Part shown: piece after piece, positions 1-64,000 of the stretch
Layout of the letters: the number at the start of each line of letters is the position of its first letter
How positions within the stretch are numbered: the first letter of the stretch is position 1
Assembly (NCBI GenBank): GCA_003134695.1
Contig: PLCB01000006.1
Coordinates: 161,039 to 225,038 of the forward strand
Length of the DNA stretch: 64,000 nt
Origin: Candidatus Zemynaea palustris
GTDB lineage: Bacteria; Vulcanimicrobiota; Vulcanimicrobiia; Vulcanimicrobiales; Vulcanimicrobiaceae
Reading direction: 5' to 3'
Notes under the pieces: model-generated
Told to the model about the DNA's origin: nothing
What the model saw: the letters and a program-made list of their open reading frames with translations, nothing else
Databases searched by the model: none
Made by a program: the position numbers and the translations under genes

Positions 1-175
1 CTCTCCGTTCATAAGCGTGTGGGTGTCACCGACGTCCGCTACGCCGCTTAGCGCAAAGCATCGCGTTTGCTGGGCCGCGCTACGCGATCGGCGCGCGGCG
101 CGGCTCGCCTACAGGGGCTGGCCGACGCCCTCGACAAGTGGAACGCTACTAAGCAAGAGCTTTGGAAGGCGCCTT

Positions 176-859
176 ATGCGATATTTCACCGGAGGCTTGA
201 TCGTCTCTATTCTTACGATCGTAGCCTTCAGCCTGAAGCCTGAGCCTGCGCTCGCTGCCGGCTGCCCCGGATATAGTTCGAGCGCTGCGACGATTTCGCC
301 GTGCGTTGGTCCGCCGAACTCAATTGTGGTCGTCACGATGCGCCGCAGGAACATCGTTCCGCAAGCCGTTTCGTTTCACACCGGTGTGAAAAACGGCATC
401 GCGGTCGGGGGATTGACGACGGTTACCCAGGGCGCAGCCGGCTATACATTCGTCGTTCCAGCCGCGCTCTGCGCCGCCGGTTCGGGCAGCCAATTCGCCG
501 TAAAGCTTTCCGGCGCGAACAACCAAGATGAAGGCGAGATCGGACGCTTCACGATCGATTGCCGCGCGCGCCTCGTCAGCGGCCGGTATCGCGTCGTATC
601 CGGCGTATTTGTCGCGATGTTCAGCCTGACCGTGAACACTAGCAACATCACGGGTACGGCGAAGTGGCAGGGTTACGCGGGGATCGATACGCTGCGAGGC
701 AGCATCAACGGTGATCGCGTGACATTCCGACGCGACTGCAGACCCCAGAGTGGGTACAGTTCATGCAGCCAGACGTGGATTGGAACCATTCGCGGTAAAG
801 TCATCACCGGAACGTGGACCGGGACCGGCGGAAACGGTTCCTGGACGCTCCAGCTTTGA
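176..859 (+). CDS. Exported protein with Ig-like SSC-type domain
   Basis: Start chosen at the ATG at 176, after a GGAAGG ribosome site and directly before a clear Sec signal peptide; the frame is open upstream to 17 but has no signal there. The mature protein (about 227 aa in all) has two parts. Residues about 30-130 match the domain repeated in the genes at 2305, 14790 and 19247: paired cysteines, then the pattern YTFVVPAALC and GRFTIDC. The rest is a glycine/threonine-rich beta region ending in GTWTGTGGNGSW. Function unknown; it should act outside the inner membrane. Confidence 0.7.
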   Translation: MRYFTGGLIVSILTIVAFSLKPEPALAAGCPGYSSSAATISPCVGPPNSIVVVTMRRRNIVPQAVSFHTGVKNGIAVGGLTTVTQGAAGYTFVVPAALCAAGSGSQFAVKLSGANNQDEGEIGRFTIDCRARLVSGRYRVVSGVFVAMFSLTVNTSNITGTAKWQGYAGIDTLRGSINGDRVTFRRDCRPQSGYSSCSQTWIGTIRGKVITGTWTGTGGNGSWTLQL

Positions 860-930
860 TAGGAACCTTCGCCGGATCTCGAACGTTACGGGCACACGGG
901 CCGCTTTGCCGGCTCGCAAGGAGTTCCAAG

Positions 931-1479
931 ATGCGTCTTGCATTCGCCGCGTTTTTCGCTACAGCGTTGTTAGCCGTGCCGTCCCTTTCGGGTGCAGCAC
1001 CGCCGCCGCTTGTCAGTGTGTCGGCCTACCCCACCACAGCTGCAGGGTCTGTCGTACGTTGTCCGGTGACCCTCAACTTCCAAGGGGCAATCAGCGTGTC
1101 CAACTGGCCCGCGAGCCCACCCGGCCGGATATTCCAGTACACGTGGATCGCCAACAAAGGCGCGGCGGGGCCGCCTCACGTTTTGAGGAACCAGCCAAAC
1201 GCGTTCATAGTGAGCCCAACGTACACGGCGACGCTCGGCGTGAACGGCACATATTGGTTAGCGCTTCAAGCCACCGCTCCGCGGCCCACCAACATCAACG
1301 TCACCTCGAACCATATCACTTTTACGCTGACCTGTCCCATCATCGTCCCAAAGACGGGCAGGGTGATTCCGGGAAGTCTCACGTTCCCGCTTACTCAGGC
1401 TCCAATAACTCCGGGCGTGACAGCTCCGTACGCGCGGCCGTCGTTTTTTAATCCGCCGAGGCCCGTTCCGACAAAGTAG
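931..1479 (+). CDS. Exported hypothetical protein, signal-peptide family A
   Basis: AAGGAG lies 7 bases before the ATG at 931. A 22-residue signal peptide (MRLAFAAFFATALLAVPSLS) is nearly identical to that of the unrelated-looking protein at 12535-13023. The mature protein of about 160 residues is rich in Thr, Pro and Asn, with two Cys, and resembles a beta-sandwich; its role is unknown. The last 50 codons are duplicated, in frame, in a broken copy at 16002-16174. Confidence 0.7.
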   Translation: MRLAFAAFFATALLAVPSLSGAAPPPLVSVSAYPTTAAGSVVRCPVTLNFQGAISVSNWPASPPGRIFQYTWIANKGAAGPPHVLRNQPNAFIVSPTYTATLGVNGTYWLALQATAPRPTNINVTSNHITFTLTCPIIVPKTGRVIPGSLTFPLTQAPITPGVTAPYARPSFFNPPRPVPTK

Positions 1480-1622
1480 ATACTCGCGCCTAGTTGCCGC
1501 TACTTCGTGGCGTTTGGCACTCCGAGCTCGACCAGCAGCCGAACGCCCCCGTTCTCTTACTTGCGCACGCCACCTTGCCCGGCGCGCAGCATTGTCCGTT
1601 GTAACACTGACTTCCCTTGTCG

Positions 1623-2144
1623 CTAATGCGGTACGACTTGCAGGTGCACGGGGCTGCGGATCGGGCCGACGCTAATGACGCAGTTTCTTGGCGTGAGAAG
1701 GCCCGGAAACAGTAGCCCGACCGCGAGCGAGCTTTCTATGGGTACGTTTTGAGTGCTACTCGGAACCGGCGGAGTCGGAAACATGACTTGGACCTGCCCG
1801 CCCGGATCCAACGGCTTCTGGAATGTATAGCTGCCGCTGTGGGGGGCGAACGTGTAAGACTGACCCTGAATCGTGACGGGGCCCGCCGGGACTAGCCATT
1901 GTGCGATCGTTCCGGCAGGGACCGGCGCGTCGCCGACATCAGATATTTCAACCAGCGTCTCCCCGATGCCGAGGCATTTGAGCTTGAAAGTTTTGATCGG
2001 CGTCGGGCTCGGCCGCGGACCGTTCACAGCCGACGCAGGAGACACACTACTAGGTGCGCCTATCGCGTTCGTTCCGACCAACGTCGGCGACGCGAGAATC
2101 AGAATGGCGGCAGTCATCGTTGCGGTAGGCAGAAACGTTTTCAT
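1623..2144 (-). CDS. Exported hypothetical protein
   Basis: The start at 2144 is the ATG before a signal peptide (MKTFLPTATMTAAILILASP) and follows a GAGGA ribosome site. 173 residues with a Pro-rich linker at about residue 45, then a compact beta-rich segment with two Cys. No family recognised. It stands alone and ends about 140 bases from the convergent gene at 931. Confidence 0.6.
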   Translation of the reverse strand: MKTFLPTATMTAAILILASPTLVGTNAIGAPSSVSPASAVNGPRPSPTPIKTFKLKCLGIGETLVEISDVGDAPVPAGTIAQWLVPAGPVTIQGQSYTFAPHSGSYTFQKPLDPGGQVQVMFPTPPVPSSTQNVPIESSLAVGLLFPGLLTPRNCVISVGPIRSPVHLQVVPH

Positions 2145-2304
2145 AAGCCCGTCCTCTTCTGGACTCAATGTACCTATTTTATGTCAGGGATAGGATGTAT
2201 CGCAACTCCTAGGATAACGGATGGAACGTAATCCGCTCCCCGGCAGTTCCCCAGCCTGCGGGAATGGCGGTCTTCCCTAACCGATCTTCAGCCACCACTG
2301 CGCT

Positions 2305-3369
2305 TTACTGCCTGTGCGGCTTGGGGCTCGCAGTCGGCGTCGGCTTGGGGCTCGCCGTCGCCGGAGTTGCGGTCGGGGCACAAATCACCGTGAATTTACC
2401 AACGTTTACGCTGATGACTTCGGGGATAGACGAGGCGCTATTAGCTTGGTATGCAACGACGAGGCTGACCGAAGGGTTGACGGCGCCGCCGGTCACCACG
2501 GTACCACAGACTGGTTCTGACACGTTGAGTCCGGACACCCGGACCGTGACGGATTGCGGCACGATAAACGTCCATGCTGCGCCTCCTCCGCTCCCTCCGC
2601 TGACCGTCGAAAATGAATAAGAAACGCCATTGAAATTGAACAGAAGCTGGAGCTGGCTGCTCGCCATGTTCGGCGGCGCCCCTGTCAGGGTCACTCGTGT
2701 CCCCGGCGCGCCGCTGCACGACGAAAAAAGAAAGGCCGACCCCGCGGACGCGCCGGGGCACGCGGTGGCTGCGTTCGCGCCTGCCGCCCCTTGCGTCGCC
2801 GTCGGCTTGGGCTTAGGGCTCGCCGTCGCCGGAGCTGCGGTCGGGGCGCAAATCACCGTAAAATCACCGAGGTTTGCGCTAGTTTGGGTGAGGACCGGAC
2901 TTTTGGTCTTCTGGATCGGCGCCGACGACGTGGATCTTAATTGATAGGAAATGACGAGACCGAACAGAGCGTTCGGACCACCGCAGAGTTGCGGCACGGT
3001 TACCGTGTATGCTCCTGCTCCGCTGCTGCGAAGTGCTGCGGAAAGGGAATAGATACCGCTGACACGGTTTTGCCTGAAAAAAAGCTGGACGTTGTACATT
3101 TTCGGCACCGCCACCGTCGTCTTCGGCTTATTTCCGAGCGTCGTCGTCAATTTATTTCCGAGCGTCGGCGCCAGCTTATTTCCCGGCGTCGTCGTCAGCG
3201 TCAGTTGTGTCCCCGGCGCGCCACTGCACGACGACAAAAGGAAATCCGCCGACTGGGCGTTCAAGCACTTGGTGGCCGCGCTCGCGCCTTCCAGGGAGAA
3301 GGCCATGGCGCCGGCGAGGCCGGCGATCCCGATCGCCGCAACGTAAACGACTATGCGGAAGCCGATCAT
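2305..3369 (-). CDS. Exported protein with two SSC-type Ig-like domains
   Basis: 354 residues from the ATG at 3369, which begins a signal peptide ending ASAA. The mature protein is two copies of one domain, each starting with a Cys about 13 residues before LFSSCSGAPGT or LLSSCSGAPGT and ending GDFTVICAPT or GKFTVICAPT, followed by Pro/Thr/Ala/Lys-rich linkers. The GAPGT-x-LTLT start resembles IPT/TIG Ig-like folds, which is inference. The first copy has an inserted 8-residue repeat (GNKLAPTL type, three units). Likely a surface or periplasmic adhesin-like protein; partner unknown. Confidence 0.7.
   Translation of the reverse strand: MIGFRIVVYVAAIGIAGLAGAMAFSLEGASAATKCLNAQSADFLLSSCSGAPGTQLTLTTTPGNKLAPTLGNKLTTTLGNKPKTTVAVPKMYNVQLFFRQNRVSGIYSLSAALRSSGAGAYTVTVPQLCGGPNALFGLVISYQLRSTSSAPIQKTKSPVLTQTSANLGDFTVICAPTAAPATASPKPKPTATQGAAGANAATACPGASAGSAFLFSSCSGAPGTRVTLTGAPPNMASSQLQLLFNFNGVSYSFSTVSGGSGGGAAWTFIVPQSVTVRVSGLNVSEPVCGTVVTGGAVNPSVSLVVAYQANSASSIPEVISVNVGKFTVICAPTATPATASPKPTPTASPKPHRQ
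3128..3199. repeat. 24-bp tandem repeat, three units
   Basis: Three 24-base units beginning TTATTTCC lie in frame in the gene at 2305-3369 and encode 8-residue repeats around GNKL. Units differ at a few positions, so the array may vary in length between strains. Confidence 0.8.
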
Positions 3370-3555
3370 CTTCTTACTTCTTTCAATAATTCGCGTTGCG
3401 AATGCCAACGGATCTGACCACCTGCGTCGAGCGCGAAGCCGAGCCGCGCTGTAGGAATGTGAACCGTCACGATGGTCCAAAACAGCCTCGCGATACCTTG
3501 GTGGGCTAGGAACGTGTCGGATTGGTCCCACGTTCCCTCCCGAAAAGACAGTTGG

Positions 3556-3729
3556 TCAATCTCCGGCTGTGCCGGCCTGCTCCTTCCATCGTTGAGCGTT
3601 CACGCCGAACACGAGCAGCCACAGGGTCAGCGATGCTTCCCCGATCAGGCCACCGACCATAATGTAGGGAAAAAACAGACGCTCCCCGAGCGCCGGTGAC
3701 AGAAATGTCAGCCAACCAAAACCCGTAAT
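3556..3729 (-). pseudogene. DUF4386-family C-terminal remnant
   Basis: Translated from about 3729 leftward this frame gives about 57 residues ending in a TGA at 3556-3558. It contains GWLTFLSPALGERLFFPYIM, then GGLIGEASLTLWLLVFGVN and AQRW. That is the usual end of DUF4386 membrane proteins, with the last two membrane segments and the GELSLTLWLLxxGV signature. There is no start codon or N-terminal part, and a repeated leader sequence sits where the rest should be. The remainder of 3370-3859 holds no other gene that I can support. Confidence 0.6.
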
Positions 3730-3733
3730 CGCC

Positions 3734-3777
3734 CCTCTCTCCGTCTTCCTTATAAGCCACGCTCGCTTCTTACAAGT
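3734..3777 (-). promoter_or_regulatory. Repeated 44-bp leader, possible ECF-type promoter (copy 1)
   Basis: On the minus strand this reads ACTTGTAAGAAGCGAGC, a few variable bases, then TTATAAGGAAGACGG and AGAGAGG. A copy with three mismatches at 16709-16752 ends just before an ATG. TGTAAG followed by CTTATAAG with a short spacer looks like an ECF-sigma promoter, with a GA-rich ribosome site at the end. Here it faces the DUF4386 remnant. Function is inferred. Confidence 0.4.
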
Positions 3778-3859
3778 TTAGTGAGCCGCCACGCCCCACT
3801 GCCTCGACGACAAGGCCCGAGTAAACGTCGGCGTCGATGAAGCACCATCGAAATCCTTA

Positions 3860-5845
3860 TCACCCGCCGTGGCCGGCGTGGTTTGGCGCCGCCACGGCGA
3901 AGCGCGCGGCGCGCTGGGCGTCGGCGACGAGCACGTTGGGCGGCGCCAGGCTGCGGGGTCCGCTGGCAGTCCAGCGTGCCCGGATATCGCCGTTGCGGTC
4001 GAGCATCAGCTCGGTTTCGCCGCCATCGCCGGCCGAACGAAACAGCGCCAGCGCTTCGGCCACATCAACCGACACGCCGACGACGTAAGGCAGCTTCGCC
4101 CCGCCACTTGGCGAATTTCTAATTTTCGTTGGTCCGACCGCGATCACCGTCAGTCCGCCGGCGGCGAGGCGCCGTTGCTCCGCCGCCAGCTGCCGCAACC
4201 GCGCGTCCGGCACAGGCCGCACGTAGAGGATCAGCAGCACTGGCCCGTTTTGCAGCGTCTGGCTCAGGGTGTCTTGCGCGCCGTGTATCTCGAAAGCGAA
4301 ATCGAGCACCTGGGGCGCCGCCGCGCTCGTCACCTTCGGTCCAACGCTTTTTGCGAGGACGCCGGCGGCATGGGCGCGGATGAACTGAATGACGTTCCAC
4401 CGATCCCTCGGCGTCAGCTTGCCTTCGAAGCCAGGCATTACGCCGCCGATGCCGTGGCCGATCCACCAGTACAGGTCGCCGACATTGTGCGCGAAGAGAT
4501 GCGGCTCGGTCAGGTCCGCCGGCTTGATCGGCAGGCCGGCGGCGGCCGGACCATCGCCACGTCCATCGGCGCCGTGACAGACCGCGCAGTTCTGCGCATA
4601 GATCGCAGCGCCGCGGGCGACCGCCGGAGCACCGTAAGACACGGGCGACGCGAAGAAGGTGGTCGGAAAGGCCGGCTCGATCGCCCGGCGCAGCGGCGGA
4701 GCGGCGAAGGCGACGCACGGGATGAGGCCGACGACGGATGCGCCGAGCAGCCACTTCCGCCTGCCGGCAATTGCGACGATGACGAGCGTGGCACAGGCGC
4801 AAACTCCGACGACGAGAACTGCCGATAGGATCTTGTCGCCCGTTGGCAGCGCGTTCGGATCGATCCGGAACGGCAGCGGCCATACCGGCTCGGTGTGGAG
4901 GCCTGGCGGTAGGATGCCAAGCTGGCCGACGATGGCGAGTACGCCAAGGCCGATCGCGCTCTCGATCAACGCGTTACGCCGTAGCCGCGGGATCGCTTGC
5001 CACGCGCGGGCACCGGCGTCAAGCTGCGCCGTTAGTTTCACCCGGTTGATCGCGGCAACGGACAGCATGGCCACGAACAGCGCGATCTTGAGCAGGAGCA
5101 GCTGGCCATAGGGAGTGCCGAGAAGCGCGGGGACGTTGCCGGTAAGATACAAGGTGTTGACGATGCCGGAGGCCAGCAAGACCCCGACGCTGGTGACGGC
5201 TATCGCTGAGAAGCGCCGCGTCGCGGCGCGCGCGATCCCGACGGCGCCCTGATCGCCAACGTACTGCACCGCCGTCATCATCAGTGCGAAGGGCACAAGC
5301 GCGCCGAGCCAGATGCCCGCCGCGAGTAAGTGTAGGAGATCGGCGGCGAGGTGGATGTTGCCGTTGATTCCTTCGTCTGCCGCGCCGTGTCCGGCCCAAG
5401 CAAGGGTCACCAGGAGAAGCGCACTGAGCCCGAATGCCACCCAGCCGACCGCTGCCGACCAGCGCGCGCGCCGTTTCCAGGCGATGAGGCAGGCGCCAAG
5501 CAACACGACGAGCGCCAACCGCAGCAACCAGTCCTTGCCGACTCGCGTCTCTGTCAGCACAATCGCGATCGTCGAGGACTTCAACGCGCCGAGCGGTTCG
5601 CCGCTCATGTTCGCGGCGACGGCGGCGAGCCAAGCGGCTCCTGAAACCAGCGCGAGCGCCAGGCTCGCCCAGGCGACGACGCTCAGCCGCCGACGCGGCG
5701 CGAAGGCATCGTTTAACTCGGCGTCGTTTGCACGCAACGTCCTGCCTGCAACGAGGCACTCGAACGCGAACACACCAGTCAGCGATACGCACGCGGCAAA
5801 GTGCAGCGTGCGCGCGACGACAATGAACGCGTCCGTCGCGTTCAC
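3860..5845 (-). CDS. copD: CopD - cytochrome c - thioredoxin-fold fusion protein
   Basis: Start GTG at 5845, overlapping the copC stop by four bases (GTGA), so translation is probably coupled. About 661 residues. The N-terminal 330 residues form about eight membrane helices of the CopD copper-import family. After two more helices comes a monohaem cytochrome c domain with CAVCH at about residue 420 and a Met ligand in GVMPGFEG. The last 150 residues resemble a peroxiredoxin-like thioredoxin fold (VLLILYVRPVPDARL, VTIAVG-like strand, ELMLDRNG) without a CxxC. The protein ends in a His-rich tail (NHAGHGG). Probably moves or senses copper at the inner membrane and feeds electrons or copper to a partner; the fusion is unusual. 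Confidence 0.85.
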   Translation of the reverse strand: MNATDAFIVVARTLHFAACVSLTGVFAFECLVAGRTLRANDAELNDAFAPRRRLSVVAWASLALALVSGAAWLAAVAANMSGEPLGALKSSTIAIVLTETRVGKDWLLRLALVVLLGACLIAWKRRARWSAAVGWVAFGLSALLLVTLAWAGHGAADEGINGNIHLAADLLHLLAAGIWLGALVPFALMMTAVQYVGDQGAVGIARAATRRFSAIAVTSVGVLLASGIVNTLYLTGNVPALLGTPYGQLLLLKIALFVAMLSVAAINRVKLTAQLDAGARAWQAIPRLRRNALIESAIGLGVLAIVGQLGILPPGLHTEPVWPLPFRIDPNALPTGDKILSAVLVVGVCACATLVIVAIAGRRKWLLGASVVGLIPCVAFAAPPLRRAIEPAFPTTFFASPVSYGAPAVARGAAIYAQNCAVCHGADGRGDGPAAAGLPIKPADLTEPHLFAHNVGDLYWWIGHGIGGVMPGFEGKLTPRDRWNVIQFIRAHAAGVLAKSVGPKVTSAAAPQVLDFAFEIHGAQDTLSQTLQNGPVLLILYVRPVPDARLRQLAAEQRRLAAGGLTVIAVGPTKIRNSPSGGAKLPYVVGVSVDVAEALALFRSAGDGGETELMLDRNGDIRARWTASGPRSLAPPNVLVADAQRAARFAVAAPNHAGHGG

Positions 5846-6210
5846 CCGCCGCGCACGTCGAAGGTGAAGTGCCCTTCGGTGTTGTGCGTGTCGACCGAGA
5901 CGACACGCCACCGCACGGTGTATGTGCCCCGCGGCAGCTTCTTCAGCCCGATTTGCAGCTCCGCCGGCTGGCCCGGCGGCACTTGTGCGTTATCGAGATC
6001 GACCCGCTGGCCCGCTTTGTCGGTCACCGTCACGGTGCTGAACGCCGGCTCGAGGTCCTGAGTGAACCACAAGGTGACGGCCGTCGGCGCAGCCGGCACC
6101 GAGCTCCCGACGGCTGGGCTCGCATGATCGAGAAAAGCATGTGCCCATGCGGCTGGGGAAACGAGAGCCAGCGACGCACCCACCGCAAGCGCTGCAAAAA
6201 TCTTCTTCAT
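5842..6210 (-). CDS. copC: Periplasmic copper-binding protein CopC
   Basis: 122 residues with a signal peptide ending AWA, so the mature protein begins with His (HAFLDHASPAVGS), the copper-ligand start typical of CopC. The end (WRVVSVDTHNTEGHFTFDVRG) carries the conserved Asp/His ligands of the Cu(II) site. The start ATG overlaps the stop of the upstream barrel gene (ATGA), and the stop overlaps the copD start. It should pass copper to CopD. Confidence 0.92.
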   Translation of the reverse strand: MKKIFAALAVGASLALVSPAAWAHAFLDHASPAVGSSVPAAPTAVTLWFTQDLEPAFSTVTVTDKAGQRVDLDNAQVPPGQPAELQIGLKKLPRGTYTVRWRVVSVDTHNTEGHFTFDVRGG

Positions 6211-7181
6211 GATTTCTGCCTCAAGATGGGCTGGCCGATGCTATGCGGGAACAGATCGTCGAGGTACCAGTGCAGCTGGACGACGCCGCCCAAGCGGTGC
6301 CCCGTCGCGCCGTTCGCCGGGATGATCGCCTCCGCGCCGATCTGGTAATAGCGTCCGGACCAGATGACGCCGGGCTGGATCGTCCCGGTCGTCCCGAGGC
6401 CCGCGTTGCGGTTGACGGGCGTCGAGAACGCCACCTCGACCAAGGGGATCATCTGGCTGAAGGGGTGGCGCAGGCCCACATCCTTCACGCAGCACTGGAG
6501 ATACGGAAGGCTGTACTCGAAGGCGAAGCCGTAATTGAAGTTGTTCGGGTTGGGCGCGCCGGCGCTCGCTGTTTGTGTCGGAAAGTCAAAGCTCAGGTTG
6601 CTGGTCACCGCGAGCGGGCGAAGAAATTTGAGCGACTCCGGCAGCTCTCCGAACCCTTTGCCGAAATCGAACGTCGGCGTGAGGGTCGTGACATTGCGGG
6701 GCCCTCCCGCCCAGCTCACATTAAGCCCGACGAGACCCATCGATTCGCGAGGAGCGTTGACGAACAGCTGGTATTGGAGCCCGCTGTCGAGCCCTCCCCA
6801 ACTGGTCGTCGTCGGCGCGCCTACCGTGTGCGACTGCGCCCATTGCGTGTGCAGCGTGAAGTCAAGATTGCGCGTGATGCGCTTTGAGAGATCTACCCCG
6901 ATGTCGGTCTCCTGCGAGCCGTCCGGCCCCGTTGGGCTGAACGTGACCGTCGGCAGCGACCCCTCGTCGGCGACGAACGGATCGTCCGTCAGAATGGTTG
7001 CGGGGAAAAAGCGCTCACCGGCAAGGCCGTGCGCCTGCGCACCGGAATTCATGGCAAAAAGCATGGCAACCGCGAGTACACCCGCGCGCCATGGTATTCG
7101 ATTCGTCGTTTTGTATGGGCGGCGATCAAGATGAGAGCGGGCGACTATTCCAAGCGACGCACGCTGAACGTTCGAGGTCAT
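6207..7181 (-). CDS. Outer-membrane beta-barrel transporter-like protein
   Basis: Start ATG at 7181 after a strong GGAGGAACTC site. 324 residues; the signal sequence is preceded by a long basic N-terminus (about 30 residues), and the mature start AHGLAGERFFPATILTDDPF is typical of the transporter-type barrels found beside copper and metal genes. Alternating aromatic strands run to the end. First gene of the barrel-copC-copD operon, all joined by 4-base overlaps. Probably the outer-membrane part of copper handling. Confidence 0.7.
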   Translation of the reverse strand: MTSNVQRASLGIVARSHLDRRPYKTTNRIPWRAGVLAVAMLFAMNSGAQAHGLAGERFFPATILTDDPFVADEGSLPTVTFSPTGPDGSQETDIGVDLSKRITRNLDFTLHTQWAQSHTVGAPTTTSWGGLDSGLQYQLFVNAPRESMGLVGLNVSWAGGPRNVTTLTPTFDFGKGFGELPESLKFLRPLAVTSNLSFDFPTQTASAGAPNPNNFNYGFAFEYSLPYLQCCVKDVGLRHPFSQMIPLVEVAFSTPVNRNAGLGTTGTIQPGVIWSGRYYQIGAEAIIPANGATGHRLGGVVQLHWYLDDLFPHSIGQPILRQKS

Positions 7182-7247
7182 AGAGTTCCTCCGGAATCGG
7201 CTGTGCAGAAAATGCCGCACGCCAATACCGAAGGCGCGTGCGGCGGA

Positions 7248-7796
7248 CTAGCCGATCAGGGGAGGAGGTCGCTTGAAGCGATGCACTCCGACGCAGACCG
7301 CAAGGCTCCGAGCGGCGTCGACTGGTAGGGGCAGGCGTCGCGTCGAGGCGCCGGACGACTGCAGCCGCTGCGCGTACGCGTAGAGTATCGCCTGAGCGCA
7401 GCGTTCGACGACGCGGTAGAACAGCGTGATCACGACGGCGACCAGCAGCGCAATCAACACCTCGACGCCGCAGCCCAATGCATCCGGCGCGTGTCCTTCG
7501 AGGAACTCGATTGTCACGAAACCCGCGATTTGCAGCGATGCCACGATGAACCAAAGCCGCGGAAAAGGCGGCAACGCGAGCGTACGGCGGAAGCCTTGCG
7601 AAGTGATAGCGCGGCCTACGATCAGCGTGCAACCCAGGAACGCCGACGCCAAGACGACCTCGAGCATCGGCGCAAGGTACCCGTGGTGCCCGTCGGCAAG
7701 ACTGCGTCCCTCGAGCGCGTACGTGACGGCATGCCCGAGCAGCGTTCCGCACGCGATAAAGCTAGCAAGCCAAGCGCTCCTGAGTGCCCGCGCCAT
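7248..7796 (-). CDS. Four-helix membrane protein of unknown function
   Basis: 182 residues from the ATG at 7796; the frame is open further upstream but the first hydrophobic segment starts here. Four hydrophobic helices, the third within PRLWFIVASLQIAGFVTIEF. The C-terminus ends VGVHRFKRPPPLIG. It lies 66 bases upstream of the copper operon on the same strand and may belong to it. No clear ribosome site; a GTG a few codons upstream is an alternative start. Confidence 0.55.
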   Translation of the reverse strand: MARALRSAWLASFIACGTLLGHAVTYALEGRSLADGHHGYLAPMLEVVLASAFLGCTLIVGRAITSQGFRRTLALPPFPRLWFIVASLQIAGFVTIEFLEGHAPDALGCGVEVLIALLVAVVITLFYRVVERCAQAILYAYAQRLQSSGASTRRLPLPVDAARSLAVCVGVHRFKRPPPLIG

Positions 7797-7898
7797 AATC
7801 GCGTGCACGTTCGACTCTATGCTCCGCTCCCCTGGGCCAGGTGACTCCGTACCTCGCTTGAAGGCGCCCTGATTCCCATCGATACGGAGTAACCACAC

Positions 7899-8741
7899 AT
7901 GATCACGAGGCTCGCTGCGATCTCTGCCATCGTGGCCACATCGGCGCTCTTCTTCGTCGCAACCGTGCGCGAAGCGAAACCCCAATCGCCGTCGCTTGCG
8001 GAGGCGTATGCCACGATCGCGAGTAAGCCGTTCGTCGATCTCACGCACACGTTCTCTCCCGACATCCCCCATTGGAAGGGCTTCGATAAAGAGACCGTCC
8101 GGACGCTGTATTGGTACGACCCGAAGCCCGGTACGCGCGGATCAGGATTCTTCGTGCAACAATTCTGCCACGTCGGCCAGTGGGGCACGCACGTCGACCC
8201 ACCCGCGCACTTCGTCAAGGGCGGCCGCACCGTCGACAAGATCGACCCGAAGGAAATGGTGTTGCCGTTCGTCATCCTCGACGTGCACGAGAAAGTCGCG
8301 CGCGATCCCGATTACGTCCTTTCGGTCGATGACGTCAAGGCGTGGGAGACTAGGCACGGCCCAGTCCCGCAGCACGCGTTCGTCGCGATGCGAACCGACT
8401 GGTCGAAGCGCTGGTCGGGCGGCAACGTCGCCATGGCCAATAAAGATTCCAAGGGGATCGCGCACTTTCCGGGCTGGAGCCTACCCGCAATCAAGTACCT
8501 CTACGAGACGCGACACATCACCGCCTCGGGCCACGAAACGACCGACACCGATCCCGGCATCGCGACGTCAAAGGACGACTATTCTCTCGAGGGCTGGATC
8601 TTGCATCACGACCACTATCAGATCGAATTACTGGCGAACCTCGACCGAGTGCCCGAGAGCGGCGCAATTGCGATCGTCACGTTTCCGAAGCCGGCCGGCG
8701 GCTCCGGTTTCCCGGCTCGCGTAATCGCAATCCTTCCATAG
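7899..8741 (+). CDS. Exported cyclase-family metal-dependent hydrolase
   Basis: 280 residues, signal peptide or membrane anchor at 1-27. The core has FVDLTHTFSPDIPHW, then GQWGTHVDPPAHF, the metal-binding signature of the cyclase / kynurenine-formamidase family, later GHETTDTDPG and LHHDHYQIELL. In this copy the first position of the HxGTHxD motif is Gln, not His, while GTHVD and the later His/Glu ligands remain. It stands divergent from the gene at 7248. The substrate cannot be deduced; export suggests a periplasmic amide or lactone substrate. Confidence 0.85.
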   Translation: MITRLAAISAIVATSALFFVATVREAKPQSPSLAEAYATIASKPFVDLTHTFSPDIPHWKGFDKETVRTLYWYDPKPGTRGSGFFVQQFCHVGQWGTHVDPPAHFVKGGRTVDKIDPKEMVLPFVILDVHEKVARDPDYVLSVDDVKAWETRHGPVPQHAFVAMRTDWSKRWSGGNVAMANKDSKGIAHFPGWSLPAIKYLYETRHITASGHETTDTDPGIATSKDDYSLEGWILHHDHYQIELLANLDRVPESGAIAIVTFPKPAGGSGFPARVIAILP

Positions 8742-8782
8742 TTGGGTCCCCACCTGGGATAATCTGAACACCCAACTCGCGG

Positions 8783-9157
8783 CTACGGACCGATGACGAC
8801 CGTCGGACAGCCGACGACGATCTGGTCGCCGCTCGCGGTCGCGTCCCCGCTTCGAGCCGCCGGCTTACCACCGATCAGCACGGTTGGCGAGCCGACAACG
8901 ATGGGCACGTTGCTCGGAAGGTGGCCCGTGAGGATTTGCGTCCACGAGCTTGCTATATCGCCGGCGCGGGCAGCCGGGTGTCCGCAGATCAAAACCGTCG
9001 AAGCACCAGGCCCAAGGATCGTCCCTTTGCTCGTCGCGTCACCGACGCGCGCCGCCGGAGCGGCATCGGCCGGCGCGTGAGAAGCCGAGGCGCTCGCGGC
9101 GACGCAGACAAGTGCGAGGATCCGTGCCCCGGCGGCGATAGATCGAACCGGCCTCAA
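8783..9157 (-). CDS. PAAR-repeat tip protein with Sec signal peptide
   Basis: 124 residues. After a signal-like N-terminus (hydrophobic ILALVCVAASASA) comes a complete PAAR domain: AARVGDATSKG, GASTVLICGHPAARAGD, PIVVGSPTVLIGGKPAARSGD and VVGCPTVVIG. PAAR proteins cap VgrG spikes in type VI secretion and usually have no signal peptide. The start overlaps the upstream spike gene by four bases (ATGA). No sheath, baseplate or ATPase gene is in this window. Confidence 0.85.
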   Translation of the reverse strand: MRPVRSIAAGARILALVCVAASASASHAPADAAPAARVGDATSKGTILGPGASTVLICGHPAARAGDIASSWTQILTGHLPSNVPIVVGSPTVLIGGKPAARSGDATASGDQIVVGCPTVVIGP

Positions 9158-9498
9158 TTGATCGTCACGATGGCGCCCTTGATGACGGTCGTTCCCGAAC
9201 CTTCCAGCGAGGCCGAAGGAGCGCTGATCTGAGCTGACGCCTGACCGCTGATCTGAACGGTCGTCCCCTGAATGCTGATCTGGGTGCCTTTGATCGTGAC
9301 GTTCCCCGAGCTATCGACCGTGATGTACTTCAACAGATTCGTGAGTTGCGGATTTTGCACGGTGAGTTGCGGATTTTGCACGGAGGGTACGGTCGCGGCG
9401 ACGGCCGCGCGCTCGACGACGGCGCTGGCGAGTGCGCCGCTGAACGCGGCAACGGCGATGACGGCGACGATCGGGATCGTCCTAGTTGAAGGGCTCAT
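9154..9498 (-). CDS. Exported VgrG-tip-like beta-helix protein
   Basis: 114 residues with a signal peptide (VAVIAVAAFSGALASA). The second half is a three-sided beta-helix pattern of short valine/isoleucine strands (GNVTIKGTQISIQGTTVQIS) ending VIKGAIVTIN, which is how VgrG tips end where PAAR docks. The domains that normally precede this in VgrG are absent. A 21-bp tandem duplication gives VQNPQLT twice near the N-terminus. It is the first gene of the pair with the PAAR protein, so the two products probably form an exported spike tip. Confidence 0.7.
   Translation of the reverse strand: MSPSTRTIPIVAVIAVAAFSGALASAVVERAAVAATVPSVQNPQLTVQNPQLTNLLKYITVDSSGNVTIKGTQISIQGTTVQISGQASAQISAPSASLEGSGTTVIKGAIVTIN
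9341..9382. repeat. 21-bp tandem duplication
   Basis: Two exact 21-base units beginning GTGAGTTGCGGATTTTGCAC, in frame in the spike-tip gene. Confidence 0.9.
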
Positions 9499-9532
9499 AG
9501 CTCGAACTCCTTACTGAAACACGCGAAGCGAA

Positions 9533-9799
9533 TTACTTCTTAGGAGGGCGAGCGAGCACCCCTTGGGCGACACAGACGCCAAAAAGAATGCGGCCGATTT
9601 GATTAAGCCTTTGGGGTGCCCATGCCGATGACAAGCGCGCATAAACGATCGCCGCTCCGGTCACGAGAGAGAACTGCTCGAAGAAGTTGCCCCAGCTATT
9701 GTAAATCTGCGGTTTGGCGCCGATTCGTGGCACACACAGTAAGGCGAAGACAAGATACACCGCACCAAGGACGACTGCGCCCGTGCCCGGATTCGTGCG
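9533..9799 (-). pseudogene. DoxX-like membrane protein, N-terminally truncated
   Basis: The open frame gives about 87 residues without a convincing start: GAVVLGAVYLVFALLCVP, then NSWGNFFEQFSLVTGAAIV and a last hydrophobic stretch before ARPPKK and the stop. The spacing of a helix, a Pro-rich turn, W-x-N-x-F and a second helix resembles the C-terminal half of DoxX-type quinone/membrane proteins. Similarity is weak, so this could also be a small intact membrane protein starting at the GTG at 9760. Confidence 0.35.
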
Positions 9800-10016
9800 G
9801 CGACCTCGCGTTATGAACGGGCGGACCGCCGGCGTCGACTTTCAGGAGGGAACTTCGGACCAATCGGGCACGTTCCTAGCGCATCAAGTTATCCGAGGTC
9901 TGCTTTAGGCTATCGTGACGACTCGTATCCCACGGCGTAGCTCGTTCTTGCGCGCGGTGGTCAAACTCCGCCGGCATTTCGCAAAGAAGTTTTCGGAAAG
10001 ACAGGTTACCTAGTTT

Positions 10017-10601
10017 ATGAAGAATACGTTCCGTCGATCCCTCGCCAGCGTGTGCGCAGTCGTGTTCATCGCCCTTGGACAACCGGCACTTGCCGCCGCG
10101 CCCCCGATCGTCGGCGCCCCGTCAAAGGTCGAGTCAAACGTGAAGCTCGCGATCGTGAGCGGCAATAACCAACTCTTCACTGGCCCGAAGCTTACTGGTA
10201 CGCCATGTCCATACACGAACGGCGCTTGCAACGTTCCCGCTTATAAAGTGACGTTCTCTGCCCTCACGGTGAAGTTGACGAATTTGGGCGGTGGTGTGCC
10301 GATCGCGAATGCGGCGATCGTCTTTACGTGCCACATGCCGGCGGGCTGGCTGTGCCAGTTCAGTCCATCGGGTCCCTCCAACGGCACCACCAGTATCGTC
10401 ACAACCGACCGGAACGGCGTCGCCACGCTCGATCACATGGGAGGGAACGCTCTGAACACTTGGTGCTATGCCGCGCTCAACGTCCCACCTTGTCAGGCAA
10501 TCACCATCGGTTACCCCGGCTGGACAGTCACGGTGACCGCTGCCTACGGCGACCTCGCGTCGACGACATTCAATCTGAAGATGCTGCTGTTTTATTTATA
10601 G
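10017..10601 (+). CDS. Exported protein with Big_1-like Ig domain
   Basis: 194 residues with a signal peptide ending ALAAA. The mature part has IANAAIVFTCHMPAG, VTTDRNGVATLDHMG and WTVTVTAAYGD, the order of strands seen in bacterial Ig-like (Big_1, invasin-type) domains. Five Cys are present. Only a weak ribosome site is visible. Role outside the cell unknown. Confidence 0.65.
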   Translation: MKNTFRRSLASVCAVVFIALGQPALAAAPPIVGAPSKVESNVKLAIVSGNNQLFTGPKLTGTPCPYTNGACNVPAYKVTFSALTVKLTNLGGGVPIANAAIVFTCHMPAGWLCQFSPSGPSNGTTSIVTTDRNGVATLDHMGGNALNTWCYAALNVPPCQAITIGYPGWTVTVTAAYGDLASTTFNLKMLLFYL

Positions 10602-10637
10602 AGACACGCCCGCAGCCAATGAAGCGCAGGCTCAACG

Positions 10638-11105
10638 GTGAAGAAGCATGCTTTAGCTACGCATCCGCGACGCCCGCATTCCACAGCGCGACCGTCCTCC
10701 GCGCAATCCATACTGCGCGCGACGCCGCGGAAGCGTTCCGGGGTGCGCCTACGCGAGCAATGCGTGGGGTGCACCGCGGCCGGAACCCTCGCACTCATCC
10801 CCGCCGCGTGTCCGTCTTACGGAAAGCCCGTGCAGATGCGCCGGCGCCGTTACTGCGAGGCGTTCGCCTCGCACCATCGCCAGAACCGCCTATGGGCGAA
10901 GGACCATCCTGAGCCGCGCGATCCTCGCGCCTGGTTCCTGCGCGAGGTCGCGCCGAAGCTCCACGCCTTCTCGCTCGGTGAGATCGCGAAAGCGACTGGC
11001 CTGTCCCTCGCGGCCTGTTCGCGCTTCCGCGCCGGGACGAAGGCTCCGCATCCGCGTCATTGGACAGCCTTCGTCGCGCTCGTGGAAGGAAGCGAGACGT
11101 CCTGA
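10638..11105 (+). pseudogene. Solo-Cas1 C-terminal zinc-ribbon/HTH remnant (copy A)
   Basis: Residues about 70-155 of this frame match the C-terminal extension of the solo-Cas1 fragment at 29576: HHRQNRLWAKDH, RAWFLREVAPKL, IAKATGLSLAACSRFRAGT and PHPRHW. The zinc ribbon before it is decayed: CPSYGKPVQMRRRRYCEAF has lost one Cys of each pair. There is no Cas1 catalytic domain. The stretch is open but probably not a functional gene. Confidence 0.65.
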
Positions 11106-11110
11106 GCGCA

Positions 11111-11144
11111 GTGCCCGATCAACCCGAATGCATCGCGCATCGGC
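11111..11144. repeat. Dispersed 33-bp repeat R3, copy 1
   Basis: Contains GTGCCCGATCAACCCGAATG followed by CATCGCGCATCGG. Related copies are at 16250 and 20440. This one begins five bases after the stop of Cas1 remnant A. Confidence 0.75.
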
Positions 11145-11337
11145 TCTGCATCAGGTGACGCGGTGCGCCTCGCGGCCGCGCACATGTAGCGGCTTGCCGC
11201 GGGGCACCGGCGCCTTCCCGCAGCGTCGCGCACCGCCAAAGGGCGGCACGGGGATTACGTTCCGGCGCTAAAATGGAACTGTGGCTTCGCTCGAAGCGTT
11301 ACCAGACTCGACAACTTCTCTTGCAAGGAGAACCTTT

Positions 11338-11757
11338 ATGCTTCGTCGCTCCCTGACGATCTTCGCCTCAGCCCTGGCGCTGACGGCGATCGCGGCCCCG
11401 GCGCCCGCCGCCACTACCTATCAGACCGTGACACTAACGGTTCCCGTGACAATCGCCTCGATGCCGATCGGCACCACCGCCAATGTTTCCTGTTTCGCTG
11501 GGCAATTCACTGGGCAAGTTGTGACGTTGCCGAACTACTTCGCAATGACCATCGTCCCCGTCACAACGCAACCCGGAACCGGCTTCGTCAGCTATAGCGG
11601 GCCCCCAATCGTCGTCGTCCTCAAGCCACCCCCGGGGGCACAATCGGCCATGGTTACCGGTGTGCAGGTCCGGTGCCAAGTGAACTTATCGCCTAATACT
11701 ACGCCCATCAACCCGACGCGGTCGACGCGTGATACGTCCCCTGTTACACTTCAGTAA
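11338..11757 (+). CDS. Exported hypothetical protein
   Basis: AAGGAG seven bases before the ATG at 11338. 139 residues, signal peptide ending APAAA, then a beta-rich Val/Thr/Pro protein with two Cys. The 3-prime end overlaps the next gene by 29 bases. No family recognised. Confidence 0.6.
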   Translation: MLRRSLTIFASALALTAIAAPAPAATTYQTVTLTVPVTIASMPIGTTANVSCFAGQFTGQVVTLPNYFAMTIVPVTTQPGTGFVSYSGPPIVVVLKPPPGAQSAMVTGVQVRCQVNLSPNTTPINPTRSTRDTSPVTLQ

Positions 11758-11977
11758 GCGGGCGGCGCTGGCAGTGTTGCTAGCGCTGAGCGCGGCTCAA
11801 GTCGAGGCGCAAACAGCGAAGACGGCGTCGTTCACGATGTCACCGTTGATGATCGTCGGCGTCCCGCCGGCCAGCGCGTCGTTTAATATGACGCCTGCGC
11901 TCGCCATCGTCGGCGTGCCGCCCGCGACCGCCTCGTTCACGATGTCGCCGCTTGTCATCGTAGGGTCGTCTCGCTAA
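11729..11977 (+). CDS. Small exported repeat protein
   Basis: 82 residues from a GTG that lies inside the end of the previous gene. A signal peptide is followed by three near-identical units of about 16 residues: TASFTMSPLMIVGVPPAS, ASFNMTPALAIVGVPPAT and ASFTMSPLVIVG. The regular F-M-P-IVGVPP pattern suggests stacked beta-strands. Nothing similar elsewhere in the window. Confidence 0.5.
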   Translation: MIRPLLHFSKRAALAVLLALSAAQVEAQTAKTASFTMSPLMIVGVPPASASFNMTPALAIVGVPPATASFTMSPLVIVGSSR

Positions 11978-12052
11978 AGTAGGCACCGCAGCGATCGGCG
12001 TAACGAAACGGCGCTTATGTGGCCGCCGCACAGCGTCCAGATCACATTCCCC

Positions 12053-12139
12053 GCAGGAACGCGCGTCCCACATCCGCGCCATTGGAAGGCGTTCCTCGCG
12101 CTCGTTGATGGAGTAGTGCCTCAGAGCGGTCATGACTGA
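12053..12139 (+). pseudogene. Solo-Cas1 C-terminal tail remnant (copy B1)
   Basis: Frame reads AGTRVPHPRHWKAFLALVDG then a short tail to a TGA at 12137. It is the last third of the same HTH domain as copies A to F, directly before and partly overlapping the next copy. Confidence 0.7.
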
Positions 12140-12473
12140 TCTCAGTCAACGGCCCGCGAGGTGCTCGCGAAGCAAGCCCCGCGAGGGACCCGATCCGCGA
12201 GCGAGCGCGCAGGCGAACGCGCAACGCGGCGAAGCGAACGCCTCGCACCACCGCCGCAACCGGCAATGGGCGAAAGAGCATCCCGAGGAGCGTGATCGCG
12301 CCTGGTTCCTGCGCGAGGTCACGCCGAAGCTCGATGCGTTCTCGCTCAGCCAAATCGCGAAGGCGACTGGCCTGTCGCTCGCAGCCTGCTCGCGCTTCCG
12401 CGCTGGAACGCGGGTCCCACATCCGAGGCATTGGGTTGCCTTTATTGCGCTCGTCCAGGGAGACGCGTCTTAA
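12132..12473 (+). pseudogene. Solo-Cas1 HTH-domain remnant (copy B2)
   Basis: 113 residues, possible ATG at 12132. From about residue 25 it matches the C-terminal module: NAQRGEANASHHRRNRQWAK, RAWFLREVTPKL, IAKATGLSLAACSRFRAGTR, VPHPRHW. Zinc ribbon and Cas1 domain are missing. It could in principle be translated as a small DNA-binding protein, but there is no good ribosome site. Confidence 0.65.
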
Positions 12474-12534
12474 CTACAATTGCCAAGAAAAAGGCGCACA
12501 ACCCGTTCTTCTAAGTCAAACTCGGCGGTGTTCT

Positions 12535-13023
12535 TCAATCAGGTAGTTTTTGGCTCAAAAGCGGCATTATCAACTTCGGCGGTATCCCCTTCCACTTCGG
12601 GATTACGAGATACACTTGGTCGACGCCGACCCAATCGCCGGGAGCCCCGAAGTGACAATAGATGTAGTTACCCGTTCTGGGCGGCCGAGATAATCCGCGT
12701 TTGGTTGCCCTCATGCTCAAGTTCAGGGTGCCACTGTACGAAGCGCCGCCGCGGGAACGCATAAGAGGGACGTTCGTTGTGACTGACCCAAGAGTCAACG
12801 GGCTTAACAGACTGGGGCTGAGCCAACATGTCAAGGGCAGCTTTGGGAGGGCGTAGCTACTGCTGGCCGACACCATAACCGGAACTGAGACGGCGAGCGG
12901 CCATGAGAGTCGAGTCGGTCTCGCCTGGAGGGAATCCGACGCACCCGAGCGCTCCGCCGCTCCCGAGAGGGTCGGCACCGCGAACAACGCTGCAACGAAA
13001 AACGCGGCGAATGCAGGACGCAT
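12535..13023 (-). CDS. Exported protein, signal-peptide family A
   Basis: Start ATG at 13023 after GGAAGGAG. The signal peptide (MRPAFAAFFVAALFAVPTLS) and the bases just upstream match those of the gene at 931, yet the 140-residue mature part shares no obvious sequence with it. Mature protein is Ser/Leu/Pro rich and ends in KGIPPKLIMPLLSQKLPD. Function unknown. Confidence 0.65.
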   Translation of the reverse strand: MRPAFAAFFVAALFAVPTLSGAAERSGASDSLQARPTRLSWPLAVSVPVMVSASSSYALPKLPLTCWLSPSLLSPLTLGSVTTNVPLMRSRGGASYSGTLNLSMRATKRGLSRPPRTGNYIYCHFGAPGDWVGVDQVYLVIPKWKGIPPKLIMPLLSQKLPD

Positions 13024-13179
13024 CTTAGATACTCCTTCCGAGCCGCAGAGCAGCCCGCGTCTCCGTAACGTTCGGCGGCCGGTGGAGGTTCCTGCTGTGG
13101 CCAAGGCTGCGAAGCCGAAGCGGCCTGGAAACGTAGCGCTAACGGGAAGATTGCCATCAGTTCGAGATGGCAATCAACG

Positions 13180-13965
13180 TCATTTAGCCGGAACCAGGAT
13201 GATGCAATAGTAGTAAGCCACCGGGTAGGGAAAGTCGCTGAAAGAAAGACCCCAGGGACGATATATAACCCACGGCACGTTTTTAAGAGTTACCTTCACG
13301 GCTCCGTGAGGGTCGTAGCGAGCGGAGAAATACAGACTGTCAGTCATTTTTATTTTGGCGCTGGGCGCATTGGTGATGAAGTTTCTGGAGTACGATAGGG
13401 GATATGCGTAGTAGCAACCGTGGTCTCGCCATGGGTTCCTGAAGAAGCTCGGAGCGCCTAGCTTCCCGCCCTGTGAAGCGCACACGCTCTTGTCTGTGAT
13501 GAGTGGGTCGACGTCGAACGCCATGTTGTGCGAGGTGGAAATCGTATCTCCGGTCGTTTTCAATGTAATCATATGGCGGCCGTCAGGGATGTAAAGACAC
13601 GCCGTGGCCTTGCTCGCGGAGCAAAAGTCTTGGTAGTCCTTTGCGTACGGAGCCAGCGCCGAAGCCGGCATGGCGATCGTCGACGTGTTTCTCGTCTTCA
13701 GAATCCTCCTCGCGCTTACTCCCAGCGCCGAAGCGCGAGCGAAGCGCACCTGCCGCGCTGCGTGAGCCTTGCGGAGCGCGCCCAGCGTCGTTGTCTTGCC
13801 CAGGAATTGGATTTTCGTGGAGGGCGGGAGTTGCTTCAATTCGACGTTCGAAAGCGACTCGACGGCGCGGACCGTTTCGGCGGATACGGCCGAGGTCGCA
13901 ATCGGGGAGATTAGCAATACGCTCAGAAAAGCGATGACCATGCGAATAGGGCGCGTTGGATTCAT
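13180..13965 (-). CDS. Exported hypothetical protein
   Basis: 261 residues. Signal peptide at 1-30, then a charged segment with SLSNVELKQLPPSTKIQFLG and a larger C-terminal domain rich in Tyr, Phe and paired Cys (CSASKATACLYIP, DHGCYYAYPLSYSRNF). The end is aromatic and hydrophobic. I do not recognise the family. Convergent with the Cas1 remnant region; 157 bases separate it from the next minus gene. Confidence 0.6.
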   Translation of the reverse strand: MNPTRPIRMVIAFLSVLLISPIATSAVSAETVRAVESLSNVELKQLPPSTKIQFLGKTTTLGALRKAHAARQVRFARASALGVSARRILKTRNTSTIAMPASALAPYAKDYQDFCSASKATACLYIPDGRHMITLKTTGDTISTSHNMAFDVDPLITDKSVCASQGGKLGAPSFFRNPWRDHGCYYAYPLSYSRNFITNAPSAKIKMTDSLYFSARYDPHGAVKVTLKNVPWVIYRPWGLSFSDFPYPVAYYYCIILVPAK

Positions 13966-14150
13966 ACCGTGCTCCTGCTGACTACGTGGTGCTTCCCAAG
14001 TATAGCAGACCTGAGTACCGCCAACGTTGCCTGCGCGGAGGCCGAGTGCATTCGGTTAGTCGACGAAGACGCAAAGGGCTGGTCACGCGATCCACCTGAG
14101 GAAGCCAACACCAAATTGTGCGAGCGAAATCAAACACAGCACGAGACGTT

Positions 14151-14204
14151 ACCTCGGATGAATTTAGGTCCTGGCCGGAGATGCTTGCAAAGAAGAGCAA
14201 TATG
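14151..14204. repeat. Perfect 54-bp inverted repeat, left copy
   Basis: Begins ACCTCGGATGAATTTAGGTC and ends GAGCAATATG. The exact reverse complement is at 20346-20399, 6.1 kb away; flanking bases differ on both sides at both copies. The rest of 13966-14348 contains no gene that I can support. Confidence 0.95.
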
Positions 14205-14348
14205 CTAAGTCCGGCCGAATGGTCTCACGCGATGCTGAAACGGAGGGCCGACGATGGAACCACAGGCCCTACGTCTTGCGTTACGAAACAAGGCTATCTA
14301 CTCGGCCGCCCAAATCATTTTGCTTGCAACCAATAAGGAGACTCATCC

Positions 14349-14702
14349 GTGCAGTTACGATACACAGCTTTTGCCGCATTGGTCCTCGGCTTAGCCCTTG
14401 TCTCGAACCAGGTGTTCGCCGCTCGTCTTCTCCTCGTGCCTTTAGCACCGACCTCGGGCGCCGCGACCTGCGCCTCCGGGTTCACCGCCACGCCGACGAG
14501 CTGGGATTCGAAGAACGCGCCGGATTACGTGTGCAAAAGCAACACGCCCACGTGCGCGAACGGAACCGCCTTGAAGCTAAACGATGCAACGACGAAGGGA
14601 GGCTACCTCCGCTACACCTGCGGCGTTCCAACGCCGACGACTTCGGGGAATCCGGCTACGACCAAAACGGGGGTGGATAATTGGAATGTGCTCGGGCAAT
14701 AG
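14349..14702 (+). CDS. Small exported Cys-rich protein
   Basis: GTG start at 14349 after TAAGGAG. 117 residues, signal peptide ending VFAA, then five Cys in about 75 residues (CASGF, DYVCKSNTPTCANG, YTCGVP), suggesting a small disulfide-held domain. No family recognised. Confidence 0.6.
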   Translation: MQLRYTAFAALVLGLALVSNQVFAARLLLVPLAPTSGAATCASGFTATPTSWDSKNAPDYVCKSNTPTCANGTALKLNDATTKGGYLRYTCGVPTPTTSGNPATTKTGVDNWNVLGQ

Positions 14703-14789
14703 ACTTTAATAGGTCTCGTCAAGCGATGAAGCCACAAGTTCGCCTTCAAAACGAAGCCTGGCAATATTGAACATGCCCGTTTAATATAG

Positions 14790-15815
14790 ATGATACGCAA
14801 CGCACTGCTGACCATCATACTCCTCGCCGCTCCGGTTGTCGCCGCCGCGCAACCGCCGAATCCGATGGCGACGCCGACGCCGACTCCCGGGCCGAAGATC
14901 AACACCGATCTGAAGGTCGCTCCCGGAATACTCCTCGCGAGACCCAAGCCTGCAGCGTGCCCGGGGGCCAAGTCGACGGACATTCTTCTTTCGTCGTGCA
15001 AAGGCGCGCCGGGGACACACCTGACGCTGACGCTCGGAAACAACGTGACCCCGGCGAAGGTTCTGTTCAAGCAAAACGCCGGCAGCAAAATGACGAACTA
15101 TTCCGCAACGGTCGGGCGCAGCGCCGGAGCATATACGCTGACCGTACCGCCACCGCGTAACGTTCAGGTCGCGCGGGGAACCAAGCAGTGCGCCGCGCAC
15201 GTCGGCCTCTTCGGCGCGCTGACGTGCCCGGCGTTGATCAAGTCGGGCGACGTGCTACTCGTCTGGGACTGGCAGGCCGGAGCGGGACCCGCCGCGATCG
15301 GCGGGTTTCGGGTGTACCGTGTCACGGGCGGAACCAAACAGCTCGTCTACACGCGTACGGATAAGGACTCGATCACGCTGGTAGACCTTTCCGGGCCCGC
15401 GGCCGGATACGTCGGCGCGTGTTTCGCCGTGAGCGCGTACGCCGGCGCATACGAGTCCGCCCTCAGCGCCGCGCATTGCGTGACGAGGCAGGAGACCGTC
15501 GTTCTTGCATCACCGACGGTCAACGCCACGTCTCCGCCGGCACCGGCGCCGAAGCACGTCGTCATCCACGTGACCGGCGATTCCTTCCCCGCCAAGACGG
15601 TCGTCGCGGCCGGCGGCGACGTGACGTGGATCAATGACGACACGGACGAGCATTCCGTGTACGGTCCGGCCGGACAGTTCGTCGGCGACCTGTACGCGAG
15701 CGGCGGGAGCTTCACGTACACGTTCCGCGACATCGGCAAGAATTACACCGTCCCCTACCTGTGCCAGTACCACGCGGGCATGCACGGAACCATCGCCGTC
15801 GTCACGAACCACTGA
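14790..15815 (+). CDS. Exported SSC-domain / fibronectin-like / cupredoxin protein
   Basis: 341 residues. The first 110 residues, including the signal peptide MIRNALLTIILLAAPVVAAA, are closely similar to the start of the gene at 20248 (minus). The SSC domain breaks off after AYTLTVPP. Then come a fibronectin-III-like domain (VLLVWDWQAG, GFRVYRV, CFAVSAYAGAYES) and, from about residue 250, a plastocyanin-like domain with type-1 copper ligands: His in DEHSV and the C-x2-H-x2-M loop YLCQYHAGMHG. A blue-copper, periplasmic electron carrier or copper sink is likely. The truncated first domain suggests a recombinational fusion. Confidence 0.8.
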   Translation: MIRNALLTIILLAAPVVAAAQPPNPMATPTPTPGPKINTDLKVAPGILLARPKPAACPGAKSTDILLSSCKGAPGTHLTLTLGNNVTPAKVLFKQNAGSKMTNYSATVGRSAGAYTLTVPPPRNVQVARGTKQCAAHVGLFGALTCPALIKSGDVLLVWDWQAGAGPAAIGGFRVYRVTGGTKQLVYTRTDKDSITLVDLSGPAAGYVGACFAVSAYAGAYESALSAAHCVTRQETVVLASPTVNATSPPAPAPKHVVIHVTGDSFPAKTVVAAGGDVTWINDDTDEHSVYGPAGQFVGDLYASGGSFTYTFRDIGKNYTVPYLCQYHAGMHGTIAVVTNH

Positions 15816-16000
15816 CCTCGATCGGAAACTGCACATGAGCGCGAACTTCGTTGCGCACACGATCACGCTCGGCTTCAGCGTCGCGACGTGTCCTGAACCC
15901 TTCGGTCCGCTTCCGGATTCGCTGGCCGGTTCTCGCATCGCGCGGGTACTCCACGATCGCGGACCAGACGCCGCCACGCTTGTAAACGCCGTCTTTCCCG
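15802..16000 (-). pseudogene. Tyrosine-integrase N-terminal arm-domain remnant
   Basis: The minus frame reads GGVWSAIVEYPRDARTGQRI, then RKRTEGFRTRRDAEAERDR and about 15 more residues to a stop at 15802. This is the AP2-like arm-type DNA-binding domain that starts phage and ICE integrases (a GxW start, G-x-R-x-R-K, GF-x-T-x-R-x-A-E-A). Core-binding and catalytic domains are gone. Its upstream end abuts a duplicated piece of another gene. Confidence 0.65.
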
Positions 16001-16001
16001 C

Positions 16002-16174
16002 GCTCGAACCATGTCACTTTCAAGCTGACCTGCCCCACCATCGTCAATGGCAAGGTGACCGTGCCGGGAAGCCTCACGTTCCCGTCTACTCTAGCTCCGA
16101 TAACTCCGGGCGTGACAGCTCCGTACGCGCGGCCGTCGTTTTTTGAACCGCCGAGGCCCGTTCCGACAAAGTAG
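16002..16174 (+). pseudogene. Duplicated 3-prime end of the exported protein gene at 931
   Basis: In frame this gives HVTFKLTCPTIVNGKVTVPG, SLTFPSTLAPITPGVTAPYA and a final RPSFFEPPRPVPTK before a TAG at 16172. It matches the last 54 codons of the gene at 931-1479 with few changes and the same stop context. There is no 5-prime part. Confidence 0.85.
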
Positions 16175-16249
16175 ATTCAATCCAACGCGCGAGGCCAGCC
16201 GAGCGCCGCGCCTCGCGCGTTTTGTCACCGGCGCTTTTGCCCTAACGCC

Positions 16250-16282
16250 GTGCTCGATCGACCCGGATGCATCGCGCATCGG
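16250..16282. repeat. Dispersed 33-bp repeat R3, copy 2
   Basis: GTGCTCGATCGACCCGGATG then CATCGCGCATCGG; see copies at 11111 and 20440. No gene lies between 16175 and 16331. Confidence 0.75.
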
Positions 16283-16331
16283 CGCATCGTTATCGATCCG
16301 CACGGCGCGTAGACATTCGATCGTCTTACTT

Positions 16332-16703
16332 CTAGAATCCCGAACAGGCCGAAGACCCCTTGGGCCATCCCGAGCAGAGCTGGCGCGCGACCGACGCCGG
16401 TACGCCATGTTGAACTAGAAGGGTGATAGAAAAAAGGCTGCCGGCTGCCCCTGCGACCACGTTCCATCGTTCGCCCGAGGAGCGCTTGAAGGCGTAGGAG
16501 CCGCTCCCCGCCCCTATGTAATACCAATTGAGCAACGCATAATTGCCGGCCACGTGTACTGCGCTTGTGAAGCTTTGCGGATCTATCTGGTGCTGCGCCG
16601 CCCGCAGGGCAGCGACGTCCGCCTTCGGTCCAACATCTGCTGCAAAAACTAAACCGGTCATCACCGCGGTCAACGCGGCCAATCCGATCAAGAACTTCCT
16701 CAT
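16332..16703 (-). CDS. Exported hypothetical protein
   Basis: 123 residues from the ATG at 16703. Signal peptide MRKFLIGLAALTAVMTGLVFA. The mature part has NYALLNWYYIGAGSGSYAFK and a C-terminal Cys pair (LCSGWPKGSSACSGF); it looks like a small beta protein that may bind a ligand or peptide. The repeated 44-bp leader ends six bases before its start, so this gene is the best candidate for being driven from it. Confidence 0.6.
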   Translation of the reverse strand: MRKFLIGLAALTAVMTGLVFAADVGPKADVAALRAAQHQIDPQSFTSAVHVAGNYALLNWYYIGAGSGSYAFKRSSGERWNVVAGAAGSLFSITLLVQHGVPASVARQLCSGWPKGSSACSGF

Positions 16704-16708
16704 GAGAA

Positions 16709-16752
16709 CCTCTCTCCGTCTTCCTTATAAGTCGGGCTCGCTTCTTACAAGT
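16709..16752 (-). promoter_or_regulatory. Repeated 44-bp leader, possible ECF-type promoter (copy 2)
   Basis: Reads TTGTAAGAAGCGAGC, a 4-base variable part, CTTATAAGG and then the GA-rich ribosome site of the gene at 16703. It starts in the stop codon of the upstream gene. Only three mismatches separate it from the copy at 3734. Confidence 0.5.
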
Positions 16753-17356
16753 CCGCGCCCGGAACTCCGCGCACCATCGCCGTCCAACCCAGCAAAGGCT
16801 CGAGTTCGCCAAAGCGAGGCCGCCCAGCCGGATAAGTTCCTCGCGGATGCCGCTTGGTCCATTCGAACCCTAGCACCGCAAGGTATTCGAAATTCTCGAA
16901 AGGGGCGTTGCTCCCGCCGATCACGCGCACCCGTTCGATGAGCGGTCGCAGTGTTCGATAAAATCCAAGAACGTTGGCCGAGCTGATGTCCAGCAACGAT
17001 CTTCGGTCGACCAAACCGTACTTGACGTACGTACCGAGCTGCTCGAAATAATCGCACAAGTGCAGCCAGGCATGCTCGGTTCGATCGGCTAGGCCCGCAT
17101 CGAGCGACTCGAGGTACGCCGGATCTTTAAGTCGTTCGGGCAATTCTTTGCGAACGAACCGGACCCACGCTTGCATTTCCGGCTTCTGCCAATCTTGCAG
17201 AATCGTAAGCAGCGCGTTGATCTGATTGCTGGCACGAAGATGTCGCAGTTGAACGACAGCGGCGATGGCCGTAGCACCGATGACTACGAACGTCGCGCCG
17301 GCGAAGGTCGTATTGATGGCTTCGAGCGTCATGCGAAACAGTTTGTCGGGACGCAT
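16745..17356 (-). CDS. Single-pass membrane protein, DUF4760-like
   Basis: 203 residues. One membrane segment at about 15-35 (TTFAGATFVVIGATAIAAVV), followed by a helical cytosolic domain (LLTILQDWQKPEMQ, CDYFEQLGTYVKYGLVDRRS, FYRTLRPLIERVR). That order of helix, W-x-x-P-E, FE-x-L-G and R-P-x-I-x-x-x-R resembles DUF4760-type proteins. Assignment is tentative. Confidence 0.55.
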   Translation of the reverse strand: MRPDKLFRMTLEAINTTFAGATFVVIGATAIAAVVQLRHLRASNQINALLTILQDWQKPEMQAWVRFVRKELPERLKDPAYLESLDAGLADRTEHAWLHLCDYFEQLGTYVKYGLVDRRSLLDISSANVLGFYRTLRPLIERVRVIGGSNAPFENFEYLAVLGFEWTKRHPRGTYPAGRPRFGELEPLLGWTAMVRGVPGADL

Positions 17357-17403
17357 CGAAGCGCCTAGTAGGTCGGTGGGCGCCGGCGGATGGCGAACTA
17401 AGG

Positions 17404-17616
17404 CCCCGCGCCTGGTTTCTACGCGACGTGACGCCGAAGCTCGACGCCTTCTCGCTCGGCGAGATCGCGAAGGCTACGGGCCTATCGCTCGCGGCCTGCT
17501 CGCGCTTCCGGGCCGGAATGCGCGTGCCGCATCCGCGCCATTGGGAGAGGTTCCTCGCGCTCGTCGAAGGGAGCGAGAAGTCGGCCGGAACGCCCGAAAA
17601 GCCTCTGATTCCTTAG
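17404..17616 (+). pseudogene. Solo-Cas1 HTH-domain remnant (copy C)
   Basis: Frame reads PRAWFLRDVTPKLDAF, EIAKATGLSLAACSRFRAGM, VPHPRHWERFLALVEGSEKS and a tail to TAG. It starts within the module with no upstream start or zinc ribbon. Confidence 0.7.
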
Positions 17617-17693
17617 TTGCGCCGCGACCGGGAACGTTCGCCAGCCATCGAACGTTCTTGCACCAGCGGTCCTCGCAGTTCTAAGGAGTCGTT

Positions 17694-18239
17694 ATGAACG
17701 TTTACCGAGTTCTTCGCCGCCTGCTCGTCGTCGCGGCGAGCATCTGTGCCTTCGTCTGGGTCAACCATAGCGTCGCCCAAGCGGCGATCACCATGAGTTG
17801 CAGCGCGCCAGCTGTCGGCGACGTCACCGCGCATGGAGCGACGATCAACCACGTACAGCTCCGGGATTTCACGGTGGAAAACCCGACGACGATCGGGTCG
17901 AGCAGCGGCGGCGCGGGCGCAGGCAAGGCCGTGTTGCAGCCGTTCACGATCACCAAGACCGTGGATACGGCCAGCCCTAGCTTCTTCAAGAACGCCGCCA
18001 ACTTGCACACGAACCTTGGAACCTGCACGATCGACTTCGATCCAGGCAGCCGGCCTAGGGATCAAGAGTACCTGACCTTTACGCTCAGCAACGTGGTGAT
18101 CTCAGGCTATAAGAGCGGTAGCACGACCGAGACGTTCACCTTGAACTCCACGAAGATCATCCAATCGAACCTATTCAAAGCCACGCCGACGCCGACGCCG
18201 ACGCCCGCGCCTACAGCCCCGGTTCTGAAACGGAAATAG
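17694..18239 (+). CDS. Hcp-family protein with Sec signal peptide
   Basis: AAGGAG before the ATG at 17694. 181 residues: signal peptide ending AQAA, then an Hcp-like beta-barrel: HVQLRDFTVENP, GAGKAVLQPFTITKTVDTAS, then EYLTFTLSNVVISGYKSGS and TETFTLNSTKI. These are the landmark segments of Hcp1 tube proteins. A Thr/Pro tail follows (ATPTPTPTPAPTAP). Hcp normally travels through the type VI tube without a signal peptide; export through Sec would be unusual. Compare the exported PAAR and spike-tip genes at 8783-9498. Confidence 0.75.
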   Translation: MNVYRVLRRLLVVAASICAFVWVNHSVAQAAITMSCSAPAVGDVTAHGATINHVQLRDFTVENPTTIGSSSGGAGAGKAVLQPFTITKTVDTASPSFFKNAANLHTNLGTCTIDFDPGSRPRDQEYLTFTLSNVVISGYKSGSTTETFTLNSTKIIQSNLFKATPTPTPTPAPTAPVLKRK

Positions 18240-18259
18240 ACGCCGAAATTAGAGAACGT

Positions 18260-18370
18260 CTAAGTCAGCGAGTCGCGATAGCGATCCCGCAACTCGCTTT
18301 TGAGAAACTTTCCGACGCCCGTTCGCGGGATCGCTTCGACGAAGACGATGCAGTCGGGTTCAAGACTTAA
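18260..18370 (-). pseudogene. Acyl-CoA synthetase C-terminal remnant
   Basis: Translating the minus strand gives SLEPDCIVFVEAIPRTGVGK, then FLKSELRDRYRDSLT and a TAG at 18260. This is the last 35 residues of the AMP-binding C-terminal domain, including the PRTxVGK catalytic Lys motif. The rest is missing; the break lies where Cas1 remnant D begins. Confidence 0.75.
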
Positions 18371-18372
18371 AT

Positions 18373-18672
18373 GTGGCTGCCGAGCGTAGAACCTGCGAAG
18401 CTAGCGCACAGGCAAACGCGCAACGCGGCGAGGCCAACGCCTCGCACCATCGCCGCAACCGCCAATGGGCGAAGGAACATCCCGAACCGCGCGATCGCGC
18501 CTGGTTCCTGCGCGAGGTCACGCCGAAGCTCGACGCCTTCTCCCTCGGCGAGATCGCGAAAGCGACTGGCCTGTCCCTCGCAGCCTGCTCCCGCTTCCGC
18601 GCCGGAACGCGCGTGCCACATCCGCGTCATTGCCTCGCGTTCATCAGACTTGTCGAAGAGAAAGGCGTCTAA
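18373..18672 (+). pseudogene. Solo-Cas1 HTH-domain remnant (copy D)
   Basis: 99 residues; from about residue 10 it matches copy B2: NAQRGEANASHHRRNRQWAK, RAWFLREVTPKLDAF, IAKATGLSLAACSRFRAGTR, VPHPRHC. The usual Trp after PRH is Cys. Zinc ribbon and Cas1 domain are absent. Confidence 0.65.
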
Positions 18673-18884
18673 GGCCGACGCCCGACATCGCGTGGTGCGC
18701 GGCGAGCCTTCGCTTCCCCCAAGCTTATTGGGCGCCAGCGCGCCGGAATACAAGCGTGCGAACCAGAATTCCGTTGCCATGACTATCCCGGATCGGATGC
18801 GCCGACTAGAACAATTATGGGTGAGATAATCAAGTCGCCGAACACGCCGGCAGCGCAAGCCTAAAGACTAGGCCACTCCGACCG

Positions 18885-19080
18885 GTGTGCGTTTTGTCGC
18901 GCAAATGCCCGTCCCGCAAGACTTTACGGCGCGTCGCGGATTCCAGGCTCCAATCGCGACGCCCGATGCGCTTTGCAAAACGGTTCTGCAAACTAGGCCT
19001 CGTCGCGCAAAGGTCCGTGGCGTCAGGCTTTCCGGCGCACGGCCCGATGCATGGACGAGGCGGCTTGCATCTGGCTGACG
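18885..19080. repeat. Stem-loop repeat block (REP-like), copies 1-2
   Basis: Two imperfect direct units of about 110 bases. The shared core on the minus strand is AAAGCCTGACGCCACGG followed by a near-complement of its start, then a second core around GCTTTGCAAAACGG. The same elements occur at 20500-20660 and 25505-25690. Nothing else is recognisable in 18673-19246. Confidence 0.55.
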
Positions 19081-19246
19081 AGCACATGTGTTCTACGTTC
19101 CAATGAGCGTTTTCCGCGCCGGGCTCGTTAAGAAGCCCAAGGCCTCTAAGCTAAGCCGACATCCGCCACTTTTCGCCATCAGCCGCTGAAGAAGTGACCA
19201 ACAGGTGACCAGCAACTAGAGCTCTCTCCAACGAAGCCGCGCGCTA

Positions 19247-20248
19247 TTAGCTCGATACCTTTAGCGTCCATGTGCCGACCGTGGACGGCGTCATGCCATA
19301 GATGCGGATGAAGTAGGAGCCCGGCGGGAGCCCGGTCGTCCCTGTTCCGAGGCCGGCATACGATGACACGCCTGTTGCACCACCACCGGCACAGTTTCCA
19401 TCACCGCAAGCTACTGGGTGTCCAGCCGCCGACATGTAAACGTCAAGAAGGATTCCGCCACTCGACGAGATGTACACGCTAACGTACGGCGTCGCATAAT
19501 ATGAGGTCTTACAAGTCGCGTGTGAGGCCGGTACAACAAATTCCAGCCAGTCTGAGCTTCCGGCTGGGAACGTATTGCCGGTGATCGTTATGGACGCTCC
19601 GCAAGTCGCTGTAAAACCGGACATTGTAGGGGCGCCTGCGGTCTTACCGCAGTGGTCCGCAGTCAGTGGATTGGTCGTGCCACCGCAGGACATGACTTGC
19701 GGTGCGCTGGGTGGGCTGGTACCATACGACGTCGGTGCACAAATCACCGTAAACGTACCAAGGTTTTCGGTAACCGTCGGACCGTAAGGGCCGCCTTGAG
19801 GGTGAGATGTATAGTAGGAAACAACGAGGCTGAACGAAGGGCCCAGCCCTGGCTCCAACGGACAGAGTGGCGGCACGGTCAGCGTGTTGTATGCTCCGGC
19901 GCTGCGCCCAACCGTTGCGGGATCGTTCACTTTAAGATGGGCGGTGTTTTGCATGAATTGAACAGCCCACACCTCGATCCCGGTGTTTCCGGGCGTCGGC
20001 GTCAGCGTCAGTTGTGTCCCCGGCGCGCCGCTGCACGACGAAAGAAGAATGGCCATCGACTTGGCCCCCGGGCACGCTACCGGCTTTGGTGTTTTTCTGA
20101 GGAGTATTCCGGGAGCGACCTTCAGCTCGGTGTTGATCTTTGGCCCTGGAGTGGGCATCGGCGTCGCCATCGGATTCGGCGGTTCCGCGGCGGCGACAAC
20201 CGGAGCGGCGAGGAGTATGATGGTCAGCAGGGCTGCGTTGCGTATCAT
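19247..20248 (-). CDS. Exported SSC-domain protein with prepeptidase-like C-terminal domain
   Basis: 333 residues from the ATG at 20248. The first 110 residues are the close paralogue of the gene at 14790. Here the SSC domain is complete, running from CPGAKSMAILLSSCSGAPGT to LGTFTVICAPT. After a linker comes a second domain with CGASITITGNTFPAG and the end LPPGSYFIRIYGMTPSTVGT, then WTLKVSS, which resembles bacterial pre-peptidase C-terminal (PPC) beta domains. Several Cys pairs. Surface or periplasmic role, partner unknown. Confidence 0.7.
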   Translation of the reverse strand: MIRNAALLTIILLAAPVVAAAEPPNPMATPMPTPGPKINTELKVAPGILLRKTPKPVACPGAKSMAILLSSCSGAPGTQLTLTPTPGNTGIEVWAVQFMQNTAHLKVNDPATVGRSAGAYNTLTVPPLCPLEPGLGPSFSLVVSYYTSHPQGGPYGPTVTENLGTFTVICAPTSYGTSPPSAPQVMSCGGTTNPLTADHCGKTAGAPTMSGFTATCGASITITGNTFPAGSSDWLEFVVPASHATCKTSYYATPYVSVYISSSGGILLDVYMSAAGHPVACGDGNCAGGGATGVSSYAGLGTGTTGLPPGSYFIRIYGMTPSTVGTWTLKVSS

Positions 20249-20345
20249 CGATGTTAATCTCCATTCCCCAGTTGGTCGATCCTTTAGGCGACGGCTCACG
20301 GTGCGGGTGGCGATCGGCGCCGGGCGATCATGCGATTTCTCCACG

Positions 20346-20399
20346 CATATTGCTCTTCTTTGCAAGCATCTCCGGCCAGGACCTAAATTCATCCGAGGT
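20346..20399. repeat. Perfect 54-bp inverted repeat, right copy
   Basis: Exact reverse complement of 14151-14204. It lies about 100 bases upstream of the paralogue at 20248, whereas the left copy is about 585 bases upstream of the paralogue at 14790. Confidence 0.95.
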
Positions 20400-20439
20400 C
20401 ACCCTTAGAAGCGAGGACCTGCAGCGAAAGTGCAGCGCC

Positions 20440-20472
20440 GTGCCCGATCGAGCCGGATGCATCGCGCATCGG
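20440..20472. repeat. Dispersed 33-bp repeat R3, copy 3
   Basis: GTGCCCGATCGAGCCGGATG then CATCGCGCATCGG. Confidence 0.75.
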
Positions 20473-20499
20473 CCTTACATCGGGCTATGCCGTGAAAAG

Positions 20500-20735
20500 C
20501 CTTATGACACGGACGTTTGCGCGACAGGCGCGAGTTTGCAGAATGGTTTTGCAAAGCGCTCTGAGGCGGCGCTGTAGGCCTCGAAACCCGCCTTGCTCTG
20601 GGAACCCTTGTGGGACAGGCGTTTGCGCGACACGCCTCGCGATTAGGCTGCGCGCGAGACTCCGCTGCCCAGGTGTACGGTTTGGGGCGCGTAGCGTATA
20701 GCCCCTTAGGCCGCGGCTCGGGATAGGAGTTGAGC
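20500..20735. repeat. REP-like block and secA-end repeat
   Basis: 20500-20660 holds degenerate units of the stem-loop repeat (TTTGCAAAGCGC, TTTGCGCGACA twice). From 20703 comes CCCCTTAGGCCGCGGCTC, which is the complement of the last codons and stop of secA plus its 3-prime flank, as at 25439 and 34137. No gene is visible between 20400 and 20890. Confidence 0.5.
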
Positions 20736-20890
20736 GGACCAAAACGGACCCCCCTCCCTTGGTGCATTGCAGCAAGGATCGCGGCCGCTAAGTTCTTAGC
20801 GCTCCGGGGCAGCTAAGCTCTAAACTCTTATATGACAAATACCTCCCATCGTTGGCCTTAATACTATACCGCCTCATTAGCGCTGCGCGG

Positions 20891-21280
20891 TCAGCGCTCC
20901 CGGGCACCGTTCTGAACCGAGAGCTCCCAGCGATACCCCTCCGGATCGTGAAACCACAGGCCCATATGCGGCGAGTCCGGCCCTGTGGGACCGATCTCGT
21001 CGCCCGGATCTTCCAGTTCTACGCCGTTTTTCTTCAACGTCTCGAGCGCTTCGCGCAGCGCGCGCATACTGTCGAGGTGAAACGACAAGTGGTCGATCGT
21101 GTCCGGATGTGGTGTGCCTTTGAAGAACGCGATGATCATCGCGTCGTTCGTCAGCGCGATGGCCTCATCGGACCGGAACATTTCCTGCAGCTCGAAGTTC
21201 TTGGTCCAAAACTCCGCGCTCTTCTCCGGGTCATTGACAGCAACGCTGAAATGCCAAACCGTGCCAAGTTGTATTTTCAT
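20891..21280 (-). CDS. VOC (glyoxalase/dioxygenase-fold) family protein
   Basis: 129 residues, complete. The start LGTVWHFSVAVNDPEKSAEF and the later TIDHLSFHLDS and DPEGYRWEL give the two beta-alpha-beta-beta-beta halves of a vicinal-oxygen-chelate protein, with His in the first half and Glu in WEL as likely metal ligands. Substrate unknown. Flanked by repeats and gene fragments on both sides. Confidence 0.85.
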   Translation of the reverse strand: MKIQLGTVWHFSVAVNDPEKSAEFWTKNFELQEMFRSDEAIALTNDAMIIAFFKGTPHPDTIDHLSFHLDSMRALREALETLKKNGVELEDPGDEIGPTGPDSPHMGLWFHDPEGYRWELSVQNGARER

Positions 21281-21336
21281 GTCCTTACCTCTTCGTAACG
21301 CGTCAAGTGCGCTTGTACCTAAATGCTAAGCGCCCA

Positions 21337-21376
21337 GCGAATCGTGCCGGCGGCGTGGCGCTGCGATCGGAGCGGT
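21337..21376. repeat. 40-bp dispersed repeat R2, copy 1
   Basis: GCGAATCGTGCCGGCGGCGT then GGCGCTGCG and an A/T-variable end; the copy at 22408-22447 differs at two positions. Confidence 0.85.
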
Positions 21377-21483
21377 TTAGCGCGGGGAGTTACGCTCCGG
21401 CAGGAGTCGCACTTCGAAAGCTCGCTCACCTTTTTCTTGAATCTGTCCACAGCATCTGCACCGGCCGCAGCGGGTAGGTTGAT

Positions 21484-21732
21484 TCACGCCCTCAGATTTC
21501 GTGTAAAGAACGGCGCAAGCTTGGTGACGACCAAATCCACCCGATAATCGTACAGGGCCATGTGCGTGGCGCCTTCGACGATGAATAGCTCCTTCGGTCC
21601 GTGCGCCTTCGCATACAGCTCCTGACTATGCCATAGCGATTCGGCCTCACTCCCGGCCACGACCAGGACTGGCTGCGTCAGGAACGTCGAAACCTGGTCG
21701 AAGTCACGGGCGATCGGAGCCGGCCATCCCTT
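21484..21732 (-). pseudogene. Alpha/beta-hydrolase C-terminal remnant
   Basis: The minus frame gives DFDQVSTFLTQPVLVVAGSE, AESLWHSQELYAKAHGPKEL, then FIVEGATHMALYDYR and a tail to TGA at 21484. PVLVVAGSE followed by EGATHMALYD is the acid and catalytic-His end of an alpha/beta hydrolase of the dienelactone/xylan-esterase kind. An in-frame stop closes the frame upstream; the nucleophile half is missing. Confidence 0.7.
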
Positions 21733-21740
21733 TCATCGCG

Positions 21741-22037
21741 TCACTTGATCTCTACGAGTATGACGTTTACGGCACTACCGGGGGCGCTCTCTGGAAGATG
21801 CTCGTGCGCGGGAGCCCAGATCACTTGGCCAGCCTTCATGTCGAACTCTTCGCTCTTCCCGTCCGGATAGGAGAACGTTCCCCGGGCGTCGCCCAGGGAG
21901 ATGACGACGGTTTCGGGGTGGCCATGCATGACAGACTTCTCACCGGGCGCGTAATTAACGCGGAGAACCCGGACCTTGTCGTTTTCAAACTCCACTTTAT
22001 AGTGCTTCGAATCTACTTTCGCGGGGTCTTGAGGCAT
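21741..22037 (-). CDS. Small cupin protein
   Basis: 98 residues. A single-domain cupin: VLRVNYAPGEKSVMHGHPET gives motif 1 with the His-x-His pair, and AGQVIWAPAHEHLPES gives motif 2. Probably metal binding; may act on a small substrate or bind a ligand. No clear operon partner. Confidence 0.8.
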   Translation of the reverse strand: MPQDPAKVDSKHYKVEFENDKVRVLRVNYAPGEKSVMHGHPETVVISLGDARGTFSYPDGKSEEFDMKAGQVIWAPAHEHLPESAPGSAVNVILVEIK

Positions 22038-22703
22038 GCGTGACTCCTAACTGCAAGCTCAGCTGAGGAAGGCTTTCCGCCTACGCTGGTATTCTTTGGG
22101 ACAGCGGGGGTTCGGCCTTCACGGCCGAGAAGCGCAATCTCCCGAACCGAAGCAGGCACGTTCACAAGATCCTCTCTTGGTGCATTTCTGGCGGGCACGA
22201 CCGCGGCCGTCGTCGCGGCGCCCACCTTGGTTGCCGCTGCCGGCACGATTCGCTTGGCGTTAAGGCTTAGCAGCTTAGATCGCTAAGAGGCCGCGCAGCC
22301 CCGATCTCGGCGCCCAGAGAGGGGGGGCCGTGGCGCAAGGCTTTCCGGCTCTAAGCGGCTCTGCTCACCGCCTCAACGATTCGAGGCGCTAAGCTGCAAA
22401 GTGAAAGGCGAATCGTGCCGGCGGCGTGGCGCTGCGAGCGGAGCGGCTTCCAGAGTTGCTCAGCTCGTTGCCGGGCCAATGTTCCAATTCGGGTCGCTGA
22501 GCTCTGCGAGAAGATTCCGTGCTTCTTTCAGAAGCCGCGGCAAAGAATGCGTGAAGGGCCGTGTCGGACGGATTGTGGGTTCATACGGTTCCTAGTGTCG
22601 GGGACAAATGACTAGGCGCCAATGAGTGTTTTCTGCGTTAGGCCTCGTCCGTTCAATAATGATCGAAGGAAGCCACCCTAGAGTCAGCCGGCGCGCCGGT
22701 GGA
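22038..22703. other. Gene-poor stretch with repeats
   Basis: Holds repeat R2 copy 2 at 22408-22447. On the minus strand, 22460 to about 22590 reads LPRLLKEARNLLAELSDPNW followed by NIGPATS and a stop, which could be the tail of a broken gene, but I cannot name it. No intact gene seen. Confidence 0.4.
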
Positions 22704-23792
22704 TCACTCTCGCAGTCGCGTGACCGCGAACGTCGTGGCATCTACTGAGAATTTCGCCACCGGAGCGGATCCGGTTTGCGGTATCAGCCAAATCCAGTAC
22801 GCCGTATCGTTCGGCCGGTTGAAGAGTACTTCGCAGTTGCAATTCGTCGCGGCCTTACCGCTCGTGCGCAGCGCGGCGGCGATCGCTCGAAGGCCGTGCG
22901 TATCGATCGCGACCGTCTTCGGCCAAACGTACTTCGCTTTCATGTAGTCCGGTCCGTTGTTTGTTTGGGGGATGTCGTTGAGAAAAACCTCGCGCGCATC
23001 GAGCATCGGCTTGTTCTGGGCGAGCAGACCCACCAGCGACTTCAAATGGCCTCGGTCGAGCAGGATGCTGCGACTCGACGGCGGCGCGAGACGCTCGGCC
23101 CGATCGGTTACCGCGCTCGTGGCTTGGCCGAGAATTTCAATGCGCCACAGCATATCTTCCGACGCCGCCAAACTTTCGGAAGGTGACGTGGCGGACATTT
23201 GCGCCTTGATCGATGCGGCGTCGTTCGCAAAGGTGTCTTTCAAGACGAGCACCGTTTCGCCGCCGATCTTCCATTGCTCGACTTCTCTTAGCGACGGCCG
23301 AGTCGCGGCCGGCAGCGTCGTCGTGTCCGGATCTACGGAAGACGGGTCGAGCAGGAAGAACCCGCCCTTGTATGCACCCGTGACGGACTGGAATTGCACG
23401 AACATTGTATTGGGGTGAGCGGACGGCGAATACATGATTTGCCGTATGCGCGTGCCCGGCGGTAAGCCGACGGGCATGACGACCGGAAACGTCGCGCTCA
23501 ATGTTATTCTTTGGACATCGGAAGCCATCGGGTACTTCAGCACGACCATCGAACGAACGGTCGCGGCCGCTTTCCCTCCGGAGAGCCATATGTGTACGCC
23601 GCCGTAGATTCTCGCCGCCGCCACCGCAGCGCCCAGCGAGGCGAGCACGATCAACGCGCTCAATGCGAACCGTTGCGTCCGATTCCGCTGCGTCGCCGCG
23701 CGCGACGCGCTGCGGACCGCGTCTATCGAAAGGTTGGGAACGGGGATCCGTTCTCTCGCGGCCTTGCCCGTTACGGAAAAATCATACGGCAT
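22704..23792 (-). CDS. Anti-sigma-factor-like single-pass membrane protein
   Basis: 362 residues, start overlapping the sigma gene by 11 bases. A short basic cytosolic N-terminus (1-45) is followed by one membrane helix (FALSALIVLASLGAAVAAA) and a 290-residue outer domain with VVMPVGLPPGTRIRQIMYSP and GETVLVLKDTF, similar to the sensor parts of DUF4367-type regulators. No zinc motif of the classical ZAS type is visible. It should hold the ECF sigma factor at the membrane and release it on an envelope signal. Confidence 0.65.
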   Translation of the reverse strand: MPYDFSVTGKAARERIPVPNLSIDAVRSASRAATQRNRTQRFALSALIVLASLGAAVAAARIYGGVHIWLSGGKAAATVRSMVVLKYPMASDVQRITLSATFPVVMPVGLPPGTRIRQIMYSPSAHPNTMFVQFQSVTGAYKGGFFLLDPSSVDPDTTTLPAATRPSLREVEQWKIGGETVLVLKDTFANDAASIKAQMSATSPSESLAASEDMLWRIEILGQATSAVTDRAERLAPPSSRSILLDRGHLKSLVGLLAQNKPMLDAREVFLNDIPQTNNGPDYMKAKYVWPKTVAIDTHGLRAIAAALRTSGKAATNCNCEVLFNRPNDTAYWIWLIPQTGSAPVAKFSVDATTFAVTRLRE

Positions 23793-24336
23793 GTTGCGGT
23801 GTCTCTCCAGTCATAGGATCGAACCGGTCTTCGTAGTCGCCGAGAATGTGGCGCAATTTGGCACGCGAGCGCGCCAGCCGTGTTCTGACGGTCGCGTGTC
23901 GCACGCCCAAGGTTGCGGCGATTTCTTCGGTCTTGAGGTCGTCGAAATAAAAGAGTACCGTGACTTCGCGGAATTCGGGCGAGAGTTCGGCCAGCGCGCG
24001 CCACACGTCGATGGCCGTCGAATCGTCGGCGGCCGACGGCGCAAGGCCGGCCACTCGGTCGCTCACGCGCTGCCGACGCCGGACCCGCGCGGTTTGGCGC
24101 ATGATGATGCGATAGAGCCAGGCATCGAACGCTTCGGGCGAGCGCAGGCTACCGATCTTCCGGTGTACGATGACGCACGCTTCTTGAGCGGCGTCCTGCG
24201 CAAGGTCGCGATCCCCCAGGATCGTCGCCGCCAGACGGAAGCAGCCCGGCCAAATGGCGGCGATCAGCTCTTCGACGGCCCACTCATTGCGGTTCAGCGC
24301 CGAGGAGACGAGTTCCGGCGGTGCCCAGCGCGTCAC
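23782..24336 (-). CDS. ECF-type RNA polymerase sigma factor
   Basis: GTG start at 24336 after GAGAGGAAG; an earlier TTG at 24384 is in frame but has no ribosome site. 184 residues. Region 2: CFRLAATILGDRDLAQDAAQ and AFDAWLYRIIMRQ; region 4: LSPEFREVTVLFYFDDLKTE and AATLGVRHATVRTRLARSR. The next gene is the membrane anti-sigma partner. The target promoter could be the repeated TGTAAG-CTTATAAG leader, which is a guess. Confidence 0.88.
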   Translation of the reverse strand: MTRWAPPELVSSALNRNEWAVEELIAAIWPGCFRLAATILGDRDLAQDAAQEACVIVHRKIGSLRSPEAFDAWLYRIIMRQTARVRRRQRVSDRVAGLAPSAADDSTAIDVWRALAELSPEFREVTVLFYFDDLKTEEIAATLGVRHATVRTRLARSRAKLRHILGDYEDRFDPMTGETPQHAV

Positions 24337-24545
24337 GGTCTTCCTCTCATATCGTCTACCCGTAAGAGGCGCGCGACCGTCCAAAATGTTCCCGGCACCC
24401 CGGCCGGGACTTAATCTGCAGGACCTCGCGCACGGGTATCTCTATCTTGGTCCCGCGGCCTTGATCCCTAAAGTAAACCTTCCCGAGGATACCGACGCAA
24501 CTTACGCACGCGAACTCGCTCGACGCCGAGCGCTCGTCCGCGGCA

Positions 24546-24579
24546 GCCTCGTTTCTGGCCGGCTAACATGCGCCTTGCA
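24546..24579. repeat. 34-bp dispersed repeat R4, copy 1
   Basis: GCCTCGTTTCTGGCCGGCTA then ACATGCGCCTTGCA; a copy with small changes lies at 34058-34093. No gene lies in 24337-24638. Confidence 0.7.
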
Positions 24580-24638
24580 CCCCTCGCTTGGCGCATCGCA
24601 GCGAAGCTCCAGACTCTAAGCGCCGGCGATCGCGGCTG

Positions 24639-25259
24639 CTAAGTTGAGAGCCACGACGTCAGACATCTCTTTGGCTCTGGCAAGGACGGCGCATGACCAT
24701 AGACAAACTCTGCGGGACCCCACTCGCCGCGCAGGTATGCTGTTGCCGACTGCACACCCCGCTTGGCATCCGTAGACTCATTTGCGCCGACCGCCAAAAC
24801 CTTCGAATAGATTGTTAGGCCTTGCTGAAGCAGCCGCGCAACAAGCCGCGAATTATCACCTGCATAATGGGCATCCTCTGCCGCAAGCAAATATTGATTC
24901 GCGGCATGGAGTAGCCAATCCGCGCGCGCCCCCGCCAACTTCTTCCGGCTCAGACACGTTTGCACTTGCTGACCGGCCTTTTCCCGCAGACGTGAAGCCT
25001 TCAGTAACTTGTCCTTGCCCGGAACGCTTTTACCGCCGCTCGACTCCAGGTCGTACGCTAGAAACTCGGTGTAGCTGAATACGTCCTCGCATTTGCAAAC
25101 TGCACTCGGTGCAGCATTAGCACCTTGATTGGATGAGAACCACGAGGTCGCAATGGGCGTCGGAGTCTGGGTGGGCGTCGGAGCCTGGGGACTTGGTGCT
25201 ACAGAAACCGCCGGTCCAATCGCAGCCAAAAGCATTAGCAAGAGCAACTGCGCGATCAT
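24639..25259 (-). CDS. Exported hypothetical protein
   Basis: 206 residues with signal peptide (MIAQLLLLMLLAAIGPAVSV) and a Pro/Thr linker (PQAPTPTQTPTPIAT). The rest is helical with two Cys pairs (CKCEDVF, QTCLSRKKL) and TPR-like helix pairs (WLLHAANQYLLAAEDAHYAG). Function unknown. Confidence 0.6.
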   Translation of the reverse strand: MIAQLLLLMLLAAIGPAVSVAPSPQAPTPTQTPTPIATSWFSSNQGANAAPSAVCKCEDVFSYTEFLAYDLESSGGKSVPGKDKLLKASRLREKAGQQVQTCLSRKKLAGARADWLLHAANQYLLAAEDAHYAGDNSRLVARLLQQGLTIYSKVLAVGANESTDAKRGVQSATAYLRGEWGPAEFVYGHAPSLPEPKRCLTSWLST

Positions 25260-25338
25260 TTTTACGAGCGATTCCCTGTCGTGCGTCGCCGTCCCGTTAG
25301 CAAATCGCCGGACAACGCGTCAAGCAGCTTAGCGCGTA

Positions 25339-25462
25339 GCGCCACGCAGCCCGGCGCAGGGGCCTCGTTTTCTGTGCGCTGATTCTGCTCACTCAGCGCC
25401 CGGATGGGGGGCCTCGTTTTGGGTGGGCTTAACTCCTATCCCCTTAGGCCGCGGCTCGGGAG
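25339..25462. repeat. Repeat block: GCGCCACGCAGCCC unit and secA-end unit
   Basis: 25339-25371 matches 34036-34066. 25405-25460 matches 34105-34155 over about 55 bases (GGCCTCGTTTTGGG, GGCTTAACTCCTATCCCCTT, AGGCCGCGGCTC). The second copy runs into the end of secA. Confidence 0.8.
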
Positions 25463-25504
25463 TAGAGGAAAGGCCCTGAAACCGGACTCGGAGCCGCGAG
25501 CAAG

Positions 25505-25690
25505 GGGCGTCGCGCAAAGGCCCGTGCCGTAAGGCTTTTCGGCGCATGGCCGCCTTAGACGCCTCGATCGCGGCGCCCGGCGCGCTTTGCAAAACGTACT
25601 GCAAATCCGGGCGCGGCGCGAAAAGCCCCGTGGCATAAGGCTTTGCGGCGCACGGCTCAATGCACGGTCGCGCCGCCTGCATCGAGGCGC
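25505..25690. repeat. Stem-loop repeat block (REP-like), copies 3-4
   Basis: Two units with cores GCGCAAAGGCCCGTGCCGTA / AGGCTTTTCGGCGCA and GCGAAAAGCCCCGTGGCATA / AGGCTTTGCGGCGCA, about 110 bases apart, with GCTTTGCAAAACGTACTGCA between them. The second core contains AAAGCC...GGCTTT arms able to pair. No intact gene in 25260-25778. Confidence 0.6.
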
Positions 25691-25782
25691 AAAAAGTCGG
25701 GGCGTGTTGACGGCGTCTCGCTTCCTTCGACGAGACCGAGGAACGCTGTGCTCCACCGAATCGCGCACCGGGCCCATCTCAT
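25657..25782 (-). pseudogene. Solo-Cas1 tail remnant (copy G)
   Basis: The minus frame reads AIRWSTAFLGLVEGSETPST then a short tail to TGA at 25657. RW-x-x-AFL-x-LVEGSE is the end of the same HTH module as in copies A and C. Weak on its own, supported by the seven other copies. Confidence 0.45.
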
Positions 25783-26987
25783 TTGATGAACTGTAGGAAT
25801 TGCGCGGCGAGTGCGGATAGAACGACGACGATCCACGGAGGCGTCTTCCATACCGCGAGCAGCAGGAAAGCGAGAAATGCGAGCGCCGCGTCGGCAGGTC
25901 CACGAATTGCACTCACCCATACAGGTTGATATAGCGCAGCCATCAGCAAGCCGACGACGGCAGCGTTCACGCCCTGCAGCGCTGCGATCAGCTTAGGATT
26001 GGCGATGAAATCATTCCAGAATGGAAGGATCGCTCCGATGAGCAGAAACGACGGCAGGTAGATCGCTACGAGCGCAAGGGCCGCTCCGCCCACGCCGCTC
26101 ACCGGACCATGCATCGCCGCGCCGACATAAGCGGCGAACGTGAAGAGCGGCCCCGGCACCGCTTGCGCCGCTCCATAGCCTGCGAGAAACGCATCTGAGC
26201 CGATCCAGCCCTGCGGCACGACGCGCGCTTGGAGCAACGGCAGCACGACGTGTCCGCCACCGAAGACGAGCGCGCCAGATTCATAGAACGCACCGAACAC
26301 GTTGAGCGGACCGTAGGACGCGAATCGTTGTGCGATCGGGAATCCGACGAGCAATCCAAGAAACGCGACGGCGCTAAGGATGGCGGAAACGCGGTTTCCA
26401 GCAGCAGGAATCGGCTGTGTCTTACTCTCCGGTGGCTCAATGAAGAAGCGTCCGTAAACTGCTCCGAGTATGATAATCGAGAGTTGCACGAAGCCGCTAA
26501 CCGGAAGCAAGAGAATTACCGCCGCAGCGACAAACGCGACCGTCCTGCGCGGAACGTCCGGACAGAGTGAACGATACATGTTGGAGACGGCGAGAGCCAC
26601 GACGGCGACCGCAGCGACGAGCAATCCATGAATCCAGGGCGCTTCGGCCACGCCGGGGATGCGTGCGATGCCTAACGCGAACGCAGTCAGTGCAATTGCC
26701 GAGGGAAGCGTGAACGCGATCCAGGCCAACGCGGCGCCTAACACACCGCCGCGAATCAAGCCGATGATGATACCGACTTGGCTGCTCGCGGGACCGGGAA
26801 GAAACTGACAGAGCGCGACGATCTGCGCGAACGTATCCTCATCGAGCCACTTGCGACGGCGCACGAACTCGGCGTTGAAGTAGCCGAGATGTGCGATCGG
26901 GCCACCGAACGAAGTTACGCCCAGGCGCAGGAATGATGCAAACACTTCCCCTGCACCGGAAAGGTTGCGCGGCCCGGAAGGTTCCAT
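25779..26987 (-). CDS. chrA: ChrA-type chromate transporter
   Basis: Start ATG at 26987 after GGGAG; 402 residues. Two homologous halves, each opening with the family signature: FLRLGVTSFGGPIAHLGYF and CQFLPGPASSQVGIIIG in the first, VFGGGHVVLPLLQARVV and YGAAQAVPGPLFTFAAYVG in the second. About ten to twelve membrane helices. Exports or imports chromate-like oxyanions; family members also occur with unknown substrates. Third gene after the cupredoxin and barrel genes on the same strand. Confidence 0.92.
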   Translation of the reverse strand: MEPSGPRNLSGAGEVFASFLRLGVTSFGGPIAHLGYFNAEFVRRRKWLDEDTFAQIVALCQFLPGPASSQVGIIIGLIRGGVLGAALAWIAFTLPSAIALTAFALGIARIPGVAEAPWIHGLLVAAVAVVALAVSNMYRSLCPDVPRRTVAFVAAAVILLLPVSGFVQLSIIILGAVYGRFFIEPPESKTQPIPAAGNRVSAILSAVAFLGLLVGFPIAQRFASYGPLNVFGAFYESGALVFGGGHVVLPLLQARVVPQGWIGSDAFLAGYGAAQAVPGPLFTFAAYVGAAMHGPVSGVGGAALALVAIYLPSFLLIGAILPFWNDFIANPKLIAALQGVNAAVVGLLMAALYQPVWVSAIRGPADAALAFLAFLLLAVWKTPPWIVVVLSALAAQFLQFIK

Positions 26988-27025
26988 GGCCGGCTCCCTT
27001 CGGCCATCTTGCTTACATTGCTCTA

Positions 27026-27805
27026 TTAAGGTTTTGAAACTGCGGGCTTCGGGGCTTCGGGCTTTTCTGCCGGACCCCACGTCCAGTAGAGACCGACGTA
27101 GCCGACAGCGTGCGATTCACCTGAGATCGTGTGCCCAACGTCGAAGAGCACGTTGAACGAATCCGTCGGCTTCAGGTAGCCACCGACCGTATAGAACGTC
27201 GCATGCTGCCCGCCGACCGCTGATGGGCCTTGCGTAAACATCTCGCCGCCGAGTGTGAGCGCGCGGCCGATATCGCGTTGCACGAGCCAGCCTGCGAAGC
27301 CGTAGTTCTGCGCGCCGGGCGCGGTGTTCACCGCATATCCGCCGCCTCCGTACGTGGTCCACGACCCGTAGCTCTTTTGAATCCACAGCGGGAACTTGTA
27401 CCATGTGCGGCCGTTCCCGAGACTTTCATTGGCGTTGCCCGTCGCCACTTCGGCCATCGGAAAGACGCCGATCTGCGGCCTCCCCGCGGTCTCTTGCACG
27501 AACCGGAATTTCACGCCGAGTTCAGTGTCCCCGAGTCCCGACGTCTTCGGTCCGCCGGCCGGCGAGTTCCACTGATAGGGGATGACGATATGAAGGTGCA
27601 CGTTCGGCGCAGGTCCGCAGTTGTATTCGATCGCCGGACCGACGCTGCTCGTCGTCGCTGACGCTTTGTCCCACGTCGAGAAGACATAGAACTCGCAGTG
27701 CTTGTAGTCGATGGGAGCGGGATCATCCGTGAGAAACGGAGGACCTGCCTTGGCGGCACTCATCGACAAGACCAGAAAGATTGCGACCAGCAGTGATTTT
27801 CTCAT
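27026..27805 (-). CDS. Outer-membrane beta-barrel transporter-like protein
   Basis: 259 residues, signal peptide MRKSLLVAIFLVLSMSAAKA, mature start GPPFLTDDPAPIDYKHCEFY, characteristic of the same barrel group as the gene at 6207. Strands rich in Gly, Tyr and Trp follow. 38 bases upstream of chrA. Possibly the outer-membrane gate for this set. Confidence 0.75.
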   Translation of the reverse strand: MRKSLLVAIFLVLSMSAAKAGPPFLTDDPAPIDYKHCEFYVFSTWDKASATTSSVGPAIEYNCGPAPNVHLHIVIPYQWNSPAGGPKTSGLGDTELGVKFRFVQETAGRPQIGVFPMAEVATGNANESLGNGRTWYKFPLWIQKSYGSWTTYGGGGYAVNTAPGAQNYGFAGWLVQRDIGRALTLGGEMFTQGPSAVGGQHATFYTVGGYLKPTDSFNVLFDVGHTISGESHAVGYVGLYWTWGPAEKPEAPKPAVSKP

Positions 27806-27885
27806 TGCGACGACTTTCTGTCGGCCATGGACGGCAACAAACGAGGGAGGGGCGGCGGTTGCCCGTCGCCCCGAGGGTCCGCGCG

Positions 27886-28368
27886 TCAGAGCACGATGAT
27901 CCGGCCCGACATGAAGCCCTCTTTGTCGGGACCGCCGTAGCCTGCACCCATCGCCCACATCTTAGCGCCCATGTCGCAGGGGTACTTGCAGTGCCAGCGA
28001 TAGACGCCCGGCTTGTTTGCGGTGAAGGTGAAGGTCGTTGAAACCGGCTGAACCTCCTGGCCTACTTGCTTCCCTGCCTTGATCGTCTGGTCCAAACCGA
28101 GTTCCGGGCAGGTGATCGAGTGCGGCGACTCATCGTAGTCGACTACGGTGACGGTGACGGGCTCGCCCGCTTTCGTGACGATGTCCGACGGGACGATCGC
28201 ATCGTGCGACTTCCCATCGGGCCCCATGATCTTCTCCTTGCCGCGGAAAACGTACATGGTGACCTTCTGTCCGGTCGCGGCCTCGCTCTCGGGGCCATTG
28301 AGGGCGATTGCGCCGAGCACCATCGCCGCGCCGGTGAGCGCCTGCGCCCTGGAAACCTTGACGTGCAT
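27886..28368 (-). CDS. Exported CuA-like cupredoxin
   Basis: 160 residues from the ATG at 28368 with a signal sequence. The cupredoxin core has VVDYDESPHSITCPELGLD and the C-terminal loop GVYRWHCKYPCDMGAKMWAM. The C-x3-C spacing matches CuA sites (NosZ, cytochrome oxidase II), but the His expected four residues after the second Cys is Ala, with Lys next. A CuA, type-1 or other metal site cannot be decided from sequence. First gene of the group with the barrel and chrA. Confidence 0.75.
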   Translation of the reverse strand: MHVKVSRAQALTGAAMVLGAIALNGPESEAATGQKVTMYVFRGKEKIMGPDGKSHDAIVPSDIVTKAGEPVTVTVVDYDESPHSITCPELGLDQTIKAGKQVGQEVQPVSTTFTFTANKPGVYRWHCKYPCDMGAKMWAMGAGYGGPDKEGFMSGRIIVL

Positions 28369-28608
28369 CTTTGCTCCTTTTGCGCGTTCGCCGCGCACGC
28401 ACAATGTGACTACACGACGAGAACGCGTGGCGAAAAGCCAAGAAGGACCTAAGAAGAAACTGAGGAGCTTGGCAAACGCGCGGGCGCGCCCGACAAAAGT
28501 CTGCCCTCACTCGAAGAAGCGCGAGCGAAGCCGGCGCCGGCGTTGCGGCACGGCGCCGCTGTTGTCGTGGGGCGTCGCCGATCCGCCCGAAGCTCGTGGC
28601 GCGGCGCT

Positions 28609-28862
28609 TTAAGACGCGACGCCTTCGACGAGCGCGAGGAACGCAGCCCAGTGACGCGGATGCGGGACGCGCGTGCCGGCGCGGAACCGCGAACAGGCCG
28701 CGAGGGAGAGGCCCGTCGCCTTGGCGATCTCGCCCAGCGGGAATGCGTCGAGCTTCGGCGTTACCTCGCGCAGGAACCAGGCATCATTGCGCGGCTCGGG
28801 ATGCTCTCTCGCCCATTGCCGGTTCCGGCGATGGTGCGAGGCGACGTCTTGCCTAAGCCAAC
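28609..28862 (-). pseudogene. Solo-Cas1 HTH-domain remnant (copy E)
   Basis: The minus frame reads VASHHRRNRQWAREHPEP, DAWFLREVTPKLDAFPL, IAKATGLSLAACSRFRAGTR and VPHPRHWAAFLALVEG to a TAA at 28609. A stop lies a few codons upstream and there is no start codon. Opposite strand to copies A-D. Confidence 0.7.
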
Positions 28863-28893
28863 GGTCTAATCATCGGATACAGAGCGCCATAAA

Positions 28894-29325
28894 TCACCAA
28901 TTCGAATATGCAAACGGTCCCTTTTTCCCCGAGGCCTTGAGCTTTTTCCGTCGCAAAACACGGTCTTGACACTTTTTCTGAAGCGGTCCGCTCATGGATG
29001 TCACCGGGATGTGATGACCGCGGTTCTCAAGTTCTGTCTTGACTTCTGCAATCGTTTTCGGCTTCTTAAAAAAGCCTTCCTCAATGAGTTCCGCGAGATA
29101 ATGCGCGGGTCCGCCTCTCGCTTTTCTCGGCTGCTTCGAAGGCCGTGATTTCGCGCCGCGCGGCTGGCCATTAGGCGTCGACGCCTTCTCGCGGCCGTCT
29201 GCTCCTGAAAGCAAGTTCTCTAATATCTTTTGAAAAGCAATGCGCTTGAGTTCGGGGTCCTTTACATCAGCGACAGCTCGTTCCGCTTCCTGGACAAGTG
29301 TCGGGTAATTTTTCGGCTCTTTCAT
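28894..29325 (-). CDS. Winged-helix-like protein of unknown function
   Basis: 143 residues. N-terminal helical part, a basic linker (KSRPSKQPRKARGG), then a domain with AHYLAELIEEGFFKKPKTIA, LENRGHHIPVTSMSGPLQKK and LRRKK, ending GKKGPFAYSNW. The helix order and the final YSNW suggest a small winged helix found in scattered bacteria and archaea; the name of the family is not known to me. It follows the wHTH gene at 29597 by 29 bases, so the two are likely one operon. Confidence 0.6.
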   Translation of the reverse strand: MKEPKNYPTLVQEAERAVADVKDPELKRIAFQKILENLLSGADGREKASTPNGQPRGAKSRPSKQPRKARGGPAHYLAELIEEGFFKKPKTIAEVKTELENRGHHIPVTSMSGPLQKKCQDRVLRRKKLKASGKKGPFAYSNW

Positions 29326-29354
29326 TGGGTGGCTCCCTTCCTCAATTAAGCAAA

Positions 29355-29597
29355 TTACGCAGCGAGAAGCTCTGGGAGCGACTCGACACGCTTGCGGCCC
29401 AAACTCGTGATGAATAGCGCCTTGCCGGACTTGTGAAGGAAGCCCTCGGCATCAAGTCGCTTCACTGCGTTTGAAATCGTTGGCTGCGCACGCTTCAGGA
29501 TGCTAACCAGCTCGGCTTGCGACGCTTCTTCGTCATGATACAAGACGAGCAGGATGGCGTCATCACTGTTTAAGCTTGTCTCTCGCACTCCTCGCAC
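29355..29597 (-). CDS. Small MarR-like winged-helix DNA-binding protein
   Basis: About 80 residues from a GTG at 29597 (another GTG three codons in). DDAILLVLYHDEEASQAELV, TISNAVKRLDAEGFLHKSGK and TSLGRKRV form one winged helix-turn-helix. The N-terminus overlaps the Cas1 fragment on the other strand by 22 bases, so the start may have been altered by that insertion. Probably represses its own two-gene operon. Confidence 0.6.
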   Translation of the reverse strand: MRGVRETSLNSDDAILLVLYHDEEASQAELVSILKRAQPTISNAVKRLDAEGFLHKSGKALFITSLGRKRVESLPELLAA

Positions 29598-30523
29598 AAG
29601 GGCTCGATCCGACGCTCGGCGTCCTTCATGCGGACCAGCGCAACCGCGATTCGTTCGCGCTCGATGCCATGGAGCCGATCCGCCCGGACGTGGATGCGTT
29701 CATCCTCGATCTGTTGGAAGATCGCGTGTTCACCTCGCGGGATTTCGCCGAGCTTCCGAACGGGGTTTGCCGCTTATGCAGCCCGGTGACCCACGACCTC
29801 GCACTGACGCTGCCGCATTGGCGAATGCTCATGCAGCCGATCGCCGCGCGCCTCGCACAGGCATTCCGCGAATCGCGCCTCGAACAGCGCGCTGCGCCTC
29901 GCATTCTTGGTGCAGACCCTGTGCATTCGCGTCGCATTCGCCCTGTTGCGAGGCATTCGCCGCTCGTTGCAACGCCTCGCAAGGCCTCGCAGCCCCGGCC
30001 GTATGCAAGCAAAGAATGGAGTGCACCGCGGCCTGAAGGCCTCTCACTCAATCCAATTGCGTGCGCATCGTGCGGCGAGCCAGTCCTCAAACGCAGGCGC
30101 CGGCACTGCGAGGAGTGCATGCCGGAAGTGAAGCGCGCTCATGGCATTCGTGCAATTTCCGCCGCTCGCAAAGCGCTCGCGGCGCAAAGTCTCGCAGGCA
30201 AGGACCCTCGCGCGAATCGCGAGGCCGGGCGCAAGCGCGGCGCGGCTAATGCCGAGCACCACAGGCGGAACCGCGAATGGGCACGCGACCACGACCAGAG
30301 CGCTGTGCGCGATCGCGCCTGGTTTCTGCGCGAGGTTACCCCAAGGCTCGACGTCTTCTCGCTCGTTGAAATCGCAAAAGCGACGGGGCTATCTCTCGCA
30401 GCCTGCTCTCGCTTCCGAGTCAGCTCGCGCGTTCCGCACCCCCGACACTGGCCAGCCTTCTGCGCACTTGTGAGCGTAGCGATTGAGGGACCGGAGTCGC
30501 GCAGCCTTACCTCGCCCCTATAA
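29576..30523 (+). pseudogene. cas1: Solo-Cas1 with zinc ribbon and HTH, N-terminally truncated (copy F)
   Basis: 315 residues from a TTG; no good ribosome site. Residues 1-95 are the C-terminal part of a Cas1 integrase: LALLAQGLDPTLGVLHADQR, SFALDAMEPIRPDVDAFILD and GVCRLCSPVTHDLALTLPHW. The catalytic His18 and Asp30 are kept, but the Glu-bearing N-terminal part is missing. After a variable linker comes a zinc ribbon, CASCGEPV at 163 and HCEEC at about 177, and then the HTH module RAWFLREVTPRLDVF, IAKATGLSLAACSRFR. Cas1 with this tail is a stand-alone type not tied to CRISPR arrays; no array or cas2 is here. Confidence 0.75.
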
Positions 30524-30707
30524 GCGTAGATTGAAGGGATGCAGGCCCGCGCCGTAAAGGTAGGCCCACGGAAATACGGATTCCAAAAAGACAAGGGAGC
30601 GATTCGAAACTCAAATACTTGAAATAGAAGGTAAGATGGATAATGATTGATGAGTTCGGCTTCCCTTATCGCCGCTGAGCGGCGAGGCAGTTCCAGGATA
30701 CCGCGTG

Positions 30708-33700
30708 ATGCCAAGCGATAGTCCACGCGAACATGAGGGCGTGATGATCTCGAGTTCGTTCGCGGACTTGCGTGAACATCGGCGAGTCTTGAGCGCGGCT
30801 CTTACAGGTCAAGGCCTGTTTCCAGTGGCGATGGAGAATGATTCTGCGAAGCCAACGGGCGATGTGCTTGAAAACTCGCTCGCAATGGTTGCAAGTTGTT
30901 CTGCGTATGTCGCAGTAATTGGCCATAGGTACGGTCAAATTCCCGAATCTCGGAGGCGAAACCCAAAGCGCCTGTCCCTGACGGAGCTGGAATTCAACAA
31001 GGCGCGTCGCCTTAAACGACCGGTGCTCCTCTTCATAATGGGAGATGGCCATGACGTAAAGCCGGCAGATGTCGAGCAGGATCCAGAAAAGAATCTAAAG
31101 CTCGCCGTCTTTCGTGAGAACGCAAAGCGCGTTAAGTGTAGCTCGTCGATTCATCGAGTTTACAAAATCTTCAACAGCTTGCGTGAGTTCGAGCAGGCGG
31201 CAACCCAATCCATCGCTGATCTTTGCAGATATCTCGATTCGAAGACGTTTGCATCGGGTTCCGACGCGACGAAACACCGCAAAGTCACGCAGCCCCTCGA
31301 TCTTCGGGCTAAACCGATTTATATTGCTTCTCGTTCCTTCGTCGGTCGTCAGGCGGAGCTTGAGACGTTGAGTGAATGGGCTTCCCCTGCCGACAGTCAC
31401 GCAATACTCCTATTCGAGGCTATCGGTGGCGCGGGCAAGAGTATGTTGGCGTGGGAATGGGCTACCAAGCATGCTCCTGGGATAAGAGACGACTGGAAAG
31501 GGCGCTTTTGGTACTCGTTCTACGAGAAAAGCGCCACGATGCTCGATTTCTGCCGCGAAGCGTTGGCCTATATGGGCAAATGGCGCTCGCGCCATCGACG
31601 AATGAACACCTTCGAACTTGCCAAGGAACTCGTTCAACAACTTCAAGCGGGTCCATGGCTCTTAGTGCTTGATGGCTTGGAGCGAGTTCTCGTTGCTTAC
31701 CATCGGTTCGACGCGGCTCAAATTCCAGATGAAGAGGCAGGCACTAATGACAAGATTGCCCATCGGCATCCTTGCGCCGCCATCAATCCGGAGGACGACG
31801 ACTTAATTCGCGCGCTTGCCGGTGCGCATCCCTCGAAACTCCTCGTCACATCGCGACTCGTTCCGCGAACATTGCTGAATGCCAGTAGCCAGCCTATCCC
31901 CGGCGTCCTGCAGGAAAGGCTTCGCGGGCTTCGTCCCGTGGATGCTGAGTCGCTAATCCGAGAATGCGGCATTACCGGCAGCTCGCTTGAAATTCAGAAA
32001 TACCTCAAAACCTATTGTGACTGCCACCCGCTGGTTGTCGGCGTTCTCGCAGGTTTGATTAACGATTATCTTCCAGACAGAGGAAACTTTGACGCGTGGT
32101 CTATTGATCGGCGCGGCGGGGGCCTGCTTAATCTTGCGAACCTCGACCTAGTTCAAAATCGTAACCATATTCTTAGCGCCGCTCTGAACGCTCTTCCAAA
32201 ACAGAGCAGACAACTACTCTCTACACTCGCACTCCTTTCCGAATCAATTGATTACGATACCCTGAACGCTCTCAATCCGCACTTACTACCGTTGCCGGAG
32301 GAGCAAAAATTACCCAAGAGAAAAACGAATGACAGATGGACCGCAGCCCAGCGGGCCGAAATTGTTGCGAAATATGAAGCGGCTCGGCAAAAATATGTTC
32401 TTTATCAGGAGGCCGTTGAAGCGAGACAAGCTGCTTCGATCACTGCCTCCGACGAATTGACGAGGACCGTCAGCGATCTGGAACGGCGCGGTTTACTACA
32501 ATATGACGCCGCTGCGCGGCGCTACGACCTTCACCCAGTAGTCCGTGGCATTTCCGCTGGACGTCTCAGACAAGAAGAGAAGGACCAGCTAGGTCAACGA
32601 GTCGTCGATCATTTTTCGCAAAAGGCGCATAACCCATATACCGAAGCTGAAACCCTAGACGACCTCAGTAATGCCTTTCTGGTAGTCAAGGCACTGTTCC
32701 AGATGGGCAAGCTGGAGCAAGCGCGCAAGTTCATATTAGGTAACGATTTTCTTCAAGCGTTAAGTACCAAGTTTGAGGCGCACAATGAAATCCTAACGAT
32801 CCTACGTCCCTTTTTTTCCTCGGGTTGGTCTACCATGCCAGCTTTCCTGCAGACGAGCGATGGGATTCTGCTGGCCAAACGAGCAGCCAATTGCTTGAGA
32901 AGAATCAATCAGTTAGGCGACGCATTCGCAGTCTCAGAAGCGGCGGTCCCCTCAATACTCAATCGCAAGAGATGTGGCGGCTTGTACGGACATCTCCTGA
33001 GTATGGCCAGCACCGCTGGCGAGCAAGGTCGGCTCGCCCTTGAGGAACGCTTGATGCATCAAGCGGCGCAGATCGTGCCTCTGCTTAATGAGAACTATGG
33101 AGTTGAAACCACTTTCCGGCTTGCTCGATTTCGACAGCTTTCGCGAAATGGAGCCGTATCTGATGCTGAGTCGATTTGGTCGTTCATTCGCGATGCGAGG
33201 TTGAATGATTCGGAGCGTGCAGTGGCCGAACATCATTATGCTCTTCATCTCTTGTTTTGTCATAGATTAACTGAAGAGGACCTTGCGCGTGCGGAAGCTA
33301 GCAGTCGCGCGGCGCAATCGGCTTTGGGAATTCGCAATCTGAGTACAATGCGCGGTTACTGGCGGCTCGAGGAAGGCAAATGGTCTCAGGCAAAAATGAG
33401 CTTGCAAGAGTCTATTACTCTGGCCCACAGGGCAGGAAAAACAGATAGGCGCACCGAGATCCTGCTCGCGATTGCAAAGTACAAGCTGAATCAGCTTCCA
33501 GATGCGCACGATCTGGCTGAACAGTTTTCAAACGACGCGGAGGGTTCGTGCAATCGTCCGATTGCGGAACTGTGGCTGTGCATAGGGGATCGCGCTCGCG
33601 CGATGGCACATGCCATTACTGCCTATAAGTGGGCTTGGGCGGACGGTGAACCCTATGTACGGCGATACGAACTGAGCAAGTCTGTCGAACTGTTGCAGAG

Positions 33701-33827
33701 GATTAACGCCCGCGTGCCACAGTTGCCAGAATACGACGGCAAGTTCGATCCGGGATTGCCATGGGAAAGCGATGTGGCCCACGCAATTGGACGATTGCAA
33801 GTAGAAAGGCGACCCAATTCTCCTTAA
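30708..33827 (+). CDS. DUF4062 - STAND NTPase - helical-repeat protein, putative defence sensor
   Basis: 1039 residues from the ATG at 30708 (a GTG sits one codon earlier). Residues 12-110 are a DUF4062 domain: VMISSSFADLREHR, CSAYVAVIGHRYGQIP and LSLTELEFNKARRLKRPVLL. A STAND ATPase follows: FVGRQAELETL, Walker A GGAGKS at about 240, Walker B WLLVLDG at about 317, LLVTSR at about 378 and the HPL motif CHPLVVGVLAG at about 439. Then a winged-helix region and about 450 residues of TPR-like helices. This layout (effector-like N-domain, STAND switch, repeat sensor) is that of anti-phage and NLR-like proteins. Base composition is visibly more AT-rich than neighbours, suggesting transfer. It stands alone between Cas1 debris and secA. 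Confidence 0.85.
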   Translation: MPSDSPREHEGVMISSSFADLREHRRVLSAALTGQGLFPVAMENDSAKPTGDVLENSLAMVASCSAYVAVIGHRYGQIPESRRRNPKRLSLTELEFNKARRLKRPVLLFIMGDGHDVKPADVEQDPEKNLKLAVFRENAKRVKCSSSIHRVYKIFNSLREFEQAATQSIADLCRYLDSKTFASGSDATKHRKVTQPLDLRAKPIYIASRSFVGRQAELETLSEWASPADSHAILLFEAIGGAGKSMLAWEWATKHAPGIRDDWKGRFWYSFYEKSATMLDFCREALAYMGKWRSRHRRMNTFELAKELVQQLQAGPWLLVLDGLERVLVAYHRFDAAQIPDEEAGTNDKIAHRHPCAAINPEDDDLIRALAGAHPSKLLVTSRLVPRTLLNASSQPIPGVLQERLRGLRPVDAESLIRECGITGSSLEIQKYLKTYCDCHPLVVGVLAGLINDYLPDRGNFDAWSIDRRGGGLLNLANLDLVQNRNHILSAALNALPKQSRQLLSTLALLSESIDYDTLNALNPHLLPLPEEQKLPKRKTNDRWTAAQRAEIVAKYEAARQKYVLYQEAVEARQAASITASDELTRTVSDLERRGLLQYDAAARRYDLHPVVRGISAGRLRQEEKDQLGQRVVDHFSQKAHNPYTEAETLDDLSNAFLVVKALFQMGKLEQARKFILGNDFLQALSTKFEAHNEILTILRPFFSSGWSTMPAFLQTSDGILLAKRAANCLRRINQLGDAFAVSEAAVPSILNRKRCGGLYGHLLSMASTAGEQGRLALEERLMHQAAQIVPLLNENYGVETTFRLARFRQLSRNGAVSDAESIWSFIRDARLNDSERAVAEHHYALHLLFCHRLTEEDLARAEASSRAAQSALGIRNLSTMRGYWRLEEGKWSQAKMSLQESITLAHRAGKTDRRTEILLAIAKYKLNQLPDAHDLAEQFSNDAEGSCNRPIAELWLCIGDRARAMAHAITAYKWAWADGEPYVRRYELSKSVELLQRINARVPQLPEYDGKFDPGLPWESDVAHAIGRLQVERRPNSP

Positions 33828-34035
33828 GGGCCGCAGTGGTGTGCACCGTCACGGTCGTGTTTGGACTTCGTTTTTGGCAAGAACGTAGAATTTAAGCGGC
33901 GGGCGCGAGCGAGATTTACAAGATGATTGCCGCGCTGACCGAAATAAGACCGTGTGACACTCGTCCTTTTTCCGCCGCGCCACGCCGCCAGGGCGCGCAT
34001 CATCGGAGCCTAGAACCTGAGCCGCTCCGATCGCT

Positions 34036-34155
34036 GCGCCACGCAGCCCGGCGCGGGGCCTCGTTTCTAGCCGGCCAATATATGCGCCTTGCAGCTCGGA
34101 TAGGGGGGCCTCGTTTTGGGGTGGCTTAACTCCTATCCCCTTAGGCCGCGGCTCC
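34036..34155. repeat. Repeat block downstream of secA
   Basis: 34036-34066 matches 25339-25371, 34058-34093 matches 24546-24579, and 34105-34155 matches 25405-25460. The last unit includes the final codons and stop of secA. There is no gene in 33828-34140. Confidence 0.8.
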
Positions 34156-36807
34156 GTGGCAACGCTTGTATTTCTTCCCGCTACCGCAGGGGCACAGTTC
34201 GTTGCGGCCAATCTTCGCCGCCGACTTGACCGGTTTCTTCGGATCGCCTTCCTCGCGGTTGGTGTGCAGTTCGCGCTTTTTCTCAGCCGCGCCGGGAACC
34301 GGGCCGAGCAACTGCTCGGCGTGGCGTGGATCGATGCGCGAAGCATCGTCGCGCGCGAGCGCGCCGTCGGGAAGCTGCGCGACGCCGTTGCCGTCGCCGC
34401 TCGACTGCGGTCCGATCGGGACGCCGAACGCCGAATGTTGCGGCACCGGGCCGTCTTCAGGCTGCTCTACGACGACGCGGAATACCGCTTTGATCGCTTC
34501 GTCGGCGATGTTGCCTTTGAGATCTTCGAAGATCTCATAGGCTTCCTTTTCGTACTCGACACGGGGGTCTTTTTGGCCGTAACCGCGCAGACCGATCCCG
34601 GTCTTGAGCGCATCCATCACGTACAGATGGTCGACCCACATCCTATCGATCGTAGGCAGCAAGATGTATTTGGTCTCGATGACGCGCATCAGCTCGGGCG
34701 TCAGCTCCAGCTCCTTCGCCTCGTACGCCTCGACCGCGATCTCGTAGAGCCGCGCCTTCATCGCCTCGCGATCGAGTTTTTCGAGGTCCTCGACGCCGAT
34801 GCGTTGCCGAATCGGGAAAATCAACTCCATCTCGTTGAGCATCTCTTCGAGATCCCATTCCGAGGGATGGACATTGTCGGCCGCGTTTTGGTCGACGGCC
34901 TGGTTGGCCTTGTCCTGCAACGTTTGCAGCATGAAGTCGCGCATGTTCTCGCCGTGCAGGATGCGGCGCCGCTCGGTGTAGATCACCTCGCGCTGCTTGT
35001 TCATGACGTCGTCGTATTCAAGGACCTGTTTACGAATCTCGTAATTGTGGTTCTCGACCTTGGACTGCGCGCGCTCGATCGAGCGGGTGATCATTCGCGC
35101 CTCGATCGGCGTCTCGTCGGTGAAGCCGACGGCGTTCATGATGCCCTGAATGCGCTCGGCGCCGAAGAGGCGCATCAACTCGTCTTCGAGCGAGACGTAG
35201 AAGCGCGTGCTGCCACGATCGCCTTGGCGGCCGGAGCGCCCGCGCAACTGGTTGTCGATGCGGCGCGACTCGTGGCGTTCGGTGCCGATGATATGCAGGC
35301 CGGCGAGTTCCGCGACGCCCTCGCCCAGCTTGATGTCGACGCCGCGCCCTGCCATGTTGGTCGCGATCGTAACCGCACCGTACAGTCCGGCATCCTTGAT
35401 GATCTGCGCTTCCTGTTCGTGATACTTGGCGTTGAGGACGTTGCACTCGACGCCGCGCCGGCGTAGCCGCGCTGCGAGGTTCTCGCTCTTTTCGATCGAG
35501 CGCGTCCCGACCAGGACCGGGCGTCCGCGTTCGTGCTCTGCGACGATCTCGTCGACGACCGCCTCGAACTTCGCGTTTTCGCTCTTATAGACGATGTCGG
35601 CCTGATCGGTCCGTCGCACCGGCTGGTTCGTCGGCAAAACGACGACATCGAGCCCGTAAATGTCGCGGAACTCACGCTCCTCGGTTTTGGCGGTACCCGT
35701 CATCCCCGCGAGCTTGTCGTACAGCCGGAAATAATTTTGGAAGGTGATCGTCGCGAGCGTCTGATCTTCGCTCCGGACGTTGAGGCCTTCTTTGGCCTCG
35801 ATCGCCTGATGGATGCCGTCGGAGTACCGCCGCCCGTACATCAGGCGGCCGGTGAATTCGTCGACGATGATGACCTCGCCGTCCTTGACGATATACTGCT
35901 GATCTTTGTGGAAGAGATTCCAAGCTTTGAGTGCAGCGTTGAGCTGGTGCGTCAATTCCAGGTTACGCTGGTCGTAGAGGTTGGTGACGCCGAGCAGTTT
36001 CTCGACCTTCGCGACGCCGTTCTCAGTGATCGGAACCGCGTGCGCTTTCTCGTCGACCGTGAAATCCTCGCCCTTCTGCAGGCGCGGAATGAGCTTGGCG
36101 AACTTGCCGTAGAGTTCGGTCGCGTCCTGACCCTGGCCGCTGATGATGAGCGGCGTCCGCGCCTCGTCGATGAGGATCGAGTCGACTTCGTCAACGATCG
36201 CGAAGCTGAGTTCGCGCTGGACCATGTCTTCGATCTGCCACGCCATGTTGTCGCGCAGATAGTCGAAGCCGATTTCATTGTTGGTCACATAGGTGACGTC
36301 GCACTCGTAGGCGGCGCGGCGAGCCGCCGAATCGAGATCGTGTTGGATGACGCCGACGCTGACGCCAAGGAACTGATAGATCGGCCCCATCCACTCGGCG
36401 TCGCGCCGCGCGAGGTAGTCGTTGACGGTGACAAGGTGCACGCCTTTGCCGAGCAGCGCGTTGGCGTAGACGGCGAGGGTCGCGACCAGCGTCTTGCCCT
36501 CGCCGGTCTTCATCTCGGCGACCTTGCCTTCGTGCAGCACCTGACCGCCCATGATCTGGACATCGAAGTGCCGCATCCCGAGGGTGCGCTTGCCGGCTTC
36601 CCGGCACACGGCGAAGATTTCGGGCAACATCTCGTCGACGGTCTCACCGGCCGCGATGCGCTCCTTGAACTCCGGCGTCTTGGCCTGGAGTTCGGAATCA
36701 GAGAGCCGGGAGATCTCGGGTTCGAGCGCATTGGTCTCGACCACGGTTTTCCGCAGCCGCACGACCTCGCGTTCGTTCGCGTCAATGAGTTGCCTGAGGA
36801 ATGCCAT
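34141..36807 (-). CDS. secA: Preprotein translocase ATPase SecA
   Basis: 888 residues, full length. [20 protein letters not shown] and Walker [12 protein letters not shown] at about 99, [30 protein letters not shown], the helicase-2 motifs GTRSIEKSE and [27 protein letters not shown], and the C-terminal zinc SEC-C motif [14 protein letters not shown]. Drives Sec export of the many signal-peptide proteins in this window. Last gene of the rodZ-to-secA run, 50 bases after the kinase. Confidence 0.99.
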
Positions 36808-36857
36808 ACCCGAATCTTAACCTTCTGAAGACTGAAATCGTTGCCTCTGCGGGGGCG

Positions 36858-38423
36858 CTACTCCAAAGGCAGCGCGAGCGTGAACGTGCTGCCTTCGTCT
36901 TCGCAGGAGGTGACGTCGAGCCGCCCGCCGTGGACTTCGACGATCTTGCGGGCGATGTAGAGCCCCACGCCGCTCCCGGCGATCCCGCGGCGACTCGTGT
37001 TCGAGCCTCGCCCGAAACGGGCGAAGACGCCCTCCAGCTCGGCTTCCGGGATCCCGATTCCGCGGTCGGTGACCTCGATGAGCGCCTCGCGACCGGCGCG
37101 CCGGACGGTGACGCGAACCTCACCCTTCGAGTACTTCAGCGCGTTGCCGACGACGTTGTCGATCACGTGACGCAATCGAGCGCGATCGAAGGGCACGATG
37201 AGCGGCGCCTCGGCGGCTTCGACCGCGACGCGATCGGCCTCGGCCAGATTGCGCACCGCGTCGCGCACGAACTCGACCAGATCCTCGCGCGCGCGGCGTA
37301 GCGAGAAACCGGCACTCTGCGTCGCAGCGAGCGCAAGAGCGTCGTCGGCGAGTTTCGCCAAGCGCGCCACCTGCGCCATAATCGTCCGCGCGCTCCCGTG
37401 CACCTCAGCGTTGCCGCTTTCGAGCAGAAGCTCGGCGAAACCGGAGATCACCGTCAGCGGCCCCTTGAAGTCGTGAGCGAACATCGCCATCAGGTCGTCC
37501 TTGAAGGCGCTGCTCTCCGCGAGCGCGCGGTTGGCGCGCGTCGACTGTTCGTACAACTCGACGTTGCGGATCGCGAGCGCCGCCAACGTGACGAGCGCGT
37601 CGATGACGCGGGTTTCGACTTTTTCGAATGCACCGCGCCGGCGCGTGACGACCATCAAGCCGCCGTGGTCGAGTCCGCCGGCCAGCGGAAACGATATCGG
37701 CGTCGCGCTCAGCGGTCCGTCACCGAAGGTTTCCTTCAGAGCCGCGATGGCCTCGTCGCCGTCGGCCGGCAAGGTTTCGGGAAGCGGGCCGGGCTCGTCC
37801 CTCGAGGCGCAACCGATCAGCGTGAGTCGGTCGCCCCCTTCGCGCCGGCCGAACACGCAGACGCACTCGGCGTGAACCAGCCGAAGCGCAAACCGGCAGA
37901 GCGCTTCGGCCAGCGGCTCGAGTTCCGTGAAACCCAGGATCGTGTGGGCCGCTTCGGTCAGCGCAGCGCCTTCCGCCGCGTAGCGGCGCAATTGTTCGAA
38001 CGAGAACGCCGTCGTTAGCGCGAGCGCGGCGTGGGCCGCTACCGCGTGCAAGAACTTCATCTCCTCCTCGTCGAGCGGCCGTTCGGCGCGTTCGAGCACG
38101 AACAGCGCGCGGACCTGGCCGTCAAAAGAAACGGGAATCAGGTCCCGCGAGTCGAGACGCGTCACCGCGTGGCCGAGCAGTTCATCGAAGTCGAGCGACG
38201 ATGCCGCGATCGGCTCGCGCACCGACGTGACCTCGCTCGCCGCCACCGGTCGGAAGACGGCGTCGCGGAATTCATAGGCCGCGCATGGGCGGCTGAATTC
38301 GAAACCGAGACTGCGGGACACGATCGCCAAGACCTCGTGCGGCTCGCGCGCGTCGCGCAGCCCGAGCATCAAGCGCTCGAGCGCCTCGGTGCGCCGGAGT
38401 TTCTCGCCCTCGCTTCCGACCAT
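36858..38423 (-). CDS. GAF-domain sensor histidine kinase
   Basis: ATG at 38423 overlapping the stop of the deacetylase gene. 521 residues, no membrane segment. Two GAF-like regions (about 15-150 and 165-290), then HisKA with FAHDFKGPLTVISGFAEL (His about 317), N-box VIDNVVGNALKYS, and G-boxes DRGIGIP and GSGVGLYIARKIVEVHGG. No response regulator lies beside it. Cytosolic signal unknown; context suggests envelope or cell-division control. Confidence 0.92.
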   Translation of the reverse strand: MVGSEGEKLRRTEALERLMLGLRDAREPHEVLAIVSRSLGFEFSRPCAAYEFRDAVFRPVAASEVTSVREPIAASSLDFDELLGHAVTRLDSRDLIPVSFDGQVRALFVLERAERPLDEEEMKFLHAVAAHAALALTTAFSFEQLRRYAAEGAALTEAAHTILGFTELEPLAEALCRFALRLVHAECVCVFGRREGGDRLTLIGCASRDEPGPLPETLPADGDEAIAALKETFGDGPLSATPISFPLAGGLDHGGLMVVTRRRGAFEKVETRVIDALVTLAALAIRNVELYEQSTRANRALAESSAFKDDLMAMFAHDFKGPLTVISGFAELLLESGNAEVHGSARTIMAQVARLAKLADDALALAATQSAGFSLRRAREDLVEFVRDAVRNLAEADRVAVEAAEAPLIVPFDRARLRHVIDNVVGNALKYSKGEVRVTVRRAGREALIEVTDRGIGIPEAELEGVFARFGRGSNTSRRGIAGSGVGLYIARKIVEVHGGRLDVTSCEDEGSTFTLALPLE

Positions 38424-39250
38424 CAGACCGGAACTTTTTCGGGGTGGTCGATCGCGGAGACGGGGAGGCGACGCATCATGTCGCCGATCGTGACGAACGT
38501 GAAGCCGGCCCGGCGAAAGCGCGCGACGACCTCGGGCAGCATTTCGATCGTCGCGATCCGGCCGCTGTGCAAAAGAATGATGTCGGGCGCGCTGGCGTTG
38601 GCTTCGATATGCTGCGCGAGCTTCGCAGCCGGAACTTTCGTGCGCCAGTCGCCGGGATCGTCGTTCCAAAGGATCACGTGGTAACCGGCGCGCTGGGCCG
38701 CTCGCACGGTCTCTTCGCTGAAGCGTCCATGCGGCGGCCGGAACAGCGTGCGAATCGCCGGATCGTCGCTGTACCGTCCGAGCGCCGCCGCCGCGCCGCT
38801 CAGTTCCGCCGCGACTTGGCTCGCGTCGAGATCCTCGAAATGCTCGGGATGCGTCAGCGTATGGTTGCCGATTTCATGACCTTCGCGCGCGATGCGCTCG
38901 GTCAGCAGCGGATACTGCTCGGCATCGTTGCCGATGAGAAAGAACGTCGCCGGGACACGCAGGTCGGCCAGCATGTCGAGGAGGAGCGGCGTGCGGACCG
39001 GATATGGCCCGTCGTCGAAGCTGAGCGCAACGAGCTTGACGTCGCCGGGGCGAGCCGCCGGAGGGCGATCGTACAAGAAGCGATCGATGCGCGCGTCGAG
39101 CGCCGTCGAGACGGCGCGGTGAGCGTCGGCGGTCTGGGTGACGACGGCCGGAATCGGTTGCACGCCGGCGTGCAGCGAGATCCGATAGACTCCGTAACCG
39201 ACCAATGCGACGGTGGCGACGAAGATCAGCCCGCGCAGGCCGCGCGTCAC
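38423..39250 (-). CDS. Membrane-anchored polysaccharide deacetylase
   Basis: 275 residues; one N-terminal membrane helix, then a NodB domain: ALSFDDGPYPVRTPLLLDML (catalytic Asp pair), EIGNHTLTHPEHF (metal His), FRPPHGRFS, WNDDPGDW and IILLHSGR. Acts outside the inner membrane, probably on peptidoglycan or a secreted glycan. Its start and stop overlap the LCP and kinase genes, so these are likely co-translated. Confidence 0.93.
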   Translation of the reverse strand: MTRGLRGLIFVATVALVGYGVYRISLHAGVQPIPAVVTQTADAHRAVSTALDARIDRFLYDRPPAARPGDVKLVALSFDDGPYPVRTPLLLDMLADLRVPATFFLIGNDAEQYPLLTERIAREGHEIGNHTLTHPEHFEDLDASQVAAELSGAAAALGRYSDDPAIRTLFRPPHGRFSEETVRAAQRAGYHVILWNDDPGDWRTKVPAAKLAQHIEANASAPDIILLHSGRIATIEMLPEVVARFRRAGFTFVTIGDMMRRLPVSAIDHPEKVPV

Positions 39251-40620
39251 TTGACGGCGGACGCCTCCCGTTGCGGTCCGTTGTAGTCGCGCCCGATGAT
39301 GATCGTGACATCGGCCTTTTTCTCGGTGCCGACGGCAGCGGTGTACGGTTCGGGTACGACGACCGCGGTCTTCATCGGCAAGGCTTGGAGCACCGCCTCA
39401 CCCACTAGCGGCGTCGTCGAAAACACGTGCACCTCGGTAGCTTCGTGATCCCTCGATTTGGCGTCGCCGACGCTATCGACGGCGAAGCCCTCCTTGCGGA
39501 GCGCGTCGGCGAGCTGGTGGGCCACGCCCCGCACGCCGCTGCCGTTACGAATGTCGAGGTGGATGCTCGACTTCTGAATCTGTTTTAGGGCCAAGCGCGC
39601 CGGCAGCGCCGAGACCGGCGCATCAAAAAAGAATTTCTTGACCAGCGCCTTCTTCGCCGCGTCGTCGGCGACGATCACGTTGCCGCAGCAGCGGAGATCC
39701 TTGTCGGAGACGTAGGGGACTTGGTCGGATTTCACCGTCCTCATGTCGATCCCGCGCATCGCATTCGCGATGCTGAACGCCTCACGGTCGCTCACGTCGG
39801 TGATAACGTTCCGTCTGAAAACCGCGATGAGCTGATTGATGTGGAGGAGGTCGTTGAACTTGTCGTCGGAGACCTTCCGCAGCGCGATTCGCATCACTTG
39901 GTCCTGCCGCTTGATGCGACACGGATCGCCGCAGGGGTCGTGGCGAAAACGACTATAGCCGACTGCTTGCTCTCCATTCATGTGGTACATGAGGCCCTTC
40001 GTGAAATGGATGCTCAAATGACCCCAATGGTCGTCATAATTCATCGACGTGTCGGGGACGACGTCAATCCCGCCGATCGCGTTGATGAGATCCTGAGCGG
40101 CATGAATCCGAAAGGTAATGAAGCGATCGAACTTCGGCAATCCGAGAAAATCGGCGACGGCCGTTTCGGCGCGATGCGACGAATCGAAGGGATCCTTACC
40201 ATACGAATACGCCGCGTTGATACGATCTTCGTGGCCGCTCGGGAAAACGTAGTCCATGTCGCGCGGAACGGAAAGCATGGAAACCGAGCCATGCGGGTCG
40301 TCTTTGGTCGGAAAAATGATCGAGATCGCCTTGATCGTGTCGGTTCGCGCGCCGATGGAGAACGGTTGATCCTTCGAATCGTAGTTATAGTCTATGCCGA
40401 AGAGCGCGACGACGATGCGATCCTTGTGGAAGTGTTCTTGCGGCGCCTCGATCATGAACGAAGCGAGCACGTCGGCGGGCGAGCGATGCTGCACGATCGA
40501 CGTCACGATCACGCTGACGAGAAACGCCGCGACGACCGAAAGGGCAACCAAGCCCACGATCCGCGCGTATGGCGGAAACGGGCGCCGCTGGCTTTCGGGG
40601 GCGAAGTGCTTATAGGGCAC
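39247..40620 (-). CDS. LytR-CpsA-Psr family protein with LytR_C domain
   Basis: GTG start at 40620, inside the end of rimO and after GAGGATTC. 457 residues: one membrane helix, an LCP catalytic domain (IGARTDTIKAISII, MLSVPRDMDYVFP, DRINAAYSYG, YSRFRHD) and a C-terminal LytR_C domain (SSIHLDIRNGSGVRGVAHQL). LCP enzymes attach glycopolymers to peptidoglycan; in a diderm the acceptor is uncertain. Confidence 0.92.
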   Translation of the reverse strand: MPYKHFAPESQRRPFPPYARIVGLVALSVVAAFLVSVIVTSIVQHRSPADVLASFMIEAPQEHFHKDRIVVALFGIDYNYDSKDQPFSIGARTDTIKAISIIFPTKDDPHGSVSMLSVPRDMDYVFPSGHEDRINAAYSYGKDPFDSSHRAETAVADFLGLPKFDRFITFRIHAAQDLINAIGGIDVVPDTSMNYDDHWGHLSIHFTKGLMYHMNGEQAVGYSRFRHDPCGDPCRIKRQDQVMRIALRKVSDDKFNDLLHINQLIAVFRRNVITDVSDREAFSIANAMRGIDMRTVKSDQVPYVSDKDLRCCGNVIVADDAAKKALVKKFFFDAPVSALPARLALKQIQKSSIHLDIRNGSGVRGVAHQLADALRKEGFAVDSVGDAKSRDHEATEVHVFSTTPLVGEAVLQALPMKTAVVVPEPYTAAVGTEKKADVTIIIGRDYNGPQREASAVK

Positions 40621-42067
40621 GCGCGAATCCTCGCGACATCGCTTCCGGCTCGCCGGCGAGCGTGCCAAAGAAATCAAACGCCGTCGCGCCGCCCAGCGTG
40701 ACGTTCACGAACTCGCCGGTCTCGGCTGCACCTGAAAATTGGATCGCGCCGTCGACGCCGGGCGCTTCTCCCTGCGAACGGCCGACGCTCACGCGAGCCG
40801 TCCCGAGCGCAATCCGGACGGGATCGTCCCCGCGCACGACCTTCGTCCCTTCGACCAGGACGCGCTCCGTGCGCCCGATGCGGCGCCTTCGCGCGCGCTG
40901 CGAGGCCTCGCGTTGCGCTTCGCGCAGGCGCACCAGGCGGCGGCGCTTCTCGCGCGCCGCAATCTGGTCGCCGAGGCCGGCCGCGGGCGTCCCTTCCTCG
41001 CGGCTATAGGCGAAGAATCCGACCCGGTCGAGTTCGGCTCGCGCGATCCAACGCTCGAGATAGTCGACGTGCTCCTCGCGCTCGCCCGGAAAGCCAACGA
41101 TGAATGTCGAGCGCATGGTGATGCCGGGGACGCGGCGACGAAACTCGCCGATGAGTTCGAGATAGCGCTCACCGTTGGAAGGCCGCAGCATCGCACGCAA
41201 CACTTCGGGATGCGCGTGCTGGAGCGGCATGTCCATATACTTGCAGACCTTCGGCAAGCGCGCCATAGCGTCGATCAATTCGTCGTCGACGGTCGCGGGA
41301 TAAAGATACAGGAGCCGAATCCACTCGAGTCCCTCGATCTCGTGCAAATCGCCGAGCAATTGCGCGAGCCCGCCGCGGCGCGTCCCGCGATCGCGGCCGT
41401 ACATCGAACTGTCCTGCGCGATCAGAATCAGCTCTTTGACTCCGCCCGCCACGAGCGCGCGCGCCTCCGCCAGGAGCGATTCGCGGCTGCGGCTGCGAAA
41501 TGCACCGCGCAACTGCGGGATCACGCAAAACGTGCACGGGTGATCGCAACCCTCGGCGATCTTCAGATAGGCGGTCGCGCGCGGCGTGGTGACCAGGCGC
41601 GGCAAGAAATCGTGCTCGGGTTCGGGCTCGAATCCGAGACGCACCGGGCCAAGTCCGGCTCGCGCCTCTTCTAATACCTCGTCGATGCCGGCGTACGCGC
41701 CGGTGCCGACGATGCCGTCGATCTCCGGAATCAATTGCCGCAATTGCTCGCCGTACCGCTGCGAAAGACAGCCGGCGACGATGAGCTGCTGACCCGCTCG
41801 CTTGCTTGCCGCCTGCTCGAGGATCGCGTCGGTCGACTCAGCCTTCGCCGGATCGATGAAGGCGCACGTATTCACGACGACGGCGTCGGCATCGCGCGTA
41901 TCCGCGACCAGCTCCCAGCCAGAGCGGCCCAGTTTGCCGATCATCACCTCGGAGTCGACGAGGTTTTTCGCGCAGCCGAGGCTCACGAAGGCGACGCGGC
42001 GGGGAGGGGATTTCAAAGCCTGCTCATGTTCGCCATCTGCGGCCCTTTCCCGCCGGGGCGTCGTCAC
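40610..42067 (-). CDS. rimO: Ribosomal protein S12 methylthiotransferase RimO
   Basis: 485 residues with GTG start. N-terminal methylthiotransferase domain with VAFVSLGCAKNLVDSEVMIG, VVNTCAFI and VAGCLSQRYGE (three cluster Cys); radical SAM core with GCDHPCTFCVIPQLRG; the radical SAM core retains FIVGFPGE; C-terminal TRAM domain. RimO rather than MiaB because of the LGCAKN start and the typical IPQLRG-type core. Confidence 0.95.
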   Translation of the reverse strand: MTTPRRERAADGEHEQALKSPPRRVAFVSLGCAKNLVDSEVMIGKLGRSGWELVADTRDADAVVVNTCAFIDPAKAESTDAILEQAASKRAGQQLIVAGCLSQRYGEQLRQLIPEIDGIVGTGAYAGIDEVLEEARAGLGPVRLGFEPEPEHDFLPRLVTTPRATAYLKIAEGCDHPCTFCVIPQLRGAFRSRSRESLLAEARALVAGGVKELILIAQDSSMYGRDRGTRRGGLAQLLGDLHEIEGLEWIRLLYLYPATVDDELIDAMARLPKVCKYMDMPLQHAHPEVLRAMLRPSNGERYLELIGEFRRRVPGITMRSTFIVGFPGEREEHVDYLERWIARAELDRVGFFAYSREEGTPAAGLGDQIAAREKRRRLVRLREAQREASQRARRRRIGRTERVLVEGTKVVRGDDPVRIALGTARVSVGRSQGEAPGVDGAIQFSGAAETGEFVNVTLGGATAFDFFGTLAGEPEAMSRGFARAL

Positions 42068-42093
42068 TCGTCGCTCATGTGCCTGACACGCAG

Positions 42094-42585
42094 CTAGCGG
42101 TAGTTGATGAACTGCAGCGGCAGCTCGTAGTCGAGTCCGCGCAACAGCTGCTGAGCTCTCTGCAGGTCGTCTTTGCTTTTTCCCGAGACGCGCAGTTGCT
42201 CGTCTTGGTATTGGACCTGGACCTTGAGTTTCGCGCCCTTGATCGCGTCGATCAAGATCTTGGACTTGTCTTTGGGGATTCCGGTCTTGATGGCGATCGT
42301 CTGGCGAAATGTACCCTGCGCAGCCGGCTCGACTTTGCCGTAGTCGAACGCCTTTAGCGAGATGCCGCGCTTCGAAGCGCGACCCTGAATCATGTCGATC
42401 ACATTCTTCATCTTCAACTCGTCGTCGGCGACGACGGTAATCGACTTGTCGGTGCTCTCGATCGACGTCTTAGTGTTCTTGAAATCGAAGCGGCCGGCGA
42501 TTTCCTTGCGCGCCTGGTTGAGGGCATTGTCGAGTTCTTGTGCGTCGACTTGCGAGACGACGTCGAAGGAAAAATCTTGAGGCAT
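42094..42585 (-). CDS. yajQ: YajQ-family nucleotide-binding protein
   Basis: 163 residues, the normal length. DFSFDVVSQVDAQELDNALN and EIAGRFDFKNTKTSIE at the start, and the C-terminal LKVQVQYQDEQLRVSGKSKD. Family members bind cyclic di-GMP or nucleotides; role here unknown. Sits 26 bases upstream of rimO and 17 downstream of rodZ. Confidence 0.96.
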   Translation of the reverse strand: MPQDFSFDVVSQVDAQELDNALNQARKEIAGRFDFKNTKTSIESTDKSITVVADDELKMKNVIDMIQGRASKRGISLKAFDYGKVEPAAQGTFRQTIAIKTGIPKDKSKILIDAIKGAKLKVQVQYQDEQLRVSGKSKDDLQRAQQLLRGLDYELPLQFINYR

Positions 42586-42602
42586 TGTCGGTTTTCGAAG
42601 AC

Positions 42603-43349
42603 CTACTTTTCGACGAGGGTGAAAGAGCGTTCGACGACGTCGCCTGCCGCTCCGAGGCTGCCGACATTTTTCCCGTTCACCGACACATCGACGCCGCCGG
42701 CGTTACCGACGCGAATGCTCGCCGTCTTTCCGTGGTAGACCTTTTCGGTTCCGGCGGGAAGAATCGTCGAAACCTGTTGCACGCCATCGACCGACACTTG
42801 CAGCCAGGAATCTTGGTGAACGCGAATGACGAGCGTCCCGCCCGACGCCGTGCCGAGCGAAGCGACCGGATTGGGAGTGGGGGTCGCGACGATCGGCGCG
42901 AGGGTCGCTTGTGAAATCGGTGCGGCCGTCGGCGCAAGCGTCGGCTTCGCGAGGCGCGCCGTCGCGCCGTTGGATTGCTGGAATTGAATGTAGTTGTAGG
43001 CGACGAACCCGACCAGCGCGAGCGCAGCGGCGCCCGCCAGCCAAACCCAAATCGACGGGCCGGGCGCGGGCCGCGGCGATCCGCTGCCGAACGGGCCGGC
43101 CAGGCCGCCGGGCCTGTCGCCGAGCAGCTCGTTGTAGTGTTCGACCGCTTCTTCCGAATCGAGACCCAAGAAGCGCGCGTACGTGCGAACGAAACCGCGG
43201 ACGTAGACGGGCGCGCCGATAGACCTCCAATCCTCGTCCTCGATGCTCTGCAGATAAACCGACCGAATGTGGATCTGCTCCGAGACATCCGAAAGCGAGA
43301 GATGGCGCGCTTCGCGAGCCGCGCGAAACGCATCCCCCAGGGACGGCAT
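42603..43349 (-). CDS. rodZ: RodZ-like HTH membrane protein
   Basis: 248 residues. N-terminal HTH_25 domain (LGDAFRAAREARHLSLSDVS, IHIRSVYLQSIEDEDW, YVRGFVRTYARFLGLD), one membrane helix at about 100-122, a Pro/Ala/Thr linker and a DUF4115 beta domain (LVIRVHQDSWLQVSVDG, VNGKNVGSLG). Ties the MreB cytoskeleton to the wall machinery. Divergent from mnmA with only 42 bases between. Confidence 0.9.
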   Translation of the reverse strand: MPSLGDAFRAAREARHLSLSDVSEQIHIRSVYLQSIEDEDWRSIGAPVYVRGFVRTYARFLGLDSEEAVEHYNELLGDRPGGLAGPFGSGSPRPAPGPSIWVWLAGAAALALVGFVAYNYIQFQQSNGATARLAKPTLAPTAAPISQATLAPIVATPTPNPVASLGTASGGTLVIRVHQDSWLQVSVDGVQQVSTILPAGTEKVYHGKTASIRVGNAGGVDVSVNGKNVGSLGAAGDVVERSFTLVEK

Positions 43350-43391
43350 GCCGTTGAGTTAGCGAGGCCCTTCGGTTATCCTGGTGGCTGT

Positions 43392-44480
43392 ATGTCGAAA
43401 ACCCGGGTAGTCGCCGCGATGAGCGGCGGCGTCGATTCGGCGGTCGCGGCCGGCTTGCTCGTCGAGCGCGGCTACGACGTGATCGGCGTGACCATGAAAA
43501 TGTACGTCGCGACGCGACCCGCGCACGCGAAGTCGTGCTGCGGAGCGGACGATTTCGATGACGCGCGACGCAGCGCCGCCGCCCTCGGCATTCCGCATTA
43601 CGTCCTCGACTTCGAGGAGGCGTTCCAGCGCAACGTCGTCGATCGCTTCGTCGACGCGTACCGGACCGGGCGCACGCCGAATCCATGTATCGCCTGCAAT
43701 AACTTCGTCAAGTTAGGGACCTTGCAGCGTTTCGCCGATCGCATCGGCGCGCGCTATGTGGCGACCGGTCACTACGCGCGCCTCGCGCACGGCGACGACG
43801 GTCCCCATCTGTTCGCAGGCGAGCCGTCGAAAGATCAATCGTACGCGCTTGCGCAATTGACGCCGGAGCAGCTGGCCCATCTCTTGTTGCCGGTCGGCGA
43901 CCTGTCGAAAGTCGAGGCGCGCGAGCAAGCGGCCCGACTCGGTCTACCGGTGCACGCCAAACCGGAGTCGCAAGACATTTGTTTCGTCGAAGGCGGCGAC
44001 TATCGTTCCGTCCTCGAACGCGTCGCGCCGATCGAAGAATCCTCAGGAACGATCGTGACGGTGCAAGGACAGCGCATCGGCGCTCACGCCGGAATCGCGG
44101 GGTTCACCGTGGGGCAGCGCCGGGGACTACCCGCGACGCACTTCAACGACGGGCCGCGCTACGTCACGCGAATCGATGCCGCGACCAACACGATCGTGAT
44201 CGGAAGCGAAACCGAACTCCTGTCGGAATCGCTGGTCGCGGGCGACGTGAATCTCATTCGGCCCGAGCGCTTCGCGCGTGGCACCACGCGAGTGCGCGCG
44301 ATGACGCGCTATCGCTCGCCGCTTAATTTCGCGCACGCGTCGTTCGATCCACAGACTGCCGACCTCAGCCTGCGCTTTGAGGAACCCGAACGCGCGGTAG
44401 CGCCGGGCCAGCTCGTCGCGCTCTACGACGAGCGCGCGGACGAGGTCCTCGGCGCGGCGACCATCCGCTCCGCGGCGTGA
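43392..44480 (+). CDS. mnmA: tRNA-specific 2-thiouridylase MnmA
   Basis: 362 residues from the ATG at 43392. PP-loop VVAAMSGGVDSAVAAGLL; first catalytic Cys in PNPCIACNNFVKLG; second in SQDICFVEGGDY; GFTVGQRRGL near the C-terminal domain. Makes s2U34 in tRNA. Its stop overlaps the next gene start (GTGA). Confidence 0.97.
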   Translation: MSKTRVVAAMSGGVDSAVAAGLLVERGYDVIGVTMKMYVATRPAHAKSCCGADDFDDARRSAAALGIPHYVLDFEEAFQRNVVDRFVDAYRTGRTPNPCIACNNFVKLGTLQRFADRIGARYVATGHYARLAHGDDGPHLFAGEPSKDQSYALAQLTPEQLAHLLLPVGDLSKVEAREQAARLGLPVHAKPESQDICFVEGGDYRSVLERVAPIEESSGTIVTVQGQRIGAHAGIAGFTVGQRRGLPATHFNDGPRYVTRIDAATNTIVIGSETELLSESLVAGDVNLIRPERFARGTTRVRAMTRYRSPLNFAHASFDPQTADLSLRFEEPERAVAPGQLVALYDERADEVLGAATIRSAA

Positions 44481-45346
44481 TCGCCGGAACACCTCCCGCG
44501 CACGTCGCTCCTGCGGCGCACGGGCTGCCCGCCGCCTGCTCCGTGCTGGCGCCGGCGGTTGTGAGCCGTGCCCTCGGGCGTGACGTCCACGCGCTGAGCG
44601 CGGCGCTTCTCGGCGAGAGCGACGCCATGCGGACGGCGCACCTGGCGAACTGCGTCTACTCGTACGACCGCGCACCGTATCCCGTCGCACTGACGGTCAA
44701 CCTCACGCTGCCGACCGGCGACCGCCAGGACGGCCTCACGACCTTCCAAGTCGACAATCGCGGCGGCGGCATCGTCGCCGTGCGCGCTCGCCGCTTCGAC
44801 ATCGCGCTGTGGACGCCGGATTCTGCGGACCGTGCGCCGCTCGAACAACTAGCACGCGCTGCCCTCAGCGGCCGTCATCCCGATCCGCCGCGGGCGCCCG
44901 CGCGCTGGCCGGCGCGAAGCGGAGAGCGTTATGCCTGCGAGATGCTCTCGCCCGCGGTCGTGGCGGGGATCACCGGGATACCGGCTGGCGCCTCATCGAC
45001 CTCCGCCGGCGAATGCCAGTATGCGGCACTTGTCGCGCCGTATCGCGTCGTCGCGAACCTGACGATCGAACCGAAGCCGCCCGGCACCGCGTTCGCTCGC
45101 GAGCGAATCGACGAGTTGCGTGCCGCTTCGAATATCGACGTCCGCTCCGTGCCGAAACTTCCGTACGGTCATTTCATACGTCCGTTGCGTGGATCCGGCG
45201 CGTTGCTTTTGTTCGAGGCCGGGGCGCTGCTGGTTACCGTGACGACACTCGATAGCGCCGACCGCGCACAGTTGGAGCGTTTGGCGGACGCCGTCGCTGC
45301 GGCCGCCTCAACGCCTAACGGATCGCAAAGCTCACCGTCGCGGTGA
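44477..45346 (+). CDS. Two-repeat hypothetical protein, possibly exported
   Basis: 289 residues, GTG start coupled to mnmA. Two similar halves each begin with Cys: ACSVLAPAVVSRALGRDV and ACEMLSPAVVAGITGIPAG, followed by a second Cys (NCVYSY, ECQYAAL) and a strand VALTVNLTL / VVANLTIEP. This resembles a tandem duplication of a DUF3558-like domain. No convincing signal peptide at the given start. Confidence 0.65.
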   Translation: MIAGTPPAHVAPAAHGLPAACSVLAPAVVSRALGRDVHALSAALLGESDAMRTAHLANCVYSYDRAPYPVALTVNLTLPTGDRQDGLTTFQVDNRGGGIVAVRARRFDIALWTPDSADRAPLEQLARAALSGRHPDPPRAPARWPARSGERYACEMLSPAVVAGITGIPAGASSTSAGECQYAALVAPYRVVANLTIEPKPPGTAFARERIDELRAASNIDVRSVPKLPYGHFIRPLRGSGALLLFEAGALLVTVTTLDSADRAQLERLADAVAAAASTPNGSQSSPSR

Positions 45347-45420
45347 GCGAGAACACCACGTCGAAATTATCCAGCGCCTGCCGCCCTCGCAAGAAGGCGG
45401 CGTAGTCGGTCGACACTAAC

Positions 45421-46506
45421 CTAGCCCGCGGTGGCGAGCGCCATCTCGGGGCGAAGGTTCCAATACGTGTCGCGGATGACCGGACGGAAGCCCGCACCGA
45501 TGATCAGCTCCTCGAGTTGTTTACGCGTCGCTTCGTTGGTCGAGCCCGCGTCGTGGACGACACGCTCTTCGAGAATCGTTCCGCCCATGTCGTCGCAGCC
45601 GTAGAGCAACGCCAGTTGCCCCATTTTCAGGCCCGGCGTCAACCACGAAGCCTGGAGGTGCGGCACGTTGTCGAGATAGAGTCGCGAAATCGCGAGCACT
45701 CGCAGGTACTCGAGTCCCGTCGACTCCCTGCCCTTGAGCGGCGTCTTGAACGGCACGTAATACCACGGAATGAACGCGGTAAAGCCGTGCGTTTCGTCCT
45801 GGAGCCTGCGCACGGCATCGAGGTGCGCGATGCGTTCGGCGTGCGTCTCGATCGATCCGAACATCATCGTCGCGGTCGTCGGCATGCCCAGGGACTGCGC
45901 TTCACGCATGACGCCGAGCCACTGCTCGGGCTTCACCTTGCGCGCGCTGATGCGCTTGCGCACGCGCTCGACCAAGATTTCGGCACCGGCGCCCGGCAGC
46001 GACTTCATTCCGGCGGCGCGCAGGCGCCTGAGAATCTCGAGCGTGGTCGTCTCTTCGACCGTCGCCAGACCGACGATCTCCGACACCGACAGCGAGTGAA
46101 GGTCGATCGACGGAAATTCCAGCGCGACGCGGCGGAACAGCCGCTCGAACCACTCGAGTCGCAGCGCGGGATTCACGCCGCCTTGAATCATAATCTGTGT
46201 CGCACCTTGGTCGGCCGCCCACTTGACGCGCGACACGACGTCGTCGTGCGACATCGTGTAGCCTTCGCCGTGGCGCTCGGGCCGGAAGAACGCGCAGAAC
46301 GTGCAGTGGACGTTACAGACGTTGGTGTAGTTGATCGTCGTGTCGATGACGTACGTTACGTCGTCGGTTGGGAAGAGCGACATGCGGCGCGCGTGCGCCG
46401 CCGCGCCCAGTTCGTGCAGCGGCGCCTCTTCGTAGAGCCGGACGCCTTCATCGAACGAAAGCCGGGCGCCGCCGGCAGCCCGCTCGAGCAGATCAGTGAT
46501 GGACAA
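45421..46506 (-). CDS. mqnC: Cyclic dehypoxanthinyl futalosine synthase MqnC
   Basis: Start taken as the TTG at 46506, after GGAGGCGTTCG and 14 bases inside the end of mqnA; 361 residues. Radical SAM cluster CNVHCTFCAFFR, then MIQGGVNPALRLEWFERLFR, LPGAGAEILV and TATMMFGSIE. Catalyses the cyclisation step of the futalosine menaquinone route. Confidence 0.95.
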   Translation of the reverse strand: MSITDLLERAAGGARLSFDEGVRLYEEAPLHELGAAAHARRMSLFPTDDVTYVIDTTINYTNVCNVHCTFCAFFRPERHGEGYTMSHDDVVSRVKWAADQGATQIMIQGGVNPALRLEWFERLFRRVALEFPSIDLHSLSVSEIVGLATVEETTTLEILRRLRAAGMKSLPGAGAEILVERVRKRISARKVKPEQWLGVMREAQSLGMPTTATMMFGSIETHAERIAHLDAVRRLQDETHGFTAFIPWYYVPFKTPLKGRESTGLEYLRVLAISRLYLDNVPHLQASWLTPGLKMGQLALLYGCDDMGGTILEERVVHDAGSTNEATRKQLEELIIGAGFRPVIRDTYWNLRPEMALATAG

Positions 46507-47323
46507 CGAACGCCTCCGGCTCGACCGGTGGAATCCCGGCGATCGCACCCAGCGATCGAAGCTCTTCGAAGAAGCGCCGCAAACCAGCGCGCGCCGGCGC
46601 GTCGAACGAAAAATTGAGCGTCGCATAATACGACGCATAGAAGCCCGCCGGACGCGCGTGCACGGCCTGAGCGGCGGCAAGGACGCGCTCGGGGTTGGCG
46701 ACGCCCCAGCGCTGCGCCTCGCACAGCGCGTCGAGCGCGTGCTGGACCTCGTCGCGATCGGACGCAAGCACATCGCGCCGCACGGCCCAAACGGCGTAGA
46801 CCATGTCGCAGCCGGTCCAGTCATGCCAGTGCCTGCCGAGATCGTGGACGTGCGCCGGCGTGAAGGTCTGTTGCGCATCGATCGCCCGGTCGCCGATCAG
46901 CAGCGCCGGGCGGCCGGCGGCGGCTTCCGCGAACGGATCGTCGCTCGCGACGAAATTCGCTCGCACGCCGTAGCGCAGTTCGAGCAACACTCGGAGCAGC
47001 GCGCGTCCGCTGGCCGATTCGCGCGTCACCGCAATCGTCGCACCGTCGAGCTCGGCGAGGGGAAGACGGCTGACGCAGACGACCGACCAAACGTCGCGGC
47101 GCGAGCCGATGCAGAGTTCGGGCAAGAGCGCAAAAACGTCGGGATGTTCGCCGTACGCGACCGCGCTGATCGGGCTAAGATCGAGTTTTCCGGCGAGCAG
47201 CATCGCATTGAGGTTCGAGGGCACGTCGGCGACGAGCGCGCCCGGAAAACGCACGGCGCCTTCATCGAACGCGGTATAGACCGGAAGGTCGTTGGTGTAG
47301 ACGATTCGGCCTGAACGCAACAT
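46493..47323 (-). CDS. mqnA: Chorismate dehydratase MqnA
   Basis: 276 residues. Periplasmic-binding-like fold with IVYTNDLPVYTAF, VADVPSNLNAMLLAGKLDLS, PISAVAYGEH and LLIGDRAI. Makes 3-enolpyruvyl-benzoate from chorismate, the first futalosine-route step. Three bases after mqnE and overlapping mqnC. Confidence 0.95.
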   Translation of the reverse strand: MLRSGRIVYTNDLPVYTAFDEGAVRFPGALVADVPSNLNAMLLAGKLDLSPISAVAYGEHPDVFALLPELCIGSRRDVWSVVCVSRLPLAELDGATIAVTRESASGRALLRVLLELRYGVRANFVASDDPFAEAAAGRPALLIGDRAIDAQQTFTPAHVHDLGRHWHDWTGCDMVYAVWAVRRDVLASDRDEVQHALDALCEAQRWGVANPERVLAAAQAVHARPAGFYASYYATLNFSFDAPARAGLRRFFEELRSLGAIAGIPPVEPEAFVVHH

Positions 47324-47326
47324 CGG

Positions 47327-48469
47327 TTAGGGCGCGGCGGCCCCGACCGCTTCGCGGACGCCGGGCGACCAGTCGTACGCGAATTCGTCGTACGTCGTGT
47401 TGCGGCGCACCGGAAGGTAGCCGGCTTCCTCGATCAAGCGCCGGAATTCACGATCGTCGACGTACTGTCCCGACTGGGTCCCGGCGCTGTGATAGATGCG
47501 CTCCTCATCGGTCGAGCCGTGCGTCCCGTCCATATCGTCGGCGCCGAAGTGCAACGCGACCTGGCAGACCTTGAGGCCCTGAATCATCCAGTAGGCTTTG
47601 ATGTGATCGAAGTTGTTGAGGACCAGCCGCGCCGTCGCGAACATTCGGATGTCGTCGAGGCCGGTCGTCCAACCGCAGTCGTTGAGTTCGTTGCCGTCGG
47701 GGTGGAACGCGAGCGGGATGAAGGCGTTATAGCCGGGCGACCGCTCTTGCGATTCACGCAGCATGATCAGGTGCTCGGCGCGCTCCTCCGGCGTCTCGAC
47801 CGTCCCGTAGAGCATCGTCGCATTCGAGGCGATTCCGACGCGGTGGGCGATCTCGTGGATCGCGAGCCAGTTCTCGGCGTTGACCTTGTTCGGACAGACC
47901 AGCTTCCGGAAGCGCTCGCTGAAGACTTCGGCGCCGCCGCCGTTGATGTTGTCCAATCCGGCGCTGCGCAGCTCGCGCAAGACTTCTTCGAAGCCGAGCC
48001 GGTGCCGGCGCGCGAGATACTCGATCTCCGCCGCGGTGAACAGCGAGAGTTGCACGTGCGGGACGGCACCCTTGAAGCGCCGCATCACCGGCAACCAGTA
48101 GTCGAGTGAGAGCTGCCGCGGATCGTGACCGCCGACGATGTGCAGCTGATTGAAGTTCGTGCCGGTTTCGAAGGCCTTCGCCATCACTTCATCGGCCGAC
48201 ATGCGCACCGCGCCCTCTTCCTTTTCGGCACGCGCGAACGAGCAGAACTTGCAGCCCGCGTAACAGACGTTGGTCGAGTTGATGTAGCGGTTGAGAACGT
48301 AGAAGACTTTGCGTCCGCTCTTTCGTTCTTTGGCCCGCTTCGCGAGCCGCCCGAGCGTGTGCAGGTCGCGGGTGCGCAGCAAAGCGACCCCGTCTTCCTT
48401 AGATAAGGGGATCCCCTCGTCGAGCTTGTTCTCGATCGGGCGCAGCGCTGGATCGATAATCGTCGCCAT
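47327..48469 (-). CDS. mqnE: Aminodeoxyfutalosine synthase MqnE
   Basis: 380 residues. Radical SAM cluster CYAGCKFCSFAR, LHIVGGHDPRQLSLDYWL, GGGAEVFSERFRK and ATMLYGTVET. Joins the MqnA product to SAM. MqnE, MqnA and MqnC stand together; mqnB and mqnD are not in the window. Confidence 0.96.
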   Translation of the reverse strand: MATIIDPALRPIENKLDEGIPLSKEDGVALLRTRDLHTLGRLAKRAKERKSGRKVFYVLNRYINSTNVCYAGCKFCSFARAEKEEGAVRMSADEVMAKAFETGTNFNQLHIVGGHDPRQLSLDYWLPVMRRFKGAVPHVQLSLFTAAEIEYLARRHRLGFEEVLRELRSAGLDNINGGGAEVFSERFRKLVCPNKVNAENWLAIHEIAHRVGIASNATMLYGTVETPEERAEHLIMLRESQERSPGYNAFIPLAFHPDGNELNDCGWTTGLDDIRMFATARLVLNNFDHIKAYWMIQGLKVCQVALHFGADDMDGTHGSTDEERIYHSAGTQSGQYVDDREFRRLIEEAGYLPVRRNTTYDEFAYDWSPGVREAVGAAAP

Positions 48470-48516
48470 TACGGACGTCCTAGGTTCGCTTCACGAGCGG
48501 CGAGCCCCCACGCGAC

Positions 48517-49134
48517 TTAGGTCGCAGCCTCTTGCCGTCCGGCCAGCCGGTCGATCGCGCTCATTCCGAGCAGCAGCCAGATCGCGCCCAAGAGATAACC
48601 GCCCAGGAGGTCGGTTGGGTAGTGCGCGCCGAGCGCCAAGCGCGACCAGCCGATGGCGATGACCCAGCAAGCGAGCAAGGCGATCAGCGCGGTACGCCAC
48701 GGCGCCGGCGGAAACGATCGCCACAGCAGGTAGGCCCACAAACCGTAGAACACGAGCGACAGCGTCGCGTGGCCGCTCGAATACGCGAACGAGGTCTCGT
48801 GCAGCCCGTACCAATGCTCCGGTCGCGCGCGCCGAAAAAGTTCTTTGAAGAGATCGCTCGAGAACCACGCGCACAAGAACGTCCCGACCATCGCGAGCGT
48901 GCTCGGAAACCAACCGCGGCGCAGGACGCCGACCAAAAGCGTCAGTGCGCACAAGATCGCGTAGACGACAAATGCCCCGGAAGTGGTGAAGAACAGCGCG
49001 AGGCCGACGCTATGACCCGCAAAGAGTTGCCCGCCCCGATCGAGTTCGGCGATCGGGAAGCGCGTGACCGTGAGGCCGAGCGCGAGGTACGCGAGGAGCA
49101 ATAAGACCACGGCCAATAACCGGCGCATAAGCAT
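48517..49134 (-). CDS. PAP2-family phosphatase
   Basis: 205 residues, about six membrane helices. The three PAP2 motifs are present: KELFRRARP, YSSGHATLS, and SRLALGAHYPTD. Likely a lipid phosphatase such as undecaprenyl-pyrophosphate or phosphatidic-acid phosphatase. Upstream of mqnE by about 50 bases. Confidence 0.92.
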   Translation of the reverse strand: MLMRRLLAVVLLLLAYLALGLTVTRFPIAELDRGGQLFAGHSVGLALFFTTSGAFVVYAILCALTLLVGVLRRGWFPSTLAMVGTFLCAWFSSDLFKELFRRARPEHWYGLHETSFAYSSGHATLSLVFYGLWAYLLWRSFPPAPWRTALIALLACWVIAIGWSRLALGAHYPTDLLGGYLLGAIWLLLGMSAIDRLAGRQEAAT

Positions 49135-49173
49135 GACGCCGGTCGCTATGGCGCCTCGACCACAGCTTCCTTG

Positions 49174-49824
49174 TCAGCGGTTACGTTCGGCATCGAAAGC
49201 GGCGAGAGCGCGCGTCGCGTACTCGCGAACGAGCTGCGCCTCGCTGTAATACTTGTCGGCGTCTTCCTTCGCTTTCACGCCCATCGCTACGTGGACGTTC
49301 TGGAGACCGTTGCTCGTGCCGGCTTGGGCCGGGCTGCGCACGCTGGAACCGTTGTTGGACTGAACGGTGTACGCCGGATCGAATTTGAGGGACTTCTGCG
49401 GCACGTCGGCCGCCCGCTCCAGCGCGAGACGGAAATGTGCCCGCGCGTCATCGCTGCGGAACATCTCGGCTTCGTAGGCGGCGGCGACGAGATACGCTTG
49501 CGAAGCCCTCAGATTGGCCAGGCCGTCGGCGCTATCGGCGCGCCCGCGATCGATTTGCTCGGCCAAATGGAGTGCGGCTCCGACGATCGCCGCCCGCGCG
49601 GTACCGGTGGGGTTCTCGGTCATCCGTTGCAACAAGCAACTCTCGCTCGTAATCGGCTCGCCGCACTTGTAGAGCGAATGCCAAACCGGCAGCAGCGAGA
49701 AGTCGACGTCTGCCAGCGCTTGCGTCGCGCGGTCGGCCAACCGCAGGTTCCGGTTTTCGGCCCCGGCACCGGAAGTTTCGAGGACGAAGAGCAGGGCACA
49801 GAACGCGCCGGCCCACGCACGCAT
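49174..49824 (-). CDS. Exported helical hypothetical protein
   Basis: 216 residues, signal peptide at 1-22, then alpha-helical sequence with one close Cys pair (YKCGEPITSESCLL) and TPR-like helices (AAYEAEMFRSDDARAHFRLA). Lies 24 bases after ftsK. No family recognised. Confidence 0.65.
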   Translation of the reverse strand: MRAWAGAFCALLFVLETSGAGAENRNLRLADRATQALADVDFSLLPVWHSLYKCGEPITSESCLLQRMTENPTGTARAAIVGAALHLAEQIDRGRADSADGLANLRASQAYLVAAAYEAEMFRSDDARAHFRLALERAADVPQKSLKFDPAYTVQSNNGSSVRSPAQAGTSNGLQNVHVAMGVKAKEDADKYYSEAQLVREYATRALAAFDAERNR

Positions 49825-49848
49825 AGCTGAGGCTACGCTCCGGCCTCG

Positions 49849-52143
49849 CTAGGCACCTTGGGCGAAGAGGTCGGTCTGCTCGTCGCGTCCGAAGCGCGAG
49901 GCGATGCGCTCGAGCTCGCCGAGACTGACATTGATGCGGCGCGGCTTGGTCCCTTCGTGCGGGCCGACGACTCCGAAGTCCTCGAGCTGCTTCATCAAGC
50001 GAACCGCGCGCGGATGCCCGATCGAAAACTGTGACTGGAGTTGCGCGGTCGACGCGTAGTTGGTCTCGATGATGAAGCGCGCGGCGTCATAGGCGAGCGG
50101 GTCGACGGCACGGCCCTTCTCGTCGTCCTCGATCGGCAAGAGGTCGACGTCGAGCAGGTTATCCGGCCGGCCCTGCGCTGCCCAGAACGCGACCAGTCGC
50201 GAGATCTCGCCGCCGGTGATGAGCGCGCCCTGCGCGCGGACCGGTTTCGGCGCGTCGATGGGCAGATAGAGCATGTCGCCGCGCCCGAGCAGGCGTTCGG
50301 CGCCGACCATGTCGAGGATGGTGCGCGAGTCGACTTGCGAGCTCACGGCGAAAGAAAGTCGCGACGGAATGTTGGCTTTGATGATTCCGGTGATGACGTC
50401 GACCGAAGGGCGCTGCGTCGCGACGACGAGGTGAATCCCGGTCGCGCGCGCGAGCTGCGCGAGCCGGCAAATCGTGATCTCAACCTTCGCCGGCGCGACC
50501 ATCATCAGGTCCGCCAACTCGTCGATGAAGATCGCGACGTACGGTAATTTCTCGTCGGGATACTTGGTGTTGTACTCCTCGATCTTGCGGACGCCGGCCT
50601 TCGCGAAGCGCTCGTAGCGCGAGTCCATCTCTTTGGTCATCTCGAACAGCGCGCCGGCCGCCAGCCGCGCGTCGGTGATGACCTCTTTGATCAGGTGCGG
50701 GATGCCGTTGTACACCGCCAATTCGACGCGCTTGGGGTCGATCATGAGCAGTTGAACCTGATCCGGCGTCGCCGAAACCAAGAGCGAAGCGATCATGCAG
50801 TTGAGGCAGACGCTCTTGCCCGCGCCGGTCGCGCCCGCGACCAAGAGATGCGGCATCTTGCCGAGATCGCCGAAGACCGGACGGCCCGTGATGTCTTTAC
50901 CGAGCGCGACGTTGAGCGGTGGGATCTGCCCGCGGGACGGCAGCGCTTGCAAGATCTCGGCGATCGAAACGGTGGAGACGTGCGCGTTCGGGACCTCGAT
51001 GCCGACGGCGGACTTTCCTGGAATCGGCGCCTCGATGCGAACCGAGGTCGCCGCGAGCGCGAGCGCGATGTCGTCGGCGAGCGAGGAGATGCGCGAGATC
51101 TTCACGCCGCGCTCGGGGCGAAGCTCGTAGCGCGTGACCGCCGGCCCGCGCTCGATGTGCGTAACCTTCGCGCCGACGCCGAACGAGGCGAGCGTATCTT
51201 CGAGCAAGCCGGAACGCTGCGATTCGTCGACGATCTGCGCCTGCGGCGGATCGAAGATCGCGAGGTCGGGGAGACGATATGGGCGCCGCCCCGCCTCCGT
51301 CGACGAGACGAACGGCGTTACCACGGGCTGGTATTCGCCGACGACGATACCACTTTGAGGTTCCGGTTCGACGTCGTCTTCTTCGTCGAGCTCCTCGTCG
51401 AACTCGTCGTCTTCGAGATCGTCGTCGAGCTCTTCGTCCTCTTCTTCGGTTTCGTCGGGGCCTTCACGATCGAGCGGCTCTTCGCGCTCGGCGGGTTTGC
51501 GCGTCTCGCCGGGTTGCACCGGAACCAGAGCCGTCGCGCTCGAGGCGGCGGCTTTGCGCGCGCCGAGCCGCAGCGGCAATTCGAAGGCCTCGCGCAATGT
51601 TTGCGGCCCAGGTTTCGCGCTCGCCGCCGCGGCCGGCTTGCCCTTCGGGCGCGCGAACAGCGCGCGCAAGCGATGTCCGTTCGCGATGCACCATCCGATC
51701 ACGCGCTTGACGGAGACGTTGGTGATCCAGACCGTTACGACCAAGGCGATGACCACGAGCGCGACGCGTTCTCCACTCGGCCCGAGCAGGGAGCGCAAAA
51801 GACGCGCCAGCCCCGCGCCCACGGCGCCGCCCGACCGATCGTACGCCGCGTCGAGAACGACGAAGTAGAGAAGCGAAGCGCCTCCGAATTTCGCGATCAG
51901 CCGCGGGACGTTGATTTCCAGAAAGACGATTCCGCCCAGCAGCGCGACGACCAAGGGAACCAGCCACGACGCCGCGCCGAATGCAAGCGTCAACCAGCGA
52001 GCCAACCGCTCGCCGAGGGCGCCGGAATGTTCGGGCGCTCCGATCGCAAGTCCCAAATAAAGCGCCGCGCCGAACGCTGCGATTCCGGCGATCTCCAAGT
52101 TGAGCCGCATCGTCGCGCGTGCCTTGCGGCGTACGCGTGCCAT
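49849..52143 (-). CDS. ftsK: DNA translocase FtsK/SpoIIIE
   Basis: 764 residues. Four N-terminal membrane helices, a linker with a very acidic stretch (about 220-265, runs of Glu/Asp), then the FtsK motor: Walker A GATGAGKSVCLN at about 437, Walker B YVAIFIDELADLMM, and ATQRPSVDVITGIIKANIPS. The C-terminal gamma winged helix (STAQLQSQFSIGHPRAVRLM) reads KOPS-type sites. Pumps DNA at division. Confidence 0.97.
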   Translation of the reverse strand: MARVRRKARATMRLNLEIAGIAAFGAALYLGLAIGAPEHSGALGERLARWLTLAFGAASWLVPLVVALLGGIVFLEINVPRLIAKFGGASLLYFVVLDAAYDRSGGAVGAGLARLLRSLLGPSGERVALVVIALVVTVWITNVSVKRVIGWCIANGHRLRALFARPKGKPAAAASAKPGPQTLREAFELPLRLGARKAAASSATALVPVQPGETRKPAEREEPLDREGPDETEEEDEELDDDLEDDEFDEELDEEDDVEPEPQSGIVVGEYQPVVTPFVSSTEAGRRPYRLPDLAIFDPPQAQIVDESQRSGLLEDTLASFGVGAKVTHIERGPAVTRYELRPERGVKISRISSLADDIALALAATSVRIEAPIPGKSAVGIEVPNAHVSTVSIAEILQALPSRGQIPPLNVALGKDITGRPVFGDLGKMPHLLVAGATGAGKSVCLNCMIASLLVSATPDQVQLLMIDPKRVELAVYNGIPHLIKEVITDARLAAGALFEMTKEMDSRYERFAKAGVRKIEEYNTKYPDEKLPYVAIFIDELADLMMVAPAKVEITICRLAQLARATGIHLVVATQRPSVDVITGIIKANIPSRLSFAVSSQVDSRTILDMVGAERLLGRGDMLYLPIDAPKPVRAQGALITGGEISRLVAFWAAQGRPDNLLDVDLLPIEDDEKGRAVDPLAYDAARFIIETNYASTAQLQSQFSIGHPRAVRLMKQLEDFGVVGPHEGTKPRRINVSLGELERIASRFGRDEQTDLFAQGA

Positions 52144-52201
52144 TAGATGAAGACCTTAGGTGGGAGCAGGTCGCACACCTGTTCGCGCTAACACCTTTGC
52201 G

Positions 52202-52945
52202 ATGCCAACGCCGACGATCGTCGTGCTCGCCGCCATCGCGCTGCTCGCGACGGCGCAGCCACCGAGCCCAACACCCGTGCCCACCGAGCCGCCGCTGCGC
52301 GAAATCGGGCGGGTCCATGTGACGACGCCGCTTTGCAAGACGCTCGCGACGCACGCCGTCGTCGCCGCCAACCTCGCGCTCGAGGACGATCGCAAGATCA
52401 CGTTCACGCTCGGTACGTTGCGCGGCGTCGACCTCGACAAGAACATCATCGCCAAGAACCGCGGCACCGATCAAATTCGGCGCGAATACGCCGCGCTTCG
52501 CGCCGGCGCCGTTCAAGGCGAGGCCGAGATGAAGAAGTTTCGCGAGGCGCTCAAAGAGGTGACCAACGACGAACAGCGCGCGGCGCTCGAAAAGTTCGCC
52601 GACGCGCTCGACGGCGCGCTCTACCGGCAGAAGAAACTCGCCGAGGACTTGGGCCGCTACCTCGCGTGGCTCGACGCGCAGGAGCCGCTGACCGATCAAG
52701 AACGCGCGGATATCGAGAGGTCACTTTTGGCGGGCCTCAACCCGGCATCGCCGAGCCCATTCGGACGCACGCCGTCTCAACCCCAGACGATTCAAAATCC
52801 ATTCGGAAATTTCGCGCTCATCCCAGAGACGCTCAGCCATTCCGCCAAGCGCGCCGCCGATGAGCTCGATACGCGGGCGACGCTGATCTATCGCGACGAA
52901 GACGCCGCCGCCGACCGCATCGACACCGCCTTCAAAGGCTGCTAG
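52202..52945 (+). CDS. Exported hypothetical protein with coiled-coil segment
   Basis: Start ATG at 52202 before a signal peptide (IVVLAAIALLATA). 247 residues: Pro-rich linker, then VTTPLCKTLATHAVVAANLA and a long charged helical region (EAEMKKFREALKEVTNDEQR) that probably forms a coiled coil. No family recognised. Divergent from ftsK. Confidence 0.65.
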   Translation: MPTPTIVVLAAIALLATAQPPSPTPVPTEPPLREIGRVHVTTPLCKTLATHAVVAANLALEDDRKITFTLGTLRGVDLDKNIIAKNRGTDQIRREYAALRAGAVQGEAEMKKFREALKEVTNDEQRAALEKFADALDGALYRQKKLAEDLGRYLAWLDAQEPLTDQERADIERSLLAGLNPASPSPFGRTPSQPQTIQNPFGNFALIPETLSHSAKRAADELDTRATLIYRDEDAAADRIDTAFKGC

Positions 52946-52946
52946 C

Positions 52947-52990
52947 AGCCCTTTGACTCCGCTCGCTGGCGCTCGCTTCGCTCAGGGTGA
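52947..52990. repeat. Hairpin-prone dispersed-type repeat
   Basis: CTTTGACTCCGCTCGCTGGC then GCTCGCTTCGCTCAGGGTGA; CGCTCGC arms repeat and can fold. It sits in the convergent gap between the genes at 52945 and 53085, where a terminator would be expected. Confidence 0.4.
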
Positions 52991-53084
52991 CAAAACAGGA
53001 TGAGCGCCGCCCGTCCGGAGGCGACGCCCATACGAGCGCAGCGTACAGCCTCTTCCTTAGAGAGGGCTGGGCGGAAGCTGGGAG

Positions 53085-54002
53085 TCACGCGCCATGTGAA
53101 ACGGGGTCGAGCGCGTCGCGCAGGCCGTCGCCGAGGAGGTTGAATCCGAGAACGAGCGCGGTGATCGAGAGCCCCGGGAAGATCAGGGCCCAGGGCGCCG
53201 AGAGCCAGTAGTCGCGGGCGTCGTTGAGCATCGCCCCCCACTCCGGGGCGGGCGGCCGCGCACCCAAGCCGAGGTAGGATAGGCCAGCAGCCTCGAGTTC
53301 CGCCGTCGCGATGCCGAGTGTCGCCTGGACCAGCAGCGGAGCCAAAATGTTCGGCAGGATGTGGCGCGCGAGGATCGCCCACACAGGGCTACCGAGAGCC
53401 CGTGCCGCTTCGACGAACTCGAGCTCCTTGACCGCAAGAACCGAGGAGCGGGCCAGCCTCGCGTACTGCGGGATGTAGACGATGCCGACCGCCAGCATCA
53501 GGTTGTTGATGCTGGGACCGAGGATCGTCGTGATTCCGATAGCCAGAATGATCGAGGGGAAGGCCAGCATCAGGTCCATAGCGCCCATGAGCGCGTTCTC
53601 GACTCGTCCTCGCACGTAGCCCGCAACGAGGCCGATCAGGGTGCCGGCGGTGATCGCTAGGCCGACGGCGACGAAGCCGATTCGGATCGAGATCCGAGCT
53701 CCAAAGAGGATGCGGGCGAAAATGTCGCGTCCCAGCGCGTCGGTGCCCATGAAGTGGGCCGGGCTCGGGGGGGCCTTCGAGCGAGCCAGGTTCTGCGCCA
53801 GCGGGTCGACGTGGGCCAGGAGCGGAGCGAACACCGCGGCGAGAACGATCAAGATGACGACCGCCGCCCCGATCAACGCCCCGGGCGTGCGCCGAAGCCG
53901 GCGCCAGGTGTCCTCGACGAACGAGCGGCTCGCCAGGGCCTCCGGCTCCAGAGGGGGTTCGGGGAGGCCCGGCCCCGGTTGAGAGGCCTCAAAAATGCTC
54001 AC
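53085..54002 (-). CDS. DppC-type ABC transporter permease
   Basis: GTG start at 54002; 305 residues. N-terminal helix, then six helices of the oligopeptide/dipeptide permease type: PAHFMGTDALGRDIFARILF, and the EAA loop EAARALGSPVWAILARHILP. The partner DppB permease, ATPases and binding protein are not beside it, so it works with subunits encoded elsewhere or is an orphan. Confidence 0.93.
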   Translation of the reverse strand: MSIFEASQPGPGLPEPPLEPEALASRSFVEDTWRRLRRTPGALIGAAVVILIVLAAVFAPLLAHVDPLAQNLARSKAPPSPAHFMGTDALGRDIFARILFGARISIRIGFVAVGLAITAGTLIGLVAGYVRGRVENALMGAMDLMLAFPSIILAIGITTILGPSINNLMLAVGIVYIPQYARLARSSVLAVKELEFVEAARALGSPVWAILARHILPNILAPLLVQATLGIATAELEAAGLSYLGLGARPPAPEWGAMLNDARDYWLSAPWALIFPGLSITALVLGFNLLGDGLRDALDPVSHGA

Positions 54003-54097
54003 GCGGGTTGAGAGTTCTCAAAGCAAGGATTTAATCCGCGCTTAACGGATATGAGGCGCATAACCCCCAGGGTCATAGCGCACACGAGGAGATTCGA

Positions 54098-57000
54098 GTG
54101 TACGTTCTTTCACGTTTGTTCACACCACGGGGCCTTGCGAGCCGATTTACCATCGGCGCGCTCTTGGCGTTCGTCCTGTTCTTTAATTCGGTCGGGACTC
54201 TTTTTGCGAGCACGACCGGCGGTATTTCAGGGACGGTCACCGGAGCTCAAGGCGGCCAAGGTCTCGCCGGCGTCAAGGTTGCGGCGGTTTCGCCCTCCTC
54301 GCGTTACGGGGGCGTTACCGACGGCAAGGGATTCTTTTCACTTCAAGGGATGGACACCGACACGTACACCCTGTCGTTCGAGTTGGCCGGCTACCAGCCG
54401 CAATCGATCACGGGTGTCAACGTCTTCGCAGACCAGAATGTGAACGTTTCCCCGCAACTCACGAAATCGCTGATCACTATCGGCCGCGTCGTGGCGCGCA
54501 GCGTCGGCGGCGCGTTCCAGCCGTCGCAGACCAGCGACACCTACACGGTCACCACCAGCCAGATCGCCAATCAACTCGGCAAGAGCGACAGCGTCAGCGA
54601 GACGAACTTGATCTTCACGCTGCCGGGCTCGACTCGCGACTCGAGCGGCTATCCGGTTATCCGCGGCGGCCGTGAAAACGAAGAGGGCTTTCAGTACGAG
54701 GGCATCCCGTACACTGATGCCTTCACCAGTCAATTCATCAACAGCCTCGCGCTCAACCCCGGCGTCTTCTCTCTGCAATTGACGCCGGGAGCCGGCGACG
54801 CCTCAATCCAGAGCCAGGGCACCGGGACGCTGAACCTGATCTCGAAGCGCGGCACGCGGCCGGCTTTCGGCTCGCTCGACTTCGAGGCGCTGACGTATCC
54901 GATGGCGCATCAGTTCGCCACCGAATACGGCTTCGCTTCACCCGACGGCCGTTTCTCGAACTACGTCGCGTTCCAAGGCAATACGACCAACGCGATGTAC
55001 CAGGCGCACAACGCCGATTCGACGCGCATCGGTACGTTCTTCAGCCAGCAGTACCAAACCAGTCGCGACCTCACCGACAACTTCTTCTATAAGTTCGGTC
55101 GTGACCTGAATCAATCGATCCAGGTGTTCTACCAGAACCAATCGGTCAGCTTCTTCAGCAACAACGGCGGCCTCGGGCCTTATGCGATCGGTTCGGCCGC
55201 CGCGGGCTATAGTGGTCCGGGCCTGTGCTACAACAGTTGCGATCCGATTGCGCTCAGCACGATTCGCGGCGCCACGGGCTTGACCAACAATCAGATCCAG
55301 CAGATCCTGATGCCGTACGTGGGTCAGCCGGCGGCGCCATGTCCGGTCACCGCATCGTCGCCTGTCCCCACGCAGGCATGCGCGACACTGAATCACCCGA
55401 TCCAGCAGTTCCAGCCGAATGACACGTTCAAGATCCAGTACTCGAACAACATCGACGCGTCGACGTTCTTCACGGCGAAGTTCTTCCACGCCAACGCCGT
55501 CTCGACGTTCGACCTGATCAACCAAGGGACGGCGTACTACGACGAGTGGGCGCTGCAGGGCGGCCAGGACATCGGCGTCGCGCTCGATATAACGAAGCAG
55601 ATCAACTCGAAGAACCTGCTCAAGATCGGCGTGAACTCCTACTTCCTCCATCCGATCGACAACGTCACCAGCGGCGTCTTCGGCTTGCTCGACGCGACCG
55701 GCTTCAGCTTCGCCGGCGCGGGCTACGACTTTCTCCCCGTCAATCCATTCACAGGCGCGTGCAGCTACCTGTATTGCGGCAAGGGCGTCGCGATCTCGAG
55801 CAACCCGGCGACGGCCACCGCTCAAGCTCTAGCCGGCTACGGCGGGAGCTCGTTCGTAGCGCCGGGTACCTTCGTGCCCCAAGCGATGCAGAATCCGACG
55901 GCGAACCGTCGGGACTGGGGCGTCTACCTCAACGATACGTTCTCGCCGACCGACCGCTTGAAGATCGACCTCGGCGTCCGCATCGACGGCTCCCACAACA
56001 GCCTTCCGAGCGAGGCGCCGTGCAACACGTATGCTTCGGCGGCCGCGACCTCGACGATCGATGCGACCTCGGCCGCAAACCAGTGCCTCTACCAGTACAA
56101 CGCGTTCAACTCGAACGGCCAGCCGATCGTCGTCATCGACCCGCAGGCCAAGAATCCGGTCGTACCCGAACCGCGCGTCGCGTTCTCGTGGCAAATCGGC
56201 CGCAACGACGCAATTCGCGCCTCTTATGGGCGTACGGTGGAGTTCGCGCCGATCGCGGACTTCGACTCGCGTACCTCGCGCCAATACTACAACAACCTTT
56301 ACGGATCCATTGCGCCCACCCCGTTCGCGCTCATCTGGAACGGCTCGATGAACACGTGCGGCGTGACGCAAACCAATCCGTGCTCGAGCTTCGGCGAGCA
56401 GCTCTACTGGGATAACCAGCTCAACTTCGACGGCATCCCGATCGAACCAGTAAAGCCCGAGACCTTCAACAACTTCGACTTCTCGTTCTCGCATCAGTTC
56501 CCAGCGAACATCGCACTGAAGGTTACGCCGTTCTACCGGCGCGGCTACGACGCGCTCGTGCTCTCGAACACCGTCAAGACCGACAAGAGCGGAAACCCGT
56601 TAATCGACCCGCTGACCGGTGGGTTCCTCTTCAATCCCTCGGTGAGCTCGAATCTTGGGATCGAAAGGACCACGGGCGTCGAGATGCAGATCACGCGCGA
56701 CCTGGGGTACGGCATCTCGGGTGAGTTCGCCGCGACCTACATCAACGAGCTCTCCAACGTCGTCCCGCTCTCGTCGAGCGAAGACTTCTTCCCGTCGATT
56801 CCGGCGGCGTCGTTGGCGCTCGGCAACCTGTACCGCGTCGGCTTCCTCTCGCCGTTCACGGCGGCGTTGGCCCTCCAGTACAAGTCGCGCGGCGGCTTGA
56901 GAATCAACCCGGTGACGTTCTACGTCAAGGGCTATCCGATCGGCAACGGGCTGATCACGGCGAACTATGTCAACAACGTGCCGATGAACATCCCGTCGAC

Positions 57001-57442
57001 GAACGTCAGCTTCTCGGGCGGCTCGACGGGTGCGATGCAGTACGTCGACCCGATGAATCCGGGCTCGATCACGAGACCCAACATCGCCGCGACGCGCGGA
57101 TCCGCACTCTCGGCGAGTCCGGGCGGCGTCCTCTCAAACAATCGCAACCTGTTCACCAACCTCGACATCGAGTTCCAACCGCCGGGTTCGCGCAACAACT
57201 TCGGCCTGTTCATCACGAACCTGTTCGGAAACGTCTACGGTCTCCCGTCGCTCAACTCGCGTTGGCAGCCGGTCGCGACCGGCATCGGCGGACCGAAGAC
57301 GGGCACAACCTCGAACGTTCTCACCTTCCCGAACGAAGGCCAAGTGAACTACGCAGCCGACCGTTTCGGGTTCGCCCCGTTCATCATTTCACCGACCGGG
57401 ACGCCGACGGAGTTCCGGCTCTACTACCAGCTCGCACTCTAA
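54098..57442 (+). CDS. TonB-dependent receptor with carboxypeptidase-regulatory N-domain
   Basis: GTG start at 54098 after GAGGAG. 1114 residues: signal peptide to about 38, carboxypeptidase-regulatory-like domain (GGISGTVTGAQGGQGLAGVK, TDGKGFFSLQGMDTDTYTLS), plug with YPVIRGGRENEEGFQYEGIP, and a 22-strand barrel ending in RLYYQLAL. Imports an unknown large ligand with TonB energy. Followed after 12 bases by a lipoprotein gene that may cover the receptor. Confidence 0.93.
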   Translation: MYVLSRLFTPRGLASRFTIGALLAFVLFFNSVGTLFASTTGGISGTVTGAQGGQGLAGVKVAAVSPSSRYGGVTDGKGFFSLQGMDTDTYTLSFELAGYQPQSITGVNVFADQNVNVSPQLTKSLITIGRVVARSVGGAFQPSQTSDTYTVTTSQIANQLGKSDSVSETNLIFTLPGSTRDSSGYPVIRGGRENEEGFQYEGIPYTDAFTSQFINSLALNPGVFSLQLTPGAGDASIQSQGTGTLNLISKRGTRPAFGSLDFEALTYPMAHQFATEYGFASPDGRFSNYVAFQGNTTNAMYQAHNADSTRIGTFFSQQYQTSRDLTDNFFYKFGRDLNQSIQVFYQNQSVSFFSNNGGLGPYAIGSAAAGYSGPGLCYNSCDPIALSTIRGATGLTNNQIQQILMPYVGQPAAPCPVTASSPVPTQACATLNHPIQQFQPNDTFKIQYSNNIDASTFFTAKFFHANAVSTFDLINQGTAYYDEWALQGGQDIGVALDITKQINSKNLLKIGVNSYFLHPIDNVTSGVFGLLDATGFSFAGAGYDFLPVNPFTGACSYLYCGKGVAISSNPATATAQALAGYGGSSFVAPGTFVPQAMQNPTANRRDWGVYLNDTFSPTDRLKIDLGVRIDGSHNSLPSEAPCNTYASAAATSTIDATSAANQCLYQYNAFNSNGQPIVVIDPQAKNPVVPEPRVAFSWQIGRNDAIRASYGRTVEFAPIADFDSRTSRQYYNNLYGSIAPTPFALIWNGSMNTCGVTQTNPCSSFGEQLYWDNQLNFDGIPIEPVKPETFNNFDFSFSHQFPANIALKVTPFYRRGYDALVLSNTVKTDKSGNPLIDPLTGGFLFNPSVSSNLGIERTTGVEMQITRDLGYGISGEFAATYINELSNVVPLSSSEDFFPSIPAASLALGNLYRVGFLSPFTAALALQYKSRGGLRINPVTFYVKGYPIGNGLITANYVNNVPMNIPSTNVSFSGGSTGAMQYVDPMNPGSITRPNIAATRGSALSASPGGVLSNNRNLFTNLDIEFQPPGSRNNFGLFITNLFGNVYGLPSLNSRWQPVATGIGGPKTGTTSNVLTFPNEGQVNYAADRFGFAPFIISPTGTPTEFRLYYQLAL

Positions 57443-57454
57443 AGGGAGCCAGCA

Positions 57455-58588
57455 TTGTTCAAGCACTCACGTAACCTCATCGCGCTGGCTCTCCTCGGCG
57501 GTTTGGTCGGATGCACGTCCGGCCAATCCGCGGTCGAGCCGGCCGTTTCAGGCGCAAACCTCAGTCTCGACAAGGCCACTCTCGCGGTCGGCGTCGCCAC
57601 GTTCTTCGACGGAACCCAAGGCACCAACGCGGTGGCCACGTTCCGTCAACCGAACGGGAATAGCGCAACCCTGGTCAATACCCCGTCGCTTACCGGTCCG
57701 GCCGCCTGGCTCGTTCCGGCTGCGCCGGCAAGCGCCCCGGCGACCGGCGTCGATGGCGGAACCAACAGAATCACCGCTGCGCCGCAGATTCAGAGCGGCG
57801 TCACGAGCCCCGTCCCAGTCGCCGACACCTTGGCGCAGAGCGGCGGCGTCTTCTCGTACGGATTCGCGCCCGACAACGCGTCGACGTCCGGGGCGATCGT
57901 CACGACCAGTTACACCATGCCGTTTTGGGCGGCTACGGGATTTACCGCAAGAAGCTACAAGGGCGGGCCGCCGGCGTATCCGCAAGAACGCAACGGCCTC
58001 TCCGGTGGCGGTACCGCATTCATCGGCTTCGCGCAAGGGTTCCTCACGCTGAACACCCCGGCGGTTGCGGGCACCTACAACCTCGCGATCAACGTTACGG
58101 ATTCCGTCGGGAATTCGACGAATTTCGCGGCGTCGGCGACCTTGACCAGTACGGCGGGGCTTCCGCCATATGGTGCTCCGACGTCGGTTGTCGAGGACGG
58201 GGCAGGCGGCCTGACGGTGAACTTCGTTGCACCGGCCGGCGTGACCGAGACGGTCGTCGACATCCAGGACCTGAACTATTGCTTCGCAACCATTGGCGGC
58301 AGCGGTCTCGGGTCGGTCTGGTACTCGGTCGTCGTCCAGGGTTCCGGCGCGCAGTCGGCGGTATTCCCGGCAAATCTCGGACCGACCGGGTCTTCGGCCG
58401 GCGCGTGCGGCAGTACTTCGGGGCCGTCGGTCCTCACCGGCGATACCTACGGGGTCTTCCTAATCGGCGCCGACTACCCGTTGTTCGAAGCCGGGCCGCC
58501 GCAGAACGTCTCGCAGACGCCGACCCTCGTCGGCGCTGCCGGCCAGGCCGATATCACGATCGCGGCCCGGGCCACGTTCGTCTACTAA
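57455..58588 (+). CDS. Lipoprotein paired with TonB receptor
   Basis: TTG start at 57455 after AAAGGGAG. 377 residues with lipobox LGGLVGC. The mature part is Gly/Ala/Thr/Val rich and beta-like, with Ig-like pieces (AGTYNLAINVTDSVGNSTNF, GGLTVNFVAPAGVTETVVDI). Role unknown; its place suggests it works with the receptor at the outer membrane. Confidence 0.75.
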   Translation: MFKHSRNLIALALLGGLVGCTSGQSAVEPAVSGANLSLDKATLAVGVATFFDGTQGTNAVATFRQPNGNSATLVNTPSLTGPAAWLVPAAPASAPATGVDGGTNRITAAPQIQSGVTSPVPVADTLAQSGGVFSYGFAPDNASTSGAIVTTSYTMPFWAATGFTARSYKGGPPAYPQERNGLSGGGTAFIGFAQGFLTLNTPAVAGTYNLAINVTDSVGNSTNFAASATLTSTAGLPPYGAPTSVVEDGAGGLTVNFVAPAGVTETVVDIQDLNYCFATIGGSGLGSVWYSVVVQGSGAQSAVFPANLGPTGSSAGACGSTSGPSVLTGDTYGVFLIGADYPLFEAGPPQNVSQTPTLVGAAGQADITIAARATFVY

Positions 58589-58608
58589 ACCCGAGTCAGA
58601 CCCAACGG

Positions 58609-58639
58609 AAGAGCCCGGTGCCTAATGCACCGGGCTCTT
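58609..58639. terminator. Perfect 13-bp hairpin terminator
   Basis: AAGAGCCCGGTGC, five-base loop CTAAT, GCACCGGGCTCTT, then a T/C-rich run. It lies between convergent genes and has A-rich bases on the other side, so it can serve both. Confidence 0.9.
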
Positions 58640-58661
58640 CTTTCTCTCGGGCCGGCTCGCG

Positions 58662-59210
58662 TCAGGCGGGGGAAATCGCGCCGTCGCGGGCTTGGAAGAC
58701 GAGCGCGTTCGAGGTCGCGGCGGCGACGACCGTGGCGCGGATTTCGCCGCTCGCCGCGCCGGCGGGTTGACCGTTCTCGATGACGATCTTCCCGTTGCGC
58801 GCGCGGATGACGACCGTCGTTCCCGCCGGAACTTGCACGAGTTCGTCGACGCGATAATTTGAGGCCGCGACCGGCGGTTTGGCGCCCGCCGCGCACTCGA
58901 ACGTCACCGACGGTGCCTCGCTGCAGATCGCCAGCCCCGCGTCGGTGCGTACGGTGCGAATCTCGATCGACGACGAATCGCCCCCGTTCGACGTGCGCAA
59001 GGCGCGCAGTTCGACGCGCCCGCTGTTGGAACGCTGCACGAAGACGTCGCCGGCGGGATTGACGATCTCGACGGTGGCTCCGTGCGCGAGGGCGCCGTCC
59101 CAAAGGTATTCGCTCGGCTCCACGGCGAGCGCGGCGAGCGGCGTCAAGAGCGCAAACGCTGCGATCGCGGTCGCGCATTGAAAAGTCTTGCGAGAGGTTA
59201 CGTCTTTCAT
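58662..59210 (-). CDS. Exported DUF4097-like beta protein
   Basis: 182 residues; signal peptide ending ALA. HGATVEIVNPAGDVFVQRSN, VPAGTTVVIRARNGKIVIEN and GEIRATVVAAATSNALVF show the repeated N-x-x-G-x-I-x-V turns of DUF4097-type beta-helix adhesins. Lies close to and convergent with the lipoprotein gene. Confidence 0.65.
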   Translation of the reverse strand: MKDVTSRKTFQCATAIAAFALLTPLAALAVEPSEYLWDGALAHGATVEIVNPAGDVFVQRSNSGRVELRALRTSNGGDSSSIEIRTVRTDAGLAICSEAPSVTFECAAGAKPPVAASNYRVDELVQVPAGTTVVIRARNGKIVIENGQPAGAASGEIRATVVAAATSNALVFQARDGAISPA

Positions 59211-59303
59211 GCCACGAGCCTAGTCTGGGCGCGTGACGCAAGCAATCAAATGAAACTCAAACGTCCTCGAAAGCGGGCCCGATCTGCCTCAATTAACGCC
59301 GGC

Positions 59304-60701
59304 TTAGCCGGCCACGAGCGTCGGCCGTTTGAGATGATGGTGCGTGCGCCTTTGATACATGCGCGCGATCGCGCTGAGCTTCGCTTCGCAGAACGGTCGG
59401 CCGAGCAGCGAGAGCCCCGTCGGCAGCCCGTTTTCACCGAACCCGTTCGGCAGCGCGAGCGCCGGCACGCCGGTGAGATTTCCCGACGCGATCAGGCTGA
59501 CGCCGCCGCGATATTTCGGGTACGCCGTGTCGAACGGGAGGGCGATCGGATAGGCGACCGTGTGCAACGTCGGCGAGACGATCGCGTCGTACTTGCCGAA
59601 GGCACGGTCAAAGGCTTCGATCATGAACACGCGCTGTCGCAGCGCGTCGATGTAATCGACGGCCGGCGTCGCGTAGCCCACATAGCCACCGGTGCGGTCG
59701 TCGACGGCGCGCAGCTCGCGGGCGCGTCCGCTCTCGATCAGGTCGCGGAACGCCGCGGCGCCTTCGGCTCGGACGATGGTTCCGACGGCCGCGCCGTAGG
59801 GCAGGCGGGGCACCGCGACGTCGTCGACGACGTCGCAAAACTCCGCCAGCGCTTTCAGCGCCGCCTCGAAGTTAGCTTTGACCGCAGGCATCGTCTTTTG
59901 CGTCGCCTTCGCCAGCACGCCGATGCGCGGCCGTCGCTTCGCGTTGGGGAAAGGGCGATCGACGGCGCTCGGATCATTGGGGTCGCTGCCGGATATCACG
60001 CGCAGCACGGTCTCGGCGTCGGCGGCGGAGCGCGCCATCGGCCCCAACTTGTCGAGCGTCCAGCAGAGCGCCATCGCGCCGTGCCGGCTCACGCGTCCGA
60101 AGGTCGGACGCAAACCGGTGACGCCGCAACTCGTCGAGGGGAAGAGAATCGAGCCCGACGTCTCCGAACCGATCGCGAAGCCGACGAGCCCGGCGGCGAC
60201 GGCGGCGCCCGATCCGCTCGACGAGCCGCCGCTCCAGAAATCGCGATTCCACGGCGTCCGGCCGGGTCCGGTGAACGACGCGTCCGCACCGTTGTACCCG
60301 AAACCGCCGGCGAGTTCGACCATCGCCAACTTCGCGAGCAGCACAGCGCCGGCGTCCCCGAGTTTGCGCACGACGGTCGCGTCGTAATCGAAACGCTGCC
60401 GGCGATACGGTTCGGCACCCCAGGTCGTCGGCGCACCAACCGTCGCGAGCAGATCTTTGACGCCATACGGAATGCCCTGCAGCGGGCCGCGCAGGCGTCC
60501 GGCCGCGCGTTCCTTGTCGGCGCGTTTGGCTTCGGCTCGCGCACGCTCCGGCATCAGCGTCACGACAGCGTTGTAGGCGCCGCCGTACTTTTCGAGTCGC
60601 GCGAGATAAAGATTCGTCAGCTCGAGCGAGGAGAGCGCGCGGCGCCTCAGGAGCCGCTGCAGCGTCGCGCAATCGGCGAAGGCGATGTCTTCATCGCTCA
60701 T
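59304..60701 (-). CDS. Amidase-signature enzyme
   Basis: 465 residues, ATG at 60701 coupled to the preceding gene (ATGA). Ser-Ser-Lys triad: Lys in IPYGVKDLL, the cis-Ser in WSGGSSSGSGAAVAAGL, and the nucleophile in AIGSETSGSILFPS. The GatA-like fold is complete. No gatB or gatC here and the substrate loop is unlike GatA, so it is probably a small-molecule amidase. Confidence 0.93.
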   Translation of the reverse strand: MSDEDIAFADCATLQRLLRRRALSSLELTNLYLARLEKYGGAYNAVVTLMPERARAEAKRADKERAAGRLRGPLQGIPYGVKDLLATVGAPTTWGAEPYRRQRFDYDATVVRKLGDAGAVLLAKLAMVELAGGFGYNGADASFTGPGRTPWNRDFWSGGSSSGSGAAVAAGLVGFAIGSETSGSILFPSTSCGVTGLRPTFGRVSRHGAMALCWTLDKLGPMARSAADAETVLRVISGSDPNDPSAVDRPFPNAKRRPRIGVLAKATQKTMPAVKANFEAALKALAEFCDVVDDVAVPRLPYGAAVGTIVRAEGAAAFRDLIESGRARELRAVDDRTGGYVGYATPAVDYIDALRQRVFMIEAFDRAFGKYDAIVSPTLHTVAYPIALPFDTAYPKYRGGVSLIASGNLTGVPALALPNGFGENGLPTGLSLLGRPFCEAKLSAIARMYQRRTHHHLKRPTLVAG

Positions 60702-61030
60702 CGCAGCGGCACCGTGAAGATCGTCACCGGCCCGTCGGAGTTTCGTAGCCGCTTCTTCTTCGGATTGAGCGCGGCGCCGAGTTGCGAGTTCTCGTCGATG
60801 TCCTTCGCAATCCCGGCGATCTCGGCGTCGCTCAACTTGGGATCGAAGCGGCGCATCGTCGCGGCAACCGCGAGCGCCGGCGCCGACGGCGGCTTCTCCG
60901 ACGGCGCAGGCGAGGGCATCGCGCCGTTCGCCGCCGGCGTCGCTGCCGCGGCACGCGCTTCGCTCCGCGCCAGCGCCAGCGCGGCGCTGGTCGCCGCGAC
61001 GGTTGTGATAAATTGCTTGCGGTTTCTCAT
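60698..61030 (-). CDS. Small exported protein upstream of amidase
   Basis: 110 residues, ATG at 61030. A twin-arginine-like start (MRNRKQFITTVAATSAALAL) and an Ala/Pro linker lead to AATMRRFDPKLSDAEIAGIA, KDIDENSQLGAALNP and KKKRLRNSDGP. Such short proteins precede amidases of this kind and may be an associated subunit; that is inference from position. Confidence 0.7.
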   Translation of the reverse strand: MRNRKQFITTVAATSAALALARSEARAAAATPAANGAMPSPAPSEKPPSAPALAVAATMRRFDPKLSDAEIAGIAKDIDENSQLGAALNPKKKRLRNSDGPVTIFTVPLR

Positions 61031-61191
61031 GTCGCAAAGTTTGAGCGCCCTCAACGTGCGCCCTGGCCCGTCGGCCCGGCCGAAACCGCCGGGCAGTATG
61101 AAAGGTACCTACTGCAAGCAGGTCGGCCGCCGGCAGGTGTGGGCGGTCAACTAAAGAATTAAGAGTAATACCTCATTTGCGGAGGCGGCCT

Positions 61192-61716
61192 ATGTCAGCA
61201 TTCTACGATTTCGATGGGTTTCGGCTCGCGACGCGCGGCAAGGGGTTGACCTACCGGGGCTCCCCGGTCAAGCTCACCGCGAAAGCGATCGCGGTGCTCA
61301 CGCTGCTCGCCGAGCGGGCGCCCGAGGTCGTCACGCGCGCCGAATTCGAGGCGACGGTCTGGCCCGAGGGGTTCATCGAACCGGCCAACTTGACGCAGAC
61401 GATCTACATGCTGCGCAGGGCGCTCGGCCGGTCGACGGCTCCCGTTCCGATTGAGACGGTGAACGGCCGCGGCTACCGTTTGAGCGTCAACGTCGCGCGC
61501 AAGGACGTCGCGGAGCGATTTGATCTCCGTCAGCGGCGGGTCGCCACGGCTTCGCGCGCCCGGCTCGACTGGCGCGTCGTCGCCTCGCTCGCCGTCCTCA
61601 TCGTCCTCGTCGCGCTCTTCGGCGCGTCGCGCATCGCCTACGCGCTCCATCCGCCGTCGAGCGCGGCGTCCACCGCCGAAGCCGGCGGCGCTAGACTTCC
61701 ATCACGACCGGAATGA
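61192..61716 (+). CDS. CadC-like winged-helix regulator with membrane anchor
   Basis: 174 residues, ATG at 61192 after GGAGGCGG. OmpR-type DNA-binding domain at 1-100 (SPVKLTAKAIAVLTLLAERA, NLTQTIYMLRRALG, IETVNGRGYRL), one membrane helix at about 125-148, then only 20 residues. The large periplasmic sensor of CadC/ToxR proteins is missing. It may sense through its helix or be a shortened gene. The 3-prime end overlaps RNase J by 26 bases. Confidence 0.85.
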   Translation: MSAFYDFDGFRLATRGKGLTYRGSPVKLTAKAIAVLTLLAERAPEVVTRAEFEATVWPEGFIEPANLTQTIYMLRRALGRSTAPVPIETVNGRGYRLSVNVARKDVAERFDLRQRRVATASRARLDWRVVASLAVLIVLVALFGASRIAYALHPPSSAASTAEAGGARLPSRPE

Positions 61717-63409
61717 CGATCGGTCGCCGTTTCGTCTTGTCGTAAACCGCTTTGGCCAGTCCCTGGCGGATGTGCTCTTTGACGGTCGGAACGTCGCGAA
61801 TTCCCTCCGCCGAACAGCCGTGCAAGATGTCTGAAACCCTGCGTTCCAAATCCTCGATCACGGGCTCGGACTCCGGCAAATAAAAGACGCCGCGCGAGAT
61901 CAGATCCGGTCCGGCGATCACGCGAGCTTCCGACGCGTCGACGGTAACGACGACCATCATGATCCCGTCGGCGGAGAGATGCTTGCGGTCGCGCAAGACC
62001 GCCTGACCGACGTCGCCGACGCCGCTCCCGTCGACCATCACGTTGCCGCCGTAGGTCTTGCCGATCTTTTCCGCGCCGCGCGCGGTGAACTCGATGACGT
62101 CGCCGTTCTCGATCACAAAACAGTGCGCCAAGTCGATGCCGGTCTTTTGCGCCAGCGCCGCGTGCGTCACGAGCATTCGATATTCGCCGTGGACCGGTAT
62201 GAAGTACGCCGGCCGAACCAAGTTGAGCATGAGCAACAATTCTTCTTGCGATGCGTGCCCGGAGACGTGCGCCGTCCCCTGAGCCGTCCCGTGAATGACC
62301 GTCGCCCCGAGGCGATAAAGATTGTTGATCGTGCGCGAGACGCTCTTCTCGTTGCCGGGAATCGGCGTCGCCGAGACGACGACCGTATCGCCCGGCACGA
62401 TCTTCATCAGCGGATGGTCGCGCACCGAGAGCCGCGTCAGCGCCGACATCGGCTCGCCCTGCGAACCCGTCGTCATCACCACGACCCGCTCCGGCGGGAG
62501 TTCGTCGACGTCGTCGAGTTTGACGACTTGCTCGGGCGGAATGCGCAGATGACCGTGCTCGCTCGCGAAATGCATCACGTTTTGCAGCGAGCGGCCCAGG
62601 AAGGCGATCTTCCGATCGAACCGCACCGCCTGATCGACGACCTGTTGAATGCGCGGGACGTTGGAAGCGAACGACGTCACGATGATGCGGCCCGGCGCGC
62701 GCGCGAAGATGTTCGCAAAGGCTTCGCCGACGATCCGCTCCGACGGCGTGTGGCCGGGCCGCTCCGCGTTGGTCGAGTCGGAGAGCATGCAGAGCACGCC
62801 CTCTTCTCCGATGCGTGCGATCGCCGCAAAGTCGGCCGGCCGGCCGTCGATCGGCGTCTGGTCGAACTTGAAGTCGCCGGTATGGAAGATCGTCCCGACC
62901 GGCGTGCGCAGTGCGAGCGCGCAGGCACCCGCGACCGAGTGGTTGATGTGAACGAACTCGGTGTCGATCTCACCGTAGACGACGCGCTCGCCGGGTTGGA
63001 CGGCGCGGAACGAAACCTCGCCGGCTTTCTGGTCGCGCATCTTCGCGCGAATCAACGCCAGCGACAACGGCGTTCCGACCACCGGAACGCGGAACTCGCG
63101 CAACAGAAACGGGATGCCGCCGATGTGGTCTTCGTGGCCGTGCGTCACCAGCAGCGCGCGAAACTTGTCGGCGCGCTCGCGCAGATAGCTGAAGTCGTTG
63201 ATGACGATATCGACCCCGAACATCTCGTCGTCGGGGAACATCAGGCCGCAGTCGACCGCGACGAGGTCGTCACGCGTCTCGATGACGGTCATGTTACGGC
63301 CGATCTCGCCACAGCCCCCGAGCGGGATGACGCGAACGAACGGCTCGGAGGGGGGCGGGGGGACGACCAACGAGTCGGGGCGGCCGTCGCGCCCGGTCAG
63401 AGAAGCCAA
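61691..63409 (-). CDS. rnj: Ribonuclease J
   Basis: Beta-lactamase-fold RNase with VRVIPLGGCGEIGRNM, LLVTHGHEDHIGGIPF, FHTGDFKFDQTP, SDSTNAERPGHTPSE, and SGHASQEELLLML. The start is uncertain: no ATG lies near the usual N-terminus; a TTG at 63409 is my choice, with another at 63370, and the frame stays open to 63601. The C-terminal domain is complete. Main 5-prime exo- and endonuclease in organisms without RNase E. Confidence 0.93.
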   Translation of the reverse strand: MASLTGRDGRPDSLVVPPPPSEPFVRVIPLGGCGEIGRNMTVIETRDDLVAVDCGLMFPDDEMFGVDIVINDFSYLRERADKFRALLVTHGHEDHIGGIPFLLREFRVPVVGTPLSLALIRAKMRDQKAGEVSFRAVQPGERVVYGEIDTEFVHINHSVAGACALALRTPVGTIFHTGDFKFDQTPIDGRPADFAAIARIGEEGVLCMLSDSTNAERPGHTPSERIVGEAFANIFARAPGRIIVTSFASNVPRIQQVVDQAVRFDRKIAFLGRSLQNVMHFASEHGHLRIPPEQVVKLDDVDELPPERVVVMTTGSQGEPMSALTRLSVRDHPLMKIVPGDTVVVSATPIPGNEKSVSRTINNLYRLGATVIHGTAQGTAHVSGHASQEELLLMLNLVRPAYFIPVHGEYRMLVTHAALAQKTGIDLAHCFVIENGDVIEFTARGAEKIGKTYGGNVMVDGSGVGDVGQAVLRDRKHLSADGIMMVVVTVDASEARVIAGPDLISRGVFYLPESEPVIEDLERRVSDILHGCSAEGIRDVPTVKEHIRQGLAKAVYDKTKRRPIVIPVVMEV

Positions 63410-63475
63410 ACTCTTGGCGTCAGGCCTTTCAGGGCGTCGCGCCCGGCGTGATATGCCCCTACGGAGGCTATCGAA

Positions 63476-63811
63476 ATGATTCTTGGCGTCTTCGCCCTCG
63501 TCGCCGTCGTGACTCTTCCCGCGCCCGCACCGCCGGTTCGGGCTTCCCACCCCCGACAGGCCGCCGCTCGCCGCGGCGCAGGCACGTTCCGGCTGCCGCA
63601 CCTGGCGGCCGGCGACCTCTATTCGGCGCGGGCCCGGCGCCGGTTGGCCGGCTATCTTCGGCTCCGCCTCCTCGAATTGCGCGAACTCGGCCTCGAGCGC
63701 GCCGCCGAGGTCGTCGAGCGGCGTCTTCCGGTCGACACGTTGCTGCCTCGATCGTTGGGTGTGCCCTCACGCAACATCCTGTTGCCTGAACCGGGTTTCG
63801 CCCGGCGATAG
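63476..63811 (+). CDS. Small exported hypothetical protein
   Basis: 111 residues; GGAGG eight bases before the ATG at 63476 and an N-terminal signal segment (ILGVFALVAVVTLPAPAPP). The rest is Arg/Leu rich and helical (RRLAGYLRLRLLELRELGLE). The last 15 codons overlap the TnpB end on the other strand, so the true 3-prime end may have been changed by insertion. Confidence 0.5.
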   Translation: MILGVFALVAVVTLPAPAPPVRASHPRQAAARRGAGTFRLPHLAAGDLYSARARRRLAGYLRLRLLELRELGLERAAEVVERRLPVDTLLPRSLGVPSRNILLPEPGFARR

Positions 63812-64000
63812 CTCACTTCGCAGATCGTTGGGGTCCGGCAACCCGGCGCCCCTCCCTGCAGGCCTACCGAAGGCCCTCTGTGCGATCACCCGGGCCGCGT
63901 TGACGTCAGCATCGCCGACGTATTCGCAGTCCGCGTTCACACACTCGTATCGCTCCCCGCTCCGAGCTTCCGCGGCGACAAAGCCGCACTTGGAGCAGGT
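63767..64000 (-). mobile_element. tnpB: TnpB-family transposon gene, 3-prime part (runs off window)
   Basis: The minus frame reads TCSKCGFVAAEARSGERYEC, VNADCEYVGDADVNAARVIA and then a tail (GRPAGRGAGLPDPNDLRSEL) to a TGA at 63767. This is the zinc ribbon (CxxC...C-x4-C) and last RuvC Asp (DADVNAA) of an IS200/IS605-type TnpB nuclease. The rest lies beyond the window. A guide-RNA (omega RNA) would be expected to overlap this end. Confidence 0.85.

Follow-up and report, generated by a model that had tools for sequence, protein, structure and literature searches.

A 20 kb region from the genome of a Candidatus Eremiobacterota bacterium is most probably part of a site where casposons have accumulated at the secA 3' end; we put the probability of this reading, with the mechanism of insertion and decay proposed below, at about 0.88. 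The region lies in a window of 64,000 nucleotides, the whole stretch of DNA that was analysed. Casposons, mobile elements driven by Cas1, have inserted several times in succession where secA, an essential gene, ends, and relatives carry intact, recently inserted copies. Judged from sequence, these elements form a new casposon lineage with a hotspot at secA, in which the survival of Cas1 tails is unexplained.

A repeated module from the end of a solo Cas1

The original prediction placed one DNA-binding module at eight positions of the window. Self-BLAST, and tblastn with a full-length relative, confirmed seven of them as one DNA repeat family, with DNA identities of 70–86% between copies and E-values as low as 1e-77, well outside what chance would give. 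The eighth, at 25657 on the minus strand, was rejected as a module copy: a stretch of 36 bp is all that it shares with the final 12 codons of the copy at 10638. In the whole genome, the module was found at these seven places and only two others, on contig C6 and, as a weak match, on C43. The module is the C-terminal part, a helix-turn-helix (HTH), of a solo Cas1 that also carries a zinc ribbon.

The copy at 10638–11105 (plus strand, 155-aa ORF, module 10686–11099) retains linker and zinc-ribbon sequence and has an internal deletion, as aligned by tblastn with the full-length relative. Also on the plus strand are a 22-codon end fragment of the tail (12047–12128, module 12047–12112; self-BLAST and tblastn), an HTH tail copy whose 113-aa ORF is modelled as a helical HTH domain (12132–12473, module 12152–12473), the shortest of the long HTH tail copies (17374–17616, module 17374–17582; self-BLAST and tblastn) and an HTH tail copy with a 99-aa ORF (18373–18672, module 18399–18670). 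As had been predicted, copies occur on both strands, the HTH tail copy at 28609–28844 being an open frame without a stop on the minus strand. The prediction that only the last copy, the ORF at 29576, keeps Cas1 sequence likewise held. This copy is a cas1 remnant truncated at its 5' end (29507–30523, plus strand, module 29600–30472), in which the later part of the Cas1 domain, the zinc ribbon and the HTH tail are kept. The ORF matches Pfam Cas_Cas1 (E 5e-14) and covers roughly the second half of that domain; by tblastn the remnant aligns to residues 247–542 of a 547-aa relative.

Insertions at the 3' end of secA

The insertion target is the 3' end of the host gene secA (34141–36816, minus strand), which was recognized by its frame and C-terminal motif and is syntenic with secA of the relatives. 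The last 14 bp of the gene, GAGCCGCGGCCTAA (34141–34154), recur as exact matches at 25444–25457 and 20706–20719, likewise on the minus strand, and all three copies adjoin casposon-type ends. Since the 14 bp duplicated at the hotspot comprise the last codons and the stop of secA, SecA is left intact by insertion. A casposon terminal repeat (GGGGATAGGAGTTAAGC...AAAACGAGGCCCCCC; 34103–34140, minus strand) abuts the secA stop codon and is present at the equivalent position in about 20 relatives.

Between target copies lies an inserted region, E1 (25458–34140), whose two ends belong to different classes and which is therefore probably two decayed casposons joined. Its cargo comprises a chromate transporter, a cupredoxin, a DUF4062 protein and two tail copies. 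The adjacent region E2 (4.7 kb, 20720–25443) has an ECF sigma factor inside and terminal inverted repeats that match at 13/14 bp, with weaker homology out to 38 bp; neither cas1 nor polB was found in it. A probable third region, E3 (18850–20705), has one end, GGGGCTATACGCTACGC, resembling the casposon end of the related genome G100, and a left boundary placed from a subterminal repeat only. A 31-bp subterminal repeat occurs near a casposon end at 25512–25542 (plus strand), and again at 20598–20628 and 20492–20522 (both minus) and at 18899–18929 (plus). Self-BLAST shows the hotspot in the window to be crowded with other fragments.

The window holds remnants only, none of them of PolB, with no complete casposon in which Cas1 and PolB lie within bounded ends. 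With three target-site copies against seven tails, the tails do not correspond one-to-one to bounded insertions.

Complete elements in relatives and in the same genome

Full-length versions of cas1 in related Eremiobacterota are frames of 479–681 aa that encode an intact Cas1 catalytic triad, a zinc ribbon and mostly a C-terminal HTH, with a family-B DNA polymerase (PolB) adjacent. These genomes come from uncultured bacteria and are drafts, so that element junctions rest on assembly; as assembled, the elements end in inverted repeats and are flanked by 14-bp target duplications. On contig C118 of G100, the duplications are found at 1214 and 15907, 14,679 bp apart, and the terminal repeats of the element, which abuts secA, match over about 370 bp (371-bp ends). 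Two bounded elements were found on C20 of G071, one with a terminal inverted repeat of at least 149 bp, and two in tandem in G012 (terminal inverted repeat 34 bp). The genome of the window itself carries on contig C41 a bounded Cas1+PolB element with inverted ends and CGACGAAAAGCCGA at 201338 and 220154, its PolB being split over two reading frames. Target duplications of exactly 14 bp occur in G100, G071, C41 and the window, and PolB lies inside the bounded elements of G100, G071, G012 and C41.

The window had been suggested to hold the trace of a Cas1-driven mobile element, and complete Cas1+PolB elements in relatives and in its own genome bear this out. Shared ends, target duplications and an intact element elsewhere had been named as the features to look for; 14-bp duplications were found, as was the bounded element on C41. 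Occupied and empty secA sites are both present across related genomes. Among 46 genomes, a casposon end directly follows the secA stop in 17 of the 21 that have tails, against 3 of the 25 that lack them (Fisher p 3e-6). Array order is not taken as a record of insertion age: in G071 the ends of the middle element match better than those of the secA-proximal one.

Identity of Cas1 and PolB

A profile of the full-length proteins has the Methanosarcina mazei casposase 6OPM as its best PDB match (E 7e-42), and a single query matches 6OPM with an E-value of 3.7e-18; PDB scores prefer casposase over CRISPR Cas1 just slightly. E173, H256, E271 and three zinc-ribbon cysteines are invariant in 20/20 Cas1 proteins. 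For the protein encoded next to cas1 (1000–1150 aa), a polymerase motif region was matched in PDB (E 6e-4), 8 of 10 members match PHROG 'DNA polymerase' (best E 6e-13), and the PolB motifs DTET, DFLSMYP, YG and DTDS are conserved. The structure predicted from a single sequence was poor (mean pLDDT 37), so the PolB assignment rests on motifs and profiles.

Proposed mechanism

We propose that Cas1 would act as the casposase, binding element ends partly via its HTH tail, and would insert the casposon at secA through staggered cuts, as archaeal casposases are known to do; PolB would copy the element. Fresh elements would land beside older ones, and the older ones would decay through deletion and recombination, the 3' end of cas1 surviving repeatedly as a short HTH-coding ORF. 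The tails may then either persist as HTH proteins in their own right or be the recent remains of parents since lost. Their retention as small DNA-binding proteins that would sit on casposon ends and dampen further rounds of transposition is a tentative proposal to which we give clearly less than even odds. That hosts repeatedly make the casposase HTH into small proteins that bind the ends of casposons, the 31-bp subterminal repeats being a possible site, and restrain casposition, we consider rather unlikely. If true, a Cas1-based transposon would have furnished its own layer of immunity, built from casposase HTH proteins.

Alternative explanations

General Cas1 models (TIGR00287) match these proteins, as they would if a CRISPR adaptation Cas1 with a degraded locus were present instead of a transposon. 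However, the marks of CRISPR-Cas adaptation are missing, with no Cas2 in the window's own genome and no repeat array in the scanned loci, and the features of casposons are found: a stand-alone Cas1 with catalytic residues, a PolB neighbour, terminal inverted repeats and target duplications of ~14–15 bp (14 bp here). We therefore reject a CRISPR locus as extremely improbable. Searches of viral contigs for Cas1 and PolB found nothing, and a plasmid search returned distant CRISPR Cas1 proteins only. Scarcely more probable is an origin of the tails as small, independent HTH regulators with no kinship to Cas1, one of which was once captured by a cas1 gene. The tail alone has a predicted XRE/Cro-type HTH fold (structure model) and is far commoner without Cas1 than with it, both in keeping with such an origin; yet in several tails the HTH is still preceded by sequence from the linker, the zinc ribbon or Cas1, and tail-only copies do not form one clade, the tree placing them among full-length cas1 genes (AU p 0.0002). 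The tree thus rejects regulators without Cas1 history, the case that the original prediction had set against itself. Because tail-only copies are scattered among full-length genes, truncation occurred many times, and the tails appear to have been derived repeatedly from full-length genes. The survival of the tails may reflect retention of the HTH and not solely the many insertions of the earlier reading.

Two further explanations bear on that survival. The tails might be neutral debris, young and functionless, left by fast casposon turnover at secA with deletion of cas1 fronts; this possibility, which we place somewhat short of an even chance, opposes the tail-retention step only and is compatible with the casposon reading. 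Repeated truncation fits it, as do the copies just 20–60 codons long or with stops and a hotspot rich in other fragments. Debris should, however, include heads and PolB pieces in proportion, and in the same 91 genomes tails account for 116 pieces, heads for 65 and PolB for 57 (with queries 102, 340 and 1009 aa long, respectively), so that tails are over-represented per residue ~6-fold versus Cas1 heads and ~20-fold versus PolB. Also against debris, tblastn found no PolB, HTH or SSB-like remnant in the window hotspot, and the homology of tails to full genes stops at the stop codon, with tail frames mostly open. A mode of deletion by which 3' ends are spared could account for the excess. Selection on the tails was measured from pairwise pN/pS counts, which gave 0.26 for nearest pairs of tail-only copies and 0.23 for a full-length pair; the low dN/dS (~0.25) could be a legacy of full-length parents if truncation happened recently. 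Such protein-level selection would be unexpected if the tails were pure recombination sites, direct repeats of the cas1 3' end that flank cargo and allow swaps between neighbouring casposons. This role would suit the type IV restriction gene that lies between two same-orientation tails in G020 and G100 (the tail-gene-tail block is 90% identical between them) and the single orientation of all tails in several arrays (L048, L051, L105, L108), but the 5' limits of the copies vary widely and one window copy is inverted, and we regard it as improbable.

Significance

CRISPR adaptation is proposed to descend from casposons, of which few bacterial examples exist and whose mobility has been tracked mainly in archaea. 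The family described here is bacterial, with near-perfect long ends and several copies inserted in tandem at a single conserved site of the chromosome. With a gene end in the place of the leader, 14-bp repeats and serial elements, the site looks like a CRISPR array whose units are transposons. Whether Cas1-driven mobility regulates itself is a testable question raised by the survival of Cas1 tails. The element had been suggested to be undescribed; casposons are a known kind, but the lineage and its secA target appear to be undescribed in the literature searched, in which no paper joining casposons with Eremiobacterota was found.

Comparison with known systems

Truncated transposases serve as inhibitors in other systems, as Tn5 Inh and P-element KP do. 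The likeness to the tails, a DNA-binding part without the catalytic part that could compete for ends, is one of analogy only.

The closest solved relative of the Eremiobacterota Cas1 domain is that of the Methanosarcina mazei casposon (6OPM; PMC6977970, PMC10359463). Tandem casposon arrays at one target have been reported in this species (PMC9939771); its casposon differs in having an archaeal host, and we did not find many stand-alone C-terminal tails reported there. Archaeal casposons insert at the 3' ends of aEF-2 or tRNA genes without destroying the conserved gene, and the Aciduliprofundum boonei casposase produces a 14–15 bp duplication (PMC4046053, PMC6614799). The Eremiobacterota elements similarly leave intact the conserved gene whose 3' end they enter, whereas their target is secA and several terminal-repeat classes use the same 14 bp.

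Family 3 bacterial casposons, such as AceAut-C1 of Candidatus Acetothermum, encode a solo Cas1 with C-terminally fused zinc-binding and HTH domains (Krupovic 2014, PMC4046053). The present elements share with them the C-terminal zinc-binding/HTH Cas1, the PolB neighbour, terminal inverted repeats and target duplications, a likeness of domain and element arrangement as given in PMC4046053. Unlike family 3, they are found in Eremiobacterota, with a hotspot at the 3' end of secA, tandem elements and abundant stand-alone tails.

The repeated module belongs to a full-length Cas1 in relatives

Self-BLAST of the window bears out the original prediction that one DNA-binding module recurs there: the copies form a single repeat family with 70-86% identity. 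Seven of the eight predicted places belong to this family (10855-11090, 12047-12128, 12152-12473, 17377-17582, 18399-18670, 28609-28844 on the minus strand and 29582-30472), while the place at 25657, where similarity to the 10638 copy is limited to 36 bp at that copy's end, drops out. The same genome holds one further place on contig C6 and, at the protein level, a weak match on contig C43. Cas1 sequence is indeed present in the ORF at 29576: the match spans positions 206-267 of Pfam's Cas1 model (E 5e-14), and a zinc ribbon and then an HTH come after it. An Hcp-like (type VI secretion) ORF of 181 aa (17694-18239, plus strand) has one tail copy on each side.

In relatives, full-length Cas1 proteins have this tail at their C-terminus; they measure 547 aa (genome G031), 558 aa (G020), 578 aa (G100), 539 aa (G036) and 540 aa (G117), with two more such proteins in G071 and several in G085. 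Across an alignment of 20 full-length proteins, the Cas1 triad (E173, H256, E271) and three zinc-ribbon cysteines are invariant. Among proteins of solved structure, the M. mazei casposase 6OPM is the best match (E 3.7e-18 from a single sequence, 7e-42 from a profile), its lead over a CRISPR Cas1 in structure-database matching being narrow. A second Cas1 type without the HTH is also present, including one full-length gene on contig C41 of the window's own genome.

Bounded elements and the end of secA

On a G100 contig (C118), TTACGCGGCGGCTC at 1214 and 15907 encloses a 14,679-bp element whose ends match each other over ~370 bp; of the two copies, the one on the right forms the end of secA. On contig C20 of G071, 14-bp targets of this kind stand at 5605, 14273, 21857 and 38246. 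The last of these belongs to secA, and two elements there, 7.6 and 16.4 kb long, are well bounded. Two tandem elements of ~15 kb, sharing TGGGTTTCGCAG, lie at a gene other than secA in G012 (contig C6). On the window genome's contig C41, CGACGAAAAGCCGA at 201338 and 220154 flanks ~18.8 kb with Cas1 and a family-B DNA polymerase (PolB), which is spread over two overlapping frames and may therefore be broken or misread.

A conserved gene set adjoins Cas1: an HTH protein shares the Cas1 arm, and the opposite arm carries a conserved small protein resembling, by eye, the single-strand-binding type, a small HTH-like protein and a polymerase of 1000-1150 aa. We infer these functions for the small proteins with no database match behind the names. 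The polymerase conserves exonuclease and polymerase motifs, matches DNA polymerases in the PDB weakly and PHROG polymerases in 8 of 10 members, and likewise terminates in an HTH. In G031, frames that may belong to the element lie next to the polymerase and Cas1 and by eye resemble a type I restriction-modification operon (HsdR, S, M; L045:1014-7127).

In the window, which we read as a casposon hotspot, secA occupies 34141-36816 on the minus strand. Exact copies of its final 14 bp, GAGCCGCGGCCTAA, stand on the same strand at 25444 and 20706, each followed by a casposon-type end. The ends of the inserted region 20720-25443 match at 13 of 14 bp, with weaker homology to 38 bp. Those of the neighbouring region, 25458-34140, belong to two different classes, and we therefore infer two decayed elements joined. 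A 31-bp repeat, GCGCAAACGCCCGTCCTATAAGGGTTTCCGC, found in 2-4 copies inside the casposon ends of G100 and G020 and mirrored between both ends of the G100 element, lies in the window at 18899, 20492, 20598 and 25512, and this sequence pattern suggests an additional element boundary near 18.85 kb.

Among the cargo carried within the inserted regions, at 22704-24384 and 25779-28404 (both minus strand), are an ECF sigma factor, a chromate transporter and a cupredoxin-like protein. A protein of 1040 aa whose N-terminus carries a DUF4062 domain (30705-33827, plus strand), also within the casposon region, is possibly a defence-type NTPase; PADLOC gave no match for it. Self-BLAST further detected an 85% identical pair resembling a tyrosine integrase's N-terminal portion (1305-1481 and 16003-16176), an inverted pair with 84% identity over 390 bp spanning secreted-protein gene starts (14781-15153 and 19867-20257) and, outside the hotspot, a ~450 bp direct repeat with 63% identity (45577-46023 and 47522-47971).

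Among 46 genomes with a readable secA end, 20 carry a casposon-type end directly after the stop codon; many relatives have a secA end without such sequence. Under a strict rule, this end is found in 17 of 21 tail-bearing genomes and in 3 of 25 that lack tails (Fisher p 3e-6, an optimistic value because the end pattern was picked after inspection of some of the sequences scored and related genomes are not independent). The count is conservative for G076, scored negative for a single mismatched base. Casposon-type ends also follow the secA stop in G014 and G128 (loci L138 and L179), genomes in which the Cas1 tail was not found; the site may also serve other types of casposon.

Origin and survival of the tails

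Per-genome counts summed over the same 91 genomes gave 116 matches to the tail (102 aa), 65 to the Cas1 head (340 aa) and 57 to PolB (1009 aa), an approximate excess, since matches are pieces rather than genes and conservation makes a domain easier to detect. A single clade of tail-only copies was rejected (AU p 0.0002), and these copies are intermixed with full genes to the same degree as shuffled labels; truncation therefore happened many times. A type IV restriction enzyme gene lies between same-orientation tail copies in G020 and G100 (L046:9996-10946 and L042:9529-10480), the whole block being 90% identical between the two genomes.

The tails may have been retained as small DNA-binding proteins, a reading we hold tentatively, at somewhat under even odds. 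Summed pN/pS for nearest pairs is 0.26 (tail-tail), 0.28 (tail-full) and 0.23 (full-full, one pair), homology to full genes stops mostly at the stop codon, and the predicted structure of a 113-aa tail ORF has pLDDT above 90 across the HTH and resembles XRE/Cro repressors with weak E-values. Frequent recent truncation would fit these facts as well, since parent genes can pass on a low dN/dS.

Comparison with known casposons

A zinc-binding domain and an HTH fused C-terminally to Cas1 are already known from the casposon AceAut-C1 (PMC4046053). The A. boonei casposase generates duplications of 14-15 bp (PMC6614799), and tandem casposons have been reported in M. mazei (PMC9939771). No paper joining casposons with Eremiobacter was found in the literature searched, where most subscription journals were absent. 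Given these precedents, the elements are a variant of the known casposon kind, new as far as that literature shows.

What the first reader, a model, noticed from the sequence alone, without database searches (positions are those of the whole stretch)
17694..18239. Hcp-like tube protein with Sec signal peptide
GAGKAVLQPFTITKTVDTAS and TFTLSNVVISGYKSGS are Hcp signatures, preceded by a classical signal peptide and followed by a Thr/Pro tail. With the exported spike tip and PAAR 8 kb away, three needle parts are all Sec-tagged in one accessory region. Together they may represent an unrecognised exported tube-spike assembly.
Basis: partly seen in the sequence, partly recalled or inferred. Interest (0 to 1): 0.75.

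Follow-up and report, generated by a model that had tools for sequence, protein, structure and literature searches.

The report
Exported Hcp-like protein without T6SS
A protein with the fold of the inner tube of a bacterial injection machine carries an export tag in a genome where no sheath of that machine was found, so it is probably a reused part working outside the cell's interior rather than part of a hidden needle.

Summary
ORF 17694-18239(+) is an Hcp-family protein (PF05638, E 4.9e-15; the predicted fold matches solved Hcps) with an N-terminal signal peptide, and its start has a good ribosome site. The interpretation, an exported tube-spike machine, is mostly not supported. The T6SS sheath protein VipB is absent from this genome and from all 149 genomes of its phylum searched. 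PF05638 proteins occur in 8 of 149 (13 places); 11 of the 13 places carry a signal peptide. PAAR exceeds its cut-off in only 2 of 149 genomes, and only the window's sits in an Hcp-bearing genome. The exported spike-tip gene has one good homologue elsewhere, in G129, which also has four exported Hcps, on other contigs and without PAAR. In a second group, class Thermoleophilia, Hcp (15 of 199 genomes) and PAAR (3 of 199) never coincide. Exported Hcps do not form one clade (p-AU 0.0027): the window protein groups, with 100/96 support, with signal-less Hcps of VipB-bearing genomes. Best reading: tube proteins converted more than once into Sec-exported, probably ring-forming, extracytoplasmic proteins in bacteria without a T6SS. 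The exact function is inferred only.

The parts
17694..18239 (+). Exported Hcp-family protein, 181 aa
   Evidence: PF05638 E 4.9e-15; fold search
17683..17688 (+). Shine-Dalgarno AAGGAG, 5 nt before the ATG
   Evidence: read directly; scored
17694..17783 (+). Predicted signal peptide, residues 1-30 (AxA ends at residue 30)
   Evidence: heuristic score; no SignalP
17853..18158 (+). Hcp domain, residues 54-155
17799..17801 (+). Cys36, conserved in the two nearest exported Hcps
   Evidence: alignment A3
18024..18026 (+). Cys111, conserved in the same two; with Cys36 the only cysteines after the signal peptide
   Evidence: alignment A3; positions
18183..18221 (+). Thr/Pro-rich tail, residues 164-176
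   Evidence: read directly
9154..9498 (-). Exported spike-tip-like protein, 114 aa; considered, not shown to act with the Hcp
   Evidence: PDB 7b5h All3320 E 0.0015; PF19267 E 0.022, below cut-off
8783..9157 (-). Exported PAAR protein, 124 aa; its TTG start overlaps the spike gene's TGA stop (TTGA); considered, not shown to act with the Hcp
   Evidence: PF05488 E 2.6e-16; sequence

Best explanation
The gene makes an Hcp-fold protein that is exported by Sec and works outside the cytoplasm, independently of any contractile machine. Shown: the family, the fold match, the signal peptide by sequence features, no VipB sheath in this genome or its phylum sample, and several separate placements of exported Hcps on the tree. 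Inferred: signal peptidase cuts after Ala30; the mature barrel is stabilised by a Cys36-Cys111 disulphide; like other Hcps it assembles into hexameric rings, here in the periplasm or on the surface, with the Thr/Pro tail as a flexible linker; the ring serves as a small scaffold or binding chamber, as T6SS Hcp does for its cargo (recalled), rather than as a conduit for injection.
For: PF05638 and fold. VipB 0 of 149 phylum genomes; phage sheath PF04984 absent in the own genome. 11 of 13 phylum PF05638 places have a signal peptide, each with a purine-rich SD-like motif of at least 4 nt before that start. Genomes with an exported Hcp have no VipB: 0 of 12, while the four cross-phylum relatives without a signal peptide (L017, L018, L020, L021) all sit in VipB-bearing genomes. 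Exported Hcps are not one clade, p-AU 0.0027; the window protein falls in a 100/96 set with L018 and L021. Cys36 and Cys111 are conserved in A3. A signal/anchor plus collagen-like plus Hcp protein occurs in an actinobacterial genome without VipB (L019/L044).
Against: Export rests on home-made scoring, not SignalP or an experiment. The structure model has low confidence. No hexamer was modelled. Signal-less Hcps in genomes without VipB also exist: 9 of 14 genomes carrying only signal-less Hcps lacked it, so export is not the only fate of an Hcp without a T6SS. The spike tip occurs only in genomes with exported Hcp (2 of 2), which leaves some room for a joint function. Most of these genomes are incomplete assemblies. 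VgrG, TssB, TssJLM and TssK were not searched.
Confidence: 0.62

Rival explanations
1. One reading: exported Hcp, spike tip and PAAR assemble outside the membrane into a sheathless tube-spike needle.
For: All three score as exported; they lie within 9.5 kb; spike and PAAR overlap by start-stop; both genomes with a good spike homologue also have exported Hcps (p 0.0025).
Against: PAAR is missing from the other Hcp genomes; no overlap in Thermoleophilia; G129's spike stands alone among metabolic genes; the Hcp is on the other strand with about a dozen called genes between; the spike protein is only 114 aa, too short to hold the gp27-like part that joins VgrG to the tube (recalled); exported genes are common in this region.
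Confidence: 0.07
2. A degenerating remnant of a lost T6SS or other contractile system.
For: The sheath is absent; rare, patchy distribution, 8 of 149 genomes; the window gene lies in a repeat-rich region.
Against: Frames are open, with signal peptides and SD-like sites kept in 11 copies; an ortholog beside an ammonium-transporter-like gene is kept in two species of the genus; conserved cysteines. A remnant would not be expected to gain signal peptides repeatedly.
Confidence: 0.12
3. Secreted effector or toxin-like protein on an Hcp scaffold, acting on neighbouring cells.
For: It is exported and lies in a variable region rich in exported genes.
Against: Only the Hcp domain plus a short Thr/Pro tail is present; no toxin domain and no PADLOC match; no immunity-like partner was recognised, though none was searched for systematically.
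Confidence: 0.1

Closest known systems
T6SS tube protein Hcp/TssD (PF05638, TIGR03344; structures 1y12, 8yun, 4tv4)
   Same: Family, predicted fold, SGGAGAGKA and TVDTASP motifs
   Different: N-terminal signal peptide, conserved cysteine pair, Thr/Pro tail, below the TIGR03344 cut-off, no VipB in the genome
Signal-less Hcps of Singulisphaera (L018) and Rhodospirillales (L021) in VipB-bearing genomes
   Same: Same 100/96 branch as the window protein
   Different: They start directly at the first strand, with no signal peptide
Exported or anchored Hcp-domain proteins of Thermoleophilia (L044, L045, L054, L055, L058)
   Same: Hcp domain behind a signal or anchor; no VipB in those genomes
   Different: L044, L045 and L055 carry collagen-like repeats; they lie on other branches
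eCIS tube and spike (Anabaena All3320 in 7b5h; SalCis10 in 9rce)
   Same: Tube fold and spike-tip/PAAR resemblance
   Different: No phage-type sheath in the own genome; here the parts are exported and scattered

Membership tests
Hcp family (PF05638) | Profile match over the curated cut-off | tested here: met
   56.4 bits against 23.5
Hcp family (PF05638) | Hcp/tail-tube fold | tested here: met
   Top Foldseek matches are Hcps; VIA Z up to 13.5; model pLDDT only 60.6
TssD of a T6SS (TIGR03344) | Match over the NCBIfam cut-off | tested here: not met
   35.4 bits against 58.9
TssD of a T6SS (TIGR03344) | VipB/TssC sheath in the same genome | tested here: not met
   0 of 149 phylum genomes, own included; own assembly 96.66% complete
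TssD of a T6SS (TIGR03344) | Synthesised without a signal peptide | tested here: not met
   Signal peptide by heuristic score, with an SD at that start
TssD of a T6SS (TIGR03344) | VgrG, baseplate and membrane complex genes | not tested
TssD of a T6SS (TIGR03344) | Hexameric ring | not testable with these tools
   No multimer modelling offered
Extracellular contractile injection system | Phage-type sheath (PF04984) | tested here: not met
   0 in the own genome
   All three together only in G000 among 149; spike plus Hcp in 2 genomes

The most novel reading that the evidence does not exclude
Hcp, spike tip and PAAR have been moved together to the outside of the cytoplasm and form a sheathless, non-contractile needle or capped pore built from separately exported parts.
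Probability: 0.07. Interest if true: 0.85.

Novelty: new variant of a known kind. Interest (0 to 1): 0.45.

Why it matters
Hcp is used as a marker of the T6SS. Here it is an exported protein in genomes without the VipB sheath, in a little-studied phylum and in an actinobacterial class, with more than one apparent origin. Finding Hcp alone should therefore not be read as a T6SS, and a ring-forming injection part may have been reused outside the cell, which can be tested on one small protein.

Tried and rejected
A hidden T6SS or eCIS: VipB in 60 relatives and then 149 phylum genomes and PF04984 in the own genome, all none.

A phage or plasmid origin: no relative of the Hcp in viral contigs or plasmids, none of the spike in viral contigs. 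PHROGs gave only unknown families for the Hcp and spike, and a PAAR family for the PAAR gene.

A wrong start that would remove the signal peptide: rejected, because AAGGAG lies 5 nt before the first ATG and the other exported copies show the same pattern.

The G145 spike hit (E 1.6e-4) was judged spurious on reading its frame. The two-gene count (2 of 2) drops it; one search also gives the count with it. G130's PAAR has no convincing signal peptide before the domain and no Hcp in its genome. L013 and L057 (fragments) and L060 (weakest whole domain) were left out of the tree; L060 was scored. L008 (PAAR, one stop inside) is below the cut-off.

Literature: search listings only (titles, starts of abstracts, term counts). 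No title or abstract start reported a signal-peptide Hcp. No paper was opened, and subscription journals are mostly missing, so this is not a claim that none exists.

Full report
What is there. The ORF at 17694-18239(+) codes for 181 aa. Residues 54-155 match PF05638 at E 4.9e-15; TIGR03344 matches below its cut-off; the best solved relatives by sequence are Hcps. A model of the mature protein made from seven sequences has modest confidence (mean pLDDT 60.6, pTM 0.56), but the top Foldseek matches are Hcps, and the top VIA rows are Hcps with phage and eCIS tube proteins below them. The N-terminus has a charged start, a hydrophobic core and an AxA at residue 30, with AAGGAG 5 nt before the ATG. 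After the signal peptide there are exactly two cysteines, C36 and C111, both conserved in the two nearest exported relatives.

Relatives in the phylum. PF05638 is found in 5 of 60 relatives and 8 of 149 phylum genomes, in 13 places. Reading and scoring the frames, 11 of 13 have a signal peptide at a start with an SD-like motif. The exceptions are L010, which is signal-less, and L013, a fragment. L009 looks Tat-like by eye. The name ammonium transporter is my recognition, not from a family search. Neighbours of the other exported copies share no common partner and show no PAAR or spike gene, as far as reading the starts of the called frames shows.

Machine parts. VipB is absent from 60 relatives and from 149 phylum genomes, while the control E. 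coli genome rings. PF04984 is absent in the own genome. PAAR exceeds its cut-off only in G000 and G130, with a third weak hit. The spike protein matches in G000, G129 (43% identity, E 2.1e-11, with a signal or anchor) and weakly in G145. In G129 the spike stands between metabolic genes with no PAAR beside it, and its four Hcps are on other contigs. Both genomes with a good spike homologue have exported Hcps (hypergeometric p 0.0025, or 0.0074 with the weak third hit).

Beyond the phylum. One scan of genome contigs gave six loci. Four have no signal peptide (scores 0.32-0.65), and all four lie in VipB-bearing genomes. The other two, L016 and the actinobacterial L019, are exported or anchored and lie in genomes without VipB. 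In 199 genomes of L019's class (Thermoleophilia is my recalled placing of Solirubrobacteraceae), PF05638 occurs in 15, in 19 places. L044, L045, L054, L055 and L058 have a signal or anchor; for L044, L045 and L055 it may be a membrane anchor rather than a cleaved signal. PAAR occurs in 3 of 199, none of them an Hcp genome. VipB was sought in 14 of the 15 (the fifteenth, G152) and found only in G256, whose Hcp has no signal. Counting all genomes tested, those with an exported Hcp have VipB in 0 of 12; those with only signal-less Hcps in 5 of 14 (G333, whose place is a broken frame, left out; G149 taken to be the same as G001 and counted once). Signal-less Hcps without VipB are thus also common in this class.

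Tree. In a tree of 33 Hcp domains (163 columns) the window protein sits in a 100/96 set of six with L001, L002, L004 and the signal-less L018 and L021. Holding all 16 exported rows together is rejected (p-AU 0.00273). Long branches and many open forks advise caution. Gain of a signal peptide more than once is the simplest reading; repeated loss is not excluded.

Setting. By a rough gene caller and the same score, 8 of 17 genes called at 8.7-20.5 kb look exported, against 9 of 47 elsewhere in the window (p 0.051). The caller missed the gene at 19247-20392, which looks exported by eye, so the regional figure is a little low. The region holds several copies of a short repeat with a helix-turn-helix-like frame, and two inverted copies of an exported gene on either side of the Hcp. 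Being near PAAR and being exported are therefore both weak evidence of a joint function.

Verdict. The Hcp is best read as an exported Hcp-fold protein separated from any contractile machine, one of several such conversions. Ring formation, the disulphide and a scaffold or binding role are inferred. The needle reading stays possible at about 7%.

Noticed in passing
window 8783-9498: Two-gene unit: an exported spike-tip-like protein and an exported PAAR protein, joined by a TTGA start-stop overlap. Unusual in its own right; an exported spike homologue exists in G129.
   Followed up: partly
window 10829-11074, 12200-12445, 17310-17555, 18399-18644, 28609-28843, 30307-30471: Copies of a repeat with a short helix-turn-helix-like reading frame scattered among the accessory genes, two of them flanking the Hcp gene (weak HTH hits).
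   Followed up: partly
window 14148-15033 and 19999-20402: Inverted, 91-98% identical stretches belonging to paralogous exported genes (14790-15815 + and 19247-20392 -) on either side of the Hcp; the segment between might invert.
   Followed up: no
L019 5320-6312 (also L044, L045, L055): Actinobacterial proteins joining a signal or anchor, collagen-like GPQGP repeats, and an Hcp domain.
   Followed up: partly
G256:C156 (L052, L066): A genome bin of the same actinobacterial class with VipB about 0.5 kb from an Hcp gene: a T6SS in this class or a contaminating contig.
   Followed up: no
window 25779-27080: Chromate efflux transporter (TIGR00937, E 4.8e-93).
   Followed up: no

Follow-up and report, generated by a model that had tools for sequence, protein, structure and literature searches.

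The window, that is, the whole stretch of 64,000 nucleotides of Candidatus Zemynaea palustris DNA that was analysed, carries at 29576-30523 an open reading frame of 315 amino acids with a TTG start, whose product is the C-terminal half of a Cas1 protein followed by a zinc ribbon and an HTH. Casposons are jumping elements moved by a Cas1 enzyme, the casposase, and the frame corresponds to the 3′ part of a casposase gene. It lies near the 3′ end of the host gene secA, among other cas1 remnants and elements bounded by copies of a short target sequence (target-site duplication, TSD) and, in some cases, by terminal inverted repeats (TIRs):

10686-11099, plus strand: cas1 tail with an internal deletion (homology search of the window)
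12047-12112, plus strand: minimal cas1 tail of 22 codons (homology search of the window)
12171-12470, plus strand: standalone cas1 tail (91% amino acid identity)
17374-17571, plus strand: standalone cas1 tail (homology search of the window)
18400-18657, plus strand: standalone cas1 tail (93% amino acid identity to the L052 casposase)
18820-20704, no strand: probable element C, an older one with cargo only, whose left boundary is approximate (subterminal repeats)
20705-20719, minus strand: TSD copy between elements C and A (18-mer match)
20720-25442, no strand: casposon element A, 4.7 kb, cargo only (TSD on both sides, TIR score)
25443-25457, minus strand: TSD copy between elements A and B (18-mer match)
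25458-34139, no strand: casposon element B, 8.7 kb, which holds the cas1 fragment (TSD copies and ends)
25779-28404, minus strand: cargo genes of element B for a chromate transporter, a 310-aa protein and a cupredoxin
28609-28842 (match 28621-28842), minus strand: standalone cas1 3′-end tail inside element B (92% amino acid identity to the L052 casposase tail)
29576-30523, plus strand: 5′-truncated casposase (Cas1) gene with Cas1 C-terminal half, zinc ribbon and HTH (reading frame, Pfam Cas1, identity to intact casposases)
30705-33827, plus strand: cargo gene of element B for a 1040-aa DUF4062 and NTPase-like protein (Pfam DUF4062, E 4e-17)
34140-34154, minus strand: target site, made up of the final 14 nt of secA and 1 further nt, GAGCCGCGGCCTAAG (exact 18-mer with the TIR GGG, 34137-34154)
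34141-36807, minus strand: secA, the host gene targeted for integration at its 3′ end (NCBIfam SecA, 1147 bits)

The identity of the fragment is confirmed, as the reading frame, the Pfam match and the alignment agree with the initial annotation: the C-terminal half of Cas1 is present with a zinc ribbon and an HTH, and the catalytic Glu is missing. Positions 206-267 of the 283 of Pfam Cas_Cas1 match residues 4-65 of the fragment (E 5.2e-14), and homology to intact casposases extends from codon 29582 to the end with 67-70% identity, the value being 67% for a casposase of another genus to whose tail most of the other cas1 fragments of the window are closer. The His and Asp residues are kept (LHADQR and LDAMEPIRP), as are the C..C..C..C ribbon and the HTH. 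Although the fragment had been described as beginning right after the active-site Glu, alignment places its start at residue 239 of L040 (the first homologous residue being about 239 of a 545-aa protein), and the Glu, presumably that of the RLCEAKAAA motif (compare EGxAA of Cas1), lies about 68 residues further upstream in intact relatives. A cas1 gene with intact catalytic residues is thus not what the window copy represents, its N-terminal half and Glu being gone, and such residues are found by alignment in relatives such as L040. A search of the whole window found no N-terminal Cas1 sequence in any frame; the DNA 5′ of the fragment is a divergent MarR-like gene. Between the two opposed cas1 relics of element B lie a 143-aa protein of no known family (28894-29325) and this small MarR-like protein (29355-29597).

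Given its Cas1 homology, the fragment might be read as the remnant of a CRISPR-Cas adaptation module, but this is almost certainly not the case: a Pfam search found no Cas2 in the genome, no CRISPR-like repeat array is present in the window, and the intact relatives go with PolB, TIRs and TSDs. The absence of an array and of cas2 had been correctly noted. Six more cas1 3′-end fragments in the window had been missed.

The intact homologues sharing this tail, which the initial annotation had suggested looking for, are cas1 genes of 534-563 aa in Candidatus Eremiobacterota assemblies of the same bacterial family, and nearly all of them lie 3-6 kb from a divergent PolB frame of about 1000-1140 aa. 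This PolB has the same type of HTH tail as Cas1 and a weak Pfam DNA polymerase B match (E 5e-4); in an alignment of eight sequences, D-x-E-T and A-, B- and C-type polymerase motifs, including D-T-D-S, are conserved, and the best solved-structure matches of the profile are DNA polymerases. The gene pair and the Cas1 architecture correspond to casposons. A PolB profile is positive in 24 of the 149 genomes of the phylum (23 of this family and one of another family of the class). In the window it has no match besides the shared HTH tail; PolB is found in the relatives and on contig C41 of the same genome. That contig (L068 8727-16615) carries a second, divergent casposon, with a PolB split by a frameshift and an intact-length Cas1 of 475 aa without HTH tail. 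No related Cas1 was found in viral contigs.

Several features are shared with known casposon families. A Cas1 with C-terminal zinc-binding and HTH domains is described for AceAut-C1, a bacterial casposon of family 3 (PMC4046053), a family that also resembles the present elements in PolB, TIRs, TSDs and a bacterial host. By contrast, here the host belongs to Eremiobacterota, the target is secA, several elements carry genes for a ParB-like protein, small HTH proteins and other small proteins between polB and cas1, and for the HNH endonuclease gene of families 2 and 3 only a weak HNH_5 match was seen, in the L130 element (E 2e-4, under the Pfam cut-off), with none in the window. An HTH at the C terminus of both Cas1 and PolB is a family 2 feature (PMC4046053), and the family 2 casposons of M. 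mazei and A. boonei share this trait together with 14-15 bp TSDs (PMC4046053, PMC6614799), integration at gene 3′ ends and tandem arrays, although their hosts are archaeal and their targets mainly tRNA genes instead of secA. Casposons in tandem have been described from Methanosarcina as well as at thaumarchaeal EF-2 (PMC6563490, PMC10359463). The thaumarchaeal family 1 elements likewise target a protein-coding gene at its 3′ end and form a tandem pair (PMC6563490), but they have a protein-primed PolB, a Cas1 without HTH tail and another target gene.

The arrangement at secA is defined by an 18-mer, CCCCTTAGGCCGCGGCTC, comprising the 15-bp TSD and the CCC/GGG that opens each repeat, which occurs exactly at 34137, 25440 and 20702 in the window; its chance expectation is 0.13, even allowing three mismatches. 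The ends of element A form a TIR of about 40 bp (local score 41, shuffle maximum 26), with 16-mers at 20720-20735 (plus) and 25427-25442 (minus), and neither cas1 nor polB is present in it. Beyond it, the repeat GTCGCGCAAANGYCCGT is found at 18896 and 19002 (plus) and at 20631 and 20525 (minus), and its 106-bp spacing at both ends suggests the third element, C. The same subterminal repeat lies inside casposon ends at these four window positions and at 25509, with a spacing of about 106 bp, and it is possibly a binding site for the HTH tails of Cas1 and PolB. The sequence CTATACGCTACGC beyond 20704 was considered as the native flank of an empty secA site and rejected: in G091 it also stands beside secA and leads into this subterminal repeat, which identifies it as a further casposon end. 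In element B the two ends do not form a TIR by the same measure (left against right end, score 23; shuffle maximum 28), and two cas1 relics of different lineage lie within it in opposite orientation. As its ends are of different TIR types and its two relics are unlike and opposed, element B probably combines two or more elements. Its 1040-aa cargo protein is possibly a defence protein; PADLOC gave no match for it.

Copies of the target of about 15 bp were found in the window (three exact sites) and in G062, G104 and G061, and these three other genomes show the same TSD-linked tandem arrangement at secA. In G062 (L129 and L130), for instance, the secA 3′ end is repeated exactly at 16.4 and 24.0 kb and with one mismatch at 32.6 kb, giving four sites and three tandem elements with inverted repeats directly inside the copies. 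The TIRs of its elements 1 and 2 are about 190 and 230 bp long and score 147 and 350 (shuffle maximum 26-28), and element 1 is an intact casposon, with PolB, Cas1 and both TIRs within 16.4 kb. The ends of the third G062 element and of the G061 element are mismatched, which, like the mismatch in element B, counts against the explanation preferred below.

More broadly, in 14 genomes a cas1 or polB match is found close to secA on one contig (binomial P 3e-8, assuming an 8% chance per genome). A casposon-like end directly follows the secA stop codon in 22 of the 47 genomes checked, 21 of these 22 having casposon genes; by a hand tally, genomes with and without casposon genes number 21 and 1 where the end motif is present, and 5 and 20 where it is absent (Fisher P 1e-7). 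On the other side, no undisputed empty secA site was found, and in some genomes the ends nearest secA might conceivably belong to the host. It could also be argued that another recombinase, such as a tyrosine integrase, made secA a hotspot in which casposons are mere passengers, because several array members lack cas1 and polB and integrases commonly target gene 3′ ends. We regard this as very improbable, as a TSD of 15 bp combined with inverted repeats agrees with integration by a casposase (median TSD 15 bp, PMC4046053; 14-15 bp in vitro, PMC6614799), the cas1 3′ ends mostly face secA, and the casposon-like end at secA tracks the presence of casposase and polB.

The six additional cas1 fragments of the window range from 22 to about 180 codons, most being 83-93% identical to the casposase tail of another genus, and their 5′ breakpoints are arbitrary. 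In 99 genomes of the family, 62 cas1 fragments are restricted to the C-terminal part and 8 to the N-terminal part (P 2e-11), an excess that would be expected if casposon cores were deleted and the outward-facing 3′ ends kept; polB fragments are likewise mostly 3′-anchored. Two observations count against this explanation: the orientation of the 28609-28842 tail is the unexpected one, and the tails at 10.7-17.6 kb fall outside the bounded elements that were assigned.

Other accounts of the tails were rejected. They are not terminal repeats of an element: their conservation is codon-periodic and ends at the stop codon (the DNA match of the 28609-28842 tail stops exactly there), and in L130 the TIRs sit kilobases further out. 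A retroposon-like 5′ truncation is unneeded, since polB is also 3′-anchored and the pattern follows from the outward-facing gene pair. Lipoprotein-like genes 3′ of tails, considered as part of an inverted repeat, are in fact a multicopy cargo gene family. Additionally, two minimal cas1 tails lie head to head as a near-palindrome in L061 (699-803) and in G104:C29 (9495-9588), and an Mrr-like nuclease gene follows an intact cas1 in one genome and, in a second genome, a different cas1 tail that is truncated (L049 9882-11142 and L137 9418-10675). The DNA of these two copies is 90% identical, beginning inside the cas1 end, which suggests recombination at the cas1 3′ end.

The intact casposase genes also share a 5′ leader of about 70 nt, made up of two hairpins: one is GC-rich, and in the other the ribosome-binding GGAGG pairs with a CTCC that directly precedes the ATG. 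Examples, among others, are:

L052, 8000-8070
L130, 12602-12670
L068, 10152-10222
L123, 9205-9272

A covariance model derived from eight genes has further matches at the same place before divergent casposases, including that of contig C41 (E 1e-10 to 1e-14), which are about 33-37% identical to the training subfamily. In the alignment fitted to this model, five pairs of helix 1 are changed on both sides, which none of 500 shuffles equalled, and sliding the pairing lowers the paired fraction from 93% to about 40%. Nothing in Rfam matched the leader at gathering scores.

The initial annotation considered that, if translated, the fragment would make a DNA-binding but inactive Cas1-like protein. 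An extended version of this reading, in which the truncated Cas1-ribbon-HTH protein, and perhaps the HTH tails too, would be expressed as a domesticated regulator that binds casposon ends or target DNA and represses transposition, draws on the open frames of all tails in the window, which are not predicted for a long-dead gene and count against our preferred explanation, and on low dN/dS-like ratios (for the fragment compared with intact genes about 0.17-0.27, for pairs of tails about 0.1-0.3). Additionally, the ribbon and HTH are the better-modelled part (pLDDT 63-87, against 31-52 over residues 1-100 of the Cas1 half modelled alone, both from a shallow alignment); the predictions, with mean pLDDT of 52-58, were too weak for fold searches. 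However, low ratios are also expected if each relic derives from its own functional casposase. Open frames and low ratios suit a young relic and a retained DNA-binding protein alike. Moreover, the native leader, with the ribosome-binding site and start, was lost along with the N-terminal half (the R1 leader model has its best match in the window at E 0.04, none being convincing), the 5′ breakpoints are arbitrary, the Cas1 half models poorly by itself, and an orthologous truncated gene was not seen at the same place in relatives. A domesticated regulator is therefore unlikely. The missing leader, the arbitrary truncation points and the other relics around, in a TSD-bounded casposon array at secA, favour a relic, and this is most likely what the fragment is, with a residual DNA-binding role possible.

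We consider it highly probable that deletion of a casposon core left this fragment, the 3′ half of a casposase gene, within a row of elements repeatedly inserted at the end of secA. In the casposons of this family, polB and cas1 form a divergent pair whose 3′ ends point outward to cargo genes and TIRs. In the proposed history, the casposase would insert elements repeatedly at the last 15 bp of secA by a Cas1-type staggered integration, each insertion duplicating the target and leaving secA intact with a fresh site, and as a consequence elements would stack in tandem, an arrangement that the TSD copies show. The newest element would presumably be nearest secA, as in the growth of CRISPR arrays. 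Internal deletions may then have removed polB together with the 5′ portion of cas1 and spared the cargo, which would explain the 3′-anchored cas1 tails beside it.

Engineered mini-casposons of M. mazei, with the order TSD-TIR-cargo-TIR-TSD and no cas1, translocate in the cell and even form tandems (PMC10359463); elements A and C, unlike them, appear to be natural cargo-only forms, of putative mobility. Two things look new: an array of casposons, some of them cargo-only, that is targeted to secA in a phylum without reported casposons, and the conserved, structured 5′ leader of the casposase genes. In the freely accessible full texts searched, we found no paper combining casposons with secA, nor any mention of casposons in the papers listed there on this phylum.

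To our knowledge, descriptions of bacterial casposons are few. The CRISPR adaptation machinery is proposed to have come from casposons. We tentatively propose, as a picture somewhat more likely to be wrong than right in its entirety, that in Eremiobacterota the secA 3′ end is a standing casposon site with CRISPR-like ordered arrays, where autonomous casposons would provide casposase in trans for natural cargo-only (mini) ones that bear metabolic and defence-like genes, and where the leader RNA would control casposase translation. With PolB in 24 of 149 genomes and multi-element arrays at one site, many natural junctions are available, which are useful for the study of target rules, TIR evolution and decay. 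They also offer a setting for asking whether CRISPR arrays were preceded by the array-like stacking of elements at a gene end resembling a leader, and an uncultured bacterial phylum gains an unreported, orderly hotspot of casposon integration.
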